A program made the position numbers and the translations under genes. Shown here piece by piece: positions 1 to 64,000 of a stretch of 64,000 nt of DNA. Position 1 is the first letter of the stretch. The number at the start of each line of letters is the position of its first letter. This DNA comes from Enterococcus innesii (GTDB taxonomy: Bacteria; Bacillota; Bacilli; Lactobacillales; Enterococcaceae), in the NCBI GenBank assembly GCA_018982785.1, contig JAHHEN010000007.1:62001-126000 (forward strand). Direction: 5' to 3'. Under the pieces are notes generated by a model. That model searched no databases. It was not told where the DNA came from and saw only the letters and a list, made by a program, of their open reading frames with translations.

Positions 1-87
1 CAAATGGACCATATGACAGAAAAAAACAGCTAACGGGCTACTTGTTGCGTAACGAGCAGCGGCAAAGGTTGCTTTTCTTAAATACAA

Positions 88-133
88 AAAACCAACGTTT
101 CTGTGGTCGATTGGCCAGTGAACCGTTGGTTTT
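88..133. terminator. Bidirectional intrinsic terminator
   Basis: A 10-bp perfect stem (AAAACCAACG / CGTTGGTTTT, 88-97 with 124-133) encloses a 26-nt loop. Read on the minus strand it is followed by a T-rich tail, and it lies about 50 bases beyond the stop of the minus-strand binding-protein gene, so it most likely ends the iron-uptake operon. Confidence 0.6.
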
Positions 134-183
134 CTTCTATTATATAAAAAGTTGGTTCTCCTTTTTATGGGAATAGGAGGTGT

Positions 184-1197
184 TTATTGTGCCATTTGCT
201 CTACCAGTTCTTCCAATCCAGTCAAGGCTTGGTAGCCGTAGCCAAAGAGATAATTGTAGTCCATGCTGTAGACTTGTTTGTTTTTGATGGCTTTCATGCT
301 GGAGAGTTTGTCATTTTTGTACAAGCCTTCAATGATTTCTTGACCAGAAACACTGCCTTCGATTGTTGACCAGTCGCCGACGATCAAGACATCGGGATCC
401 GTTTCGATCAAGGTTTCGACACTGACTTCCCCTGAATAGTCTTGAAACACATTGTTCAGTTTGATCATGTCAAAGTTGCTATTGAAAAAAGACTCGTCTT
501 GAGCGGCATAAACACTGACCACACTTGGATCGGACATAAAGAGATGGGCAAAGGTTTGCTCTTCTTTGTCTGCTACTTTTTCTTCCAAGGCACTCTGGCG
601 ATCCTTTAATTCTTTTTCAAAAGCAGCGGCTGCCTCAGGGACATTGAAGAGCTTACCAAGGTTTTCAATGTCTTGATAAACGGAATCAAACGTCGCCCCA
701 GTGACAGAGGTTTCTTGGACGTAAGTCGGAATGCCCATCTCGTTCAAGGAATCAACGGTGCCGACGCCCCAATCTTGGTTATCAAAAAGTCCTCCACGGC
801 CAAAAATCAAATCTGGATCCACACTTAAGGCTGTTTCTTTACTGATATAGTCGCTGCCCAGGTCGTTGAGTTCTGCATAATCGGCAGCAACTTCCTCATC
901 AGCGGCACCAAAGGTTGCACCGACACCCGCAATCTGATCCTTGAGGCCGAGATGCAGCAGCAATTCCGCTGCTGGTCGTGTGTTGGCTACGACTTTTTTC
1001 GGTGCCTCATTAAAGGTTTGATCCTTGGCGGTCCATTGCGTGCCGCCTTCTGCTTTGGTGTAGTTGCTGATGGTTAAAGGATACGTACTTTCTGCCTGTG
1101 AGGAAGAAGCCGAAGTTCCTTCATCCTTCGTATTGCCGCAAGCGCTTAATGTAAAGACTGCCAATCCTACCCCAATCATTTTTCCCCATTTATTCAT
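184..1197 (-). CDS. Iron-complex ABC transporter, substrate-binding lipoprotein
   Basis: Extracellular solute-binding lipoprotein of the FepB/BtuF/FhuD fold (337 aa). The N-terminus has a short basic segment, a hydrophobic stretch and the lipobox LSAC with the lipidated cysteine at about residue 20. The body carries periplasmic-binding features of this family (an AAELLLHLGL helix near residue 80, DPDLIFGRGG, DPDVLIVGDW). The ATG at 1197 is preferred to an in-frame TTG 18 bases upstream because AAAAGGAG lies 7 bases before the ATG. Its ATG overlaps the stop of the upstream ATPase gene (ATGAATAA), which implies coupled translation. It is the last gene of a permease-ATPase-binding protein operon under a Fur-type box, so iron-siderophore or heme uptake is the likely role. 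The exact ligand cannot be read from the sequence; cobalamin is the alternative. Confidence 0.85.
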   Translation of the reverse strand: MNKWGKMIGVGLAVFTLSACGNTKDEGTSASSSQAESTYPLTISNYTKAEGGTQWTAKDQTFNEAPKKVVANTRPAAELLLHLGLKDQIAGVGATFGAADEEVAADYAELNDLGSDYISKETALSVDPDLIFGRGGLFDNQDWGVGTVDSLNEMGIPTYVQETSVTGATFDSVYQDIENLGKLFNVPEAAAAFEKELKDRQSALEEKVADKEEQTFAHLFMSDPSVVSVYAAQDESFFNSNFDMIKLNNVFQDYSGEVSVETLIETDPDVLIVGDWSTIEGSVSGQEIIEGLYKNDKLSSMKAIKNKQVYSMDYNYLFGYGYQALTGLEELVEQMAQ

Positions 1198-1971
1198 CTG
1201 TTTGCTCCTTTTCAAAATAATAATGAAACCCTAATCCTCCTGTGATCGGATGATGGTAAATACTGCATTTCACGCCATAGATCTCTTCGATCAGTTCTTC
1301 TGTCAGCAGCGTTTCTGGTTCGCCATACCCTACGACCCGACCATCTTTTAAGGCATAGATGATGTCGCAATAGTTGGCTGCTTGTTCCAAATTATGCAGC
1401 GCCGCCAACAAGCCAATCTTCAGATGCTTGACGGTCTCTAAGATTTCCAGCTGGTAACGGATATCCAAATGATTGGTCGGCTCATCGAGAATCATAAATT
1501 TCGGTTCTTGGGTGATGGCACGAGCAAGGACGACCCGCTGTTTTTCGCCTCCTGATAATGAGAGGTAGCTGCGTTTTCTGTAGGCACTTAACCCTGTTTT
1601 GGCTAAGGCTTCGGTGACCAGCTCATGATCGGCTTTGGTGTCTTGTTCCAACAACCCCTTGTGGGGCGTGCGGCCTAAAAGCACCATCTGTTCTACTGTT
1701 AAATCAAAGCTCAACTCATTGAACTGACTGACGACGCTGACTTGCTGGGCGACTTTTTTTCGGAACTTTTCAAAATATTCATCTCACCCAAATAAATTTC
1801 GCCGCTGTCAGGTTTCAACGTTTTGTAGATGGCTTTTAACAACGTGGACTTCCCACTGCCATTAGACCCAATCAAACCGACAAATTGCCCTTGTGCGGTT
1901 TGGACGGAGATGTCTTTTAGAATCTGCTGATCCCCGATCGTCAGATTGAGCTTTTCAACTGCCAATTTCAT
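1190..1971 (-). pseudogene. Iron-complex ABC transporter ATP-binding protein (FecE-like), frameshifted
   Basis: Cytoplasmic ATPase of the iron-complex importer. Start ATG at 1971, with GGGGGTGA 4 bases upstream. The first part shows Walker A GSNGSGKST. The second, in another frame, shows the signature LSGGE, Walker B MILDEPT and the H-loop ALHNLE. The frames part near 1763-1772: adding one base there gives NILKSFRKKVAQQ followed by VSVVSQFNELSFDL, exactly the expected family sequence, and makes 782 nt into 783 (260 aa, the usual length). All catalytic motifs are intact, so I regard this as a functional gene with a single missing base rather than a decayed one. The C-terminal part overlaps the start of the binding-protein gene. 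Confidence 0.8.
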
Positions 1972-1975
1972 CTCG

Positions 1976-3048
1976 TCACCCCCAAAGTTGTATTGTCGTT
2001 TGACAATGATATAGATAAAGATCGGTGCACCAATCAGCGCTGTAATGATCCCGATCGGCAGTTCGACTCCTTGCAGAGTCGAGCGGGCGATCACATCCGC
2101 CCAAATCAAAAACAACGCGCCTGTCAAAGCGGTCAAAGGCATCAACAGGCGATGATCCGACCCGCTGACTCCACGTACGATATGAGGAATGATCAAGCCG
2201 ACAAAGCCGATCATCCCAGAATTCGCAACGATGATACTGGTTAATAGCGCTGCTAGCAGCATGTAAAAACGCCGATAGAAGGTCAGCTTGACCCCTAAGG
2301 TGGAGGCAACTTCATCCCCCAGCAAAAGCGTATTCAAAACACGGTATTGCGTCAGGAAGAAGAGCGTGATCAAAGAAACCAGAACCACGATAAAGCCCAA
2401 TTTGTTCCAAGAAGCCGAGGCTAGGCTGCCCATCGACCAAAACGCTACGGTCTTCATCCCTTCTGCATTGCTAGCCAGATAGATGATCAAGTTTGAAACA
2501 GAGCTACATAAGGCACTGACGATCGTCCCCGACAGCACAAGTTTTGTGGAAGTCATTTTCCCACCGATACTGGCAAGCAGCAGCACCAAAATGGTGGCAA
2601 TCCCCGCTCCTGCAAAGGCACCAAACGATAAGCCCAGCTGCAAGACTAGCGCCGAGCCGCCAAACCCGACTAAGATGGCGAAGGTCGCCCCTAAGGATGC
2701 GCCAGAAGAGATTCCTAAGATATAGGGATCTGCCAGCGGATTTTGGACCACCGCCTGCATCACTGCCCCGCTGATCGCTAACCCCATCCCCACAAAAATA
2801 GAAAGCAAGACCCGGGGTGCCCGAACAAACCAGACGATATTGATGTTTGCGTCTGAAATGCCTGAAAGATCACCAACCAACCCATGGCTGATTTTATAGA
2901 AGAGAATTTGGTAAACTTCGCCAAGGGTGATATTGGCTTGACCGTTTGCCAAAGCAACTCCTGCAGATAAGAGAATGGCGACAACTAAAACACAGCAAAT
3001 GATTGTCGAAACCATCCAACGATTTGATTTAATCAACCCTACCGACAT
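1976..3048 (-). CDS. Iron-complex ABC transporter permease (FecCD family)
   Basis: Polytopic permease of the FecCD/BtuC family, about 357 aa. Characteristic sequence includes RAPRVLLSIFVGMGLAISG and QNPLADPYILGISSGASLGA near residues 75-120, and GMIGFVGLIIPHIVR near residue 280. As given, the frame stays open through the C-terminal FGG and continues into the ATPase gene, producing an apparent permease-ATPase fusion. The junction is a G5 run (1979-1983): with six G the permease ends exactly at YNFGG-TGA, the usual FecCD end, and the same G-rich stretch acts as Shine-Dalgarno for the ATPase. The fusion is therefore probably an artefact. Start ATG at 3048 is preceded by AAAGGAG. First gene of the operon. 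Confidence 0.85.
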
Positions 3049-3217
3049 GTGATTCTCCTTTATTCAGCACGATCCTCTCCTGATTTCACAGCAAAAACAA
3101 CATTGACTGTTGCCTCGCCGCCATCATAAAAGAAGCATCTGTGCGTTTTTTCGCTTATAAAAGTTCGTCTCATGAAAAGCGCCCCAGCCATGTGCTGCTT
3201 TGACATCTATTTGCAAA

Positions 3218-3232
3218 TGAGAATCACTCTCA
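3218..3232. promoter_or_regulatory. Fur box
   Basis: TGAGAATCACTCTCA is a 7-1-7 inverted repeat with one mismatch between half-sites, matching the Gram-positive Fur consensus. It lies just downstream of the -10 element of the iron-uptake promoter, the right place to block initiation when iron is replete. Confidence 0.75.
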
Positions 3233-3244
3233 ATGAATAGAGTC

Positions 3245-3273
3245 ATTATAAGGAACCTTTTGTGAAATGTAAA
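3245..3273 (-). promoter_or_regulatory. Sigma-A promoter of the iron-uptake operon
   Basis: TTTACA (3268-3273) and TATAAT (3245-3250) on the minus strand with a 17-bp spacer. The Fur box begins 12 bases downstream of the -10. Confidence 0.8.
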
Positions 3274-3417
3274 TAATTTTCTGAAAATTTCCTTAAATAA
3301 GAGTTATTCTAATGTTCGTGATTAATTGGGCATTTTCCTCTCCATTGACCTATCGAAAACACGGTACCCGTGAAGAAGCGAATCCTTTGGCAAAATGATC
3401 CATTTTTTTTAATGATG

Positions 3418-3454
3418 AAAAAAAGACAGACTTCATTTCGTACGAAGTCTGTCT
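3418..3454 (-). terminator. Terminator of the riboflavin operon
   Basis: Perfect 11-bp stem AGACAGACTTC/GAAGTCTGTCT (3424-3434 with 3444-3454), followed on the minus strand by seven T. It lies 65 bases after ribH. Confidence 0.85.
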
Positions 3455-3519
3455 CCATTCTGATGCCTATGCTTAGGCAGGCTTTTTCTTGCTAACTTCC
3501 CTTTGTTCGAACGTGAAAC

Positions 3520-3993
3520 CTATGCGTTGCCAAGGATTTGCTGATTCAACGAAATCATCTCCAAAAGACCTTGAGCGGCTTCACTGCCTTTGTTGCCAGC
3601 TTTGGTTCCCGCCCGTTCAATGGCTTGTTCGATCGTTTCAGTCGTCAACACACCAAACATGATCGGAATATCGGCATTCAGACCAATTTGGGCTACGCCT
3701 TTCGCCACTTCATTTGAGATCAATTCATAGTGGGTCGTTGCTCCGCGAATCAAGGCACCTAATGTCACGATCCCATCGTATTGTTTGTGGTCAACGATTT
3801 TTTTGGTAATATACGGAATCTCATAAGCCCCTGGAACCCAATACACATCGATGTTTTCTGCTTTGACTCCATGACGCAACAAATTGTCTTTGGCGCCTTC
3901 CACTAACTTGGAAGTGATAAACTCGTTGAATCGTGAGACCACGATCCCTACTTTGACTGCCTCTCCCTGAAACGTTCCTTCAAATACTGTCAT
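3520..3993 (-). CDS. ribH: 6,7-dimethyl-8-ribityllumazine synthase
   Basis: Condenses 5-amino-6-ribitylaminouracil with 3,4-dihydroxybutanone 4-phosphate, the penultimate step of riboflavin synthesis. At 157 aa it has the standard length. Visible family motifs are [10 protein letters not shown] (substrate loop), [20 protein letters not shown] with the catalytic histidine, FGVLTTET and AGNKGSEAA. The start ATG has AAAGGAG 8 bases upstream. Last gene of ribD-ribE-ribBA-ribH, 21 bases after ribBA, and controlled by the FMN riboswitch at the head of the operon. Confidence 0.95.
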
Positions 3994-4014
3994 CGCTCAT
4001 TCTCCTTTGGTTGA

Positions 4015-5189
4015 TTAAATAGATAGGTAATGGTGAAACTTTTCTTTCTTCGTTTTCAAGTAGCTGCTGTTTTCTTTATGCGCAGGCATCTCCAGCGGAA
4101 CCCGTTCTGCTACCTTGATCCCTAAGCTTTCTAATTCCTTCACTTTGTCAGGGTTATTGGTCATCAGTTGAATCTCCTGCACTTCTAAGGAACGTAAAAC
4201 ATCGGCAGCAAACGTGTAATGACGAGCATCTGCTGCAAAACCCAATGCAATATTTGCTTCATACGTATCCAATCCTTGTTCCTGCAACTGGTAGGCACGG
4301 AGCTTGTTCCGCAAGCCAATACCGCGGCCTTCTTGGCGTAGATACAAAATCGCACCACGGCCTTTTGCTTCGATCTGCCGCATCGCTTCTTGCAGCTGTT
4401 CGCCACAATCACAGCGATGAGAGCCGAAGACATCGCCTGTTAAACACTCTGAATGGATCCGTAGTAACAGCGGCTCGGTAGTATGTTGAATCTCGCCTTT
4501 GGCTAGTAAAAGGTGTTCATTGCCGAATTCATCTTCAAATAAGGTCAATTGGAACGCCCCATAAGCCGTTGGCAGATCCACGGTGATAGGCGTGGTTCCT
4601 CGTAGATATTCCGCCAACTCATCAATGGTCAAAAACGGCAGCTGCCATTTTTCTGCTAATTTTTTCAATTCTGGGACCCGAGCCATCGTGCCATCTTCAT
4701 TTAAAATCTCACAAATGTAGGCTGCTTCCACGCTGCCAGCAAGCTTCGCTAAATCCACAGCCGCTTCTGTATGTCCTCTGCGTTCCAACACGCCGCCAGG
4801 TTGAGCGGTCAATGGGAAGATATGTCCAGGGCGATAAAAATCCGCAGCCTGTGACGCAGGATCAGCCAACTTTTCAATCGTCACTGCCCGGTCTTTCGCA
4901 GAAATTCCCGTACTCGTCGTCACGTGATCGACACTGATGGTAAACGCGGTGCCAAAGGCATCCGTATTATTGGCGGTCATCTCAGGCAATGCCAGCTTTT
5001 CAGCGATCGCTTGTGAGATGGGTGCACAGATCAAGCCGCGGCCATAAGTCGCCATAAAATTGACGGCTTCTGGCGTTGCGTATTCAGCGATCCCAATCAA
5101 ATCTCCTTCTGATTCCCGATTTTCATCATCGGCGACAATCACTAAGCCGCCTTTTTTAACCATTCCACTGCTTGTTCTACTTTATGCAT
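4015..5189 (-). CDS. ribBA: Bifunctional DHBP synthase / GTP cyclohydrolase II (start frameshifted)
   Basis: N-terminal RibB domain (DDENRESEGD metal/substrate loop, GHIFPLTA, RRGHTEAAVDLA) makes 3,4-dihydroxybutanone 4-phosphate. The C-terminal RibA domain (HSECLTGDVFGSHRCDCG zinc-binding cysteines, RQEGRGIGL, MTNNPDK) converts GTP to the pyrimidine precursor. The clean reading frame opens only at 5163, but the true start is the ATG at 5189: MHKVEQAVEW followed by LKKGGLVIVA is restored if the A6 run (5152-5157) has seven A. That makes 1175 nt into 1176 (391 aa). It follows ribE by 13 bases. Both active sites are complete. Confidence 0.9.
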
Positions 5190-5202
5190 CGTCTGCCTTC
5201 TT

Positions 5203-5790
5203 TCATTTTCGTTGGTATTTGACATATTTCCCGATCATATCCGTCTCGATATTGACCCACTCCCCTTGTTTCAACTGCCCCAGCGTCGTCTGGTCTTTGG
5301 AATGGGGAATCAAGCTAACGGAAAAGGCCTGTGCCGTCGTCTGGGTGACCGTCAAACTGACGCCATTGATCGCAATCGACCCTTGCGGAATGATTTCCCC
5401 TTGCACACTGACAGGATAAGCAAATGTCAAGATCAAGGCATTTTCCAACTGCTTTTTCTGGATCAAACGGGTCGTTACATCAATGTGGCCAGCGACAAAG
5501 TGGCCTTCAAAACGCTGCGTCGCTGCCATCGCTCGCTCCAAATTGACTTCGGCACCCACCGAGAGTTGTTTAAAGGTCGTTCGTTGAAAGGTTTCTGGCA
5601 TGATATCCACCGTAAACGTCGTCGCTTGTTTGGCGATCGCCGTCAAACACGTCCCGTTGATCGCCATACTGTCTCCGATCTGGTAATCCGCCAGCAAGCC
5701 TTCCGACGCACTGCAGGTTAGCTGGATCGTGCGGCTTTGCTTGCGGATCTCTTTGATGCGACCTTTTTCCTGAATCAATCCTGTGAACAT
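5203..5790 (-). CDS. ribE: Riboflavin synthase alpha subunit
   Basis: Dismutates two lumazine molecules to riboflavin. It is 195 aa with the duplicated lumazine-binding barrel: the N-terminal half begins MFTGLIQEKG and carries GDSMAINGTCLTA; the second half carries GHFVAGHID and GSIAINGVSLTV. The start is ATG 5790, with AAGGAGA 8 bases upstream; longer readings into the ribD tail lack family sequence. The start overlaps the end of ribD by 16 bases, suggesting translational coupling. Confidence 0.95.
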   Translation of the reverse strand: MFTGLIQEKGRIKEIRKQSRTIQLTCSASEGLLADYQIGDSMAINGTCLTAIAKQATTFTVDIMPETFQRTTFKQLSVGAEVNLERAMAATQRFEGHFVAGHIDVTTRLIQKKQLENALILTFAYPVSVQGEIIPQGSIAINGVSLTVTQTTAQAFSVSLIPHSKDQTTLGQLKQGEWVNIETDMIGKYVKYQRK

Positions 5791-6851
5791 TTCTCTTGTC
5801 TCCTTCCTCGGATGCAAACATCTTCCCCAACTGCCGTCACCGTCACCTCTGTTAGCTGCTGCAGCTGTTTCGGGGTACGTTCACTGGTAAAACTTGCGAG
5901 ACTATTGCCCCCAAGAAACTTTGGCGCCACATAGGTAATGCTTTCTTGCCACAGTCCGCTGGCTAAAAAGGCATCATGGATCGCAGCGCCTCCTTCTACG
6001 TAAAGCGATTGGACCTGTCGTGCGGCAAGCTCCTTCAACAATGCAACAATCGTCAACTCTTCCAGCTGGATCACTGACACATAGGCTGGCAAGTCGCTGA
6101 CAGCTGTCTGCTGCGTAAAAATCCACACGGGTGCTGAATCATCGGCAAACAGTGCCAAATGGGGTTGCGACAGCGTTCGCCCCCGACGGTCTAACACGAT
6201 GCGAATCGGCGGAAAGCTGGTTTCAACCGTGGTCAATAAGGTGGGATCATCCGTCAACACCGTCTGACTGCCCACTAAGATTCCTTGATAGTCCCCACGT
6301 TCTTGATGGACGTTTTGCCAAACCGCTGAACCAGTGATGGCAATGCGGGTTAACGCATCATGAGCGATCCGACCATCTAAAGTGATCGCTTGCTTCAATG
6401 CCACGTATGGTCGCTGATGCTGATGGTAAAAATTATAGTGTGGATTCAAACGGCGCACCGCTGTTTCTTCGATGCCCACCAACACGTCGATGCCCTGTTC
6501 TTCTAAAAATTGCTTGCCTTGTCCAGCCACGATCGGGTTAGGGTCTAACTGGCCGACGACTACTTTTTTGATGCCGCTGTCGATGATCAGCTGAGTGCAA
6601 GGCGGCTGTTTTCCTTGATGGTTGCAAGGTTCTAATGTCACGTATAAAGTCGAATTGATTAGGTCTTCGGAGGAATGGCATTGTTCGATGGCGTTTCGTT
6701 CCGCATGGGGCTGCCCATAGACTAAGTGAGCCCCTTTGGCAATGATCCGTTGCTCTTTGACGATCACGGCGCCCACTAGCGGATTGGTAAAGGTTTGGTA
6801 ACGCCCTTTTTTGGCTTCTGCGATCGCCAAACGCATGTATTCGTTATGCAT
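5775..6851 (-). CDS. ribD: Riboflavin deaminase/reductase
   Basis: Bifunctional enzyme for the second and third steps of the riboflavin pathway, 358 aa. The N-terminal deaminase domain has the zinc motif HAERNAI and PCNHQGKQPPC. The C-terminal reductase domain has RPYVALKQAITLDGRIA, VGSQTVLTDDP and YVEGGAAIHDAF. The start ATG at 6851 is preceded by GAAAGGAGG at 7 bases. It is the first gene of the operon, directly downstream of the riboswitch terminator. Confidence 0.95.
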   Translation of the reverse strand: MHNEYMRLAIAEAKKGRYQTFTNPLVGAVIVKEQRIIAKGAHLVYGQPHAERNAIEQCHSSEDLINSTLYVTLEPCNHQGKQPPCTQLIIDSGIKKVVVGQLDPNPIVAGQGKQFLEEQGIDVLVGIEETAVRRLNPHYNFYHQHQRPYVALKQAITLDGRIAHDALTRIAITGSAVWQNVHQERGDYQGILVGSQTVLTDDPTLLTTVETSFPPIRIVLDRRGRTLSQPHLALFADDSAPVWIFTQQTAVSDLPAYVSVIQLEELTIVALLKELAARQVQSLYVEGGAAIHDAFLASGLWQESITYVAPKFLGGNSLASFTSERTPKQLQQLTEVTVTAVGEDVCIRGRRQEKCSQD

Positions 6852-6868
6852 CTTCCTTCCTCCTTTCA

Positions 6869-6903
6869 ATAAAAAAATGCCTCGTGAGAATCTCACGAGG
6901 CAT
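6869..6903 (-). terminator. Riboswitch-controlled terminator of the rib operon
   Basis: Perfect 13-bp stem ATGCCTCGTGAGA/TCTCACGAGGCAT with a one-base loop (6877-6903), then seven T on the minus strand. It sits between the FMN aptamer and the ribD ribosome binding site, so it is the expression platform: FMN binding should favour this terminator. Confidence 0.9.
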
Positions 6904-6968
6904 AGACAAACAAGACCGGCAAAAAATCAATTTTAGACGCACTGCGCCCCTTGAAATTTTGTGGTTTT

Positions 6969-7098
6969 TCTTCTCCCATCCAGACTTTCACTGTCGGTGC
7001 CAGATTCACACTGGCTCCACCGCATAGCTATGCGGGTCACGGACTTCAAGCATTGCGCTTGTCACCGTCGGTCGGGAATTACACCCTGCCCCGAAGAA
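6969..7098 (-). ncRNA. FMN riboswitch (RFN element)
   Basis: The minus strand reads the standard RFN consensus in order: TTCTTCGGGGCAGGGTG, AATTCCCGACCGACGGTGA, AGTCCGTGACCC, GGTGGAGCCAGTGTGAATC, GGCACCGACAGTGAAAG and TCTGGATGGGAGAAGAA. The closing stem TTCTTC/GAAGAA is present at both ends. It governs ribD-ribE-ribBA-ribH by transcription attenuation in response to flavin mononucleotide. Confidence 0.97.
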
Positions 7099-7117
7099 TA
7101 CTATTCAATTCATGTGC

Positions 7118-7146
7118 ATTTTAGCCCGACCATTTTTGTTTGTCAA
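7118..7146 (-). promoter_or_regulatory. Promoter of the rib operon
   Basis: TTGACA (7141-7146) and TAAAAT (7118-7123) on the minus strand, spacer 17 bp, about 20 bases upstream of the RFN aptamer. Confidence 0.85.
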
Positions 7147-7273
7147 TAGGCCTGATTACAAGCCAATAGGAATTCCTCTTGGCTTTTTCTTTTGGCAACC
7201 CCAAAGCAGCGACAGCAGAAATCCCTTGTCGTTCCGCCATTTTCCTAAGCTGCAGCAAGGTGATTTTGCCTGT

Positions 7274-7313
7274 AAAAAAATACGAGAAAACCTAGGTTAA
7301 ATATTTTTTCTCG
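7274..7313 (-). terminator. Terminator overlapping the P-type ATPase stop codon
   Basis: Minus-strand stem CGAGAAAA/TTTTCTCG (7306-7313 with 7283-7290) followed by TA and seven T. The left arm encodes the last codons of the ATPase. Confidence 0.65.
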
Positions 7314-9945
7314 AACGAAGCCATTTATCGAACTCCGTCACGAGTAAGACGACCATCCCAGAAGCTGCTGAGATGACCCAGCCAATCAAGGACATGTCCT
7401 CAGTATGAAAGGCGCTTTGCATAAATGGAACATAGGTCAATAACAGTTGTAGAACCAGCATCACACCAATGATCACGAACGCTTTTGGATTGGTGAAGGA
7501 AGCTTTAGAAAATGCTGGTGCACTGGTACGGATGTTGAACAAATAGAAAATCTTACTCAAGACCACGATATTGACCATCATGGTACTGGCAACGGCTTCG
7601 CTGACGCCTTGCAGCAAGAGCCAGTCATGGGCGATCAAACTGATGACTGCCATCAAGATCGATACATACGCCATCTGCCAAATATCATGGCGATTCAACA
7701 ATTTATTACCTGTCTTTCGCGGTTTTCGGCTCATGATCCCAGACTCTGCTGGTTCAAAAATAAACGCAAACTGGATCGTAATAGCAGAAACCATGTTGAT
7801 CCACAGCAGTTGCGTCGCCTGCAACGGCAATTCTTTTTGCATCATGATCGTAAAGGCAATGATCAGCCCTTCGGCAAAAGATGTCGGCAACAGAAACAGA
7901 ATGCTCTTTTTGATGTTGTCATAGATCCTGCGTCCTTCGCGAATCGCTAAGGACATGGTACCGAAATTGTCATCGGTCAAGATCATATCAGCAGAATCTT
8001 TGGCTACATCCGTGCCGCTGATCCCCATCGCTACACCGATATCCGCCCGCTTCAACGCAGGGGCATCGTTGACCCCGTCCCCTGTCATCGCCGTGACTTT
8101 GCCTTTGGCTTGTAGCGCTCTGATAATGTCCAATTTATTTTTCGGCGTGGTTCGTGCAAAGACTTGATTCGTCAAGGCAGCATCTTGAAATTCGGCTTCA
8201 CTCATCTGATCCAACTCGGCACCAGTCACGACGTGAATCTCATCCGCTAAGCCAAGCTTTTCCCCAATCGCTTTGGCGGTCAGAGGGTGATCGCCAGTGA
8301 TCATTTTCACTTGAACACCGGCTTGGTTCATTTCCTTCAGGGAGGCAATCACTTCTTCTCGCGGCGGATCGATGATCCCAGCGATCCCTAGTAATTGCAG
8401 CCCTTGCTCAAAAATCGTTTCATCAATGTGATCGATCGAAACTTTCTGATAGCCCACCGCTACCACTCGTTTGCCTTCTGCCGACAAGCGGCGGACATGG
8501 CCTGTCCAATAGGCTTCATCAAAAGGCGCCGCTTGTTTTTGCACCATTTCAAACAATTTATCTGGGGAGCCTTTAACAAATAGCAAGCGTTCCCCCGCAG
8601 GGTTTGCCACTAGTTTCGCCATGTAGCGGTTGTCTGAATCAAAGGGCAGCATATCCAGTTCTTGGTAAGCGGGTGCTTGCGGATAGGCAAATTGCTTATG
8701 ATACAGCGTCAAAAAGGAGCCGTCTGTTGGTTCCCCATTGATCGTCCAGTGATTTCCTTCTGGGACTAATACCGTATCGTTGGCTTCGTAACCAGCTTCC
8801 AAAAACAACTGCAAGATGTCTTGCGTGTAGACGCCCTCTTGCTTTGGACGAATCACGCCCACAGGCGCATAGCCGTCACCCGACACTTCGTATTCCTGCT
8901 CAGCCAATACGATGTCTTTAACTGTCATTTCATTTTTGGTCAGGGTACCGGTCTTATCCGTCGCGATCACATCCACTGAGCCTAGCGTTTCAACCGCTGG
9001 CAGTGTTTTGATGATGGTGTGTTTGTTTTTTGCCATATCACTGACACCCATCGCCAAAACCACCGAGGTCGTTGCTGGCAATCCTTCTGGGATCGAGCCG
9101 ACGATCATGGTGACGACGGCTAAGGACAGGACAGAGATCGCATAGGTTTGCTGGAACAGACTGACGATAAACAGCAAGACCGCCACGCCCATGATCACAT
9201 AGGTGATGCCTTTCCCCAGTCCATCGATCTCTTTCATCAACGGCGTTTTTCGTTCTTCCGTTTGATTGACTTCTGTGGAGATTTTCCCGATCTCAGTCGT
9301 GGCGCCGGTAGCGATCACGATCCCTTTCCCGCTTCCTGACGTCACGGACGTCGAAGCAAACGCCAAATTCCGTTGTTCCGCTAATGGGGTTGCTTCATCC
9401 ACTAAGGCATCTGTTATTTTTTCCACCGAATCGGCTTCACCAGTCAAGGCGGATTCTTGGATCCGCAAGTTGTCGGCTTCGATGATCCGCAGATCCGCAG
9501 GCACATTGTCGCCGGCTTCTAAGAATACGACATCCCCCGGAACGACTTCGACAGCTGGAATATCTTGCCGAATCCCATTCCGATAGACCGTAGCTTCTGC
9601 TGATAGCATCTCTTTGATCCGCTCTAACGCATCGGAAGCATTGGCTTCTTGGTAATAACCGATCAACGCATTGACCAGTACGACGATGCCAATGATCACG
9701 GCATCAGAGAAATGCCCCATCAGCAGCGTTAAGATGGCGGAGAAAATCAAAATGTAGATGATCGTGTTATGGAATTGCCGCAGCAGCAAACGCCACTTGG
9801 CGATTTTTTTGACCGCTAATTGATTCAATCCGTAGGTTTCTAACCGCTCGGTTACTTGCGCCTCATCTAATCCTTGTTCGATTGAGGGCACCTGATACTG
9901 TTCGATTGTTTCTGACACTGATAATTGAAACTCTTTTTTATTCAT
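7297..9945 (-). CDS. P-type (type II, Ca2+-like) cation-transporting ATPase
   Basis: Intact 882-aa membrane pump. Order of features: N-terminal cation-ATPase domain; first membrane pair near residues 60-100; actuator motif LTGEA; PEGLP in the fourth membrane helix, as in SERCA/PacL calcium pumps; phosphorylation site DKTGTLT; nucleotide-binding KGSPDK; MITGDHPLTAKAIGEKL; hinge TGDGVNDAPALKRAD; and six C-terminal helices. PEGLP favours Ca2+ over Na+/K+, but specificity is inference. Start ATG 9945 has AAGGAAG upstream. The leader contains a 22-codon ORF and competing hairpins, described separately. Confidence 0.88.
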   Translation of the reverse strand: MNKKEFQLSVSETIEQYQVPSIEQGLDEAQVTERLETYGLNQLAVKKIAKWRLLLRQFHNTIIYILIFSAILTLLMGHFSDAVIIGIVVLVNALIGYYQEANASDALERIKEMLSAEATVYRNGIRQDIPAVEVVPGDVVFLEAGDNVPADLRIIEADNLRIQESALTGEADSVEKITDALVDEATPLAEQRNLAFASTSVTSGSGKGIVIATGATTEIGKISTEVNQTEERKTPLMKEIDGLGKGITYVIMGVAVLLFIVSLFQQTYAISVLSLAVVTMIVGSIPEGLPATTSVVLAMGVSDMAKNKHTIIKTLPAVETLGSVDVIATDKTGTLTKNEMTVKDIVLAEQEYEVSGDGYAPVGVIRPKQEGVYTQDILQLFLEAGYEANDTVLVPEGNHWTINGEPTDGSFLTLYHKQFAYPQAPAYQELDMLPFDSDNRYMAKLVANPAGERLLFVKGSPDKLFEMVQKQAAPFDEAYWTGHVRRLSAEGKRVVAVGYQKVSIDHIDETIFEQGLQLLGIAGIIDPPREEVIASLKEMNQAGVQVKMITGDHPLTAKAIGEKLGLADEIHVVTGAELDQMSEAEFQDAALTNQVFARTTPKNKLDIIRALQAKGKVTAMTGDGVNDAPALKRADIGVAMGISGTDVAKDSADMILTDDNFGTMSLAIREGRRIYDNIKKSILFLLPTSFAEGLIIAFTIMMQKELPLQATQLLWINMVSAITIQFAFIFEPAESGIMSRKPRKTGNKLLNRHDIWQMAYVSILMAVISLIAHDWLLLQGVSEAVASTMMVNIVVLSKIFYLFNIRTSAPAFSKASFTNPKAFVIIGVMLVLQLLLTYVPFMQSAFHTEDMSLIGWVISAASGMVVLLVTEFDKWLRSRKNI

Positions 9946-9985
9946 TTATTCTTCTTCCTTTTCTTTTTTCATTGATGGATAACAC

Positions 9986-10021
9986 AAATAAGCCCCTTAT
10001 TTAGAAACTGCTCCTAAATAA
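9986..10021 (-). promoter_or_regulatory. Competing hairpins in the ATPase leader
   Basis: On the minus strand, TTATTTAG (10014-10021) can pair with CTAAATAA (9997-10004) in 8 bp. The latter can instead pair with the later CTTATTT (9986-9992), 7 bp with a 3-base loop. The two hairpins are mutually exclusive and lie between the leader ORF and the ATPase start. A regulatory role is inference. Confidence 0.4.
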
Positions 10022-10039
10022 CGCGCTGTTGTTGGTCTC

Positions 10040-10108
10040 CTATTCAATTAAAAAGTAAGGTAAGTCAAAATAGTGTTTCTGCTCACCGTCACTCGAGTCG
10101 CTTGACAT
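10040..10108 (-). CDS. Possible 22-aa leader peptide of the P-type ATPase
   Basis: ATG at 10108 preceded by AGAGGGGGTGG, a strong Shine-Dalgarno 7 bases away. The peptide begins MSSDSSDGEQK and ends HYFDLPYFLIE before TAG. It stops 95 bases before the ATPase start. Acidic/serine-rich then aromatic composition resembles no signal peptide. It could be a cation-sensing leader peptide by analogy with mgtL, but I do not recognise the sequence. Confidence 0.4.
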   Translation of the reverse strand: MSSDSSDGEQKHYFDLPYFLIE

Positions 10109-10215
10109 TCGTTTACCACCCCCTCTAAAGTTAGCAATAAGCGTAACAAACTATTTTTCCAAAGTCAAGAGTCATCGCTTTCATAGCAATGAAGGGGCAT
10201 CTCAAAGTTTTTACG

Positions 10216-10252
10216 AAAAAAAGCCGCACGACAACGATTCGCTGCCGTGCAG
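10216..10252 (-). terminator. Terminator after the NAD(P)-binding protein
   Basis: A 13-bp G/U-tolerant stem (10224-10236 with 10240-10252) followed by seven T on the minus strand, 40 bases beyond the stop codon. Confidence 0.8.
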
Positions 10253-10290
10253 TTCCTTCAGTACATTCTCTTCAAGCCCAAAGGCACGCC

Positions 10291-10926
10291 TTAAAGCTGA
10301 TCCAGTGCCTCGCTGATCGGTGTTTCTCCTGCTTGGACTTTGATGACTTTTTGATAAGTTGCTGGACGTTCCAGCATTTCACCTAACAAGACGGCGACAT
10401 CCTCGATCGGGATCGCACCAGAGGTCGTTTCACTGATCTCGATCAAACTAGATCCTGGAGTTTCTTTCAACGCACCCGGCTGCAAAATCGTATAGTCTAG
10501 TGCGGTGTTGTCGATCAGCCAGCGATCAGAGAAAAACTTGGCGATCGTGTAATCCATCAATGACGCCACGCCTTCCCTTTGCCACTGTTCAGGTTCTAAG
10601 GCATAGGCTGAGCTAAGGTGGATGTAGCGTTTGATTCCTTTTGATTCGGCGGCTTGCATCACTTTGACGGCACCATACAGATCGGATTGCAGCAAGTCTT
10701 TGCCTCGGGAACCCGCCACGAAGTATACCGCTTCCGCATCGGCGAATTTGGCCGCCATCTCTGCCGGTTCCGTGTGTAAATCAAAGAACACGGGCTTGAT
10801 CGTCTCAGTTTCTGTGATTTTCTCACTGCTGCGCGCACCAGCATAAACGATGTGTCCTTGTTTTTCTAGAAAGTCGATCAATTTTTGACCTACTCGTCCA
10901 GTAGCACCAACGACAAAAATTTTCAT
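10291..10926 (-). CDS. NAD(P)H-binding protein, atypical SDR5 family
   Basis: 211-aa Rossmann-fold protein. It opens MKIFVVGATGRVGQKLIDFL, with the atypical-SDR glycine motif GATGRVG. YFVAGSRGKDL and YIHLSSAYALEP follow the family pattern of the YwnB/YhfK group of NAD(P)H-binding proteins. Start ATG 10926 has AGAGGAGC 8 bases upstream; a longer reading adds only a charged non-family extension. Single gene with its own terminator. Substrate unknown. Confidence 0.8.
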   Translation of the reverse strand: MKIFVVGATGRVGQKLIDFLEKQGHIVYAGARSSEKITETETIKPVFFDLHTEPAEMAAKFADAEAVYFVAGSRGKDLLQSDLYGAVKVMQAAESKGIKRYIHLSSAYALEPEQWQREGVASLMDYTIAKFFSDRWLIDNTALDYTILQPGALKETPGSSLIEISETTSGAIPIEDVAVLLGEMLERPATYQKVIKVQAGETPISEALDQL

Positions 10927-11121
10927 TTTCTTTGCTCCTCTCGTTTCTTTTTCCAACTCTTACTAGTATCATCGTAGGACAAAAACCAAGATCCAACAAC
11001 TATTCTGTTCCTAAAAAAAGGGAAAAAGGCACAGCACAAACCAATTCTTGCTGTTTTTCCCCATAGAAACCCATGTTTTTAAAAAAACACCCAAAAAAAT
11101 GAAAAAAATTTTCTCAAACGA

Positions 11122-11150
11122 TTGACAAAGCCTTGACTCTTTTGTAGACT
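11122..11150 (+). promoter_or_regulatory. Promoter of the leader/BASS transporter/dehydrogenase unit
   Basis: TTGACA (11122-11127), 17-bp spacer, TAGACT (11145-11150). Confidence 0.6.
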
Positions 11151-11209
11151 AGGTAGAAATAATTTAAATATTTAGAAAATTCCAAATAAAGAAAAGGACG
11201 GTGGCGTAT

Positions 11210-11254
11210 ATGACCCGCACCAATGTTAGCAAACGAATTATTTTATTATTATAG
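11210..11254 (+). CDS. Possible 14-aa attenuation leader peptide
   Basis: ATG 11210 to TAG 11254 encodes MTRTNVSKRIILLL. It lies 60 bases after a good promoter, has GGACGGTGG upstream, and ends in consecutive Ile-Ile-Leu-Leu-Leu codons (ATT ATT TTA TTA TTA), a composition typical of branched-chain amino-acid attenuators. A stable hairpin begins 2 bases after its stop. No T-box consensus was found. Confidence 0.4.
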   Translation: MTRTNVSKRIILLL

Positions 11255-11256
11255 CC

Positions 11257-11344
11257 GGGACTGTTTGATTTTATACATTCAAAGAGTCCCTATTCACATT
11301 GCATCCAAAAAGAAGATCAGCTTCTTGAGATGGAGTGTTTTTTT
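11257..11344 (+). promoter_or_regulatory. Hairpins and T-run of a possible attenuator
   Basis: First hairpin GGGACT-G-TTTGA / TCAAA-G-AGTCCC (11257-11290). Second hairpin AAGAAG/CTTCTT (11310-11326), with possible outer pairing CAC...TCCA / TGGA-GTG, followed by seven T (11338-11344). The arrangement of leader peptide, hairpin and terminator-like hairpin fits transcription attenuation, but the second stem is weak by eye. Confidence 0.35.
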
Positions 11345-11525
11345 ATACCCATTTTCAAGGAAGCGACCTTTTACAAACTGACACATTGATGTCAGATAGA
11401 TCCGAAAACGCTCGTTGAACAACTGCTGCCGATTCCCCGCGGTTATGCACTGCACTTATTCTAAAGACCCCTTCTGTTTGAACACTTGATTGGTCAAGCA
11501 GAAAAAGGAAGGATGATTTTTTCTT
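11345..11525 (+). other. Remainder of the long 5' leader
   Basis: About 180 bases without a coding signal. The only structure seen is a 10-bp stem TTCTGTTTGA/TCAAGCAGAA at about 11477-11503, immediately before the AAGGAAGG ribosome binding site of the transporter. Confidence 0.3.
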
Positions 11526-12527
11526 ATGAAAACCGTCAACACGATCGCTGCTTTTGTAAACAAGTATTTGATCTACATCATGATTTTATTGATGATCGTC
11601 TCTTATTTTTTCCCGCAACCCTTCTTATGGATTCCGCCTCGTACAACGATTCTTTTGAGCATCATCATGTTTTGTATGGGGATGACTTTAAACGTTGCTG
11701 CTTTTAAAATGGTCGTCTTACAGCCTAAAGCATTCATCTTAGGAGTGCTTTTCCAGTTCACCATCAGTCCTTTGGTGGCTTACGGCTTAGCGCAGCTGTT
11801 TGGTCTTTCTTCCGGTTTGATCATCGGGTTTGTCCTACTAGGTTGCGTTTCTGGTGGAACCGCCAGCAATGTCATGACCTTTATTGGCAAAGGCGATGTC
11901 GCCCTCACCGTTTCTATGACCACGGTATCGACCTTGTTAGCGACCGTCGTTACCCCCTTTTTAGTTTACGTCTTGGCTGGTCAGTATACTGAGATCTCTT
12001 TCTGGGAAATGCTCTTGTCTGTCTTGCAGATGGTGCTTTTGCCGATCATTTTAGGAGTGATCGTCCACAAACTCATTGCCAAGCACATCGAGCGATTTCT
12101 GCAATCATTTGTCTTGATTTCTTCCGTCAGTATCTTATTGATCGTTGCCGGAACTGTCGCTCGCAACGGTGCCGTGATCGTCCAATCTGGCTTGATCGTA
12201 ATTTTCTTAGTCTTGCTCCATAACTTGATCGGCTACGGCGCAGGCTATGGTCTGAGCCGTGTGATGGGCGTCAGTGCCACCCAAGCCAAATCCATCATGT
12301 TTCAATTAGGAATGAAAAATACCGGCCTAGCGATCTCGTTAGCCAATGCCCACTTTGCCACCATTGCTGCAGCCGTTACCCCTGCCGCAGTCGGCATGGT
12401 GATCCATCAAATTACCGGACCAATTTTAGCCAATCTCGTGGCCAAGAAAGAAGGAAAACAGTATGAGTCAAAGTATCTTTTTGCCAAACTACACAATCGG
12501 GGCGGACGCCTACGAAAAAGTAAATGA
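11526..12527 (+). CDS. Bile acid:sodium symporter (BASS/PanS-like) family transporter
   Basis: Membrane protein of about ten helices. Family motifs include CMGMTLNVAAFK, LGCVSGGTASNVMTFIGKGDVALTVSMT (the crossover sodium site) and GMKNTGLAISLANAHF. BASS proteins carry organic anions, including 2-keto acids and ketopantoate; the substrate here is unknown. The next gene, a probable 2-hydroxycarboxylate dehydrogenase, suggests a keto or hydroxy acid. The last 21 residues run 65 bases into that gene. One extra A in the A4 run at 12455-12458 would give a TGA overlapping the next ATG (ATGA), so the tail is probably an artefact. Confidence 0.8.
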   Translation: MKTVNTIAAFVNKYLIYIMILLMIVSYFFPQPFLWIPPRTTILLSIIMFCMGMTLNVAAFKMVVLQPKAFILGVLFQFTISPLVAYGLAQLFGLSSGLIIGFVLLGCVSGGTASNVMTFIGKGDVALTVSMTTVSTLLATVVTPFLVYVLAGQYTEISFWEMLLSVLQMVLLPIILGVIVHKLIAKHIERFLQSFVLISSVSILLIVAGTVARNGAVIVQSGLIVIFLVLLHNLIGYGAGYGLSRVMGVSATQAKSIMFQLGMKNTGLAISLANAHFATIAAAVTPAAVGMVIHQITGPILANLVAKKEGKQYESKYLFAKLHNRGGRLRKSK

Positions 12528-13563
12528 CATCGTAAAACCATACGGCACCAATGCCGTGATCATCGGCGGAAAAACTGCCCTTGAAAAAGCCGAAGACAAG
12601 ATCAAAGCCGCTTTAACGTCAGAAGTCAAAGTGACGAAAACCTTGTGGTACGGCGGCAACTCGACCTATGAAAACGTCGATCAGCTGTTAGCTACTCCAA
12701 GTGTCCAAGCCGCCGATGTTCTATTCGCCGTTGGCGGCGGCCGCGTTTGCGATACCGTCAAAGTAGTTGGGGAAAAAGCAGGCAAACCAGTCTTCACCTT
12801 CCCAACGATTGGCTCCAACTGCTCACCAGTCACCGCGGTCTGTGTCATCTATAAAGAAAACGGCGAGATGCAAGGGCTGTTTTTCCCTTCGCAACCGCCG
12901 ACCCATGCCTTTATCGACAGTGAGATCATCGCCCAGGCCCCCGATAAGTACTTATGGGCAGGAATCGGCGATGCCCTCTCCAAAGAGATCGAATCGACGT
13001 TTTCAGCGCGGGGCGATCAGTTAGACTATACCGATGGGTTAGGCATCCAAATCGGCAAAATGTGCACGGAACGCTTATTGCAATACGGCACACAAGCCTT
13101 GAAAGACAGTGCCGCCAATCAGCCGTCTTATGCCATTGAGCAAGTTGTCTTGGATATCATCGTGACCACCGGCTTAGTTTCCGTCTTAGTCATCAATGAT
13201 TACAACTCCGCCCTTGCCCATTCCTTTTACTACGGAACGACCGTTTTGGAAAAAATGGAAGACTATTTACATGGTGCTTCCGTTAGTTACGGCGTTTTGG
13301 CCTTGTTGCAGCTCGATCAGCAAGATGCCCTCTTCCAGCGCATCTACGCCTTTATGAAGGAAAACAAACTGCCGGTTTGCTTAGCTGATATGGGCCTTAA
13401 CGACACCAGCGATCTTGAGGCAATCTTAGACAAAGCAATGACCACCAATGACATCGTTCACGTGCCTTATGAGATCACGCGAGAAATGTTCAAACAAGCA
13501 ATCCTAGACGTGGAAGCCTATCATGCCAAACAAAACCAAGCAGCATTGGCAGCTGCCAATTAA
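12463..13563 (+). CDS. Iron-containing alcohol dehydrogenase family (HcxA-like)
   Basis: 366-aa dehydroquinate synthase-like/iron-ADH fold enzyme. NAD-binding GGGR motif in FAVGGGRVCDTVK near residue 93. Metal ligands are visible as the aspartate in GIGDALSKEIE and histidines in NSALAHSFYYG and LHGASVSYG. The sequence resembles 2-hydroxycarboxylate dehydrogenases (HcxA/YbdH) more than glycerol dehydrogenase. It overlaps the transporter gene, so the pair probably imports and interconverts a 2-keto/2-hydroxy acid. A strong terminator follows. Confidence 0.78.
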   Translation: MSQSIFLPNYTIGADAYEKVNDIVKPYGTNAVIIGGKTALEKAEDKIKAALTSEVKVTKTLWYGGNSTYENVDQLLATPSVQAADVLFAVGGGRVCDTVKVVGEKAGKPVFTFPTIGSNCSPVTAVCVIYKENGEMQGLFFPSQPPTHAFIDSEIIAQAPDKYLWAGIGDALSKEIESTFSARGDQLDYTDGLGIQIGKMCTERLLQYGTQALKDSAANQPSYAIEQVVLDIIVTTGLVSVLVINDYNSALAHSFYYGTTVLEKMEDYLHGASVSYGVLALLQLDQQDALFQRIYAFMKENKLPVCLADMGLNDTSDLEAILDKAMTTNDIVHVPYEITREMFKQAILDVEAYHAKQNQAALAAAN

Positions 13564-13570
13564 ATGAAGC

Positions 13571-13600
13571 CCTCCAGCAACGAATTGCTGGAGGATTTTG
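13571..13600 (+). terminator. Terminator after the HcxA-like gene
   Basis: Perfect 10-bp stem CCTCCAGCAA/TTGCTGGAGG with a CGAA loop, followed by ATTTTG and, a little later, a longer T-run. Confidence 0.8.
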
Positions 13601-13733
13601 TTTGGCCTTTTTTTCACTTCTTCGTACTTGTCCTCCTTCTTCTTTCTTACATGTTAAAAAACATGCAATCGTTTACTTTGATTTATTTTTAAAAACTTAT
13701 TACTATTTTAGTATAACAAAGGAGGAGATTGGT

Positions 13734-15617
13734 TTGGAATTGGTTTATTTATCTGGGTTGTTTTTGGTCATTTTCTTGTTGTATTTCCTGGCAAAGAAAA
13801 ATAATCGCATCAAACAGCTGTTTTCGAAGATCACGATTGCTTTTCTGCTTATTTACTTGGTTTGGCGTTTATTTTTCACGATCCCGATTGATAGTTCTGC
13901 TTCACTAGTATTTGGGATCATTCTCTATATTGCGGAAGTCATTGGTTTATTTGTCTATGGCTTTTTTGTTTACCTTTTTTCCAATAAGCTCTCAAAAGAA
14001 TACCGCTACGAGGGGGATGAAGCAGAAGAATTCTTGCCAAGTGTCGCCGCTTTTATCTGCACTTACAATGAAGACATCAAGCTGGTGATCGCCACAGCAT
14101 TAGCTGTCAAAGCCTTGAAATACCCCAATAAAAAAATCTATATCTGCGATGATGGCCATCGAGAGGAACTAAAAGAAATGGCCGAGCGAATGAATCTCGG
14201 CTATTTGACCCGCGAAGGAAATGCCAATGCCAAAGCTGGGAATATCAACTATGCCTTGTCCCAAACCAGCAGTGACTTGATTTTGCTTCTGGATGCTGAC
14301 TTTATCGTCAAAAAGAACATTATTTTTGAAGCTGTCGACTATTTCCGCAATCCTAAAGTCGCATTGGTGCAATATCCACAAACATTTTATAACAAAGATC
14401 CCTTTCAATTACTGCGCAAATCCATGTACAACGAACAGGAATTATTCATGCGCTTTCTAGAACCAGCACTTTCTCGTGAGAATGCTTTGATCCATATCGG
14501 TACCAATGCCATCATTCGTCGCAGTGCCCTTGAAGAGATCGGCGGCGTTCCTACCAGCAGTATCACCGAAGATATGGCGACCGGGATGCTTTTACAAGAC
14601 GCCGGCTATGAAACGGTTTTTATCAATAAAGCCTATGCCTTGGGGATCACTCCTTACACTGCCAAAGAGCTGACCTCACAACGGACTCGGTGGGCGCAAG
14701 GAACAAAACAAATTTTTGACCACTTCAAACCGCGCCGGTTAAAAGGGTTGTCTTTTATGCAAAAACTTTGTTATTACAACTCCTATTTGTATTGGTTTAC
14801 CTCTTTCCAAAAAATCATCTTTTTATTGGCACCAACCTTATTTATGGTTTTTGATATCTTTATCGTCAGAAGCAACAATCACCAATTATTGTTGTTCTTT
14901 TTACCGCCTTTCATTATGATTTCCCTGTCGTTTCGGCTGTATGTCCCTAAGATCAGGAACCTGACAAGTTCCCACATCTATGATTGCTTTGTCGCTCCTA
15001 TCCACACTGGGGCATTGATCAAAGAATTTATGAAATCACAGAAAAAATTCAACGTGACCAAAAAAGAGATCGTCGGCAGCAACGCCTTTGATTGGCGAAC
15101 TGTCTTGCCCCACATCATCCTCTTTACTTGGATTTCCTTTGCCTGTCTGGTAGCTGGGTATCGTTTGTACCGAGGAGAAGGCTATGAATTCGGCTATATC
15201 GTGACCTTGATTTGGTCGATCTATAACCTCTATGGCTTGTTTTATGCCATTTTGATCGGGAAAAACCGTTTTATCGAAAGTGATAGTGAAGCCTTGAGTA
15301 TCGCCATCAATCGTCAGCTTTCTTATGATGCGAAGACGTTCGAAATGTATCAAATGAGTTTCAATGGCTTCCGTGTCCGGACTCATCCCGAGCAAATCTT
15401 CGTACCAGGTGAAAGTTACGTCTTTTACGATGATAAGCGTCGCTTCACTATCAATTCGATTTGTCTAGAGGATCATGGCTCCTATGTGACTTTTGCCTTC
15501 AACAATCTAACACCGCAATCTGCTGAAGAGCTTGCCAGCTACTATAGCGACCAGCTCAATGCTGCCAAACAGTTGGAATTTGATATGGAGGAAGAAGTCG
15601 CAGAAATGAATAGTTAG
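13734..15617 (+). CDS. Membrane glycosyltransferase family 2 (cellulose synthase-like)
   Basis: 627-aa processive-type GT2. Two N-terminal helices (to about residue 80), a cytosolic GT-A domain with substrate aspartates in ICDDG and LLLDADF, the catalytic base in SSITEDM, and the acceptor motif QRTRW. Four or more C-terminal helices follow, and a C-terminal domain of about 90 residues that could be a degenerate PilZ domain (FRVRTHPEQIFVPG). TTG 13734 is chosen as start because AAGGAGGAG sits 6 bases upstream; the frame open upstream to 13602 has no initiation signal. Likely makes an extracellular beta-glycan; no accessory bcs gene is adjacent. A terminator follows. Confidence 0.82.
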   Translation: MELVYLSGLFLVIFLLYFLAKKNNRIKQLFSKITIAFLLIYLVWRLFFTIPIDSSASLVFGIILYIAEVIGLFVYGFFVYLFSNKLSKEYRYEGDEAEEFLPSVAAFICTYNEDIKLVIATALAVKALKYPNKKIYICDDGHREELKEMAERMNLGYLTREGNANAKAGNINYALSQTSSDLILLLDADFIVKKNIIFEAVDYFRNPKVALVQYPQTFYNKDPFQLLRKSMYNEQELFMRFLEPALSRENALIHIGTNAIIRRSALEEIGGVPTSSITEDMATGMLLQDAGYETVFINKAYALGITPYTAKELTSQRTRWAQGTKQIFDHFKPRRLKGLSFMQKLCYYNSYLYWFTSFQKIIFLLAPTLFMVFDIFIVRSNNHQLLLFFLPPFIMISLSFRLYVPKIRNLTSSHIYDCFVAPIHTGALIKEFMKSQKKFNVTKKEIVGSNAFDWRTVLPHIILFTWISFACLVAGYRLYRGEGYEFGYIVTLIWSIYNLYGLFYAILIGKNRFIESDSEALSIAINRQLSYDAKTFEMYQMSFNGFRVRTHPEQIFVPGESYVFYDDKRRFTINSICLEDHGSYVTFAFNNLTPQSAEELASYYSDQLNAAKQLEFDMEEEVAEMNS

Positions 15618-15621
15618 CCCC

Positions 15622-15655
15622 GCCCCCTTTGTCGCAAGAGGCAAAGGGGCTTTAT
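15622..15655 (+). terminator. Terminator after the glycosyltransferase
   Basis: Stem GCCCCCTTTG/CAAAGGGGC with a 10-base loop, followed by TTTATT. Confidence 0.75.
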
Positions 15656-15968
15656 TGATTCCAGAAAGCTCCTTAAAGGGCAGTTCTCCATCTTATGATG
15701 ATTCTCTTCCTTTAGATAACACTCTGGCATTTGCTACACTCTTTTCCAATGATCATTGATTGAAAGAGCCAGAACAGAATCTAGACGATTTCTCGATGGC
15801 AATACTTTTAAAGCCTTTAGAAAATATTAAAAAATCTGCTTTCCCTATGACCTGATTGAGCTGATGCGGTTGCCACTGCTCACACATTTGTGAATAAAAG
15901 CGCATGAAAAAGCAATCCTTGTTATACTTATAAATAACACGAAGTCCTTAGAAAAAGGAGGAATCCTC
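15656..15968. other. Intergenic region without recognised gene
   Basis: 313 bases. Apart from the AAAAAGGAGG ribosome binding site of the following gene at its right end, I see no ORF with a start signal, no strong hairpin and no clear promoter. Confidence 0.5.
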
Positions 15969-16718
15969 ATGACCCGTTACAAACGATTTCGCTTTGCTCG
16001 TTTAGGCGCTCTTTTGGTGTTGGGCTTACTCCTCACTGGCTGCAGTGCGGATAAGACACCGATTGAAGAACAACCGACTATCGACACGGTCACTCCTTTT
16101 GAACCAGAGGTTTCCTATGAAACTTTTCCATTACCGCAACCGATCTTAGATGGGGAAACCAGTGTGGCGGAAGCTCTCTTCAATCGGCGCTCGCAACGGG
16201 ATTTTCAAGACACCGAGCTAACACAAGAACAGCTGGCACAGCTTTTATGGGCCGCTGCCGGTGTCACTACAGAAGATGGTCGCCGGACAGCGCCTTCGGC
16301 TGGTGCCTTGTATCCCTTAGACCTCTATGTCGTGGTTACACAGGTAACGGGGCTTGAGCCAGGGCTTTATCTGTATCAACCTGAGCAACATGCCTTAGCA
16401 AAAGTTCTTGCCGGCGATTTTCGGACCGCATTGGCGGAAGGTTCGTTGGATCAGCAAGCGATCCAACGAGCACCTGCTACATTGCTTTATACAGTGGTTT
16501 ATGAACGACTGATCGAGCGCTATGGGGACCGAGGAATCGAACGTTATGCCTATATCGAAGTCGGACATTCCGCCCAAAACGTCCTTTTGCAAGCCCAAGC
16601 GTTAGGCTTAGGCGCTGTGCCGATCGGCGCCTTCACGGATCATGAACTCAAAGAATTATTACAACTGCCGACGGAAAATGAACCCCGCTATTTGATTCCA
16701 GTGGGGGTTATTGAGTAG
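15969..16718 (+). CDS. SagB-type nitroreductase-like lipoprotein
   Basis: 249 aa with a signal peptide ending in lipobox LTGC (Cys about residue 25), followed by a SagB/ThcOx-type FMN-dependent nitroreductase domain. Typical sequence is NRRSQRDF near residue 75, LLWAAAGVT, RTAPSAGALYPLDLYVV, and GHSAQNVLLQAQALGLGAVPIGAF near the end. A secreted, membrane-anchored flavoreductase is inferred. No thiazole/oxazole peptide cluster (SagC/SagD) is nearby, so a role in peptide modification is unlikely. Monocistronic, with a convergent terminator. Confidence 0.8.
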   Translation: MTRYKRFRFARLGALLVLGLLLTGCSADKTPIEEQPTIDTVTPFEPEVSYETFPLPQPILDGETSVAEALFNRRSQRDFQDTELTQEQLAQLLWAAAGVTTEDGRRTAPSAGALYPLDLYVVVTQVTGLEPGLYLYQPEQHALAKVLAGDFRTALAEGSLDQQAIQRAPATLLYTVVYERLIERYGDRGIERYAYIEVGHSAQNVLLQAQALGLGAVPIGAFTDHELKELLQLPTENEPRYLIPVGVIE

Positions 16719-16818
16719 GGCTACTGAATAACAGAGCCCATTTTCGTGGGATTGTCAGTCTTTCATTAGAAAATGGCAACTGGCAAGGTTGATTTTCCCA
16801 GCAAAACTAGTACAATCG

Positions 16819-16853
16819 AAAAACCACCTGCAAAAACAGCAGGTGGTTTTTTC
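16819..16853. terminator. Bidirectional terminator between nitroreductase and MerR genes
   Basis: Stem AAAAACCACCTGC/GCAGGTGGTTTTTT with a 7-base loop; T-runs on both strands serve the two convergent genes. Confidence 0.85.
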
Positions 16854-16858
16854 TTTGC

Positions 16859-17296
16859 TTACAGTTTGTATGCCCGGACTTCTTCTGGTATTTCTTCTAG
16901 CGGTAGCTCTTTTACTACCGCTTCGGTGCCTGCTGCCATTGCTGTATCGTAGTACCAGCATTTGTATTTGATCGTATTCATGGTTTCTTGCAAGGCTGCC
17001 ATTTGCTTTGTGACTTCTTCCAAGCGTTCATGAAACAGCTGCTGCCGTTTCTGCAAAGACGCATCGCCTTCCTCGCCCCAATCCAAGAAATTCTTGATGT
17101 CTTTGATGGGCATGCCGGTATTTTTTAAACAATCGATCACTTTGATCGTCGCTACTTCTTTTTCTGAAAACACCCGAATGCCGCCATTGCTACGGGCCAT
17201 ATTCGGAAACATTCCCTCTCGATCGTAGTAACGTAGTGTCGAGATGGGAATATTAGTTGTTTTTGATACTTCACCAATCGAGTAACTCACTTGCAT
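16859..17296 (-). CDS. MerR family transcriptional regulator
   Basis: 145-aa regulator. The N-terminal winged helix begins YSIGEVSKTTNIPISTLRYYDREG, followed by a long coiled-coil dimerisation helix and a short C-terminal region KYKCWYYDTAMAAGTE. No cysteine cluster for metal sensing, so it falls in the small-molecule/YfmP-like group. Divergent from the SDR gene, whose promoter has the 19-bp spacer diagnostic of MerR control. Confidence 0.88.
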   Translation of the reverse strand: MQVSYSIGEVSKTTNIPISTLRYYDREGMFPNMARSNGGIRVFSEKEVATIKVIDCLKNTGMPIKDIKNFLDWGEEGDASLQKRQQLFHERLEEVTKQMAALQETMNTIKYKCWYYDTAMAAGTEAVVKELPLEEIPEEVRAYKL

Positions 17297-17323
17297 CGCT
17301 CCTAAAAAAATTTTGTTTATCGC

Positions 17324-17354
17324 TTGACCTAAACCTAACTTCAGGTTCTACAAT
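17324..17354 (+). promoter_or_regulatory. MerR-controlled promoter of the SDR gene
   Basis: TTGACC (17324-17329) and TACAAT (17349-17354) separated by 19 bp, with the dyad AACCT-AACTTC-AGGTT (17332-17347) in the spacer. This is the standard architecture of MerR-activated promoters. Confidence 0.8.
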
Positions 17355-17460
17355 TAAAATACACCGCAAGCACTGTACTGTCAATCATCTATCGTTTCAC
17401 AGGTTTGGCATTGGCAGTAGCAGGATTCGATGAAAAAATCATTCACTGGAGGAAAGACAA

Positions 17461-18201
17461 ATGTCAGAAATCAAAGAGAAAGTTATCGTAATTATGGGAG
17501 CCTCTTCAGGAATTGGGGAAGCAACCGCCGTTAAACTAGCCGAACAAGGGGCAAAAGTAGTAATCGCCGCCCGCCGTGAAGAGCGCATCAAAGCACTGGC
17601 TGAAAAACTAGGAGAAAATGTCTTGTATCAAACAGCCGATGTCACCAATCGCGAACAAGTCCAACAAGTCATTGATTTAGCCATGACCTCCTTTGGTCGG
17701 ATTGATGTCCTTTTCAATAATGCTGGCATCATGCCTCAAGGAAACTTAGCAGAGTTGAACTATGACAGCTGGCAAAAAATGCTGGATATCAATATCATGG
17801 GGGTATTGAACGGGATCGGCGCTGTGCTGCCCATCATGCAAAAACAACAAGACGGCTTGATCATCGCCACTGACTCAGTTGCCGGACATGTCATTTACCC
17901 AGGTTCTGCCGTGTACAACGGGACAAAGTTTGCAGTCCGTGCAATTATGGAAGGCTTGCGCCAAGAAGAACGTGAACATGGCATTCGCTCAACCATCGTC
18001 TCTCCGGGAATGGTCTCCACGGAATTGTTTGAAACCGTCGGTAATGCTCAACTAGAAGCAGCCTTGAAAGAAACCTCTCGCGTAGAAGGCAACAGCCTAA
18101 CGCCAGAAGATGTAGCAAATGCAGTGGTTTATGCCATTCAACAGCCCAAACATGTGGCGATCAGCGAAGTCTTGCTGCGCCCAGCAAAACAAACCGTTTA
18201 A
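17461..18201 (+). CDS. Short-chain dehydrogenase/reductase
   Basis: 246-aa classical SDR. Cofactor-binding GASSGIG at residue 13; AARREER suggests NADP(H) preference. NNAG near residue 88, catalytic serine in IATDSVAG, and YNGTK (Tyr/Lys) near residue 157. The family includes short-chain oxidoreductases commonly paired with MerR regulators in lactic bacteria. Substrate unknown. Preceded by GGAGG, followed by a terminator. Confidence 0.88.
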   Translation: MSEIKEKVIVIMGASSGIGEATAVKLAEQGAKVVIAARREERIKALAEKLGENVLYQTADVTNREQVQQVIDLAMTSFGRIDVLFNNAGIMPQGNLAELNYDSWQKMLDINIMGVLNGIGAVLPIMQKQQDGLIIATDSVAGHVIYPGSAVYNGTKFAVRAIMEGLRQEEREHGIRSTIVSPGMVSTELFETVGNAQLEAALKETSRVEGNSLTPEDVANAVVYAIQQPKHVAISEVLLRPAKQTV

Positions 18202-18221
18202 GCTATTTCTACTAATCTATG

Positions 18222-18258
18222 AAACCTGCGACCGCTTGATGCGGTCACAGGTTTTTTT
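18222..18258 (+). terminator. Terminator after the SDR gene
   Basis: Stem AAACCTGcGACCGC/GCGGTCaCAGGTTT with a 5-base loop and a run of T. Confidence 0.85.
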
Positions 18259-18563
18259 GTCGTCAAATCCCACCGTTTTCCTGGAAAAAATTGCTTGGTT
18301 TTCTTGTAACACCCACTTGTCCGAGTAATGTAAACCAATGGTTGCTTTATGTAAACGACTACGTTCTGTTACTACGGGGGAAATTTTTTTATACTTAGTA
18401 CAAAGCTTCCGTATAAAACGACCAATCAGAAACGAACCTGCCGTTTTTCTCTTTTTTATGAATAGCCGAGCATGATTGATATCCCGCCTTCACCGTTGAC
18501 TTGCAAGTATTATTAGCTGTCCTCTTTTAGTACTTGCTTTTTATATAAGAATGGAGTGAGTGT
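18259..18563. other. Intergenic region
   Basis: About 300 bases. The right end carries the ribosome binding site of the small protein at 18564; nothing else recognised. Confidence 0.4.
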
Positions 18564-18770
18564 ATGAATGTGAAACAGCTGCTCGTCATTGCCGAGCAAC
18601 GAAGAAACATTACGAATCAAAAATTGACCTATGCCGAAAATTTCTTGGCTGCCGGCTACTCTGCTGCCGAATTGCTGGCAGACGAAACCTTTCTTGAATT
18701 AGAGCGAAGGGAAACCCAACTGATTGCAGAACGCAACGCCATTTTTTACGAAGAAGTCAGCCACAACTAA
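18564..18770 (+). CDS. Small hypothetical protein (68 aa)
   Basis: Start ATG with GGAGTGAG upstream and its own terminator. The protein is all-helical by composition, rich in Glu/Arg/Ala, and predicted cytosolic with coiled-coil character (ADETFLELERRETQLIAERN). I do not recognise a family. Confidence 0.6.
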   Translation: MNVKQLLVIAEQRRNITNQKLTYAENFLAAGYSAAELLADETFLELERRETQLIAERNAIFYEEVSHN

Positions 18771-18795
18771 TCCACCTGTCCAATTGTAGGCGACG

Positions 18796-18830
18796 AAAAA
18801 GCGAAGGCTCAGCAGCACCTTCGCTTTTTT
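18796..18830. terminator. Bidirectional terminator
   Basis: Perfect 12-bp stem AAAAAGCGAAGG/CCTTCGCTTTTT between the convergent small-protein and MATE genes. Confidence 0.85.
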
Positions 18831-18839
18831 CTATAACCC

Positions 18840-20156
18840 TCAAAGACCTCCTTTGCCCTGAGGATCACGCTGCTTGATTGTCCAATAAAACAGCCCTGCA
18901 AAGAAACTTCCGAGAATCAGGAAATTCAAGCCGTATAGACAGTAGAGAAAGAAAAAATTCAGCTGCCCACTGCTCCAAAAAACCATGATTCCCATTAAAA
19001 TAAGACTGTTGACACATCCTGTCAACACACAAACCGTACGACTGCGCTCCAAGCTTTGTAATAGGTATTTTGTAATTTCATATAACGGACTGACGAGCAT
19101 TATCCCCAACATGATTGGTAGAATAGCTGGCAACAAGTCTAAAACTACGACATCTGTAGTAAACAACTGAAAAAAAGCGGGACGAAAGACCCAGATCAGA
19201 CTGGCGATTCCGACATAAGCCACGAAAGAAAAAGCGAAGGTACTTTTTCCCACCGCTAAAATCTTCTGACGATTTTTCTGACCATTCGCCTCACTCGCAA
19301 AGACGGTCACTGCGTTGCCATACATCAAAGCAGGCAACCGTGCGATCATCAATCCTTGGCTGCCGATCGCATAGGCTGCCAGCGTACTGACACCCAATCG
19401 TGAGACGAAAGCTTCAAAAGCAATAATAAAGACTAAACCCTCAAAGCATTCCTGAATCATTAAGGGAACCGATTTTTTCAATAAAAAGGCACGTTTTCGT
19501 GGTCTTTGTTTCAACCCTCTTGCTAGACTTTCTCTTAAAAGAACCCCATAACTCCCCAGTAAGCACAAAGTCGCAAGCATATTTGCGATGCCACTGCCTA
19601 AGACCCCCATGGCGGGAAAACCGAGATTGCCGTTGATCAATAAATAGCTAAGCAACACCTGTACCAACGCACTAATGATCGAAACACCCAGAATGTAGTT
19701 CGTTTTCTTTTCAATTTTTAAAAGGCTAGTAAAAACAAACGTGACTAACGTAAGTAAAAGGTAGGGAGACATGATTGCAAGATACAATGTCGCAGTTCCT
19801 AGCAGCTCCCCACTAAATCCGTAGACAACCTGCAAGATACCCCGTCCAAAAAGCAGAAAAATCAGCAAAAAGCTTACGCCGATCGCGACTACTAAAAAAA
19901 GAACCGATGACAGATAATCATTTAACTGCGTCTCTTCTCTTTGCCCGACTGCCTTTGCGCCATAAATATTAAAAGCAAGGCCAATCGCACCTAAGATACC
20001 CGCAAAAGCATAGAGAAACCCGTCGATCAGTGCGATCGCCGCCAGCGCTTCCGTGGATCTTCTTGAAATAATCGCTAAGGAAACTTGTGTAATAATGATT
20101 TGAAACAAATTGGAAGCAATCAAAGGCAATGTAAAAGACTGTATTTTTTTGTTCAA
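18840..20156 (-). CDS. MATE family multidrug efflux transporter
   Basis: 438-aa protein of twelve predicted helices. It matches the MATE/NorM layout: an N-terminal half beginning KIQSFTLPLIASNLFQIIITQVSLAIIS, MGVLGSGIANMLATL near the middle, and a second half beginning SVPLMIQECFEGLVFI. Likely a cation-driven drug/organic-cation exporter of the inner membrane. TTG 20156 is chosen as start because GAGAGGAG lies upstream; the frame stays open to 20198 without a signal. Confidence 0.85.
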   Translation of the reverse strand: MNKKIQSFTLPLIASNLFQIIITQVSLAIISRRSTEALAAIALIDGFLYAFAGILGAIGLAFNIYGAKAVGQREETQLNDYLSSVLFLVVAIGVSFLLIFLLFGRGILQVVYGFSGELLGTATLYLAIMSPYLLLTLVTFVFTSLLKIEKKTNYILGVSIISALVQVLLSYLLINGNLGFPAMGVLGSGIANMLATLCLLGSYGVLLRESLARGLKQRPRKRAFLLKKSVPLMIQECFEGLVFIIAFEAFVSRLGVSTLAAYAIGSQGLMIARLPALMYGNAVTVFASEANGQKNRQKILAVGKSTFAFSFVAYVGIASLIWVFRPAFFQLFTTDVVVLDLLPAILPIMLGIMLVSPLYEITKYLLQSLERSRTVCVLTGCVNSLILMGIMVFWSSGQLNFFFLYCLYGLNFLILGSFFAGLFYWTIKQRDPQGKGGL

Positions 20157-20405
20157 GAAGCTCTCCTCTCTCCTTCGCCACAAATGCGCAACATCCACCC
20201 GACAATTGTGATTTACATCACAATATAAGCAATCGTTGGTCGCTACATATACTCAACGACCCATCGGGCGTTTTGACGTTTCTCTCTCCATTTAACCATA
20301 CAGCCTTCTCGGTGTATATTCCTTCGTAATTAAAAAACAAAACATACCGACAAGCTCCGCTTATTTCTTCCATTGATGTCGACAAGCAATCGCTGATGAA
20401 GAATA

Positions 20406-20444
20406 AAAAGGTTCAGAAGAACATACTGCTCTTCTGAACCTTTT
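20406..20444. terminator. Terminator of the persulfide operon
   Basis: 15-bp stem AAAAGGTTCAGAAGA/TCTTCTGAACCTTTT, 40 bases beyond cstR, with T-tracts on both strands. Confidence 0.85.
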
Positions 20445-20487
20445 CTATGGGATGATAAAAAATGCGACAAACCTTTCAAAAATCCCG

Positions 20488-20748
20488 CTATTTCTTCACG
20501 ATCAGCTGAACGGCTTGATCGATTTTCTGCTTTTGGGTTTCCGTGTCGCTGTCTGGATTTTCCAAACAATTTTTCAAATTCTCAGCGACAATGATCCCCA
20601 TGATACGGTTGACGCTGGAACTGACGGCGGACAATTGCGTGATGACATCGACGCATTCTTTCTCGTCTTCGATCATTTTTTGAATCCCCCGCAACTGGCC
20701 TTCGGTTCGTTTTAACCGATTCAAAATATCTTTGTTGCATGCGGTCAT
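20488..20748 (-). CDS. cstR: CsoR-family persulfide-sensing repressor (CstR-like)
   Basis: 86-aa all-helical repressor. It opens MTACNKDILNRLKRTEGQLRGIQKMI. One cysteine is in DEKECVDVITQL and a second in AENLKNCLE. The His required for copper binding in CsoR, four residues before the second Cys, is Asn here. This two-cysteine, no-histidine pattern is that of CstR, which senses reactive sulfur species through a disulfide or trisulfide. ATG 20748 overlaps the rhodanese stop (ATGA) and has GGAGAGGAG upstream. It is the last gene of the operon it presumably controls. Confidence 0.85.
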   Translation of the reverse strand: MTACNKDILNRLKRTEGQLRGIQKMIEDEKECVDVITQLSAVSSSVNRIMGIIVAENLKNCLENPDSDTETQKQKIDQAVQLIVKK

Positions 20749-21044
20749 CGTTTGATTTCTCCTCTCCATGCTGACATGCCGCCGAGGACATTGGTCACTT
20801 GAAACCCTTGCTGGCTCAAAAACTCAGACGCCATTTGCGAACGAGCCCCTGAATGACAGATGACATAGTAATTTTTATCCTTCTCTAAGTTGCTGATTTG
20901 TTCCGTAAGCTCGCTCAACGGTAGGTTTTGTGCTGTTTTGATGTGTCCTTGTGCAAACTCATCAACTTCTCTAACATCAAGGATCTCAAGTGGTTCACGT
21001 TTTTCTTTTTGGGTAAATTCCTCCATAGATATGGCTTTAATCAT
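20745..21044 (-). CDS. Single-domain rhodanese (sulfurtransferase)
   Basis: 99-aa rhodanese-fold protein with the active-site loop CHSGARS (Cys near residue 65), preceded by LDVREVDEFAQGHI. Handles persulfide sulfur in the cytosol. Its start overlaps the end of the CoA-persulfide reductase by 8 bases and its stop overlaps the cstR start, so translation is coupled along the operon. Confidence 0.9.
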   Translation of the reverse strand: MIKAISMEEFTQKEKREPLEILDVREVDEFAQGHIKTAQNLPLSELTEQISNLEKDKNYYVICHSGARSQMASEFLSQQGFQVTNVLGGMSAWRGEIKR

Positions 21045-22693
21045 GAATAATCATCTCCGGCTTAATAGTATTATACAACGAAAAGGCACCATCGAGGTTT
21101 TGACAATTGATGCCCGCTTGTTTTAAGATGCGTTCGGCAATGTAGCTTCTCAATCCGCTATGACACGTAACGACATACGAAACGCTTGGATCCAATTCAG
21201 ACAACCGATCTCTCAATTCATCCAACGGAATGTGGAGCGCCTCTTGAAAACGCCCATTATTGGTTAATTCCATTTCTGAACGAACATCCAACAACTGCTT
21301 ACCGTTTTCTAAGGCATCCGTCAATTCGTGCCATTGGATATTCGCACTGATTCCTTCTGCCAGATTGATCGCTGCATAGCCAATCATATTCACTGGATCT
21401 TTGGCTGAGCCAAAAGGCGGTGCATAGGTGAATTCCAGCTCAGGCAAGTCAAAGATCGTTAAGCCGCCTTTGATCGCCGTTGCTAATATATCGATCCGCT
21501 TATCGACTCCTTTGGCACCGATGCCTTGCGCACCATAAATTTTTCCAGTATCCGCATCAAAAATCAGTTTCAAATAAATATCCGTCGCATCAGGATAATA
21601 CCCAGCATGGTCTTTGCCTGAAAGATGAACCACCTGGGGATTTAGCCCCGTCAGTTTGGCGCTGCGCTCACTCACCCCAGTAGACGCTGCGGCAAGATCG
21701 AATACGCGCACGATCGCCGTCCCGACACTGCCTTTGTTTTTGCGAGTCAGTCCACCCAATACATCAGCAACTTGCCGACCTTGGCGATTGGCTGGTGACG
21801 CCAAGGAGATCAGCGTGTCTTCGTTAGTGATTTGTTGTTTCACAACGATGGCATCTCCCACCGCGTAAATGTCTTTCTTGCTAGTTTGGTATCGATCATC
21901 TACCAGGATACCCCCGGTGTCCTAATTGGATACCAGCACGTTTCGCCAAATCCGTTTCTGGTTGGACTCCCACTGAAAGAATCGTGACATCTGAGGCCAG
22001 GACCGTTCCATCTTCCAGAACGATTTCTTGCCCTGCTTTTTCAAAAGCGGTCGCTGACTGCGAGGTCAAAACTTTGACTCCTTGCTTGATCAATTCATTT
22101 TTGATATACGCAGCCATTTCTTCGTCCAAAGGTGGCAATACGTGGGGTGCTTTTTCTAAGATCGTAACTTCGAGGCCTTTTTTATGTAAATTTTCAGCGA
22201 CTTCTAACCCAATAAACCCAGCGCCAATGATCGTGGCTTTTTGAGGCTTTTTGTCTTCAAGATGCGCCATGATTTGGTCTAAGTCAGGAACATTGCGCAA
22301 AGAAAAGGCGTTGGTTGCTTCTTCTAGCCCTTTGATCGCCGATACTAGCGGTTTTGCCCCCGGTGATAAAATCAACGCATCATAAGATTCCGTGAAAATT
22401 TGCTCGCCGTTTTTGACTGTCACCGTTTTCTCCTGCGGATCGATCGCCAGCACTTCATGAAGAGGCCGCACATCTAGGTTAAACCGTTTTTTTAATGCCT
22501 CAGGTGTTTGGACCAATAAGGCGTCTCGCTCTTCGATCTCCCCAGAAATGGCATACGGCAGCCCGCAATTTGCAAAAGAGACAAAAGGACCTTTTTCAAA
22601 AACAATGATCTCCGCTGCTTCTTTAAGCCGCCGTAAGCGCGTGGCTGCCGACATTCCCCCTGCTACCCCACCGACAATAACTATTTTTTCCAT
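21037..22693 (-). pseudogene. CoA-disulfide/persulfide reductase with C-terminal rhodanese domain (frameshifted)
   Basis: FAD-dependent reductase. N-terminal VGGVAGGMSAATRLRRL FAD motif, active-site Cys in FVSFANCGLPYAI (about residue 42), NAD motif IIGAGFIGLEVAE. The second part continues with the FAD motif DAIVV, a dimerisation domain, and a rhodanese domain with CHSGLRS. This is the domain order of the enterococcal CoA-persulfide reductase. The frame breaks at a G5 run (21911-21915 on the plus strand): removing one G gives GHRGILVDD, adding two gives GHRGGILVDD. All catalytic residues survive, so the gene is probably intact in the organism. Start ATG 22693 has AAAGGAGG. Confidence 0.85.
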
Positions 22694-22695
22694 CG

Positions 22696-23010
22696 TTACT
22701 TTCCTCCTTTGGTTGTTCCCCGCCATTGATTCATGCCACCGCGAACATTGACCACATCAAAACCCTTTTTATTTAGGATTTTGGCTGCTTGTTTGCTTCG
22801 CATCCCTGATTGGCAAATGACTGCCAGTTTCTTGTCACCTTTTTGAGTGAAGCCCGCAATCTTGTTTAACGGTACATTTTTGGCGTAGGCAATGTGCCCG
22901 CTACGGTACTCCGCCGGCGTGCGAACATCCAGAACCGTCCATTCTTTGGCTCCTTCTTTTTGTAAATCTGCTGTTGACATACTTGGTATGCGTTTAAATA
23001 ATGAAAACAT
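22696..23010 (-). CDS. Rhodanese-like sulfurtransferase
   Basis: 104-aa rhodanese with LDVRTPAEYRSGHI and active-site loop CQSGMRS (Cys near residue 68). First gene of the persulfide-detoxification operon, directly behind the CstR operator. A slightly hydrophobic N-terminus MFSLFKRIPSM is not a convincing signal peptide. AGAGGAGC precedes the start. Confidence 0.9.
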   Translation of the reverse strand: MFSLFKRIPSMSTADLQKEGAKEWTVLDVRTPAEYRSGHIAYAKNVPLNKIAGFTQKGDKKLAVICQSGMRSKQAAKILNKKGFDVVNVRGGMNQWRGTTKGGK

Positions 23011-23025
23011 TTCTTGCTCCTCTCT

Positions 23026-23043
23026 TATACCCCTTGGGGTATA
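23026..23043. promoter_or_regulatory. CstR/CsoR-type operator
   Basis: TATACCCC-TT-GGGGTATA, a perfect inverted repeat with the C4/G4 core typical of CsoR-family operators. It touches the -10 and covers the start region of the cst promoter. Confidence 0.85.
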
Positions 23044-23071
23044 TTAAACAAGATGTTTCCCTATTTGTCAA
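23043..23071 (-). promoter_or_regulatory. Promoter of the persulfide operon
   Basis: TTGACA (23066-23071), 17-bp spacer, TTTAAT (23043-23048) on the minus strand. Confidence 0.75.
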
Positions 23072-23434
23072 CTAAGTGAATTTCTTTAAGAAAAGAAACT
23101 TGCTGTTGCGCTGCCCCCACTCGATAAACTGTCATGTGTCGGGCATGTACCAATCAAGCAAGAGGAAAAAAGAGCCACATATTTCCTTCCCCTCAGCCTC
23201 AGTGCTATAATAAACAAAAAGATATGCAGCAAAAAATAACACACTACAAGGTCACTTCGTCAAAGACGTTTTTCACGACCTCAGAATAAAAACGATGCTC
23301 CTCTCAAAAAAACAGCAGATAAAAAACGACGCAAGCACCACTTTCCCTTGATTTATCAAGCAGCAAGCCCTGCTTTCTTGGAATCAGCGTGGGTTTCGAC
23401 TATGCTTAAGTCACATCAGCGAAAGGAAAAAAAG
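23072..23434. other. Intergenic region
   Basis: 363 bases between divergent units. An open frame runs into the HTH gene from 23348 but has no start signal. No strong hairpin seen. Confidence 0.4.
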
Positions 23435-23908
23435 ATGGAATTTGGCGAAAAAATCAAAGAAGTACGCACAAGAAATAACTTGACCCAAGAACAATTTGCC
23501 ACTCAACTACACGTGACAAGGCAAGCCGTTTCGAACTGGGAAAACAATCGGAATCTACCAGATTTAGAAATGTTGATTGCCATCGCCACGATTTTTCAAC
23601 TCTCGCTTGATGAATTGATTTTAGGAGGAACTCAAGTGAACAAGATCACTGAAAAACTAATCAAAGACGGCAGCGAGACTCGACGCGCCAAACTCAATTT
23701 GATCACGACCTTGATCGGAACATTTTTACTACTATTCGGCTTTGCCTGCTTCTTCATCAAAGCAAGCGCCGTGGAATACATCGATCAATCCGGCATTTTA
23801 CATGAAAATTTCTATCTAATCCCCGTAGGATTTTTGTTCCTATTGGCTAGTTTCATAGTATTTGCAGGAACCGGGATCAATTATTTTCGAGCTGCTAGAA
23901 GAAAATAA
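23435..23908 (+). CDS. XRE-family HTH protein with C-terminal membrane segments
   Basis: 157 aa. Residues 1-65 are a Cro/C1-type helix-turn-helix (FGEKIKEVRTRNNLTQEQFA, VTRQAVSNWENNRNLPDLEML). Two hydrophobic helices follow (LITTLIGTFLLLFGFACFFI and LIPVGFLFLLASFIVFAGTG), giving a membrane-anchored DNA-binding protein. Start ATG 23435 with GAAAGGAAA upstream. Target unknown. Confidence 0.8.
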   Translation: MEFGEKIKEVRTRNNLTQEQFATQLHVTRQAVSNWENNRNLPDLEMLIAIATIFQLSLDELILGGTQVNKITEKLIKDGSETRRAKLNLITTLIGTFLLLFGFACFFIKASAVEYIDQSGILHENFYLIPVGFLFLLASFIVFAGTGINYFRAARRK

Positions 23909-23911
23909 CGC

Positions 23912-23948
23912 AAAAAACTCGATTCCAATTGATGGAATCGAGTTTTTT
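23912..23948. terminator. Bidirectional terminator
   Basis: 16-bp perfect stem AAAAAACTCGATTCCA/TGGAATCGAGTTTTTT with a 5-base loop between the convergent HTH and cardiolipin synthase genes. Confidence 0.9.
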
Positions 23949-23968
23949 CTTTTGTTCACTATCTTCCT

Positions 23969-25498
23969 TCAAAGAATCGGAACAAACAAGCCACTGATTT
24001 TTTCTTTTGTTTTCGTCAAAAGGCTTCTGGCTTGCCATTCTTCTTTTTCTACTAATTTTGCATGAGCTAAGTCTTCCATAAATTGCTGATTTAACTCTGT
24101 GATTATTTTAGACGGCCCATAGATGAACATCGATAACTCATGGTTAAGGTAAAAACTACGAATATCAAAATTTGTTGACCCGATCGTTGCAGCAAACTCA
24201 TCGACGATCATATATTTACAGTGAATAAAAGCAGTCTCATCATAGGTATAGACTTCTACGCCGGCAGATAATAAGTCATCAATAAACGAATTCGTGCCAT
24301 GAAAAGAAATTCCTCGATCCCCTTTTCCCGGCACAATCAATTGTACGTTGATCCCACACCGTGCTGCTCTTCTAAGCGCACCTAAACTTTCTTCATCAGG
24401 AATAAAGTAAGGCATGGCGATCTTAATCGAATCCGTTGCCTTTCCAATGAGGTCATTAAAGGAATCCTTAATGATTCGCTCGCTATCATAGGGTCCGCCG
24501 TAGATTACCTGAACGATTTCCGAACCGCTTTGAACGTCGGTCTTCAACGGAAAATACGTAGCTGTCTGTGTCAAAAAATGAGTGACCGTTTCTTCCGTTT
24601 CATCAAGAAAGAGCCAATCATAAATAAAGCACTCTTGTACTTCTAGAACAGCAGGTCCTTCTATCCGGATGTTTGTGTCTCGCCAATAAGAAAACTTACT
24701 GCCTCGCCCACTATATTCATTTCCAATATTCATGCCTCCTGTATGTGCAATCTCCCCATCAATAACGACCATTTTACGGTGATTGCGCCAGTTCGCTTTA
24801 TTACTTAGCCAAGGTGAGTTCAACAAATCATACGTGCGCACCTCTACCCCATTCTTTCGCATCAATAATAACAATTGATTAGGAAAGGCGATCGACCCCA
24901 CGCTATCATACATAAACCGAACTTCCACCCCTTGTTTGGCCTTTTCGACCAAAACATTTGTCAGCTCCTTCCCTGTTTCATCCCCTTTAACGATATAAAA
25001 AAACACATGCACATGATGCTTGGCTTTTTTGATATCTTCTAACAAAGAAGCGAACGCCTCAGCGCCTTCGTTTAATAGGGTCAGATGATTATTGGTTGTG
25101 GGATACTTGCCCGAAAGATGAAAAATCTCAGTGGAGAGATCATGTTTCTCATGAATGACCTCTGAATGTTCTTGCAGAATAGTCGAAACCGTTCGCTGCA
25201 CTTCCCGTTCATTTTGTATCTGCTGTTTGGGCAATTTCCTTAATCGAGGTTCGCGGCCAATTAAATAATACAACATGACTCCTACAATCGGTAAAAACAA
25301 TAAAGCTAAGATCCAAGCAATCTTCGAAGTTCCATCCCTTTGATCAAAAACCACTAAGTAGCCACAAAGAAGAATCGCCAAAATTTCAATAGCCTGCCAA
25401 GCATAAATCATTTGATTTAAAAAGAGAATTAATCCAACCGTCACAAGTATCAGTAAAATCGTTAAAATTTTATATTGCTGTAATTTGTTTTTGATCAT
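23969..25498 (-). CDS. cls: Cardiolipin synthase
   Basis: 509-aa membrane enzyme that condenses two phosphatidylglycerols to cardiolipin. Two N-terminal helices with the phospholipase-D-nuclease-N type segment (FLPIVGVMLYYLIGR), then two PLD domains with HKD motifs NHRKMVVIDG (about residue 240) and IHCKYMIVDE (about residue 420), each followed by the expected GGMNIGNEY and GSTNFDIRS. ATG 25498 is preceded by GGAGTGAAGG. Monocistronic. Confidence 0.93.
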   Translation of the reverse strand: MIKNKLQQYKILTILLILVTVGLILFLNQMIYAWQAIEILAILLCGYLVVFDQRDGTSKIAWILALLFLPIVGVMLYYLIGREPRLRKLPKQQIQNEREVQRTVSTILQEHSEVIHEKHDLSTEIFHLSGKYPTTNNHLTLLNEGAEAFASLLEDIKKAKHHVHVFFYIVKGDETGKELTNVLVEKAKQGVEVRFMYDSVGSIAFPNQLLLLMRKNGVEVRTYDLLNSPWLSNKANWRNHRKMVVIDGEIAHTGGMNIGNEYSGRGSKFSYWRDTNIRIEGPAVLEVQECFIYDWLFLDETEETVTHFLTQTATYFPLKTDVQSGSEIVQVIYGGPYDSERIIKDSFNDLIGKATDSIKIAMPYFIPDEESLGALRRAARCGINVQLIVPGKGDRGISFHGTNSFIDDLLSAGVEVYTYDETAFIHCKYMIVDEFAATIGSTNFDIRSFYLNHELSMFIYGPSKIITELNQQFMEDLAHAKLVEKEEWQARSLLTKTKEKISGLFVPIL

Positions 25499-25847
25499 CC
25501 TTCACTCCATCCAAATATGGGCTTATTAATAAATGCTAAAGCAAAAAGCCTCACTATATACTATGATTATATACGTTCTCGTTACGCAAATGTAACTCAT
25601 TTCATCCCCTACTACTCATTTTTTACCTATTATTTATTAAGAAGAGACGATTTGCAGAAACGATACAGTAAATGACAAGCGCCTATTCAAATCGGCGCGC
25701 CAACTAAAGAAAACCCTGTAAGTCCCTCGACTTGTTGCAACAGCAGTTTTCTTTGCGCAATCGCCAAATTTGAATAAATCCCATCTTTCCATTACTATAA
25801 ACGAAATCCGATCGTTTTTGCACGGTTATACTATCAAGGAGGTTTGT
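25499..25847. other. Divergent intergenic region between cls and photolyase
   Basis: About 350 bases holding both promoters, which I could not assign with confidence. An open frame joins the photolyase from 25770 but lacks family sequence and an initiation signal. Confidence 0.4.
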
Positions 25848-27269
25848 ATGGCAATTCATGTGATGTGGTTTAGAAAGGATCTGCGCTTAGAGGACAACAC
25901 GGCACTTACTGAGGCGCTTTTGTCTCTTCAAGCAAACGACCAATTGTTGTGTATGTTTCATCTCAATGAAAAGCAGTTTCTCCCCGATGCACCAAGCCAT
26001 GATTACTTTTTTAGCGCAGTTGCTCACTTTATCGAGGCTGCCAAAAAGCAAAATCTGACGATCCACCTCTTAACGGGGACTTTGACAGAAGCCTTTGATC
26101 AGTTGTTCGCTTACTATCCAGAATGGAGCCAGCTTTACTTCAACTTTGATAACCGTGGATATGGTCGTAAACGCGACCTCTACATAAAAGAATTGGTCGA
26201 GAAAAAAGGCGTCACTGTCCATTCCTTTGAAGAACATCATCTACACCAACCAACGGAAGTCACCAAAGAGGATGGGACATACTACAAAAAATTTACGCCC
26301 TATTATAAGAAATGGATCCAGCTGCCCAAACCGGTCTATCAAAAGCAGGCCCTTGATTTTGAAAAAGCCGTTGATTTTGATGATGCATCTCACTTTAAAG
26401 CAGGGACAGCGTTGCTTGCTAAGCTGCTAAAAAATAGAAAGACCGATTTTTCAACGATCGTTGGGGAAGACTATGCGCATAAACAATTGCAGGCCTTTGT
26501 GCAAAAGCGTTTGGCCGCCTATGAAAAAGATCGAGATCTCCCTTCAATCAAAGGAACCAGCCGCCTGTCTCCTTTCTTGTCTTTTGGACAACTCTCTATT
26601 CGGAAGGTTTGGGCCGCTTGCCAAGGAATGCCACCCAGCACTGGCAAAGCGACCTTTTTAAAAGAACTGGCATGGCGAGATTTTTATCATATGATCTACT
26701 TCACTCATCCGGAGCAAAAAAACTATGAACTCATTGAGAAATATCGAAACATGGATTGGCAAAAGGATGAAGAGGCGCTAAACAAATGGCAAGCAGGACA
26801 AACCGGCTATCCGATCATTGATGCCGCGATGCGGCAGCTGAATCAAACCGGTTGGATGCATAACCGTCTACGGATGATCGTCGCTTCCTTTCTAACCAAA
26901 GATTTATTGATCGACTGGCGGCAAGGAGAAGCCTATTTTGCTCGACAATTGATCGACTACGACGCTGCCAGCAATATCGGCGGCTGGCAGTGGGCAGCTT
27001 CGACTGGCACCGATGCGGTTCCTTACTTTCGAATTTTCAACCCCATCACTCAGGGGAAAAAATTCGACAAAGAGGGGACGTTTATCAAACAATTTGTTCC
27101 CGAACTCGCCCAGTTGCCGCTAAAATTCATCCACGAACCTTACCTGATGACTGACGAAGAACAAGCCGACCTAAAGGTAGTTTTAGACACCAACTATCCG
27201 TTGCCTATAGTTGATCACAACGAAGCCAGAAAAAGAGCCCTCGATTTGTATAGTAAAATCGAGCCGTGA
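25848..27269 (+). CDS. phrB: Deoxyribodipyrimidine photo-lyase
   Basis: 473-aa class I CPD photolyase repairing UV cyclobutane dimers with light. N-terminal antenna domain begins VMWFRKDLRLEDNTAL. The C-terminal FAD domain shows TSRLSPFLSFGQLSIR, LAWRDFYHMI, the RPQ-like region GYPIIDAAMRQLNQTGWMHNR, and GWQWAASTGTDAVPYFRIFNP. ATG 25848 is chosen over an upstream frame because CAAGGAGG sits 7 bases before it. A strong terminator follows. Confidence 0.95.
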   Translation: MAIHVMWFRKDLRLEDNTALTEALLSLQANDQLLCMFHLNEKQFLPDAPSHDYFFSAVAHFIEAAKKQNLTIHLLTGTLTEAFDQLFAYYPEWSQLYFNFDNRGYGRKRDLYIKELVEKKGVTVHSFEEHHLHQPTEVTKEDGTYYKKFTPYYKKWIQLPKPVYQKQALDFEKAVDFDDASHFKAGTALLAKLLKNRKTDFSTIVGEDYAHKQLQAFVQKRLAAYEKDRDLPSIKGTSRLSPFLSFGQLSIRKVWAACQGMPPSTGKATFLKELAWRDFYHMIYFTHPEQKNYELIEKYRNMDWQKDEEALNKWQAGQTGYPIIDAAMRQLNQTGWMHNRLRMIVASFLTKDLLIDWRQGEAYFARQLIDYDAASNIGGWQWAASTGTDAVPYFRIFNPITQGKKFDKEGTFIKQFVPELAQLPLKFIHEPYLMTDEEQADLKVVLDTNYPLPIVDHNEARKRALDLYSKIEP

Positions 27270-27306
27270 GCAGCTGTCATGGCCTGCGCTCAAACATTTT
27301 CAGTAG

Positions 27307-27356
27307 AAAAAAACCAGCAAAGACGCTCCGTAAGAGCTCGTCTTTGCTGGTTTTTT
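27307..27356 (+). terminator. Terminator after the photolyase
   Basis: Long stem AAAACCAGCAAAGACG/CGTCTTTGCTGGTTTT, followed by T; symmetrical enough to work on both strands. Confidence 0.85.
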
Positions 27357-27689
27357 ATTAAACTGATGCGCCGTTTTTCATCTTTCTATAGTGAAAAAAC
27401 AAACGGCTCACCTCATCAAGTAGTCAGTTGTTGTGCGTACAAAAAAGGTCATACTACTTGCTGTGTTTTTTAATTAAGGTCTTGTCGCCTGATTCCGCAC
27501 TTATTTCTAGTCACTCTAAGCAACAATCCCCTAACGATTTATAGATAGAACCCTTTATTAGCGGCGTTCCCCACTTTTCCTAGACTGGCTAGTAACATTT
27601 CTCCTTGCAAAACTGTTCGTCTGATGAAAGGTCATCTATAGAACCATTCTGTTATAATAGCTCCATATTTGAGGATAAGGATGGTTTAT
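27357..27689. other. Intergenic region
   Basis: About 330 bases. A TATAAT near 27653, with no clear -35, probably belongs to the promoter of the YxeA-like gene. Confidence 0.35.
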
Positions 27690-28078
27690 ATGAAAAAAAT
27701 AATCGGATTCATCTTAGTCGTACTTTTAGGGTTTGCCGGATACAAAGGCTATGAATATTATCAATCCACCTACTCAGGACAAACAGCTTACGCGTATGTC
27801 CCATCTGAGATTCCCCTAAGGTAGAACATGAAAGTAAAAGCGGCATCGGCGACCAGTCGCCTTGGTATTCTTACGATTACACGTTAAACTTTGTAAAAGA
27901 AGATGGTAGCACAGAAACACTCGAGGTTTCATTATCAGAAGATAACGCAAAACCACTAACACCAAATTCATATGTAAAAGCGGTGATCAGTGAAAAGCGG
28001 ACAATAAAAGGCCCGAATGGCGTTGAAAAAGACGCAATTCCCAAAAAGATTCTAGAAAAATTAGAAAATCAGAACTAA
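27690..28078 (+). pseudogene. YxeA family secreted protein (frameshifted)
   Basis: DUF1093/YxeA-type small exported protein: N-terminal hydrophobic anchor MKKIIGFILVVLLGFAGYKG, then a beta-rich domain (YDYTLNFVKEDGSTETLEV, YVKAVISEKRTIKGPNGVE) ending in IPKKILEKLENQN. The frame breaks at ATTCCCCTAAGG (27810-27821). One added base (C4 to C5 or A2 to A3) restores a 129-aa protein and turns 389 nt into 390. Function of the family is unknown. Confidence 0.7.
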
Positions 28079-28118
28079 TGAGCTTTTGTTAGTAAGGACT
28101 AATGAGTTGCACAATATC

Positions 28119-28161
28119 AAATCTGGGTCAGAAAAAATCACATTCTGGCTCAGATTTTTTT
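28119..28161 (+). terminator. Terminator after the YxeA-like gene
   Basis: 15-bp stem AAATCTGGGTCAGAA/TTCTGGCTCAGATTT (with G-G and wobble mismatches) followed by eight T. Confidence 0.75.
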
Positions 28162-28424
28162 GCTAATGACTTTCATCTTTTTTTGAGTCTACTGGACATG
28201 GATGGCACTTATCTAGCTGGTACAAAACCACTCGCAGATGGTTACTGGCAAGTGCAGCGAACCACAAGCCGAGTACAGTAATGACAAGGTGCAGGAAGTG
28301 GTGCCGCACAACTTTGAGTCTACGAACAGAAACTCAATTAAACGAAATAGCGGATAAGGTTGCTGAACCAACCAAAGTCCCAAAGGGAAACGTAAAACAA
28401 AAATAGCAAATCTTTTGAGATCCG
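28162..28424. other. Unassigned region, GC-richer than its flanks
   Basis: 260 bases with short open stretches on both strands but no start signal. It may be a gene remnant; on the minus strand one frame reads a hydrophobic VITVLGLWFAALAS. No family recognised. Confidence 0.25.
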
Positions 28425-29054
28425 CTATCGATCGAATGCATTTTCTATCTCTTTGTACAATTTTTCAACATTAAGCATCCCGTAATCTTTTTTTGAAATA
28501 GCTATGACTGGTGTTGTAGGAAAATTCTGTTCAATTTCGTTTTTCGCATACCCGAAAGATGGAGTCAGCAAAATAAGATCGGCTTCACCGCCATATTGAT
28601 TTACCTGATTCGAATTATAGGTCTCAATTAAAACTTTCTGTCCTCTTTTCTGCATAAGCATCGCCAGTTTCCTACTTAAAGCCTGCGTTTGTAAAAGCCC
28701 TTGGTCCGCAATGAAGCTAAAGACGATATCAAAAATAACAACTTTTTTCCACTTCTTTTCTTCTTCTGAATCTTTTGTTTTAATTAAATCTCCTGTTTTT
28801 TCCATGTGCTGGTATCCTTTCTTTTTAGAAAAAAGAGTCTCAAAAAAAGTAGGTCTTTTCCTTCCTAAAATCTCGTCAACAGAAACATTGAAGTAGTTAC
28901 TCAAAGATATAAGCGTCTGAATGTCTGGATTGCTCTCATTTCTTTCCCACTTTGATACAGCTTGTGGCGTAACGTTCAAAATTTTTGCTAAACTTTTTTG
29001 GGTCATTTTTTTCGATTGTCTTAATTCTTTGATATTTTTTCCTAAATCTAACAT
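28425..29054 (-). CDS. XRE regulator fused to an EIIB(Lac/Chb)-like domain
   Basis: 209 aa. Residues 1-65 are an HTH_3 domain (NIKELRQSKKMTQKSLAKIL, VTPQAVSKWERNESNPD). Residues 105-209 resemble PTS EIIB of the lactose/cellobiose type: the terminal ISKKDYGMLNVEKLYKEIE parallels the DYGMMNGEKVL end of those enzymes, and DLILLTPSFGYAKNEIE fits the preceding strand-helix. The phosphorylated cysteine loop at the start of EIIB is absent (VFSFIADQGLL), so it cannot be phosphorylated in the usual way. A sugar-sensing or protein-interaction regulatory role is inferred. ATG 29054 has AAGGGAG upstream. Confidence 0.75.
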   Translation of the reverse strand: MLDLGKNIKELRQSKKMTQKSLAKILNVTPQAVSKWERNESNPDIQTLISLSNYFNVSVDEILGRKRPTFFETLFSKKKGYQHMEKTGDLIKTKDSEEEKKWKKVVIFDIVFSFIADQGLLQTQALSRKLAMLMQKRGQKVLIETYNSNQVNQYGGEADLILLTPSFGYAKNEIEQNFPTTPVIAISKKDYGMLNVEKLYKEIENAFDR

Positions 29055-29350
29055 TAATATAACTCCCTTCAGATTATCTTTTCAATGAACGGATCGTTGA
29101 ATAGAGGGAATGAGGACTAAACTATTGGTTGAGTTCTATCTCAGCGCTTATTAGAACGCTTTCATTAGTTCCTTAAAAAAATTATCGTTCAGAATTTCTG
29201 TTAAGCTTTTTTGAGTCATCCTTTTAGATTGCCTTAATTGTTTGATTTTTTCTTCTCTCGAACATTAATATAACTTCCTTGAGATTAACTTTTTGATGAA
29301 CGGAGTGCGGAATAGAGAAAATCAGAACTAAACTATTAGTTGAATTCTAT
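28978..29350. repeat. Diverged tandem duplication, two copies of about 160 bp
   Basis: Copies 28978-29139 and 29190-29350 share long blocks such as AACATTAATATAACT, CTAAACTATT and the start region of the HTH gene. Divergence is moderate, so the duplication is not recent. Confidence 0.7.
29162..29263 (-). pseudogene. Truncated duplicate of the XRE-EIIB gene 5' end
   Basis: The remnant reads (one base shifted) KIKQLRQSKRMTQKSLTEIL on the minus strand, matching the N-terminus of the gene at 28425-29054, then ends. It has a shifted start and no downstream domain. Part of a tandem duplication that includes the upstream regions (29190-29350 against 28978-29139). Confidence 0.65.
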
Positions 29351-29654
29351 TTTATCACACTTCCGTTTTTGGAAAAATATAGCTAGTCGGTTTGTTGATA
29401 TTGATAGAGCCAACTAACGACTGCAGACTCACATCTTTGTGTGGGTCTTTTTTTACATCCTTCCAAAACCCGCATTTTGAATCCCTTCTATTATTTTCAC
29501 GCTTGATGTCTTCTGCTCTGTTGCGATACGTTATACAAGGATACTGGACACATTTATCTAGCAGAAAGCTGCTTGACTGACTCTGTTTTCATCTCGGCAT
29601 CAATGACAAGAGCAATTCAAGCGCCTTTTCCTTTCCCTACTTCGCAGATAATTG
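29351..29654. other. Intergenic region with a plus-strand terminator-like hairpin
   Basis: About 300 bases. At 29421-29453 a GACTCACA/TGTGTGGGTC stem followed by seven T reads as a plus-strand terminator with no plus-strand gene before it. Upstream, TAGTCGGTT/AACtaaCGACTG can also pair, so a small RNA ending here is possible; no clear promoter was found. Confidence 0.3.
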
Positions 29655-29695
29655 AAAAAGCAGCGAATCACCTATCCGTTGACTCGCTGCTTTTT
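29655..29695 (-). terminator. Terminator of the Mga-like gene
   Basis: Stem AAAAAGCAGCGA/TCGCTGCTTTTT; T-run on the minus strand just beyond the stop at 29713. Confidence 0.75.
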
Positions 29696-29712
29696 AACTA
29701 ACAAGTGATGGC

Positions 29713-31161
29713 TCACACCACAAAAGAATGATATTTAGAATAAGCAATTTGATCGACGATCGCAGAAACCTGATTGACATCTAAATCGGCACCAATGGCG
29801 GTCACTTGATAAAATTGGTCATAATTGTTCCCTAATTGGGGGAGATTGGCATTGGAAATCAACAAGTCAAACGTCTCGTCCGGAGTATAGGGTAAAACAA
29901 CAACATTTTGCTTGCCTTTTAGTTCATTTTTTAACAAGTAAATCGAAGCATCCGCCAAAAGACTGGAGCACATATTTAAGACCCCGATCCGTACCCGATA
30001 TTCTTCTTTAGGCGATAACATATAAATTAAAAAGACTAGGCGTTTCTTGAGATAGTTGAGTTTCGTGGGCGTAAACAAGTTGGTCGGTGCAATAATGTGT
30101 TCCAGAATGTCTGAGATCACTTGATCCCGCAAAGAATTGTGAAACATTTTGTGGTAATAATTTAGCGTGACTCGATCGATGGAATAATTCACTCCATGAA
30201 AGTAATAAACTTGTGCGATTAAGGAAAAGACATTGGCTTTGATATCGATCGTCGTATGCGAGGCATCAAGACGATAAATGGACTGGATTGCCGCCATGAC
30301 TTCATCGGTGATCTCGAAGACGGGATTTTTATTGGTGTACAGTCCTAAGCGAAGTTCCTCGTAAGGAATCCCGCCCACCGTAATGAGGAAGAGACAGATA
30401 AAGAATGGCACGATCTTCGCTTCATCTACTGAGCAGATACATTTTTTAGAAGCATAGATCTGTCGAATAAAGTGACAGAGGGGCATCTCTTGGCAGCGCT
30501 CGATTTTGGTTTGTTCTTCCGGACTTAAACTTCCCAAGGTCATGTGAGACGTGACTTTTTTCATAATCACAAACAACCAGATCTTCAGCTGCTTTTGTTG
30601 GGCAATCGATAAAGTTATTTTTTTCGCTAACTCCGCAACCAAGTCATCGATCAAAACAGAATCGATCGTTGTTGCACCCATTTTGAAAAAATTATAGTAA
30701 AAATAAATGCGTTGTGTCATCGTTCCAACTAGTTTTTTGTTTCTGATCTTTAATTCAAAATGCTGCAACAACTGATTGCACTCAGCAATCAATCGATTGA
30801 GGGTCCCCACACTTATGTTTAATTCATCAGCCAAGACGAAGGCATCATAGCCTGCATGTTGAAACAAATAATGGATGATTTGATATTTAGCAGATTTTTT
30901 CAATAGCGTGTCGGTCAAATCATCCAGTGAGACACTATCGGTTACTTGCAGTTCCAACGTATAACGATTGATGATAAATGAGACCTTCTCATTTTTTAGT
31001 TGCCGTTGAAGGCTCTCTGATAATTTCGTCAAGGTCGGCATCGTAATATCTAATTCCCGACACGCATCACTTTTTTTGATATAACCGGTCGATAAATACA
31101 AAAATTTGAGCAAGATGTACTCCAATTTCAAGTCCTTATCCAGTAAGTCTTCTTTATACAT
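29713..31161 (-). CDS. Mga-family (AtxA/Mga-like) transcriptional regulator
   Basis: 482-aa regulator: N-terminal HTH domains (YIKKSDACRELDITMPTLTKLSESL and a second near residue 105, LADELNISVGTLNRLIAE), a central PRD-like helical region, and a C-terminal EIIB-like segment (VVVLPYTPDETFDLLISNAN). This is the layout of Mga/AtxA virulence regulators, often controlled by PTS phosphorylation. It lies directly downstream of gadB on the same strand but behind a terminator. Control of the gad operon is plausible but inferred. ATG 31161 has GGAGGAAAA upstream. Confidence 0.8.
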   Translation of the reverse strand: MYKEDLLDKDLKLEYILLKFLYLSTGYIKKSDACRELDITMPTLTKLSESLQRQLKNEKVSFIINRYTLELQVTDSVSLDDLTDTLLKKSAKYQIIHYLFQHAGYDAFVLADELNISVGTLNRLIAECNQLLQHFELKIRNKKLVGTMTQRIYFYYNFFKMGATTIDSVLIDDLVAELAKKITLSIAQQKQLKIWLFVIMKKVTSHMTLGSLSPEEQTKIERCQEMPLCHFIRQIYASKKCICSVDEAKIVPFFICLFLITVGGIPYEELRLGLYTNKNPVFEITDEVMAAIQSIYRLDASHTTIDIKANVFSLIAQVYYFHGVNYSIDRVTLNYYHKMFHNSLRDQVISDILEHIIAPTNLFTPTKLNYLKKRLVFLIYMLSPKEEYRVRIGVLNMCSSLLADASIYLLKNELKGKQNVVVLPYTPDETFDLLISNANLPQLGNNYDQFYQVTAIGADLDVNQVSAIVDQIAYSKYHSFVV

Positions 31162-31556
31162 GACTGTTTTTCCTCCAGTGTAAATCTATATTCATTCAGA
31201 ATAGTTACAACCAATTTACAGAAAAAGATAGCAGTACGTTACTTATGAAACAAACAAGCGCAGTAAAAACAGGCCCTTTCTACACATACTTTTCCTTCAC
31301 TTACTCCCCAACAAACCATGACTGACAAACAAAAACCCTCGATGCAAGACGAATTTCCCTAAGAATTCCCTCACGACAACGTTCTAAGATTTCCTTTTTG
31401 TTTATGTAAAACGTTCTTCTCTAAAAAAATATATTTAGACCATAATAATTAATACTATCACAAGCCAGAAATGTCAATAAATGAAATTATCAAGCTCTGT
31501 TTTTTTTACTTTCTCTTAAAAAACGACACTATCAAGTGCTTACCCGTTCTTACAAA
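31162..31556. other. Intergenic region upstream of the Mga-like gene
   Basis: About 395 AT-rich bases between the Mga-like gene and the gadB terminator. No ORF or firm promoter recognised. Confidence 0.4.
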
Positions 31557-31600
31557 CAAAAAAATCAAAGGCAGTCGATGCAACCGCCTTTGATTTTTCT
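31557..31600. terminator. Terminator after gadB
   Basis: 12-bp stem AAAATCAAAGGC/GCCTTTGATTTT (31561-31572 with 31586-31597) with T-tracts on both strands. Confidence 0.85.
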
Positions 31601-31698
31601 ATAAACCATTGTTCATTCAGTCTTGCAAAAAACGTTTCATAAAGGGACTTTTTATTCATTGAAAAAAGCAATGAAAGGGTTTCTAGCGATACCGTTTC

Positions 31699-33092
31699 TT
31701 AATGTGAAAAGCCATAGGTTTGATCGGATGAAACATGACGGCTTGGTCGCTTGTTCAAGCGCTCGATTCCTTCTTTCATGTCTTGCACCAGATCCATTGC
31801 CATTTGCATACTTAAATCTGCCCGACAGACAAAGCGTTGGATATTGATATGTGATAGATTATCAGGTAATGGATAGGTAGGGACTTGCCAGCCTTTCATC
31901 GCAAATTCATCCGTCAAATCATACAGATTCCAAGAAATATCGGCATCTTCTTTTAATTTGTAGCAGACGATCGGCAACCGTGAACCATCATTATAAATAT
32001 CGAAGTAACCCATGTTTTCAATCTCTTTTGCTAAATATTGGGCAACATCACTGGTCTTTTTGTGGATCAAGCGGTAGCCTTCAAACCCATTACGGATAAA
32101 GGTGTAATATTGTCCGATGATTTGGCTGGCACTTCTTGAAAAGTTGATGGCCATCGTTGGCATTTCACCGCCAAGATAACTTACTTTAAAGACCAGCTCT
32201 TCTGGTAAGAAATCTTTTTCTTTCCAAAGCACCCAACCGATACCAGGATAGACTAACCCATATTTATGTCCAGACGTACTGATGGAACGAACGTTTTTCA
32301 AACGGAAATCCCATTCAAGTTCTGGTTCCATAAATGGTGTGTACAATCCCCCACTAGCCGCATCCACGTGGATGTAGACTTTGTAGTCGGTGTGTTTGTT
32401 GTATTCCTCTAATTTCTTATCTAGTGCTTTGATGTCATCGTATCGTCCAGTGTAAGTGATTCCTAAGATGCCGACGACCCCGATCGTATATTCATCTAAA
32501 TAGTCTGTGACCTTTTCGACATTGATGCTGCCATGTTCTTCATCGATAGGGATCGTCCGCATTTCAATGTCCCAGTAGACACAGAATTTTTCCCAAACGA
32601 CTTGATAGGCAGAAGAAATCACTAAGTTTGGTTTTTGTTTATTGATATCTAAGCCAAGTTTTTTTGCCCGATTGCGCCAAGCAAATTTTAAGGCCAATCC
32701 ACCTAGCATACACGCTTCACTTGAGCCTACCGTTGATGTACCGATAAAATCGGACGCTTCTGGGGCATGCCATAAATCAGCGATCATATTGACACAGCGG
32801 TTTTCAATTTCTGCTGTCCGTGGGTACTCGGTTTTATCGATGGCGTTTTTATCAAGGGTTTCACTCATGATTTTGACTGCTTCTGGTTCCATGTAGGTTT
32901 GACAGAACGTCGCCAAATTTTGTCTTGAGACCCCTTCATCGATCAATTGATCCTTGACTAATTCATAGGCATCCCGCGGTACCAAGGACTCTTTTGGTAA
33001 TTTGTACATAGGGATCGCTTGATCCATTGCCTCATTCCCATAGATAGGCTCCAAATATTGGGCTTCTTTTCGATTTTTTTACTAAATAACAT
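31699..33092 (-). CDS. gadB: Glutamate decarboxylase (start frameshifted)
   Basis: PLP enzyme converting glutamate to GABA with proton consumption, about 464 aa. PLP pocket HVDAASGG and the Schiff-base lysine in STSGHKYGLVYPGIGWVLW are present; NLATFCQTYMEPEA and GTSTVGSSEACMLGGLA are typical of bacterial GAD. The intact frame starts at an internal TTG (33054), but ATG 33092 with GAGGAGGAG before it is the real start. One A added to the A7 run (33074-33080) gives MLFSKKNRKEAQYLEPIYGN, which matches GadB N-termini, and brings 1394 nt to 1395. Cotranscribed with gadC upstream. Confidence 0.93.
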
Positions 33093-33121
33093 GCAGCTCT
33101 CCTCCTCATAGGTTGTGCTTT

Positions 33122-34531
33122 TTATTTTTTATCGCTTGCTTTTTCACCTACATATTTATAGATGACAAACGGTATCACGACAATAATCAGCCAACTGATG
33201 ATCAAGATGGCTAAATAGGTTCCGCCCTTTCCGGAGCCGATATCGCTCGGTGGAAAGAAGGAAATAAAGAAAGAAAAAATAGAAACAAGCAAACCAACCA
33301 TCGCAACACCAATTTTCACATTTTTCCCACCAGGAATATGATACGTTCTTGTTAAGTCGTCTTTTTCTTTGACTAATTTAATATAGGAAAGAAACAAGAG
33401 GACATAAGCCACCAGATAGATGCAGACCGTCAAAGCCATCGCAACGAAGAAGGATAGATTGGCGCCTCCACCGCCTAATGTCAAGACAACCGCCCAAATG
33501 GAAACAATAATGCCTTGTACCAATACGATATTGATTGGGACATTGTGTTGATTGACTTTGGCCATTTGTTTTGGTAGCAAGCCATTTTCAGCTGCTTCAA
33601 GCATCGCCGTCGATGGGCCGACCACCCAAGCAGCAATTTCTGCAATGACACCTAAACAGATGACCACGGCAATCAAACGAACCAACCATTCTCCGCCGCC
33701 AAAATGATGGATCAAATAAGAATAGGCTTGAATCACGCCAGTATCAAGAGACAATTGATTTTGGGGAATCGTGGCAGCCACCGTTGCCCCACCTAACGTA
33801 TCCAAAAGAATCGTTGCTACAACTAAAATCAAAATAGCTTTCGGGTAATTCTTTCCAGGATTGTCCATATCTTTTACGTGACTGGCAGAAGATTCAACCC
33901 CTGCATAGGCCAAAATAAAGGAAACAAAAACGACCAGCGTATTGATTTTCGTGAAATCAGGAATCCAAGCGCCTGATCCAAAAGAAACTTTGACGGGATT
34001 CCCTTGAGCAATGTAGACAATTCCTAAGATAAAAAGAATGATCCCTGTTGCGACGATCCCCACAAAGAACCCTACTTTGGCAATCTTCGCAGTATTTTTT
34101 GTTCCGCCAAATTGTGAGATCGTAATCAGCCAAAAGATCACTAAAGTGGCAATCAGCTTCAGCCAAACATTCGTATTAAGAGCCGGCCAATTTAGGGCAT
34201 AGGAAAGCGCCCCGACAATAAAGTAAATCATCGTAATAAAGCCTACCGTGATTTGGAACCATTGGAAGAAAATGGCAGCAAAGCCCCATTTTCTCCCTAA
34301 TGTTTTTGAGACCCAGGTATAGAGTCCCCCTTTTTCCCATCCCTTTACAGTAGCCATCTCCGCAGAGCAAAGGGCTACAGGGATAAACCAGAGGAAACCG
34401 CCGACGAGTAAATAAAAAACTAAATTCATCTTCGATGTCGCAAAGGTTGGATACTCATATACCGTCATCACCATTGAAGCAGTTATTGCAAAAAAACTCA
34501 ACAATGATAGTTTTTTCTTGCTAGTATCCAT
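33122..34531 (-). CDS. gadC: Glutamate/GABA antiporter
   Basis: 469-aa APC-superfamily exchanger of twelve helices that imports glutamate and exports GABA for acid resistance. Family features: SLLSFFAITASMVMTVYEYPTFA at the N-terminus, FVSFILAYAGVESSASHVKDMDNPGKNYP, and the late segment YHIPGGKNVKIGVA. Start ATG 34531 with AGGAGGT upstream; 29 bases separate it from gadB. Confidence 0.93.
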   Translation of the reverse strand: MDTSKKKLSLLSFFAITASMVMTVYEYPTFATSKMNLVFYLLVGGFLWFIPVALCSAEMATVKGWEKGGLYTWVSKTLGRKWGFAAIFFQWFQITVGFITMIYFIVGALSYALNWPALNTNVWLKLIATLVIFWLITISQFGGTKNTAKIAKVGFFVGIVATGIILFILGIVYIAQGNPVKVSFGSGAWIPDFTKINTLVVFVSFILAYAGVESSASHVKDMDNPGKNYPKAILILVVATILLDTLGGATVAATIPQNQLSLDTGVIQAYSYLIHHFGGGEWLVRLIAVVICLGVIAEIAAWVVGPSTAMLEAAENGLLPKQMAKVNQHNVPINIVLVQGIIVSIWAVVLTLGGGGANLSFFVAMALTVCIYLVAYVLLFLSYIKLVKEKDDLTRTYHIPGGKNVKIGVAMVGLLVSIFSFFISFFPPSDIGSGKGGTYLAILIISWLIIVVIPFVIYKYVGEKASDKK

Positions 34532-34555
34532 TTTTTTACCTCCTATCGTTAGATA

Positions 34556-35197
34556 CTATTTTTCAGCAGCGGAAGATAGATCAATATGGTACGTATGTGT
34601 CAAATCTCCATCTGCTTTAAATTCGATTTCGACCGCTTTGATCGCTGGCAAACTTTGTTCTTGCGCCACTTTAAAATGAATAAAGCCATCTTTGTGTTTG
34701 TCATGGGTCAAAATCTCATCATCTAAGTAGTCCACAAACACTTCCGCTTCTACTTTTTTGCCATCATTCAACACCAAATAGGCTTTGTCAGGTTTGATTT
34801 TTTTGTCTTTCGAATCTTCATTAAACAATTTATATTTCAGTGAGAGCAATGTTTTGTATTCTTTGTCTTTGTCTTTGAACGCTTCTACATTCACGATTTT
34901 TACATGATTCACTAAAAAGCGAATGTGATCCCAACCAGCATTTTCATAATTCGTTTCATACCAAACGACGTCTTTGATTTTCGGATCGATTCCCTTAGTT
35001 ACGATTTCTTCAAAATACCCGTCATCACTCAATTTTTCACTTCCCACAACTACTTCATCTGACGAATCGCTGATCAAGGTTTCCGTTCCAGACCCAGAGA
35101 CCACTTCCCCTGATTCTTCCACTGTTGAGCATGCACCTAGAGTAAACAAAACGCCTACACCTAAAACGAAACCTGCAACTAATGATGTTTTCTTCAT
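34556..35197 (-). CDS. Lipoprotein of unknown function, first gene of the gad operon
   Basis: 213 aa. Signal peptide with lipobox LGAC (Cys about residue 23), a Ser/Glu-rich linker to about residue 55, then a beta-rich domain (DVVWYETNYENAGWDHIRFLVNH, VNVEAFKDKDKEYKTLLSLKYK) with the look of a DUF5067/DUF4352-type immunoglobulin-like domain. Ends 24 bases before gadC on the same strand. A surface role in acid resistance is inference from context only. Confidence 0.75.
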   Translation of the reverse strand: MKKTSLVAGFVLGVGVLFTLGACSTVEESGEVVSGSGTETLISDSSDEVVVGSEKLSDDGYFEEIVTKGIDPKIKDVVWYETNYENAGWDHIRFLVNHVKIVNVEAFKDKDKEYKTLLSLKYKLFNEDSKDKKIKPDKAYLVLNDGKKVEAEVFVDYLDDEILTHDKHKDGFIHFKVAQEQSLPAIKAVEIEFKADGDLTHTYHIDLSSAAEK

Positions 35198-35285
35198 TGT
35201 AAATCCTGTCCTTTCTTTTATTATTTTTTTTCCATCTCAGGTATACCATTTAACCCAAAAAAGCGAATACCTACTTTTTTATTTT

Positions 35286-35319
35286 AAAAACAAAAAAACG
35301 CGAAAAATAATTCGCGTTT
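35286..35319 (-). terminator. Intrinsic terminator upstream of the gad operon
   Basis: Perfect 9-bp stem AAACGCGAA/TTCGCGTTT (35296-35304 with 35311-35319) followed on the minus strand by seven T and more. It would stop any minus-strand transcript entering from the right. Confidence 0.75.
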
Positions 35320-35380
35320 CGGTGCTATCATGAAGTGCAGATAAGAACAATGACCTTTGAAAAGAAAGGACTGAGTTTTT

Positions 35381-35764
35381 TTGAGAGCGCTTGTGGTCGT
35401 CCTAACCGCCGTTTTGTTAGGTATCAGCCCTCTTTCAGCTGACTTTTATCTGGAAAGGACGGACAGACATACTTCTAACGCAACGATTTCTCGGATAGAA
35501 GTTGCCCAAAATGAGTGGGCGACTACTGGGTCACAAAGATTCGTCGGAACGCTGATGCTTCCTGATGCAAAAGGCAGCCTGTTGACAGCTGACGGGCATT
35601 TTCTGAGAAGACCTTCCAAGCTTGCGACGAATAGGCGAGGAGCAATAGCAGCTTGTAGGGTTAGAAAAAACATGTCAGGCACAGGCAATGAACCGTCCTT
35701 AGCTTTTCCTTCCGAGTATCTGGTGTCGTACATGACGCCTTCATCCACAGGGTTTCCGCAGTGA
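35381..35764 (+). CDS. Doubtful ORF (127 aa) with signal-like N-terminus
   Basis: TTG start at 35381 with AAAGGACTGAG upstream. The product opens with a hydrophobic stretch RALVVVLTAVLLGISPLSA. The opposite strand is also open (35446-35772, start MCHHCGNPVDEG, no ribosome binding site). Base composition is GC-richer than the flanks. I cannot tell which strand, if either, is coding, and recognise no family. Confidence 0.25.
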   Translation: MRALVVVLTAVLLGISPLSADFYLERTDRHTSNATISRIEVAQNEWATTGSQRFVGTLMLPDAKGSLLTADGHFLRRPSKLATNRRGAIAACRVRKNMSGTGNEPSLAFPSEYLVSYMTPSSTGFPQ

Positions 35765-36385
35765 TGGCACATAGGTAAGTCAAAAACAAATGATCCTCAA
35801 AACGTTTATCCTCCGGCGTATCCTAGACAAATCTACTTCCCCATCCTGAACACAAAAAATAGCCACTACCTACTTTCCACTTACTTGTGCCATCCTCTGC
35901 TTGATAAAATGAACAATTTTTTTGATCGAAAACAAAAAAATTGCCTATTCTGTTTTGATCATTTTTTAGTGATCGAGCATTGCTTAGCTAGCTAAGCCCC
36001 CAAACCCCAAGCAGCCTCCGAAACTATTTTTCGGAGGCTGCTTGAGGTTTACACCTTGTTTGACTCCTTATAATTTTTAGTACAGTAGCTAAGTCTCTCT
36101 TTGAATATCATTGAACTCTATTAATGATCTATCAAATTACCTATATAAATCCATTTCAACTAAATATTCTCATGCTCCTTCATTCGTTTCCCTCAAAATC
36201 TAAATTTTGCTTTTTGTTTTATAATGTTCAATAGTGACTATTACATGCGTCAATACATTGCAAAAAAGAGCTTAAATAGCTTTAAAATTGTATCTTCCTC
36301 TCCTTTTTAGTAGCCGCACCATCCACAAATTATTAATTATACATTTTTTTAATTTGTGATATAGTTTTTACATAGGAGGGAGAGA
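35765..36385. other. Long intergenic region with a perfect hairpin
   Basis: 620 bases. The notable element is the inverted repeat 36003-36050: AAGCAGCCTCCGAA/TTCGGAGGCTGCTT (14 bp perfect) flanked by AAACC/GGTTT, without a T-run. The right 300 bases are AT-rich and hold the promoter region of the ABC gene (TATAGT near 36360). Confidence 0.5.
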
Positions 36386-37993
36386 ATGAAAAAAATATTA
36401 AAAAGAAACCGCTCACTTTTCTTTTTGCATGTGATTTTATGCGCAATTGCAGCGCTCATTCAAGTTGGGGTTGCTTTGGTGTATAGACAAATCACTGAGG
36501 TTGCTATGTCAGGAGATGTAAAAAGACTTTTATTTATTGGTATATTCGCCTTCTTTTACATCTTATTGAACACGATGAGCGATTTTATTCCAAGAAGAAG
36601 TAAATCCGTCTTAGTTCAATCAATAATGAATCAACTGAGAGAGAGTCTCTCGCAGAAAATCGTTCGAATGAATCCGGTACTATTTCTTAAAAATGAGAAA
36701 AACGAGTATCTCTCAAAGTTGGCAAATGAAATGAAAGTCGTTGAATTAGAATTTTTAAAGCCCGGATTTGGACTGATTTTAAGCATTTTTACCTTTCTAT
36801 TCTCTCTTTTATTCACACTAAAATTAAACACTTCTTTTTCATTGATTATGCTGCTCTTAGCTTTTAGTCCTTTGCTAGCCCCTTATTTCGCTAAGCGAAT
36901 CCTTAGTGATCGTCGCAAGTCCGTTGTTCTGGAGCAAGATCGTACTCTTAGTTTATTTGACCAACTTCTCTCAGGATACATGACCTTACGTGTCGGCAAA
37001 GGTTTTCCAACATATACGAAAATTTTTACTAACAGTAGTGAACGATTAAAAAAGGAAAGTATCACTTTTGAAACCTTACAAGGACTGACTTATGCAATTT
37101 CTTTTGGACTTGGGGATCTTGCTTATTCAGGGACATGGATCGTTGGTGGCTTCTTTGTTGCTGCCAAAATAATCACCATTCCCGATCTTATTGCGATGAC
37201 TACACTAATGAGTACGATTGCCGGTCCGTTAGAGTATTTCAGTACTTCAGTTACAGATATTTTAGCGAGCAAGAAGGTCGCGGACGATCTTATAGCTTTC
37301 ATTGATGGTACCGATGATGATGAGCCCAATCGCTCACTTGAACTTGCAGAACCAATAAATACTTTATCGATTGAAAATCTGCATTTCCATCATGGAAATC
37401 GTTTGATTTTTAATGGTTTTACTCAAACATTTGAGCGTGGAAAAAAATATGCTATCACTGGCGCAAGCGGTAGTGGGAAGTCGACACTATTGAATATTTT
37501 AGCGGGAATTTACCCTATCGACGATCATCAAGTATTGGTTGACCAGCAAGAGATGAATCAGCTATCTAGAGACTCCCTTTATGAGAAAGTCGCACTTGTC
37601 CAACAAAAAACTGCTATCTTCCAGACGAGTATTGCTTACAACGTTTCTATTTTTAGTGAATACGAACTTGAAAAAATCGTTGATGTTTTAAAACGAAGTG
37701 GATTAGATGATCGCTTTGATAACAATGATTTAACCGATACGCAAGATAATACATGGATAAACTTTCTTTCTGGCGGCGAGCTTAGACGGCTTGAAATTGC
37801 TCGGGCAATCTTTAAAGATTCCGATGTTATTCTTTTTGACGAACCAACATCTGGTCTAGACAGTATAAACGAGATGATTATCAGTGACTTAATTTGCTCA
37901 CTTACAGATAAAATAATCATTGTCGTTACTCACTCAACAAATCAGGAATTTCTAGGTTCATTTGATGAGCTAATTCAGTTAAATAAATCATGA
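36386..37993 (+). CDS. ABC exporter (fused membrane and ATPase domains)
   Basis: 535-aa half-transporter of the type I exporter family. Six-helix membrane domain (residues 1-300) and a nucleotide-binding domain with Walker A TGASGSGKST, Q-loop ALVQQKTAIFQ, signature LSGGE, Walker B VILFDEPTSGLD and the switch histidine in VVTHS. No N-terminal peptidase C39 domain. Preceded by TAGGAGGGAG. Its stop overlaps a start codon (ATGA) of the next, micropeptide frame. Peptide or lipid export is possible; the neighbour suggests a peptide. Confidence 0.85.
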   Translation: MKKILKRNRSLFFLHVILCAIAALIQVGVALVYRQITEVAMSGDVKRLLFIGIFAFFYILLNTMSDFIPRRSKSVLVQSIMNQLRESLSQKIVRMNPVLFLKNEKNEYLSKLANEMKVVELEFLKPGFGLILSIFTFLFSLLFTLKLNTSFSLIMLLLAFSPLLAPYFAKRILSDRRKSVVLEQDRTLSLFDQLLSGYMTLRVGKGFPTYTKIFTNSSERLKKESITFETLQGLTYAISFGLGDLAYSGTWIVGGFFVAAKIITIPDLIAMTTLMSTIAGPLEYFSTSVTDILASKKVADDLIAFIDGTDDDEPNRSLELAEPINTLSIENLHFHHGNRLIFNGFTQTFERGKKYAITGASGSGKSTLLNILAGIYPIDDHQVLVDQQEMNQLSRDSLYEKVALVQQKTAIFQTSIAYNVSIFSEYELEKIVDVLKRSGLDDRFDNNDLTDTQDNTWINFLSGGELRRLEIARAIFKDSDVILFDEPTSGLDSINEMIISDLICSLTDKIIIVVTHSTNQEFLGSFDELIQLNKS

Positions 37994-38055
37994 ATTTAGA
38001 TGATATAGGCCTACCTTATGTCATCTGGAAATATAAAAGAAAGGAGAGGTATACA

Positions 38056-38214
38056 ATGAAAGTAATCTCTGAAGCTTCAAAAGAACAAATCATCACCATG
38101 TGTGGAAGTAATCAGCATTCCCACCATCCACCAATCATCTTACCTGAAGAGACTGATACACCATTTTCAAATCAGAAAAAAGAAGAGATAAAAAAAGAAG
38201 AGAAAGCTAGTTAA
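38056..38214 (+). CDS. His/Pro-rich micropeptide, possible exported or RiPP-like peptide
   Basis: 52 aa from ATG 38056, which has AAAGGAGAGG 6 bases upstream. An in-frame ATG at 37990 (overlapping the ABC stop) would add 22 residues. Composition in order: a leader-like segment MKVISEASKEQIITM, a core-like stretch CGSNQHSHHPPIILPEE with one cysteine and three histidines, then a highly charged tail of Lys/Glu. No membrane segment. A substrate of the exporter, a signalling peptide, or a metal-binding peptide are all possible; I recognise no family and no modifying enzyme is adjacent. Confidence 0.6.
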   Translation: MKVISEASKEQIITMCGSNQHSHHPPIILPEETDTPFSNQKKEEIKKEEKAS

Positions 38215-38266
38215 GAGAAAATCATTTGATCCTTACTTTACTTATTAATAAGGATAATAGCAATCA

Positions 38267-38309
38267 AAGAAGGGGTCGTGACTAGCTATATATGTCTCGA
38301 CCCCTTCTT
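38267..38309. terminator. Long hairpin, probable terminator of the ABC/micropeptide unit
   Basis: 12-bp perfect stem AAGAAGGGGTCG/CGACCCCTTCTT with a 19-base loop, between convergent genes. The T-tract is short. Confidence 0.6.
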
Positions 38310-38346
38310 ACATATTTCCCGCAAACGCAAATAATTTTTTTAACAG

Positions 38347-38799
38347 CTATTTGTTATCAACTTTCTTCATATACAGAATTGGATAAGGGTTTCCTTGTTC
38401 GTCTAACTCGCTTCTTTTGTATACCTCAAATCCCATATGCTCATAAAATCCTTTCGCCTGAGGATTCTGTTCATTTACTCTCAGTTCATTTACAGAATAG
38501 TTTTCCATCCCGTATGCCAAGAGTTTTCTTCCTAGTCCCTTGCCTCTTTGTTCATTTGCTATAAAAAGCATTTCAAGATTTCGATCCGAGATCCCCATGA
38601 AGCCAGCTGGCTCTCCATGCTCACTTTCTACGACAATCAAATGTGGCACATGATGCAATGCCTCTGGAATATATTGCTTAATGACCTGGATTTCTGCCTC
38701 TGACAAAAAGGTGTGCGTCGCCTTAACAGAACTCTCCCAAACTTCAATTAATTGTTGCTCTAACTTTTGATTCATACTACTTACTTCTTTTATATTCAT
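38347..38799 (-). CDS. GNAT family N-acetyltransferase
   Basis: 150-aa acetyltransferase with the acetyl-CoA loop RGKGLGRKLL (about residue 85-95), NELRVNEQNPQAKGFYEHMGFE and an N-terminal VWESSVKATHTFL, as in the YjaB group. The ATG at 38799 is used; a second ATG 24 bases on is possible. Substrate unknown. Confidence 0.82.
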   Translation of the reverse strand: MNIKEVSSMNQKLEQQLIEVWESSVKATHTFLSEAEIQVIKQYIPEALHHVPHLIVVESEHGEPAGFMGISDRNLEMLFIANEQRGKGLGRKLLAYGMENYSVNELRVNEQNPQAKGFYEHMGFEVYKRSELDEQGNPYPILYMKKVDNK

Positions 38800-39128
38800 G
38801 AATAGTCACACTCTCATCAGCTTGTTTTCGTTTTGCATAACAAGAACCGATTGTTTCCTTGATCCAAGTTAAAAATTTTCATCATCATCATAACATGAGA
38901 TGAATTTAATTAAAATCTATGGATAAAAACTGCCGCGCTCAAATAGATAACGAAACAATCAATTCTAAGAGAGTATGACTTGCTTTGAAACACACTAAAA
39001 AAGGAGCTTTCAATATTGATAATTTCTCAAATCATTCTGTTGAAATAAAAATACTTGTAGCTTTTTCTTCCCGAATAGTCGCCATAACGAACAAAATATA
39101 TTCTTTTAAACAAACGATTTTAAACCAC
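38800..39128. other. Intergenic region
   Basis: About 330 AT-rich bases between the divergent GNAT and MerR genes. One AAAAAAGGAGC near 39000 precedes only a ten-codon frame. Nothing else recognised. Confidence 0.4.
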
Positions 39129-39159
39129 TTGCCCTAGAGTCCACTTCAGGGTTTATGAT
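39129..39159 (+). promoter_or_regulatory. MerR-type promoter of the merR gene
   Basis: TTGCCC (39129-39134), 19-bp spacer, TATGAT (39154-39159). The dyad CCCT/AGGG lies over the spacer. Suggests autoregulation. Confidence 0.7.
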
Positions 39160-39189
39160 TACTTATAGAAAAGATAAGGAGAACCAACG

Positions 39190-39609
39190 ATGAATATAAA
39201 AAAAGCAGCGGAAATGTTTGATTTGAGCGTAGACACATTGCGCTATTATGAACGAGTCGGTGTGATTCCACCTGTCCAACGCAATGAGAGTGGCTATCGG
39301 GTGTACACAACAAATGATCTAAACTGGATCTATTTAGCAAAACATTTACGAAATGCAGGATTGTCCATCGAATCCCTAATTGAATTTGCTCAATTGGCAC
39401 AAGTACGTGAAAGTCAAAATGTCGAAAAAGCTCAGAAACAGATTTTAGCCGATCAACTTGAAGAATTGGAGAAAAAGTTAGTCGAAATGCAGGAAGTAAG
39501 AAACCTACTTATTTATAAGATAGAAACGTATGATGAGCATATCGCAAAATTCAAAGCAGGAAATATGACCCCTGATAAAGTGGAAAAATTATGGGAACGA
39601 AAAAAGTAA
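39190..39609 (+). CDS. MerR family transcriptional regulator
   Basis: 139 aa. Winged-helix N-terminus MNIKKAAEMFDLSVDTLRYYERVG, coiled coil from about residue 80 (QILADQLEELEKKLVEMQ). Belongs to the group typically paired with aldo-keto reductases. AAGGAG precedes the start. Immediately upstream of the reductase, which has its own MerR-type promoter. Confidence 0.9.
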   Translation: MNIKKAAEMFDLSVDTLRYYERVGVIPPVQRNESGYRVYTTNDLNWIYLAKHLRNAGLSIESLIEFAQLAQVRESQNVEKAQKQILADQLEELEKKLVEMQEVRNLLIYKIETYDEHIAKFKAGNMTPDKVEKLWERKK

Positions 39610-39619
39610 CACCTTTTAC

Positions 39620-39650
39620 TTGCTATAGACCCAACTCCAAGGTTTAGGAT
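39620..39650 (+). promoter_or_regulatory. MerR-type promoter of the aldo-keto reductase
   Basis: TTGCTA (39620-39625), 19-bp spacer containing ACC...GGTT, TAGGAT (39645-39650). Confidence 0.6.
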
Positions 39651-39684
39651 AGAACATGTAATGAAAATTAGAGGAGGAAACACT

Positions 39685-40551
39685 ATGCAAACAATCACAC
39701 TCAATAATGGTGTCACCATGCCACAACTAGGATTTGGCGTTTATCAAATCCCTTTGGAAGAAACAGCAGAAGCTGTTTACCAAGCAATCAAAGCTGGGTA
39801 TCGACTGATCGACACTGCTTCTATTTATGGAAATGAAAAAGAAACAGGCGAGGGAATCAAGCGCGCCATGACTGAAGGTCTAGTCACTCGAGAAGAACTT
39901 TTTGTCACCTCTAAATTATTTATTCTCCAAGCTTCCGAAGAAAAAGCGAAAGAAACGATTGAACATTCGCTTGACACAATGGGGTTGACATACCTTGATC
40001 TTTATCTTATTCACCAACCATATGGAGATATTTATGGTGCTTGGCGCTCAATGGCTGCTGCTCAAAAAACAGGGAAATTACGTGCAATTGGCGTTTCAAA
40101 TTTCAAATCAGCTAAGATGATCGAGTTTGTCGGCTTGAATGAGGTGAAACCTCAAATCAATCAAATCGAAGTGAACCCTTGGAATCAACGAGTGGAAGAT
40201 CAGGAATGGCATGATAAATATGACGTCCAAGTTGAAGCTTGGGCACCTTTTGCAGAAGGACGCCATGACCTATTTACCAATCCGACATTAGCAGAAATTG
40301 GCAAGCAATATGGCAAAACGGTTGGCCAAGTTGTTCTTCGCTGGTTGATGCAAAGAGGGATTGTCGCTTTAGCAAAAACAGTTCGTCCAGAACGGATGGC
40401 TGAAAACATTGCTATTTTTGACTTTGAGCTTTCCCAAGAAGACATTGAAAAAATAGCCGCTTTAGATAAAAAAGAGTCCGCATTCTTTGACCACGATGCC
40501 CCCCAACAAGTGGAATGGTTTATGAATCGGATGTTAGATACTGAAAGCTAA
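39685..40551 (+). CDS. Aldo-keto reductase
   Basis: 288-aa NADPH-dependent TIM-barrel reductase. Catalytic tetrad visible: Asp and Tyr in RLIDTASIYGNE, Lys in VTSKLF, His in YLIHQP. Cofactor end IVALAKTVRPERMAEN. Start ATG 39685 with AGAGGAGGAA upstream. Likely reduces a reactive carbonyl in response to the MerR partner. A strong terminator follows. Confidence 0.92.
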   Translation: MQTITLNNGVTMPQLGFGVYQIPLEETAEAVYQAIKAGYRLIDTASIYGNEKETGEGIKRAMTEGLVTREELFVTSKLFILQASEEKAKETIEHSLDTMGLTYLDLYLIHQPYGDIYGAWRSMAAAQKTGKLRAIGVSNFKSAKMIEFVGLNEVKPQINQIEVNPWNQRVEDQEWHDKYDVQVEAWAPFAEGRHDLFTNPTLAEIGKQYGKTVGQVVLRWLMQRGIVALAKTVRPERMAENIAIFDFELSQEDIEKIAALDKKESAFFDHDAPQQVEWFMNRMLDTES

Positions 40552-40556
40552 TAAGG

Positions 40557-40609
40557 AAAACACTATAAGTCCGCTCCCCTTGCAAAAGGAGGCGGACTTA
40601 TAGTGTTTC
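40557..40609 (+). terminator. Terminator after the aldo-keto reductase
   Basis: Long stem AACACTATAAGTCCGC/GCGGACTTATAGTGTT with an inner CTC/GAG-type extension and T-tail. Confidence 0.9.
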
Positions 40610-40913
40610 TTACTGAATGGTAGGTCGTCACTTTTCTTTGTAAAAATGAAACTGTTTTTGGAACTCCGGCTAGTGAATCTGCACGGATCAAGTAACTGCC
40701 TTTCATACTTAATCGTGGGTCCTAAATGATGACCTACAAAATGACGAAGGACGGACATTCGTAGATAAGAACTGTGCAAAGCAACAAGCCTAAGACGCTT
40801 ATCTGGCCTCTCAAATTTCCTTTCACCAGATATGTTTTAGAGATTCTATACGTACCTATAGATAAATTGCCCCCAATTCTTCTACTCTTAAGGGGAAACA
40901 ATAAAAGAAATCT
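40610..40913. other. Intergenic region, possible remnant
   Basis: About 300 bases. GTAGGTCGTCA (near 40621) and TGATGACCTAC (near 40727) form an 11-bp inverted repeat with one mismatch about 100 bases apart. No ORF with a start signal. Confidence 0.3.
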
Positions 40914-41528
40914 TTAAATCAAGATAGCTGCTGCCATCACAACGAAATTATAGAAGCTATGTGCAAAAATGGATTCCCAAATATTTCCCCTACGTAAATA
41001 GGTGATCGTCAAATAAAACCCTATGACAAAGTAGGGAAAAAGAGCAAAAAGATTCCCGTTCGCATTTACAATATGACTCTGAGTAAAAAGCAAGAGGCTT
41101 CCGACAGCAGTGATGATTCTCAACCATCGTTTTTCTCCAACATAAATCAGTATGTAGCGATAAAGCATTTCCTCAAAAACAGGTGCTAGCAAAAGAGCAT
41201 CAAATACAAAGGCAAGGGTTCTTTGATCTGAGGGATAAACAAAAATCAACGCATTGAGATCACGAAATAAAAAAATATTAATTAAACCGACGGTGAGGAT
41301 AATACTAGTAGGTACGATGAGACCGATTTTTATTAGCGCAATTTTATTTATCTTTTGATAACTCTCTACTAAATAGTTATGGAAAAGGAGGATACCAAGT
41401 AAAACGAACAATAGTTTTACTCCGAAATGATTATAACTCATCAAATATCTTGCATAAGAAGAAGGAATGCCACGTATTGCTAGCCCCTTCCATAGGACAT
41501 AAAACAATAAAAATAACCCTCTTTTCAA
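40914..41528 (-). CDS. CPBP/CAAX-type intramembrane metalloprotease
   Basis: 204-aa protein of about six helices. The family motif EExxxR is seen as EEMLYRYIL (about residue 120), with further conserved histidines in FTQSHI and AHSFYNFVV. Start is TTG 41528 with TAGGAGGG upstream. Such proteases often process or protect against peptides. It is followed 54 bases upstream on the same strand by a small membrane protein gene. Confidence 0.75.
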   Translation of the reverse strand: MKRGLFLLFYVLWKGLAIRGIPSSYARYLMSYNHFGVKLLFVLLGILLFHNYLVESYQKINKIALIKIGLIVPTSIILTVGLINIFLFRDLNALIFVYPSDQRTLAFVFDALLLAPVFEEMLYRYILIYVGEKRWLRIITAVGSLLLFTQSHIVNANGNLFALFPYFVIGFYLTITYLRRGNIWESIFAHSFYNFVVMAAAILI

Positions 41529-41582
41529 CTTATCCCTCCTATTGAACGAAAGCTTTATACTCCAGATAGTTTTACTCTTCTT

Positions 41583-41830
41583 TCAGTTCTTCCTATCTCT
41601 AAAATAACAATAAACCAAATAACCACTCGAGCATACTAACAAAGGAAGTCCGACATAGAGCATACCAATTCCTAACGGATAATTAATAGCAAGGTCAAGT
41701 TGGATATTCTTAAGTTCTTCTTGACTGATTGTGTCAAAATCTTGAATAGGGATCAAAATCGTTTGTAAAAAAAGCCAACGACCGTGATAAAAAGACTGAA
41801 ACAAAAAACGCCGAGTGCAAATTTTTTCAT
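41583..41830 (-). pseudogene. Small membrane protein (82 aa when repaired), frameshifted
   Basis: ATG 41830 has AAGAGG upstream and begins MKKFALGVFCFSLFITVVGF. The frame breaks in a homopolymer (A7 on the plus strand, 41767-41773). One added base joins it to LQTILIPIQDFDTISQEEL and a second helix LGIGMLYVGLPLLVCSSGYL with a basic tail, and turns 248 nt into 249. Two-helix membrane protein of unknown function, probably cotranscribed with the CAAX protease. Confidence 0.65.
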
Positions 41831-42397
41831 AAGAGACCTCTTTTCAGCATACACTTTATTGCTTTATCATCTTATTATACACACCATTCATTAAAAAAAG
41901 AATCTTAAAATATTTTTACACATTACACTTGCAACAATTAACAAAGAAACCATTCTACAGAAGTCATTCCTTAGCTGGGTAAAGTAGTCTTCTCACTAAT
42001 AATCCTTCCATCAAACAACATAGGAAGTGCTTAATTTCCTTCATTCGACTTACTTGAAATCTGCCTCTATGAAGACTAGAAACGCGTATCCAAATCACCG
42101 CTATCCACCGTATTTAGAGTATCGATGTGCTTTTTGAGACAGTGCCGAAATGGCAGACCTTTTCTCCGAAAAAATCAGAGGGGATGCTAACAAAAATACC
42201 GCTAGCAGCAAACGAATCATCGTCCTTACCAACGGCATTTTATTAAAGACTTCTGTCCTGGATTCTCTAAAAATTCCACTTCATATTTTTAGTCAGGCAC
42301 TGTTTTTATTGTAAAAAGAACTTTCTTTTCTTTAGCATAGCAAAGGTGGATTGCCATTCTTTTCTAGGACAGGTTTTGTGGTCCGTAGTAAAAAGAT
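41831..42397. other. Long region without recognised gene
   Basis: 567 bases. Several short open frames without ribosome binding sites on either strand; no strong hairpin or known motif seen. Could be decayed sequence. Confidence 0.4.
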
Positions 42398-44074
42398 TCA
42401 GTACTTTTTAAACGGTTCTTTGTCTCGTAAATGAATATTCTCATGATTGTCTTCGATCATTTCAATCACTCTTGGTTCACTCGTAGCGTATGCTTCCTTC
42501 AACGCAGCATCTAAAGCTTCTTTGGAACGTACACGGACTGCTTTAATACCGTAGCTTTCAGCCATTTCTTTATACCCAATATAATCGATATCGACCCCTT
42601 CTTTTTGTCCGTTATAGTCTAGTTCTTGTTGGAATTCAACCATGTTGTATTCTTTATCCACCCAGATTACTTGCACAATATTCAAATTGTAATGGGCTAC
42701 TGTAGCTAATTCTTGTGAGGAAAACATAAAGCTGCCATCCCCACCTGAAGACAAAATCTTTTCCTCAGGACGCAACAATGCTGCTGAAATCGCCCAAGGA
42801 AGACCGACGCCTAAGGTTTGTTCCCCATCAGACATTAAGAAATGTTTTGGCCGATACACCTTTAGGTATGAACCTAGCCAAACTTCATGACTTCCTCCAT
42901 CCATAACAACGGTCGTATTTGGATGAGCATCGATTATTTTTTGCAAAGAGTCAACAATTTCCAATGGATGTAGTGCATCCTCAGTTGTTTGGCTGGGTAC
43001 TTTTTTCTTCGCTGTCAATTTTTCTTGCAAATCATGGACCACCATTTTCCACTCATCCGTAATGGCTTGATCCGTTATGCTATTGGTAATATTTTTTAGA
43101 TTTTTTGCGATATTGCCTAAGAGTATGGTGTCAGGGAGATAAGTTTCATCTAAATGATCCACTACAGTATCAATATCAATAATGCGCTTGTTATCGGTAT
43201 TCCAAACAGAAGCCCAGTATTCAACCAAATTTAATCCCAATGTAATCACTAAATCACTGTTAAAAACTAGTTCATCCCCAGGCAGGTTATTAAACAGCCC
43301 CACTCGCCCCACATAGTTTTGGGAAAACTCATGCGTCAATAGACCTGTAGCTTCGAACGTCTCCACGACCGGAATTCCCGTTTTTTTAATGAACGCTTGA
43401 ATGGCAGCCGCCGCATTATCATCGGCTGCCCGAGCACCAACGATAACAACTGGGCGTTTTGCCGCTTTGATTTTCTCAACTGCACTAAAAATGGCAGCTT
43501 CGTCACTGATCGTATTGTCCAATTGATTCACTAAGGTCGAAAAAGCCAAACCAGATTTAGTGGTCTCAGCTAACAGAATATTACCTGGAATATCCATAAA
43601 AACGGCCCCGGGATTGCCATTGATACTTGAGACATACGCATTCGCTACTTCATCTGCAAGAGCATCGGTATGCTGAATTTCCTTGGCATATTTAGTAATC
43701 GTTGAATCATTCATTACGCCAGAAATATTAGGATTTTGAGGATACGGTGATACTAACTTCGCTTGTGGAACTTGTCCGGCAATAGCCAATACTGGGTCAC
43801 CATCAGAAGTCGCCGTAGCTAAAGGTGTAACCAAATTCAAAGCCCCCGGTCCTGACGTAGTCATCACTACACCAGGTTTACCAGTCATGCGCCCAATTCC
43901 TTGTGCCATGAAACCCGCATTTTGTTCATGTCTTACCGTAACAACTTTAATCTCTTCACGTTTCTTCAAAGCCATTAATAGCGGACCCAACTTGCCGCCT
44001 GGCAATTGAAAGACATATTCCACGCCATTTTTAATCAATGTATCTATAATCAAGTCTGCACCGTTCTTATTCAT
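42398..44074 (-). CDS. alsS: Acetolactate synthase-like ThDP enzyme
   Basis: 558-aa thiamine diphosphate enzyme. N-terminal VFQLPGGKLGPLLMAL and VRHEQNAGFMAQGIGRMTGKPG contain the catalytic glutamate (HEQ). Central Rossmann-like domain. C-terminal ThDP motif GGDGSFMFSSQELATV...VDKEYNMV. Length and sequence fit catabolic acetolactate synthase (acetoin pathway); no alsD is adjacent, and other ThDP decarboxylases remain possible. ATG 44074 with TAGGAGAG upstream. A putative HxlR element lies about 110 bases upstream. Confidence 0.75.
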   Translation of the reverse strand: MNKNGADLIIDTLIKNGVEYVFQLPGGKLGPLLMALKKREEIKVVTVRHEQNAGFMAQGIGRMTGKPGVVMTTSGPGALNLVTPLATATSDGDPVLAIAGQVPQAKLVSPYPQNPNISGVMNDSTITKYAKEIQHTDALADEVANAYVSSINGNPGAVFMDIPGNILLAETTKSGLAFSTLVNQLDNTISDEAAIFSAVEKIKAAKRPVVIVGARAADDNAAAAIQAFIKKTGIPVVETFEATGLLTHEFSQNYVGRVGLFNNLPGDELVFNSDLVITLGLNLVEYWASVWNTDNKRIIDIDTVVDHLDETYLPDTILLGNIAKNLKNITNSITDQAITDEWKMVVHDLQEKLTAKKKVPSQTTEDALHPLEIVDSLQKIIDAHPNTTVVMDGGSHEVWLGSYLKVYRPKHFLMSDGEQTLGVGLPWAISAALLRPEEKILSSGGDGSFMFSSQELATVAHYNLNIVQVIWVDKEYNMVEFQQELDYNGQKEGVDIDYIGYKEMAESYGIKAVRVRSKEALDAALKEAYATSEPRVIEMIEDNHENIHLRDKEPFKKY

Positions 44075-44180
44075 AATAAATCTCTCCTAAATGTTTTTTG
44101 CAAGTTGTTTATTAGGATTACTTGAGATAGCTGTAAAGGTAATAAATTTGCTTACTCGTGTACTATAGATTCAAAAGAAA

Positions 44181-44210
44181 GAATTGTACATTAGGGAATT
44201 TTTTTATACG
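44181..44210 (-). promoter_or_regulatory. 30-bp element, copy 1 (upstream of alsS)
   Basis: Reads CGTATAAAAAAATTCCCTAA then TGTACAATTC in the alsS direction. Matches 27 of 30 positions of the copy at 45371-45400 upstream of the PEBP gene, in the same orientation relative to the gene. Candidate operator of the intervening HxlR regulator. Confidence 0.55.
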
Positions 44211-44251
44211 TCTATTTCTTATTGCCTTCTTACGATTAGGAGATGAATTGT

Positions 44252-44280
44252 TTTACAAATAGTAAGTAAATCCTTATGAT
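44252..44280 (+). promoter_or_regulatory. Promoter of the HxlR gene
   Basis: TTTACA (44252-44257), 17-bp spacer, TATGAT (44275-44280). A dyad TTTAC/GTAAA overlaps the -35 and spacer. Confidence 0.75.
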
Positions 44281-44314
44281 ACTCTCAGACATACGGAAAA
44301 GGAGACAACGGAAG

Positions 44315-44683
44315 ATGACAAGAAAAATATACAATTGCGAAAATGGCTGCGCGGTCGAATCGACTTTACAAATGATTTCAGGTCGTTGGAAAAGCGTTAT
44401 CTTATATCATTTGATTTTTGATGGGTCGCTTCGCTATAACGAACTACAAAAGCTGATTCCTGGCATCACTAGAAGAATGGTCTCTTTGCAGTTGAAAGAT
44501 TTAGAAAAGGATGGATTGATCTATCGTAAGGTCGTTCAGGAAAAACCATTACAGGTTGTGTATGGAATGACCGATTATGGCTACTCTTTAAAAGAGATCA
44601 TTGAATTATTGTATCGCTGGGGCGAAGATTTTAATCACAAAAACGCGGGATTACTTGAAGAAGAATGTTTAACTTGCAATTGA
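44315..44683 (+). CDS. HxlR family transcriptional regulator
   Basis: 122-aa winged-helix regulator: CENGCAVESTLQMISGRWKSVILYHL at the N-terminus with the conserved Cys often used in redox or electrophile sensing (YodB/HypR group), then IPGITRRMVSLQLKDLEKDGLI. ATG 44315 has AAAGGAGAC upstream. Its position between alsS and the PEBP operon, each carrying the same 30-bp element, makes it their likely regulator. Confidence 0.88.
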   Translation: MTRKIYNCENGCAVESTLQMISGRWKSVILYHLIFDGSLRYNELQKLIPGITRRMVSLQLKDLEKDGLIYRKVVQEKPLQVVYGMTDYGYSLKEIIELLYRWGEDFNHKNAGLLEEECLTCN

Positions 44684-44715
44684 TCGCGACTGCTAGTAAA
44701 AATGAGGTTTTTAAC

Positions 44716-45366
44716 GTGAAAAAGATTGAAAATATTGAAGAATTATATGAAGCATTAAGCACATCAATGGAACATTCAACGTGGTGGGATACAGAAAATC
44801 CATGGGAAATCGTTGTCGGATCAATTTTGGTTCAAAATACCAATTGGAGAAATGTGGCCTATTCTTTAGCAAACATCAGAAGAGAGATTGGCTTTTCTCC
44901 GAAAAGATTGGCAGAAATTGATCAGTTCCTTCTTCAGGATCTGATTCGGCCCAGTGGTTTCTACAAAAATAAATCCCGCGCGATAAAAGAAATCTTTTCT
45001 TGGTTTCAGCGCTACAACTATGATATCGGTATTCTACAGAAAAAAGAACAGGCTGAGTTACGAAAAGAGTTGCTAACTATTTATGGTGTTGGCTATGAAA
45101 CGGCAGATGTACTAATGGTTTTTGTCTTTAATAAGGTCGTGTTTATCGCTGATAAATACGCACAACGAATTTTTAGTCGCTTAGGCCTAAATGAGCCGCT
45201 TACTTACCTCACCCTTCAAAATATGATCGAATTACCCGATACATTTACCAATGAACAAGCTCAAAATTTTCATGGTTGGCTTGTTGATTACGGTCAAGTC
45301 CATTTGAGATCGGATAAAGACTGGCAAGCAGGCTTCTTAAGTCAGTTTACACTCGTTCACCTCTAA
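44716..45366 (+). CDS. HhH-GPD DNA glycosylase, MagIII/endonuclease III-like
   Basis: 216 aa from GTG 44716 (GAGG 9 bases upstream); an ATG at 44665 overlapping the HxlR gene is an alternative. Helix-hairpin-helix LLTIYGVGYETADVLMVF followed by FIADKYAQRIFSRLG with the catalytic Asp. The Lys of endonuclease III is Glu here (GYETA), and the C-terminal four-cysteine iron-sulfur motif is missing. This points to a monofunctional 3-methyladenine (MagIII-like) glycosylase without lyase activity. Confidence 0.75.
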   Translation: MKKIENIEELYEALSTSMEHSTWWDTENPWEIVVGSILVQNTNWRNVAYSLANIRREIGFSPKRLAEIDQFLLQDLIRPSGFYKNKSRAIKEIFSWFQRYNYDIGILQKKEQAELRKELLTIYGVGYETADVLMVFVFNKVVFIADKYAQRIFSRLGLNEPLTYLTLQNMIELPDTFTNEQAQNFHGWLVDYGQVHLRSDKDWQAGFLSQFTLVHL

Positions 45367-45370
45367 TTGT

Positions 45371-45400
45371 GGTATAAAAAAATTCCCTAATTTACATTTC
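45371..45400 (+). promoter_or_regulatory. 30-bp element, copy 2 (upstream of the PEBP operon)
   Basis: GGTATAAAAAAATTCCCTAA followed by TTTACATTTC. 27 of 30 bases match the alsS-upstream copy, read in gene direction. Lies 58 bases before the PEBP start. Confidence 0.55.
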
Positions 45401-45457
45401 ATTGACGGAGGATTACGCTGTCCTTGTTACAAAAACACGTTTCAAGGAGGAGATAGT

Positions 45458-45988
45458 ATGAACGATCCATTTTTAGGATTACAAGACGTGCCAGCGTTTC
45501 ACGTGACCAGTAAGGACATTGTTGACGGGAAACTTATGGATAAGAAATTTATGTCTGGCGATTTTGGGATTGAGGATGGACAAGACATTTCACCAGAGCT
45601 TCACTGGACCGGTGCACCAAGCAATACGAAAAGCTATGCGGTTACCTTATACGACCCTGATGCACCAACTGGATCAGGATTTTGGCATTGGGCAGTCATG
45701 AATATCCCCGCTTCTGTAGAGGAATTACCACAAGGAGCCGGCAGTAGCGATAACGCAAAGCTGCCCCAAGGAGCCGTTCAATTACCAAATGATGCCCGTA
45801 TGAAAAAATATATTGGTGCTGCGCCGCCCAAAGGTCATGGTGTTCATCACTACTTCTTAACGGTTTGGGCATTGGCTATTGAGAAAGTTGAAATTCCTGA
45901 GGATTCTACCCCAGCCTTTTTCATTTTTAATACCTTTGGACATGTCCTAGCTCGTGGTGTTGTGAACTTTGAAGTCGAAGTGAAATAG
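45458..45988 (+). CDS. PEBP family protein (YbhB/YbcL-like)
   Basis: 176-aa phosphatidylethanolamine-binding-protein fold. Motifs DISPELHWTGAP, LYDPDAPTGSGFWHWAVMNIP (the DPDAP and GxxxHW anion pocket) and GHGVHHYFLTVWAL are clear. CAAGGAGGAG precedes the start. First gene of a three-gene unit with an MRJP-like protein and a quinone oxidoreductase. Cellular role in bacteria is not established. Confidence 0.92.
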   Translation: MNDPFLGLQDVPAFHVTSKDIVDGKLMDKKFMSGDFGIEDGQDISPELHWTGAPSNTKSYAVTLYDPDAPTGSGFWHWAVMNIPASVEELPQGAGSSDNAKLPQGAVQLPNDARMKKYIGAAPPKGHGVHHYFLTVWALAIEKVEIPEDSTPAFFIFNTFGHVLARGVVNFEVEVK

Positions 45989-46014
45989 GGAAAGCTCAGA
46001 GAGGAAGATACGTA

Positions 46015-47103
46015 ATGAATGCTGCAAAAGAAAACTATTTTGGCAAACTAGAACAAGTCCATGAATTTTATGGTGCGATGCCTAACGGTGTTAGCTTATC
46101 GGAAACCGGGAGAATCTTTATTAATTTTCCTGAATGGGGAGACCAAGTAACCGCGACAGTCGTTGAACGAGTAGACGGCAAATTAATTCCTTATCCTAGC
46201 CAAGAAGCGAATGCATTTGATCCTCAAAATCCGGAAAACGGATTTCTAAGTGTACAAAGTATTGTTGCTGATGGTGCTGGTACTTTGTGGGTATTGGATA
46301 CCGCTGCACCCAAATTCACCGTTCCTGTTAAGGGTGGGGCAAAACTGGTTGCTGTGGATTTAAGTACTAATCAAATTCGCAAAGTCTATACTTTTTCACC
46401 GGATGTCGTCCTAGACTCTACGTATTTGAATGATGTTCGAATTGATTTACGCCGCGGTTCTGAAGGTGTAGCCTATATAACCGATTCTTCTATTACCGGT
46501 CCTGGTGCTTTGATCGTACTCGATTTAGGTACTGGCGATGCGTTTCGTATTTTAGATGGCGCACCCTCCACCGCGGTTGATCCAGCCTTTATTCCTAAAG
46601 TTGAAGGCGAGATTTTGTTAAATCGCTCGGCTGATGGAACAACTTCGCCTTGGCAAGTGGCAGCTGACGGCCTAGCGATTTCTCCCGATGGAAAAACCTT
46701 GTTTTTTAGTCCTTTATCCAGTCGACATTTATACTCAATTGAAACTGATAAAATTTTCAACAAAGAAATTGACGATCATGCGTTAGAAGCACATGTTAAA
46801 GATTGGGGCGAAAAAGGCGCCTCTGATGGCATGATTACGGCAGAAGATGGAACGATCTATGCTGGCGACTATGAAAACAACAGCATTCGTGTGATTCACA
46901 CGGATGGTACTATGGAAACTTTGGCTCACGATCCGCGTATTTTATGGCCAGATACTTTATCTATTGGACCAGATCAATACTTATATTTTAACGCCAACCA
47001 GCTGCAACGGCAGGCTAGTTTTCACAAAGGAGAAGACCTGAGAGAGAAGCCTTACAGTCTGTTCCGCATTTTTATCGGGAAAGGTCCTGCGAAAGCAAAC
47101 TAA
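46015..47103 (+). CDS. MRJP/yellow-like (SMP-30-type) beta-propeller protein
   Basis: 362 aa without a signal peptide. Sequence such as LWVLDTAAPKFTVPVKGGAKLVAVDL, VYTFSPDVVLDSTYLNDVRIDL and AYITDSSITGPGALIVLDL follows the major royal jelly protein/yellow family, related in fold to gluconolactonase/SMP-30 lactonases. Starts 26 bases after the PEBP gene with AGAGAGGAAG. Substrate unknown; dopachrome tautomerase-like naming in databases is not evidence of that activity. Confidence 0.75.
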   Translation: MNAAKENYFGKLEQVHEFYGAMPNGVSLSETGRIFINFPEWGDQVTATVVERVDGKLIPYPSQEANAFDPQNPENGFLSVQSIVADGAGTLWVLDTAAPKFTVPVKGGAKLVAVDLSTNQIRKVYTFSPDVVLDSTYLNDVRIDLRRGSEGVAYITDSSITGPGALIVLDLGTGDAFRILDGAPSTAVDPAFIPKVEGEILLNRSADGTTSPWQVAADGLAISPDGKTLFFSPLSSRHLYSIETDKIFNKEIDDHALEAHVKDWGEKGASDGMITAEDGTIYAGDYENNSIRVIHTDGTMETLAHDPRILWPDTLSIGPDQYLYFNANQLQRQASFHKGEDLREKPYSLFRIFIGKGPAKAN

Positions 47104-47178
47104 CCGGTCTTGATCCAAATGGAGGGCAATACGTAAAAGAACTAATACGATTTTCTATCCAGAAAAGGAGGAATTAAG

Positions 47179-48231
47179 ATGTCAGAACAGAAAACGATGA
47201 ATGTAATAGGCTTTTTCGAAGGCCTGCCAATTGAATCTACGCATAGTTTTATTGACCAAAAAGAAGGAATCCCTGTTCCAGGTCCTCGTGATTTATTAGT
47301 AAAAATCAAAGCCGTTTCGGTCAATCCAGTCGACACCAAATTACGGCAAACGACTCGCAAGCGAAATGCCCTGCGTATCTTAGGTTTTGATGCGGTCGGA
47401 GAAGTGGTCGCTGTCGGAAAAGATGTCATGAAATTTACTGTTGGTGATCGGGTCTTTTATGCAGGAACCACCACTCGATCAGGAAGCAATCAAGAATATC
47501 AAGCAGTCGATGAACGGATCGTTGCTCTAGCCCCTAAAAATTTAACAGATGAAGAGGCGGCTGCATTCCCATTGACTGCATTAACCGCTTATGAATTGCT
47601 GTTTGAAAAATTCGGCTTGACTCCTAAAGAAAACGCCAATCAAGGGAAAAGTATTCTCGTTATCAATGGTGCAGGTGGCGTCGGATCGATACTGAATCAG
47701 TTGGCTCATTGGGCAGGTCTAGAAGTGTATGCTACCGCTAGTTCAAAAAATTTTGACTGGCTTAAAAAAACCGGGGTTGACCACCCTTTAGACTACCATC
47801 ACGACCTAAGGGACAGCTTTCGAGAATTAGGCGTTCCGAATGTCGATTATATCGCTGTCTTGTTTGACATCACCCAATACTTTGATCAAATCAGCCATTT
47901 GGTAAAACCTTATGGTCATGTGGGCACGATCGTTGGCATTCACGAGCCCCTTGATTTAAGTGTATGGAAAAACCTTTCTGTTAGCTTTGATTGGGAGTAT
48001 ATGTTTGCTAAAACAGACTACGACTATCAAATCGAGACACAAGGACAAGCGCTAAAAATGATTGCTGATTTAGCAAATGAAGGGACACTAAAAACAACCT
48101 TAAGCAAAGTCTATTCGGATGGAATCAACGCGGCAAATTTGAAGCGCGCAACGAGAGATGTCGAAAGTGGCCATATGTTGGGAAAAGTCGTCGTAAGTGG
48201 TCCTTTTAATGGAAACCCTACAGGGAATTAA
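47179..48231 (+). CDS. Quinone oxidoreductase-like zinc-type alcohol dehydrogenase
   Basis: 350-aa MDR-superfamily reductase: GroES-like N-terminus (GPRDLLVKIKAVSVNPVDTK, GFDAVGEVVAVG), NADP-binding VINGAGGVGSILNQLA, and VDYIAVLFDI. Zinc ligands are not evident, so it belongs to the zinc-free NADPH:quinone/enone reductases. AAAAGGAGGA precedes the start. Third gene of the PEBP unit; electrophile or quinone detoxification under HxlR fits. Confidence 0.85.
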   Translation: MSEQKTMNVIGFFEGLPIESTHSFIDQKEGIPVPGPRDLLVKIKAVSVNPVDTKLRQTTRKRNALRILGFDAVGEVVAVGKDVMKFTVGDRVFYAGTTTRSGSNQEYQAVDERIVALAPKNLTDEEAAAFPLTALTAYELLFEKFGLTPKENANQGKSILVINGAGGVGSILNQLAHWAGLEVYATASSKNFDWLKKTGVDHPLDYHHDLRDSFRELGVPNVDYIAVLFDITQYFDQISHLVKPYGHVGTIVGIHEPLDLSVWKNLSVSFDWEYMFAKTDYDYQIETQGQALKMIADLANEGTLKTTLSKVYSDGINAANLKRATRDVESGHMLGKVVVSGPFNGNPTGN

Positions 48232-48530
48232 TCGCCCGAGCCATTTAATGAATGCTCCCTTCAACAGAATTCATCATATATTCTAATACACTATCACTGA
48301 TTTTTCGTAACAGCCGGATTCTCAAAGAATGATTTGTAGATGAAAAAAGCATTCAGAAAACAATGGGTCTCTGGATGCTTCATTCATCAATATAATAATC
48401 TAATGGATAACATAGTTAAAACTGAAATCAAGGTAAATCCATATTCGTTTTTCATAAAATCATCATCCATTCATAACTTAAAAAATAGTCATTCTTAGTA
48501 AGTGTTTATTTTCAAGAAAATTCATTCTCT
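48232..48530. other. Intergenic region
   Basis: About 300 bases; contains the terminator at 48343-48380. Nothing else recognised. Confidence 0.4.
48343..48380 (-). terminator. Terminator of the small-protein pair
   Basis: 11-bp stem (one wobble) AAGCATTCAGA/TCTGGATGCTT, followed by six T on the minus strand. Confidence 0.6.
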
Positions 48531-48613
48531 TTACTTAGTAAGATAGAAAAAGACAACAACCATTATGACAACAAGTACCCAAAAATACCATTTTTCAGAG
48601 TTTTTTTCTTCAT
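48531..48613 (-). CDS. Single-pass membrane micropeptide (27 aa when repaired)
   Basis: ATG 48613 has AAAAGGGAG 6 bases upstream. As given the frame ends after 16 codons. One added A in the A7 run (48601-48607) gives MKKKNSEK, then WYFWVLVVIMVVVFFYL and a TK end, with 84 nt exactly. The product is a basic N-terminus plus one membrane helix. It is too short for standard gene calling. It lies downstream of the 64-aa gene on the same strand. Confidence 0.5.
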
Positions 48614-48723
48614 ATCTATTCTCCCTTTTTATTCATCTCAATTTTGAAAGAAACATAATAAGCAAAATATCGCCTTCTTGAAGGGCAATCGCTATCTGAT
48701 TCCCTATCCGATTAATTCTCGGT

Positions 48724-48918
48724 TCACTCATCCCTAAATTTCAGGAATAGGTCTTTCGCTTGTCCTGTACTCATGTTTGTCAGGACTTTAATTTTCTTGA
48801 CCATGCCAATATCATTTTCGTTTTTTGAAAGCATTTGTCGTGCCATTTCTTCTTTGATCTCTGCTTCTTCTTCCTTCGTTAAATTTCTGACTTCTTTCTT
48901 TTTACCAAAGAATCCCAT
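48724..48918 (-). CDS. Small hypothetical protein (64 aa)
   Basis: ATG 48918 with AAGAAGGGGAG upstream. Highly charged, helical (LTKEEEAEIKEEMARQML), beginning MGFFGKKKEV. A C-terminal segment VKKIKVLTNMSTGQAKDLFL recalls short SHOCT-like or ribosomal L7/L12-like helices, but I do not assign a family. Confidence 0.6.
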   Translation of the reverse strand: MGFFGKKKEVRNLTKEEEAEIKEEMARQMLSKNENDIGMVKKIKVLTNMSTGQAKDLFLKFRDE

Positions 48919-49059
48919 CCTGTTCTCCCCTTCTTATAAAATTTATGCGCTTTTCACACTAGCCAGACTGAGCATTCTTTTTATCTAAAATGCGTTTTTC
49001 TATCCATCACTTGATTCCTATACTCTAATCTACCATTTCTGTCGAAACCGAGGAAATGG

Positions 49060-49521
49060 TTAGTTCTCTTTTTTATTTTTAGGGAAGATATAAAAATAAA
49101 ACACGGAGCCAATGATGATCGCTGGCGGCACCGAGATGCTCAATAATTTTAAAGCAGTGTTTAAAAGCACACCAAATTTTTCTTGAATAGAAAGATTCAT
49201 AATCGTGCTGAAGTCTTGATTGAACGAAGTAACGATCATCGTGACAAAAAAGAGCAAGCAAAAACTAATCACCCCATACTTGATACTTACTTTTAAATTC
49301 TCATTGTCTTTCTTAGTTTCTTCCAAAAGTAATGTTTCTAATGAGATATCCAATTCTTCGGCTATTTTGATCATATTTTTTTTGCTAGGGTAGGTAGCAC
49401 CTAACTCCCATTTTGAGATTGTCTTGTCACTTACTTCTAATAATTCTGCTAGCATACTTTGTGTTAGCTTGTTTTTTTCTCTATATTCTTTCAGCTTCAT
49501 TGCTAATATTGTTTCCTTCAT
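49060..49521 (-). CDS. XRE-family HTH protein with two membrane helices
   Basis: 153 aa. HTH_3 domain (LKEYREKNKLTQSMLAELL, VSDKTISKWELGATYPS) to about residue 70, then helices ISFCLLFFVTMIVTSF and VPPAIIIGSVFYFYIF. Same layout as the 157-aa protein at 23435. GAGGAG precedes ATG 49521. Target unknown. Confidence 0.8.
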   Translation of the reverse strand: MKETILAMKLKEYREKNKLTQSMLAELLEVSDKTISKWELGATYPSKKNMIKIAEELDISLETLLLEETKKDNENLKVSIKYGVISFCLLFFVTMIVTSFNQDFSTIMNLSIQEKFGVLLNTALKLLSISVPPAIIIGSVFYFYIFPKNKKEN

Positions 49522-49751
49522 TTCAACAACTCCTCATCGATTTCTATCTTTCATTTTGACATAAAACCTACCATTTAACAGGAATTCTTGAAAAAGAGAG
49601 TAGAATAGAGGGGATTTTTTTAGCTACTTCTGGTGATTTGCCTGAAACATACTACCGAATCCTTCCTTACAACAATAGTTGTTGTGCATTCTGATATCTT
49701 CTAAATAATATCAAACCAGAAATCATAAGCATCTGTAAATAATTAAAGGAG

Positions 49752-49773
49752 ACGCAAAAACTTCCCTGTTTTT
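49752..49773 (-). terminator. Weak terminator beyond the second P-type ATPase
   Basis: 8-bp stem GCAAAAAC/GTTTTTGC with a 6-base loop, about 60 bases after the ATPase stop; only a partial T-tail on the minus strand. Confidence 0.4.
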
Positions 49774-49832
49774 GCCCTCCCTCATTTCTCAAGAAAATAT
49801 GTTAATAGAAGATTCTCTTCCTATCATTCACA

Positions 49833-52392
49833 TTAAAACAAACCAAAGTATTTTTTTACTTCAATATACACTAAAGGAAAAATGGATAAGCCGATTACCC
49901 ATAGCCAGTCAACTGCACGAAGAGAGACAAAGCCAAAAATGGTTTGCGTGAATGGAATCGTTACTAACAAGATAATGATCAATGCACCTATGAAGGTTGT
50001 CATTACTAACAACGGATTGCTCAAAAAACGCAGCTTCAGAATAGATTCTTTACTTCTACAATTAAACATATGCACAATAGTTGATAATCCCAATACAATA
50101 AATGTCATTGTCTGCGAAACCTCTATCGATTCTAGACGTCCAATTAGAATCGCGCCTAATGTGACGCCTGTAAAAACAATTGAAATTTCTACAATTTTTA
50201 CCAATAATCCTTGCGCAAAAATGCTCGTGTATTTAGCGATCGGGGCTTCCATCATTGCTTTTTTATCGACTGGTTCAATACTAAGACTCATTCCTGGGAT
50301 TCCATCTGCAACTACTTTTATGATTAACAATTGAACCGCTGTAACAGGTGCTCCCCACCCAACGAGCAAGGAAATTAAAACGATTGTCAGTGCAGAAATG
50401 TTGCAACCTAACATCGCATATAATGATTTTCTGATATTGCTGTATACCCGTCGTCCTTCTTCAACCGCCTGCACAATCGTCGCAAAATTATCGTCTACTA
50501 AAACCATATCAGAGGCTTCTTTTGCTACTTCTGTGCCACCTCCCATTGCGATCCCTACATCAGCTGCTTTTAATGCAGGTGCATCATTGACACCATCGCC
50601 AGTCATAGCGACAATCTCATCGTTTTTTTGGAATGCTTTTACGATTCGAATTTTATCTTCTGGGGAAGTACGAGCAAAGACTCGATAGTCATCAATCACA
50701 CGAGCTAATTTTTCATCGCTCATTTCATGTAAATCCGCGCCGGTCATTGCTTTTTTCCCATCGGTGAGAATTCCTACATCTTCTGCAATTTTTTTTGCTG
50801 TCAGTAAGTGATCCCCTGTGATCATTACGGTTTGAATCCCTGCTTGTTTTGCAATAGAAACAGCCGTATAGCTTTCGGGCCGAGCTGGGTCGATAATCCC
50901 AACAAATCCTGCAAACTCTAACTGACTTTCAAGAATTTCTTCAGTAAGACGTGTAGGTTTTTCATCGTATCTTTTATAAGCAACGCCCAAAACACGGTAT
51001 GCTTGATTGGTCAACTCATCATGCTTATTCAAGTAGGCAGGGTTGTTCGCATCAATGAGATCCAAGCGATCAAAGCCCCTTTTGTGACAGAAACATATTG
51101 GTCGTTTACTTTATATAAGACAGTCATCCTTTTTCGTTTTGAATCAAAGGGAACTTCATGAATCTGTTCAAAGGTTGAAGCGACTTTACTTTGTTCCTCT
51201 TTAGTGAAGAGCGATGCCAGTTTTTTCTGATCGCCAACTCTGTTGGATTACTAGTTACTGTTGCATTTTCTTCCATCGAACTAGCAAGATAGAAGAGAAA
51301 TAAGAGATTTTTTTCCTTCTCTTCTGTTATTTCTAAGCAGGAAGTCAGTCTATCCTTCATCACAATAACTTCTTTCACGATCATCTTATTTTCGGTAATC
51401 GTTCCAGTTTTATCTGAGCAGATGATTGAAACACCCCCAACGGTTTCTACTGTTGAAGGAGTCCTAACGATGGTTTTCTTCAGTGCCATATTTCTCATAC
51501 CAACTGCTAGAGAGATTGTTACTACGACTGGCAAAACCTCTGGAATAGCAGCAACAGCCATGGATATTGCGGTCATGATACTGGTCTCTAAAGACAATCC
51601 TTTGCTGATTCCTATAGCAATCGCTAGAAAGCCAGAGAGAATAGCGATTAGTCCTAGAACTTTCCCAAGTTTTTGCATTTTTATTTGTAGAGGTGCTATG
51701 GTTGTTTCTTCCTTGCTTAGTAAGCTCGATATTTTACCAATTTCCGTATTCATTCCTGTCTTTTCAACTCGAACGTTTGCTTTTCCTGTGACTACTAATG
51801 AGCCAGAAAAAACCAAGTCTTTTCTGTCCCCTAAAGAATCTTCTTTAGAAGAAATATAGGTGGGGTCTTTTTCACTTGGTTCACTTTCACCAGTTAGAAA
51901 CGATTCATCAACAAAGAAATTACTACTAGTTAAAAGCTTAGCATCTGCTGGAATACGGTCCCCTAATGCCAACTGAACAATATCACCAGGAACAATGTTC
52001 AAACTTTCAATCTCTTTTAACGCCCCATCTCTGAATACTTTACTTACGGGAACACTCATCTTATTTAATTCACTCATTGATTTTTCCGCATGTTTTTGCT
52101 GTCGAATCGACAAATATAGATTAAGAATGACAATTGAAAAGATGACTATTGGTTCCGTAAAATCATCAGGATGATTTTGAAAAGCAACATAACTAGATAA
52201 GAGCGTTGCAACGATTAAAATCAAGATGGTAATATCCTTCATCGACTCTTTCAAATAGTCATAAAAATGCTTCTCATCTTTGCTTTCTATGGAATTAAAC
52301 CCATATTTTTCTAGCCTCATTTCTGCTTCTTTACTGGAAAGTCCCAACTGGTTAGGGCTCTTTCCGTTTTCTTTCAATTGTTCTTTTACCAT
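49833..52392 (-). pseudogene. P-type cation-transporting ATPase (two frameshifts)
   Basis: Type II pump of about 853 aa when repaired. First part: LTGESEPSE actuator motif, PEVLP in the fourth helix, DKTGTIT phosphorylation site. Last part: MITGDHLLTAKKIAEDVG, TGDGVNDAPALKAAD and six helices. Between them the frame is lost twice: a T6 run on the plus strand (51221-51226) and AAA at 51072-51074. Adding one base to each restores RKKLASLF...HEVPFDSKRKRMTVLYK...TKGAFDRLDLID and makes 2560 nt into 2562. All catalytic motifs remain. Start ATG 52392 with TAGGAGG. PEVLP leaves the cation (Ca2+ or other) open. Confidence 0.82.
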
Positions 52393-52405
52393 CTGCCTAT
52401 ACCTC

Positions 52406-52504
52406 CTAAAACAAAAAAGAAGTCAGACAAACTAACCATAAAAGCCTAAGGTTAGTTTTTCTGACTTCAATAAGATTTATTCCGGCGAACAAATCTAATG
52501 TCAT
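52406..52504 (-). CDS. Possible 32-aa leader ORF of the second P-type ATPase
   Basis: ATG 52504, AGGTGG 11 bases upstream, TAG at 52406 overlapping the AGGAGG of the ATPase. It begins MTLDLFAGINLIEV and ends LLWLVCLTSFLF. The frame passes through both arms of the terminator hairpin, so its translation would prevent terminator formation. Confidence 0.4.
   Translation of the reverse strand: MTLDLFAGINLIEVRKTNLRLLWLVCLTSFLF
52411..52468 (-). terminator. Leader terminator upstream of the second P-type ATPase
   Basis: GAAGTCAG/CTGACTTC (8 bp) plus AAACTAACC/GGTTAGTTT (9 bp) with a 12-base loop; minus-strand tail CTTTTTTGTTTT. It lies between the promoter and the ATPase ribosome binding site, hence a likely attenuator. 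Alternatively it ends the B3/B4-domain gene. Confidence 0.7.
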
Positions 52505-52521
52505 TATTTAAATTCCACCTA

Positions 52522-52550
52522 ATTATTGCACATCCGAATATTTGGGTCAA
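52522..52550 (-). promoter_or_regulatory. Promoter of the second P-type ATPase leader
   Basis: TTGACC (52545-52550), 17-bp spacer, AATAAT (52522-52527) on the minus strand. Confidence 0.6.
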
Positions 52551-52648
52551 GATTTTCACGATGACCGATCAATCAAAATGAGAGAATCGTATGCAAAATC
52601 GAGAAAAAGTACGTGTACATCCTAATCCTAGAGACAAGAAGCTCGCCC

Positions 52649-53359
52649 TTACAAAATGATTTCAGGACTTTCTTTACTTAGCACATAATCATTACCTGCT
52701 ACTTTAAAATACTCTTGAATCAACTGACTTAACTCTTTGATTGCTTCATTCGCCCGATTCCTTTGCGTTTCATTGATCGACTCAATGAATAAAACAGCAT
52801 GGGTGGTCTCTTCTGTTAACATCGTACGTTGGGCTTCCCGCCAATTCAAGCATCGACAAATTGCCCCTTTCTCATCATAGTAAATGACTTCCTTTTCCAA
52901 GGCTGGGGAATCAGTATCTGCACCTAAAGGGAAGAAAGATTCACCACCTTTTGCAACGCCTAAATGAAGGTCGCCAACGATTGTATCGAGGTCTTCTCCG
53001 CCTAAAGGGACACCATATTTCAAGGAAATACTATTATAGATATCTACTAGGGGATTGATGGGAGAAAATTCTCTGTCTTGATTCACCCGTTTCAACAGTG
53101 CCTCGATGGAAGAGCGTACCCCTTTTTTCGTTTTAAATTGCTGAAAAGCACTTCGCCATTCTTGGATCACCTGGTTTTCACTGAAGGTGTCGGTCGTTAA
53201 GTAGCGCTTTGCTTGCTCTTTACTACTTTTTAGCAAGTTAGTAAAAAACGTTTCGTGTGCAACATCGGCAACATTGTTTATATTTTTTACAACAAGGCAG
53301 TTGATTTGGGCTTCTGGAAATAGCGCCCAAAATTCTTGATCGATCATTATTTTCTTCAC
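52649..53359 (-). CDS. B3/B4 tRNA-binding domain protein
   Basis: 236-aa stand-alone B3/B4 domain like that of phenylalanyl-tRNA synthetase beta subunit. Segments SSIEALLKRVNQ, INPLVDIYNSISLKYGVPLGGEDLD and ICRCLNWREAQRTMLTEETTHAVLFIES are typical of these proteins, which may edit misacylated tRNA or bind amino acids. Start GTG 53359 with AGGAGTG upstream. Genes of this family often sit beside small regulators; here MarR lies upstream. Confidence 0.85.
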   Translation of the reverse strand: MKKIMIDQEFWALFPEAQINCLVVKNINNVADVAHETFFTNLLKSSKEQAKRYLTTDTFSENQVIQEWRSAFQQFKTKKGVRSSIEALLKRVNQDREFSPINPLVDIYNSISLKYGVPLGGEDLDTIVGDLHLGVAKGGESFFPLGADTDSPALEKEVIYYDEKGAICRCLNWREAQRTMLTEETTHAVLFIESINETQRNRANEAIKELSQLIQEYFKVAGNDYVLSKESPEIIL

Positions 53360-53527
53360 TTTCTCTACACTCCTACTAAGTTTATTTGAACAAATTCATT
53401 CCTTTATTTTTCAGCAGCCAGCCGAGCTATATCCTTTTTAACAAAATATCAGCTACCTGTGCTTCCTTTCCTAGGTAGCATGAATGTCCATTCACTCAGT
53501 TCCAATCTCCCCAGCGGCGTTATTCGT

Positions 53528-53980
53528 TCAATAGTCTCTTTTGATCCCATTCTTGACGTTGACCCAATCAACTTCTACCGAAGATTTTATTTTTGCCAGC
53601 ATTTCCGCAAGATTTTTTCTTTCTAAAGCAGATAACTGTTGAATCGCTACTTTATTTGAATAGTTATTTTCTCTTATGATTAATTGAACCGCTTGTTTCC
53701 CTTTGGCGGTTGTGTATAAGTGTTTGATTTTTTTATTTTCTTTGTCTGACTCTTTTAGAATAAACCCATTTTCCTCTAACTTTTTTACCGCCCGGGACAA
53801 AGTCGTGCGATCAACTTTGATCAGTTCGGCTAGTCGTTCAGGAATAATTCCTTCATTTTCAAATATACGAACTAAGTAAATGTATTGTCCTTTACTGAGT
53901 TGAACCTCTTTAAATTCAATATTAGCAATGGATTCCAACATTCTACTGATTGAACCTATCTCACGAAGTATATCCTCCAC
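53528..53980 (-). CDS. MarR family transcriptional regulator
   Basis: 150 aa: helices around LSKGQYIYLVRIFENEG, winged HTH IPERLAELIKVDRTTLSRAVKKLEENG, and wing ESDKENKKIKHLYTTAKG. GTG 53980 start with AGGGAGGGG upstream. Its promoter is overlapped by a 36-bp palindrome, so autorepression is expected. May also control the B3/B4-domain gene downstream. Confidence 0.88.
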   Translation of the reverse strand: MEDILREIGSISRMLESIANIEFKEVQLSKGQYIYLVRIFENEGIIPERLAELIKVDRTTLSRAVKKLEENGFILKESDKENKKIKHLYTTAKGKQAVQLIIRENNYSNKVAIQQLSALERKNLAEMLAKIKSSVEVDWVNVKNGIKRDY

Positions 53981-54006
53981 GAACTATCCCCTCCCTATCT
54001 AGGACT

Positions 54007-54047
54007 ATAATAGCCCATCATTGTTGCATATGCAACAATAATGGGCT
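54007..54047 (-). promoter_or_regulatory. marR promoter with 36-bp palindromic operator
   Basis: -35 TTGCAT (54030-54035), 17-bp spacer, -10 TATTAT (54007-54012). The palindrome at 54012-54047 has one mismatched pair; its centre is ATTGTTGCATATGCAACAAT, a perfect 20-bp inverted repeat. Confidence 0.8.
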
Positions 54048-54278
54048 TGATTTACTTTTTTACTCACTCTTAGAAAATGGGTGTATTGCATAAGCTTGTC
54101 TCAAAAAAGCAGGAGAATACCGAGAAAAACTTCTCTGTACTCTCCTTTTACAATCATTCCAAGTAGAAATACTATTCGAATTTCTCCTAATTTCAAAACC
54201 AAATTCATGAAGGTGATTGCTTAGACCAACAGAGAAAGAAAGGAAGGTTTCCTAGCCTGCGAAATTCGTCTTAATACC

Positions 54279-54640
<362 letters not shown>

Positions 54641-54664
54641 ATTCAAATCATTATGACTATCTTT

Positions 54665-55183
54665 TCAGCCCAGTTCGTTTTTTACCATAGAAATGATTTT
54701 TTCATTAGCGATTAAAATCACAGGAACTTTGTATATATATTCCTCATCTTCAATTGTCACTATTGCGGATAACATTTCTTCATCCTTCACTCTAGCACTT
54801 ATATAATTTTCTGGATTGTTCACTTTATTTAAAAATAACCGATACTCGCCACTATCAATAGCACTAGAGGATCTTTCTTTGATAAACTTTTCTAATGCAA
54901 CAGATCCGTTAAAAATTAAAATACTAGATTCAAATATGTAATTGGGAAGATACCATAATAGATAACATCGCTTACCATCTTGTTTTTGTTTAGTAGTAAG
55001 TATATGCAATAGCTTATCAAATAACTCAATTTTATATGAGGAAGATATTTTTCTGTTGAAATCTTGGAAGGATTCTTTAATAAAAATTTCATCGTCAGTA
55101 GAATCAATTGTTTCAGCCATATTATCCAAGTTTTTTAGCATTAGTTTCCATCTGCGCTTTAATCCTCTAAGCTTTGTTTTCAT
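54665..55183 (-). CDS. Hypothetical protein (172 aa), possible immunity protein
   Basis: Soluble, charged, no signal peptide; AT-rich unlike the core genes. ATG 55183 with GGAAGG upstream, overlapping region with the preceding 64-aa gene (1-base spacing). No family recognised. Its position next to a polymorphic-toxin remnant suggests immunity, which is inference. Confidence 0.55.
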   Translation of the reverse strand: MKTKLRGLKRRWKLMLKNLDNMAETIDSTDDEIFIKESFQDFNRKISSSYKIELFDKLLHILTTKQKQDGKRCYLLWYLPNYIFESSILIFNGSVALEKFIKERSSSAIDSGEYRLFLNKVNNPENYISARVKDEEMLSAIVTIEDEEYIYKVPVILIANEKIISMVKNELG

Positions 55184-55378
55184 TTAGGACCTTCCTAATT
55201 TTATTTTGATAAAATTTTGTATAGTTGCTATATACTTCTCTTCATCTGACATCTTTAAAAAAAAATCCCAGTAATGTAATTGTGGGTATTTTATCCCTGT
55301 CACTATTGTCGATTGGAAAAGTACAAATTTTGAGTGTTTTTCATTTTTCTCTCTTATGTTCTTTAGCCTAACTTTCAT
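55184..55378 (-). CDS. Hypothetical protein (64 aa)
   Basis: Short charged protein beginning MKVRLKNIREKNEKHSK, with aromatic middle YPQLHYWDFFLKMSDEEKYI. Directly abuts the 172-aa gene and is probably cotranscribed. Possibly a truncated relative of immunity proteins; no family assigned. The ribosome binding site is weak. Confidence 0.4.
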   Translation of the reverse strand: MKVRLKNIREKNEKHSKFVLFQSTIVTGIKYPQLHYWDFFLKMSDEEKYIATIQNFIKIKLGRS

Positions 55379-55447
55379 TCTCAGAAAAAATACTCCCTTG
55401 TTGGATTTACTATTACGGTGAGAGCCAGAAGATAGGAAACTAGCATT

Positions 55448-55783
55448 TTATATAGTAGGTAATGGCAGAGAAAGAATATATAATTGCATGATTAATAACA
55501 TAACACATACTAGCAACATAATATTTTCTCTTCTGTCATGAATTGGATGCAAATACCCATCTTCTTTTGGTCTATCATTTATTGTTCCATACAGGATTTT
55601 CCTTCTTATTAATACAACTGCAGCCCCTGTTATCCATATGAGTACAATAAACAAAAAAATTTTAATTGCTAAATACGTTTGCCTTCCAATCACTAGATAT
55701 AACAAAAAAACATCGATAAATTTAATAGTAAATAGCAAAAATCTTCTAACTTTTCTACCATAATAAATCAAATTGTAATTCAT
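55448..55783 (-). CDS. Small membrane protein (111 aa)
   Basis: Three predicted helices (FLLFTIKFIDVFLLYLVIG, AIKIFLFIVLIWITGAAVVLI, IMLLVCVMLLIMQLYILSL) separated by a basic loop RPKEDGYLHPIHDRRE. GAGGAAGG precedes the start. Unknown family; in toxin islands such genes are often membrane immunity proteins. Confidence 0.6.
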   Translation of the reverse strand: MNYNLIYYGRKVRRFLLFTIKFIDVFLLYLVIGRQTYLAIKIFLFIVLIWITGAAVVLIRRKILYGTINDRPKEDGYLHPIHDRRENIMLLVCVMLLIMQLYILSLPLPTI

Positions 55784-56097
55784 ATAAAAACCTTCCTCTT
55801 GTTCATTGTTTTAAGGAATGTCGGAATATTCTGCATTTAATTCATACCATTCTATAGGGTATGTGCTGCTATTCTTTCCGCAACTTGAGCATTTATCTTT
55901 CCACTGACTAAATGACCCAAAACAAAATTAGAATCACAGCCAGTATGAACAATTACCTAGTTTCAAACATATCTATATTTATTTAGTTCTAGTTAATCAT
56001 AACATTGCAAATGTATAAAAACAATCACAGTGTTTAAAAATGACATATAGAGAAACATACTAATCGAAAGGTCCATGTGTTAGATTGAAAGTTTAGT
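55784..56097. other. AT-rich intergenic region of the accessory block
   Basis: About 310 bases with stops in all frames. No promoter or hairpin stands out. Confidence 0.4.
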
Positions 56098-56468
56098 CCT
56101 TACATGTAGTTGAAGCTTTCCTATTCCAGTTTTATCTTTTATTTTTCCACTTTCTTCCGCCTGGTCCTACGTTATCTTCTTTAGCATAGCCTGTTTTAGG
56201 ATCTTGTTAAGCAAAGCATTTTTCCCGTTTACTTTTTGGTTAAAATTCCTAAAGTTGATACGACTATTCGAATCTAGCAAGCCTTTAGGAATACCATGAG
56301 CTTTAGCAGCATTCTTTTGCGGATTCTTTAGCCCATCATTAATTGTTTTATATGCTCGGTGCTTACATCGATCATAATTTCACCTAATACAATCGCTTCA
56401 GACGCAGACAAAGCAATTTGTCCAGCACTAGGAATAAAGTAAACTCCTGCAAAGGTAGAAAATTTCAT
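56098..56468 (-). pseudogene. Remnant of an LXG-like polymorphic toxin C-terminus
   Basis: Fragments in shifting frames on the minus strand: GVYFIPSAGQIALSASEAIV, then AAKAHGIPKGLLDSNSRINF, RNFNQKVNGKNA and GYAKEDNVGPGGRKWK. This order (hydrophobic FIPG-like segment, IPxSL, FxxKVxGK, GGxKWK) is that of toxin C-terminal modules in LXG/YeeF-type proteins. Multiple frameshifts and stops mean it is dead. Confidence 0.55.
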
Positions 56469-56762
56469 TTGTCATTAAGAGGTATGTATACTCATTAATC
56501 GTGAGGTTATTATCCAGTAAAAAATTGACAACTTCTAATGCTTTTCGTGTATTACGGGGAATCAAACAAGTTTTGTAACAACGATTTCATCTTCAGGCTT
56601 CAGACCAACTATCAGCTGATTAAACGTTGGACGATCCCGTCTCATACCTATAAATTTTCCAGAAACAAATGCTCCTTCTCAACACCGTTCACAAGTTGTT
56701 TTTGAATTTACTCTTTCTTACATTGAGATGCGGCTAAGACACGTGCATAATCATATTTTGTA
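56463..56762 (-). pseudogene. Serine recombinase/resolvase remnant
   Basis: Minus-strand fragments KYDYARVLAASQ, NGVEKEHLF, FIGMRRDRPTFNQLIVGLKP, EDEIVVTKL, IPRNTRKALEVVNFLLDNN follow the N-terminal catalytic domain of Tn3-type resolvases (YGYARVSxxxQ...RPxFNxLL...GDxVVVTKLDRxxR). Several stops and shifts; the C-terminal HTH is missing. Mark of past mobile DNA. Confidence 0.7.
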
Positions 56763-56768
56763 TCTCTC

Positions 56769-57380
56769 CTACTCTGACAAATCATCTATCGTGTATTTGG
56801 AGAAACCTTCATAAAAAAAGCTAACGTCGATTCCTTTCATATATAACTCGCGGTCGTCAATTTTGTCAGTCAATGCCTTAGAAATCAGATAGCGTATCTC
56901 TAAATCATTTATGGGACTTCGCTCCATTGCTGATAGGTAGTTTTCTTTATTGATCAAGTTCCAATCTATAACCTTTTGCAATTCTTTTTTTAAAATGAGA
57001 GCCAGCCAAATTCTAGTAGTCCGACCATTTCCTTCACGAAAAGGGTGAGCGATATTCATCTCTACATATTTCTTGATAATCTCCTCAAAAGAAGTTTGCG
57101 GTAGCTGATCAATATGCTTTAACGAACGCTCCAAGTACATAATCGGCGCAAATTGAAAATTCCCTTTTGAGATATTGACCGTTCGAATTTTTCCAGCAAA
57201 ATCATAAATCTCTGAAAAAAGAAATTCATGAATTTCAGCTAAGCCTTTAATAGTACCAACTTCGATTTCATCTATTTTCCCCGAATCGTATAATTCCTTC
57301 GCTTTTTGCTTGCTTAGTTTTTCTTCAGCCTTGTCTGATGCAGCTTGATTGGTTAAACCCAAATTGTTATCTAAAATCAT
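56769..57380 (-). CDS. fic: Fic family protein, class III (AMP transferase)
   Basis: 203 aa. The Fic core HPFREGNGRTTRIW (about residues 112-125) has the catalytic His and phosphate-binding loop; the flap is NISKGNFQFAP. The C-terminal helix YMKGIDVSFFYEGF carries a Glu near residue 191, the position of the inhibitory glutamate of the class III E. faecalis Fic, which it closely resembles. Such proteins AMPylate themselves or targets and are switched by metal binding to the inhibitory Glu. Intact, although surrounded by debris. Confidence 0.9.
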   Translation of the reverse strand: MILDNNLGLTNQAASDKAEEKLSKQKAKELYDSGKIDEIEVGTIKGLAEIHEFLFSEIYDFAGKIRTVNISKGNFQFAPIMYLERSLKHIDQLPQTSFEEIIKKYVEMNIAHPFREGNGRTTRIWLALILKKELQKVIDWNLINKENYLSAMERSPINDLEIRYLISKALTDKIDDRELYMKGIDVSFFYEGFSKYTIDDLSE

Positions 57381-57726
57381 GCAAAATCCTCTTAACTTTA
57401 TGAAATAAGTTTATGGAACACTCTCAAGCCTATTATACCGAGTGCTTACCAACGTATCAAAAACTATTAAGTTTTTGACACTTTCTTGATTTTAATTCCC
57501 CATTTTCTCTCAATTCATTGTTGTCCCAAAAAGTCCTATATAGTATACCAAACATTTTTTTTACTGATATCCTCGTATACTACTAATTGTAAACAAGATT
57601 AAAGGTCAGGAGCTATAGAATGTGTTGGGTACTAATGGTAATTTTTTTGATAATATTGAGTTTTTTATGATCAACATATTTAGTTTTGCTAATTAATAAA
57701 TTTCAACTGTATAAGGAGAAGGAAAC
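57381..57726. other. Divergent promoter region of fic and the surface protein
   Basis: 345 AT-rich bases. TTGGGT (near 57627) and GATAAT with an 18-bp spacer may form the surface-protein promoter; the evidence is weak. Confidence 0.35.
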
Positions 57727-59013
57727 ATGAAAAAATTAACATTTAATGTATTATTAGTGCTTTCGTTGTTCTTGGTAAGTACACAAGTTATCTTCGCTCA
57801 AGAATCTGTTACTTTTACAGAATCAGTGGTATCAGACCAAAAGAGCGCATTAGCTGACGGAATTGTTATAAATGAAGATACTGGTCATTTTTATCTGACG
57901 AACGGGACACAAGTTTACCAAGACGGTGACAAATGGTATCTAATTGATGGAACCCTAGTAACTTCAGATTCTTCATTTGATACTATTCATTCGAATGAGA
58001 GCGATAATATACCCACTCTACCGAATCAAGAATTACCGAATTTATCTGAAGCATCGAATGAACCTGTTAAAGCACCTACTTTGACAGAACAAAAAGTACC
58101 TGCTCTACCTGAAGTACCGGTTGAACCTGTTAAAGCACCTACTTTGTCACAACAAAAAGTACCTGATCTACCTGAAGTACCGATTGAACCTGTTAAAGCA
58201 CCTACTTTGTCACAACAAAAAGTACCTGCTTTACCTGAAGTACCGGTTGAACCTGTTAAAGCACCTACTTTGTCACAACAAAAAGTACCTGCTTTACCTG
58301 AAGCTCCGGTTGAACCTGCTAGAGTACCTACTTTGACAGAACAAAAAGCACCTGATCTACCTGAAGCTCCGGTTGAACCTGTTAAAGCACCTACTTTGTC
58401 ACAACAAAAAGTACCTGCTTTACCTGAAGCTCCGGTTGAACCTGCTAGAGCACCTACTTTGTCACAACAAAAAGTACCTGCTTTACCTGAAGCTCCGGTT
58501 GAACCTGCTAGAGTACCTACTTTGACAGAACAAAAAGCACCTGCTTTACCTGAAGCTCCGGTTGAACCTATTAAAGCACCTACTTTGTCACAACAAAAAG
58601 TACCTGCTTTACCTGAAGCTCCGGTTGAACCTGCTAGAGTACCTACTTTGACAGAACAAAAAGCACCTGCTTTACCTGAAGCTCCGATTGAACCTGTTAA
58701 AGCACCTACTTTGTCACAACAAAAAGTACCTGCTTTACCTGGAGATCTCACTCGCCCTTCTAATAGTTCAAAATTGACTAAGATACAACTATCTAAGGCT
58801 TTTGAAAAGGATACTGAAGAACGCAGCTCTGCTATTCCCAATGACGAAAAAGCTTTCGCAGATACTTATACAAACAGAAAATTACTACCAAAAACTGGCT
58901 TTGGGGTAAAAGAAGTCCTCTTCAGTAGTCTTACTTCAATTTTAGGTATTTTGATTTCTTTCCTAGCTATCGGATTACTTGTAAATAAACGTGATAAAAG
59001 GAAAGGGAGATAA
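57727..59013 (+). CDS. LPXTG cell-wall-anchored protein with 21-residue Pro-rich repeats
   Basis: 428 aa. Signal peptide (about residues 1-25, cleaved after VIFA), a unique domain to about residue 100 (INEDTGHFYLTNGTQVYQDG), ten 21-residue repeats of the type APTLSQQKVPALPEVPVEPVK-like (residues 116-325) plus part of an eleventh, a short linker, sortase motif LPKTG, a membrane helix and a basic tail KRDKRKGR. The Pro-rich repeats probably form an extended stalk through the wall. AAGGAGAAGG precedes the start. Ligand unknown. Confidence 0.9.
   Translation: MKKLTFNVLLVLSLFLVSTQVIFAQESVTFTESVVSDQKSALADGIVINEDTGHFYLTNGTQVYQDGDKWYLIDGTLVTSDSSFDTIHSNESDNIPTLPNQELPNLSEASNEPVKAPTLTEQKVPALPEVPVEPVKAPTLSQQKVPDLPEVPIEPVKAPTLSQQKVPALPEVPVEPVKAPTLSQQKVPALPEAPVEPARVPTLTEQKAPDLPEAPVEPVKAPTLSQQKVPALPEAPVEPARAPTLSQQKVPALPEAPVEPARVPTLTEQKAPALPEAPVEPIKAPTLSQQKVPALPEAPVEPARVPTLTEQKAPALPEAPIEPVKAPTLSQQKVPALPGDLTRPSNSSKLTKIQLSKAFEKDTEERSSAIPNDEKAFADTYTNRKLLPKTGFGVKEVLFSSLTSILGILISFLAIGLLVNKRDKRKGR
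58072..58743 (+). repeat. 63-bp tandem repeats, ten full units and a partial
   Basis: The period is exactly 63 bp from 58072, with the partial eleventh from 58702. Two unit types (TLSQQKV and TLTEQKA) are interspersed, and late units are nearly identical at DNA level, a sign of recent expansion or homogenisation. Copy number is likely to vary between strains. Confidence 0.9.
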
Positions 59014-59016
59014 CTT

Positions 59017-59355
59017 ATGAGAATGCAAGATCCAGAATCATATTTCAATTTATTTGATCGATTTTTTGAAGAAAACAACCATCCGCTTGTTCATTCTTAT
59101 TACAAGAATTTGAAGGAGCAGTTTTATACTTTAACGAAGTCTATATCCTATGAGAATGTGCTTCTAACGATTAAAGAACTAGTCATTATCGATGCAAAGC
59201 TTCAAATTCTTATGAGTTTGATAAATGATAATATTTTCAATTTACCTGAATGGGAGATCATAAAACTTTCAGAAATAGATAGCTCCAGTTACTATAAAGA
59301 ACTCCTGGACATGGTGGGTACATCAAGCAAGTATCCTTCAATATTATTTCTTTAA
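59017..59355 (+). CDS. Hypothetical protein (112 aa) coupled to the surface protein
   Basis: Starts 3 bases after the surface-protein stop, with AAAGGAAAGGGAG upstream inside that gene. All-helical, charged and aromatic (SYFNLFDRFFEENNHPLVHSYYK), no membrane helix. Size and composition resemble small helical-bundle bacteriocin immunity proteins, but no family match is claimed. Confidence 0.6.
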   Translation: MRMQDPESYFNLFDRFFEENNHPLVHSYYKNLKEQFYTLTKSISYENVLLTIKELVIIDAKLQILMSLINDNIFNLPEWEIIKLSEIDSSSYYKELLDMVGTSSKYPSILFL

Positions 59356-59436
59356 AACATATTAAAAAGAACTCTTCCCCAATTAATAATATGAACGAAT
59401 AAATTTCAGCTACATTTGAAAAGGAGAAACAAATTT

Positions 59437-60075
59437 ATGAATAAACTTTTTCTAACTAATATAAACCGCTACGGCGTGGTTATCTCACTTTTTGCTTTGG
59501 CAATAGGCTTTGTCACTTTAACCTCTGGAGTCCCTATACTCGGTTCCGTATCAGTTTGTCTCGGAGGACTTATTGGATTATTCGCATTGTTTGGTAATGA
59601 AGGAATAATAAATGCTTTCCAAAAACCACAAAAATTTTTTAGTACATTTGTGTTCGGTTACTTAGCGGCAGCGATACTTGCTGCTCTAATGTCAACAGTC
59701 GTACAGCATGTCCTTCATGCACCTACTGCACCAAATAATGTCATTGATCAACTGACTGTACCCTTCCTGCTTCAAACACTACCCATGCTTTTAGGTGAAG
59801 AGTTATTAACTATGGTCATTTTGATTATCATTACAAATCTCATGGGAGGAACTAAAAAAGCAGTGCTCATTGGTGTAACTATTTCAACTTTAGTCTTTGC
59901 TCTACTGCATTTACCTACCTATGACTGGAATATTTTACAATGTCTCTTGATCATTGGTGCAGCACGTATTCCTTTTACATTGGCAACCCTAAGAAGTAAT
60001 TCTATATGGACGGGTTACGCTGTCCATGTAGCTTACGACTGGACAGCATTTCTATTAATCATGTTTGTTTCATGA
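59437..60075 (+). CDS. CPBP family intramembrane metalloprotease
   Basis: 212 aa, about seven helices. Abi/CAAX motifs GEELLTMVILII (EE pair; the Arg of EExxxR is not present), FALLHLPTYDW and HVAYDWTAFLLI. ATG 59437 with AAAAGGAG upstream. The sequence is of the small Abi-like branch found with bacteriocin loci. Confidence 0.78.
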   Translation: MNKLFLTNINRYGVVISLFALAIGFVTLTSGVPILGSVSVCLGGLIGLFALFGNEGIINAFQKPQKFFSTFVFGYLAAAILAALMSTVVQHVLHAPTAPNNVIDQLTVPFLLQTLPMLLGEELLTMVILIIITNLMGGTKKAVLIGVTISTLVFALLHLPTYDWNILQCLLIIGAARIPFTLATLRSNSIWTGYAVHVAYDWTAFLLIMFVS

Positions 60076-60192
60076 AAAAGTGCTACCTGTTTTTCAAGTA
60101 TACGGTTCTTGAGCGAGTATTCTTTAATAAAATTTAAGATTCATGATAAAATGAATAGAAAACTTAGTTGAAATATAGGAAAGGAGTCTAAT

Positions 60193-61047
60193 ATGAATTT
60201 CGGACCAAGAGTAAGGGAAATTAGAAAGAGTAAAGGGTTCTCTCAAAAAGAGGTTTATGCAAATATTATCTCCAAATCATACGCGATTTCATTTGAAAAA
60301 GGAGAAAATAATATCTCAGTCGTCCTTCTAATCGATATTTTGGACCGTCTTTCAATGGATATTGACGAATTCTTATTTATCAATAAAGGATATCTTCTGA
60401 ATGAATACTCCGATTATATTTACAACATGTCAAACTACTCTAATAAGCATGATCTTGCATCACTAAAAAAAATGTTACAGGCTCTTTCACAGGGAAGGGA
60501 CACAATTAGTCGTGTGCGTTTTGCAGAGATTCGCTGTCGAATCAAAGCAATTGAAAAATTTAATCGCACCGGTATCTTTGACGGAACAGAAACACTAGAA
60601 GAAGATCGAAACACGATTCAATCCTATTTAGTAGGAATCGAATCTTGGACATTGCGTGAGATTCAATTTTTTGGAAATACAATTGAATTTTTGGATTTTC
60701 AAGCCCATTTTCCTCTGTTTAAAAATCTATCAAAATCACTTACTTTGTACATGGAGTATGATAAAGGTCGAGAAATCTTTTGTTCCATGTTAGTGAATTT
60801 AATCAGCCAATCGATACGTATGAGATATTACGATTATGCCGAAGTACTCACCTATCAATTAAAAATTTTATGTGCTGATTATAAGAACTTTATTCACCAA
60901 ATCATTACTAGCTACTTCGAAAATCTACTACTAATCAAGAAAAATGGTCATTCGGATAGTGCTATCAAAGAATGCCAGAATGTCCTTTCTATTTTATCGA
61001 CTTATGGTCATCTTTCAATTGCCAACGAATTAAAATCATTGCGTTGA
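60193..61047 (+). CDS. Rgg/GadR/MutR family transcriptional regulator
   Basis: 284 aa: N-terminal HTH (RVREIRKSKGFSQKEVYAN, ISFEKGENNISVVLLIDIL) and a C-terminal repeat domain of helices (DTISRVRFAEIRCRIKAIEKF) that binds short peptides in this family. AAAGGAG precedes the start. Flanked by three CAAX-type proteases, whose relatives mature peptide pheromones. No obvious SHP-type peptide ORF was found in the 117 bases upstream or the 58 bases downstream. Confidence 0.85.
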   Translation: MNFGPRVREIRKSKGFSQKEVYANIISKSYAISFEKGENNISVVLLIDILDRLSMDIDEFLFINKGYLLNEYSDYIYNMSNYSNKHDLASLKKMLQALSQGRDTISRVRFAEIRCRIKAIEKFNRTGIFDGTETLEEDRNTIQSYLVGIESWTLREIQFFGNTIEFLDFQAHFPLFKNLSKSLTLYMEYDKGREIFCSMLVNLISQSIRMRYYDYAEVLTYQLKILCADYKNFIHQIITSYFENLLLIKKNGHSDSAIKECQNVLSILSTYGHLSIANELKSLR

Positions 61048-61105
61048 TTAATGCCTGATTACTTTAGATAAAATTGCTTTTAAAATCAAAAAAAGGAGTT
61101 TTAAA

Positions 61106-61975
61106 ATGAAACTAACACAATCAATGGTACAAACCAAAAAAGAACGAAAAGGGATTCTAGGATTAACTATATTTTTTGGACTTGTGATGGTATTTTTAGT
61201 TCAATATCTTGTAAGTATTCCATCAGAATTACTCTCAAATAGTGGCGCAAAAGATGTGTACATCTTATTTTCTAATATCGTAATAATTATTGCCTTGCTT
61301 GCCTTTTGTATCATTTTTGAAAAAAGAAGTCCTAAAACACTTGGTGTAAATCTCAGCAAACTCCCTAGGAACTTAGCTATCGGTTGGGGTCTAGGCTTTC
61401 TTTTAATGTTTTGTGTTTTTATTATCAATTTGATAACTGGATCAATCACTATTGACTTTGACTTGAAATCAATGAGCTGGCTCTATCTGATAACTACATT
61501 TTTCGGCTATTTTTTTCAAGGAACTATGGAAGAGTTTGTTTGTCGAGGATTTATCATGAACTCACTTTCAGCAAAGTATAATGTTTGGACAGGTATTATT
61601 GTAAATACTTTAATTTTTACTCTACTCCACAGCATCAGTCCAGATGTAACATTTATCGCTTTATTAAATATATTCTTGGCAGGAATGATCTTATCTTTCA
61701 TTTTTTATCTAAGCGACAATATTTTTCTAGTTGGTGCTTTCCATGCAGCTTGGAATTTCATGATGGGGCCTGTTTTTGGTGTATCCGTTAGTGGACTGAA
61801 AATTTACTCCTCTATGTTCAATACAAATTCTATACCTGAAAATAACTTGATTAATGGTGGTGCTTTTGGATTCGAAGGTGGACTAGGTTTAACAATCCCC
61901 GCAATAATTGCTATCTTTATTTGTGCTTACTTCATCCACAAAAAGAAAACTGATCACTTAGAAACAACATTATAA
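61106..61975 (+). CDS. CPBP family intramembrane metalloprotease
   Basis: 289 aa, eight helices. Full motif set: EEFVCRGFIMNSL (EExxxR), LLHSISPD and FHAAWNFMMGPVFG. AAAAGGAG precedes the start. Sits 58 bases after the Rgg gene and has a close tandem paralog downstream. Likely a peptide-processing or immunity membrane protease. Confidence 0.85.
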   Translation: MKLTQSMVQTKKERKGILGLTIFFGLVMVFLVQYLVSIPSELLSNSGAKDVYILFSNIVIIIALLAFCIIFEKRSPKTLGVNLSKLPRNLAIGWGLGFLLMFCVFIINLITGSITIDFDLKSMSWLYLITTFFGYFFQGTMEEFVCRGFIMNSLSAKYNVWTGIIVNTLIFTLLHSISPDVTFIALLNIFLAGMILSFIFYLSDNIFLVGAFHAAWNFMMGPVFGVSVSGLKIYSSMFNTNSIPENNLINGGAFGFEGGLGLTIPAIIAIFICAYFIHKKKTDHLETTL

Positions 61976-62055
61976 TTAATGGTTAAACTAAGACTTAAAA
62001 ATTCGCCTAATATTTTCTAGTCAAATAGGCCAAATACCTTTAAGGAGATATCATT

Positions 62056-62914
62056 ATGAAACCTAATAAATCAATCACATTAACAAAACAAGAATTTGAT
62101 AGGCCTCTTATTTTATCTATTTTCCTCCTGCTATTAGTTTTCTTTGGGGTTCAAAGTGTCTTTACAATACCGACTTTTTTTATTAGCAACCCAGGTGTTA
62201 AAGAAATATATGTACTTTTTACAAATATTTTTATAATCGGTGCTTTCCTATTATTTAGTAAAAAATATGAAAAAAGGTCTTTACAATCACTAGGAATTAC
62301 GTTTGCTAATCTCCCTTTGAATATGCTAATCGGCTGGTTACTAGGATTGTTGTTGATTTCAGCTGTCTTCGTCATTAATTTACTTACAAATTCAATATCA
62401 ACAAGCTTTAACGCCAACTCAATTAGTTGGATATATGTTGTGTCTGCTTTTTTCGGTTACTTAGTTCAGGGAACTATGGAAGAGATACTGTGTAGAGGCA
62501 TTATAATGAATTCTGTGGCTTCTAAATACAATGTTTTACTTGGGATAATCGTTAATACACTCGTGTTTTCTTTGCTTCACGGACTTAATCCTTCAATTAC
62601 ATTCCTGGCTCTAGCCAATATATTTTTTGCCGGACTTCTCTTTTCTTTGGTTTTCTATCTAAGCGATAATATCTTTTTGGTTGGCGCTTTTCATGCTGCT
62701 TGAATTTCTTGTTAGGGCCAGTAATTGGCATCAGAGTAAGTGGACTTGACTTCTACTCTTCTGTTTTTCGTACTGACCTTAATTCTGAAAATTCCTTGAT
62801 TAGCGGTGGAAAATTTGGTTTTGAAGGGGGTTAGGTTTGACTATTGCGGCAATTGTCTTTCTATCAATCATCTTTCTTGTGATTAAAACGAAAAAAGAAA
62901 AATATCTCTATTAA
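62056..62914 (+). pseudogene. CPBP family protease, tandem paralog (two frameshifts)
   Basis: Closely follows the upstream paralog throughout (EEILCRGIIMNSVASKYNV, LLHGLNPSITFLALANIFF, DNIFLVGAFHAA). It stops at TGA 62701 where the paralog has TGG; one added G restores NFLLGPVIGIRVSG. A second missing base lies at the G5 run 62826-62830 (FGFEGG-LGLTI). With both repaired, 859 nt becomes 861 (286 aa). Probably functional in the organism. Confidence 0.75.
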
Positions 62915-62970
62915 TGCAATGATTATAAATTATAGACCCAGATATAGAGTATAATTTATGGATAAGTAAA

Positions 62971-63005
62971 GAAAAAGTTTTGCTTCAATAGAGCAAAACT
63001 TTTTC
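62971..63005 (+). terminator. Terminator after the CPBP cluster
   Basis: Stem GAAAAAGTTTTGCT/GGGCAAAAC-like partner (62971-62985 with 62991-63005) followed by TTTTG. Confidence 0.75.
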
Positions 63006-63257
63006 TTTTGTTAGCATATAATCTACGAAAAGTAAGTTCTCTAAATTTTAAGTTTTTGACCACAGTTGCTTATAGTGTTTTACACAACGAAATTTGATTT
63101 ACTCGTTTATTATTAATTTGAATCACTAATTGCTTTATCTGAATAAAAAGGTAGAGTGCAAAAGCAGTCTAACCTATCAATCAAGAATGTGATATACTGA
63201 TAAGGAAACTTGTTGTCCTTCAGGTGTAGTATTGTTCGGTCGTGGTGACCCCAACAA

Positions 63258-63292
63258 CTTTACAATTTCTTTTTGAAACGTTGGTTGTAAGG
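63258..63292 (+). promoter_or_regulatory. Possible Shine-Dalgarno-sequestering stem in the toxin mRNA
   Basis: CTTTACAA (63258-63265) can pair with TTGTAAGG (63285-63292, one G-U), covering AAGG of the AAGGAGG at 63289-63295. The same arrangement controls Fst-type toxins. Confidence 0.4.
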
Positions 63293-63302
63293 AGGTCTGC
63301 CA

Positions 63303-63426
63303 ATGAATTACAGTGGAATGGGAAAGGTTACGTTCTAAATAGAATGTTGCAAAATATTCTAGTAATCCTAACGATCATTAGCTTGATCTTAGAGATTGCG
63401 AACAAATTAAAAAGCTTAAAGGACTA
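63303..63426 (+). CDS. Probable type I toxin, small hydrophobic peptide
   Basis: A strong AAGGAGG (63289-63295) precedes ATG 63303, which as given encodes only MNYSGMGKVTF. In another frame from ATG 63343 the peptide MLQNILVILTIISLILEI, then ANKLKSLKD, reads to TAA 63426: one membrane helix and a charged tail, as in Fst/holin-like toxins. One extra G at GGGAAAGG (about 63315) would join the two into a 41-aa toxin with the strong ribosome binding site, in keeping with other single-base losses here. Confidence 0.5.
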
Positions 63427-63438
63427 ATCCTTTAAGCT
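63413..63438. terminator. Shared terminator hairpin of toxin and antisense RNA
   Basis: AGCTTAAAGG/CCTTTAAGCT (10 bp, 6-base loop) at the end of the toxin frame; a T-run follows on the minus strand. Confidence 0.55.
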
Positions 63439-63498
63439 CGACCATTTATCACTGCCGTAACAGTTCTGTAAAAGGTACTACCAATACCTTTTACCTAC
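63413..63498 (-). ncRNA. Predicted antisense antitoxin RNA
   Basis: Predicted from promoter 63505-63533 to the terminator at 63413, about 86 nt, convergent with the toxin mRNA and overlapping its 3' end. Contains the hairpin GTAAAAGGTA/TACCTTTTAC (63466-63492). Confidence 0.45.
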
Positions 63499-63504
63499 AC
63501 CTGA

Positions 63505-63533
63505 AGTATAACAAGTTTTTTTGTTTACGTCAA
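63505..63533 (-). promoter_or_regulatory. Promoter of the antisense RNA
   Basis: TTGACG (63528-63533), 17-bp spacer, TATACT (63505-63510) on the minus strand, with no minus-strand ORF downstream. Confidence 0.7.
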
Positions 63534-63687
63534 AGCTAACTTCTTCTGAGACTGGACTCAAAAACTATCATGCTGCCCGCATCCAACATTTGTCCTAACA
63601 CTCATAAATCTAAATATTAATTGAACAATGATTTAGTTGCGAGTTTATGAACACAAAAATAAAGTAATACATAAGAATTATGGTATT

Positions 63688-63728
63688 TAAAAAAGAGTGT
63701 CCAGAAATTAGTCATTTTCTGAACACTC
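63688..63728 (-). terminator. Terminator of the rightmost gene
   Basis: 13-bp stem (63695-63707 with 63716-63728) followed by seven T on the minus strand, about 100 bases after the stop of the partial gene. Confidence 0.75.
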
Positions 63729-63831
63729 CAATTTTAATGGTAACCACAGTTTTATAATTTTTCTTAATTTTGAATTCCATATCGAGATTATGTTAATTTG
63801 GGGAAGAATTAACACGCGCACTAATTTATTA

Positions 63832-64000
63832 TCATTTCTTAATCGTTTTATAAATACCATATGCACAATATAAAATAAACAAGACGGGGATAGCGATTAA
63901 TGGCGTTTTTAGTAATAAATAAGGATCTAAAACACCATTGACTGTACCTTGTTTAACCAAAAGATAGTTGCAGTAACTGATCAATTGTAATTGAAAAAAT
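63832..64000 (-). CDS. Partial membrane protein running off the window
   Basis: C-terminal 55 residues on the minus strand, ending LLLKTPLIAIPVLFILYCAYGIYKTIKK before TGA (stop at 63832-63834). It contains one clear membrane helix and a basic tail. The start is outside the window; family not determinable. Confidence 0.6.
   Translation of the reverse strand, partial: FFQLQLISYCNYLLVKQGTVNGVLDPYLLLKTPLIAIPVLFILYCAYGIYKTIKK

Follow-up and report, generated by a model that had tools for sequence, protein, structure and literature searches.

Gene breaks in an Enterococcus-like genome window very probably reflect under-called homopolymers in a presumed long-read assembly

Conserved genes that are split by small shifts of reading frame may be pseudogenes of the organism or faults of its assembly, and this is the question raised by the window analysed here, a stretch of 64,000 nucleotides (G000:C12:62001-126000). 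The first-pass annotation had listed 13 sites in the window as lost bases breaking genes. Eleven of these stood as reading-frame breaks relative to an intact relative or paralogue (Table 1), while one, at 12455-12458, fell away as a gene overlap of natural origin.

The window comes from a 3.69 Mb genome assembly (G000) in 14 contigs, with a completeness of 96.32 and a contamination of 4.37; the values for five genus-mates were 99-100 and 1-3, a contrast in keeping with an assembly that contains errors. The sequence looks like that of an Enterococcus. In a search of named genomes with ribBA, the top match among the best 80 listed was Enterococcus villorum (69%), and short plasmid matches to the right part of the window were nearly all from Enterococcus (82 of 83 records). 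The nearest genome compared, G001, was the main reference for frame breaks and run lengths. It aligned to the window in eight blocks at 87.8-96.5% identity, the longest extending over 18.8 kb at 96.5%, and 36,672 window bases were counted in this comparison.

Table 1. Genes with reading-frame breaks, and one gene overlap, in the window (positions are those of the window)
Feature	Position	Strand	Site of break	Observation
ABC-transporter ATPase gene (after FecCD permease)	1193..2033	-	1763-1772; 1979-1983	Two breaks; G001 281-aa ORF matches in three frames
ribBA	4015..5225	-	5152-5157	Break near 5' end; G001 403-aa ORF matches in two frames
SBF-transporter / Fe-ADH gene overlap	12463..12527	+		Natural; 65 bases in G000, G001, G002 and G005
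CoA-disulfide-reductase-like gene with rhodanese domain	21037..22726	-	21911-21915	G001 563-aa ORF matches in two frames; Pfam domains of both pieces
136-aa ORF of unknown function	27669..28075	+	27810-27821	Break outside homopolymer; G001 ORF matches in two frames
gadB	31699..33092	-	33074-33080	Break at about the fifth codon; G001 464-aa ORF; Pfam Pyridoxal_deC
90-aa ORF	41586..41855 (end approximate)	-	41767-41773	Indel at 41775; G001 residues 28-90 match in one frame
P-type ATPase gene	49836..52392	-	51072-51074; 51221-51226	Read in three frames; homologues of 862, 851 and 877 aa are intact
CAAX-protease gene	62056..62908	+	62701-62702; 62826-62830	Three frames against intact neighbouring paralogue

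Seven of the confirmed sites (all those in Table 1 up to the 90-aa ORF) were broken when compared with both the DNA and the open frames of G001. That the losses lie mostly in homopolymers, as had been proposed, was borne out by five of these seven, which fall in runs of six to eight that are shorter in the window than in G001. The deficit was one base, except at 21911-21915, where it was two; this site had already been singled out as the exception. At the remaining two, 27815 and 41775, the base absent relative to G001 is not part of a run itself.

Both broken runs of the ABC-transporter ATPase gene (Pfam ABC_tran and, for the permease, FecCD) are shorter than in G001, and the break at 1979-1983 joins the start of this gene onto the permease ORF (1711-3048). 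The runs in ribBA (Pfam DHBP_synthase and GTP_cyclohydro2) and gadB are each one base below G001. Both breaks lie near the 5' end of the gene and hold only if the start is placed as in G001, where gadB is an ORF of 1395 bases, precisely the intact length that had been predicted for it. A comparison with relatives had been proposed as a check, and ribBA, gadB and the CoA-disulfide-reductase-like gene are all open in G001. The break in the 90-aa ORF was seen in a 360-base alignment to G001 at 87.8% identity. For the P-type ATPase, the pieces are 40 to 72% identical to the three intact homologues, and the intact paralogue of the CAAX-protease gene (61106-61975) is 48 to 55% identical to it.

At 12455-12458, the 65-base overlap between the genes for the SBF transporter and the iron-containing alcohol dehydrogenase (Fe-ADH) is identical in G001, G002 and G005, even though G002 and G005 are only about 75% identical to the window at this locus. 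In G003 and G004 the two genes adjoin with no overlap. The overlap is therefore natural, with the SBF stop codon displaced, and marks a true difference between species; relatives need to be checked before a difference is named an error. When the region of the other listed site, 48601-48607, was compared with 58 other genomes, there were just three matches, of 27 to 33 bases each.

The window holds several further features. An FMN riboswitch (RF00050, 110.6 bits) lies at 6964-7102 on the minus strand, upstream of riboflavin genes, and explains short plasmid matches near that position. Plasmid searches with the window gave short matches only, and no phage matched a query of 1001 bases. A Fic-domain gene and its flank (56495-57484) are about 83% identical to Enterococcus plasmids, which are annotated there as 'protein adenylyltransferase Fic' and 'recombinase family protein'. 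Since nothing past 49,873 aligns to the compared part of G001, the right end of the window may hold mobile DNA. It also encodes a 428-aa ORF (57727-59013) that contains numerous proline-rich repeats, has LPKTG close to the end and is a putative sortase-anchored surface protein; an ORF on the opposite strand (58026-58841) mirrors its repeats. Among the relatives, a Ca-ATPase-type gene of G003 (L151, G003:C1:2970001-2990000) is broken outside any long run, leaving an open frame of 521 aa compared with 889 in G004, and is possibly a natural pseudogene.

The breaks are spread over the genome and are not confined to the window. Seventeen comparisons of G000 with G001 (the window and 16 further stretches) covered 300,559 aligned bases on seven of the 14 contigs; two pairs of stretches that gave no alignment (L153/L154 and L131/L132) were left out. 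In a strict count, restricted to G001 genes of ≥ 150 aa and ignoring breaks within the first 30 codons, 34 of 210 genes had a frame break in G000, and all seven sampled contigs had at least one such gene. Two further pairs of species in the genus served as controls; they are more diverged (14.8% and 10.7%) than G000 and G001 (5.2%). The same strict count found 4/99, 1/99, 1/48 and 1/48 genes broken in these pairs, each significantly fewer than in G000 (P = 0.0015, 1.3e-5, 0.0086 and 0.0086, respectively). The first control stretches alone (1/24) did not differ significantly from 34/210 (P = 0.14), and more control pairs were then added. The window by itself contributed only 2 of 25 genes to the strict count, because the breaks in ribBA and gadB are close to the start, and the remaining ORFs are short or without a G001 counterpart. 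In the reverse count, a frame change in G001 was seen for 21 of 220 ORFs of G000. These are mainly the same events viewed from truncated or fused G000 ORFs, and in at least one case (L161, 8264-9682) G001 is the shorter side. An initial gene count (window 8/28, elsewhere 27/93, reverse 21/125, controls 5/24 and 3/27) was dropped as it scored over-extended starts as breaks.

The control pairs also reveal a low natural rate of frame breaks, and even with errors behind most of the breaks, a real mutation could still underlie one or more of the eleven confirmed sites. Two of these sites lie outside homopolymers, and the P-type ATPase and CAAX-protease genes are in the part of the window with no alignment to G001. 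Such a mixture is rather unlikely within the window, however, as the general error rate of the assembly covers all eleven sites and calls for no second cause. Across the genome, some breaks, a minority, may be real mutations.

The direction of the indels is nearly one-sided, as had been claimed from the window. After 176 frame-changing indels within 60 bases of another had been set aside as clustered, 69 isolated ones remained in ORFs, with G000 short in 62 and long in seven (P = 4e-12). Forty-six were labelled as breaking G000, 17 as breaking G001 and six as unclear; in at least six of the 17, an out-of-frame fusion lengthens the ORF in G000. Outside ORFs the bias was weaker (53 short, 31 long, P = 0.02), which is expected because real indels also accumulate there. 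Runs of four or more hold 29 of the 46 indels labelled as breaking G000. The other 17, together with the seven of 69 that go the opposite way, count against an explanation by error. Sixteen single-base ORF losses lie outside runs of four, seven of them directly adjoining a run of four or more; when their contexts were searched for seven methylation-motif patterns, none occurred in more than two of the 16.

Loss also depended on run length. Coding runs of 4, 5, 6, 7 and 8 bases in G001 were shorter in G000 in 1/2050, 4/778, 13/230, 14/81 and 5/9 cases, and longer in 1, 3, 1, 0 and 0, respectively. With runs defined in G000 instead (coding, five or more), G001 was longer in 30 and shorter in three. 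In the control pairs, where 153, 149, 134 and 128 coding runs of five or more were tested, no coding run of four or more was shortened and one was longer. Non-coding runs of 6, 7 and 8 were shorter in G000 in 6/120, 7/74 and 7/15 cases and longer in 6, 1 and 0; the overall bias of non-coding runs was weaker (23 short, 9 long, P = 0.02). Among runs of six in the sampled stretches of G000, 7/10 G/C runs and 12/340 A/T runs were shortened, although these numbers are small.

A true mutator or phase-variable lineage, in which homopolymers contract in nature, would share part of this pattern, as slippage also gives a dependence on run length and the non-coding runs likewise rise with length. Slippage is expected to yield gains too, though, and mutS and mutL are full length in G000, with open frames of 859 and 707 aa as in G001, so that no mutator is indicated. 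The polC gene of such a cell would, moreover, be dead, and this explanation is very improbable. A mutS2-like gene, of a kind not known to act in mismatch repair, is split in two in G000 (G000:C7:584967-585622) and encodes 794 aa in G001.

PolC is the replicative polymerase of low-GC Gram-positive bacteria and is generally needed by the cell. Its gene is a single open frame in five genus-mates, and in G000 it carries five breaks that leave six successive ORFs of 226, 402, 138, 327, 324 and 69 aa. In addition, a single break divides dnaE into ORFs of 590 and 517 aa. Five breaks in polC and one in dnaE would scarcely be compatible with life. Intact rpoC, alaS and valS in G000, like intact mutS and mutL, fit scattered errors without demanding them.

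Real frameshifts might be tolerated if RNA polymerase or the ribosome slipped at runs and restored the frame, as occurs in some insect endosymbionts, so that even PolC would come from a gene with five breaks. While many of the breaks do lie in runs (29/46), the 17 outside them are poorly served by such rescue, five corrections would be needed in one polC message and the genes are uninterrupted in the close relative G001. Rescue of this kind is scarcely credible here.

There remains real genome decay, with true pseudogenes in a lineage that is shedding genes. The deposited sequence does contain the breaks, and natural ones exist in the control pairs (4/99 and 1/48). Decay, however, should bring stops as well, as the first-pass annotation had argued, and the codon comparison with G001 found no in-frame stop in the broken genes and eight in the intact ones; one TGA noted within a polC piece in a separate polC analysis was not borne out by this comparison. 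Nor is there a sign of relaxed selection, since the ratio of synonymous to nonsynonymous differences is alike in the 34 broken genes (1926:468) and the intact genes (6717:1635). Taken with the broken polC and dnaE and with losses that are one-sided and dependent on run length, this makes decay highly unlikely.

Judging from these sequence comparisons, the breaks are almost certainly errors of the assembly, best explained by under-called homopolymers, and the affected genes are very probably intact in the organism. The same interpretation had been put forward from the window alone; it is now supported by one-sided, run-length-dependent losses on seven contigs, by the unchanged selection signature and by the breaks in polC and dnaE. 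The consensus would under-count homopolymers and now and then drop a base elsewhere. A base or two lost at read calling and consensus building would shift the frame, and the genes would then look broken. The cause is presumably long-read base calling, most likely of the nanopore type, with too little polishing.

The result is biologically ordinary and is a caution against reading such breaks as real gene loss. With about one gene in six of the sampled part looking broken (34/210), pseudogene lists and gene counts drawn from G000 would be wrong, as would claims that the organism cannot synthesize riboflavin or has no glutamate decarboxylase. A polC gene split into six is a convenient warning sign of an assembly riddled with indels.

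Similar errors have been described for other long-read assemblies. According to the Homopolish study (PMC8011154), frame-shifting homopolymer indels make up most of the errors that persist in polished nanopore assemblies, much as here, and too many pseudogenes resulted from one of the polishing pipelines. That study had reads and truth genomes, whereas here relatives alone were compared and the platform was deduced from the errors. The Kastor report (PMC12007338) likewise describes the indel errors of long-read assemblies as mostly false deletions linked to homopolymers two to eight bases long, a small share affecting non-repeated bases, and notes that intergenic indels are hard to separate from strain variation. 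It gives a higher absolute number of errors in runs of A/T than in those of G/C, whereas in G000 the G/C runs of six were more affected per run.
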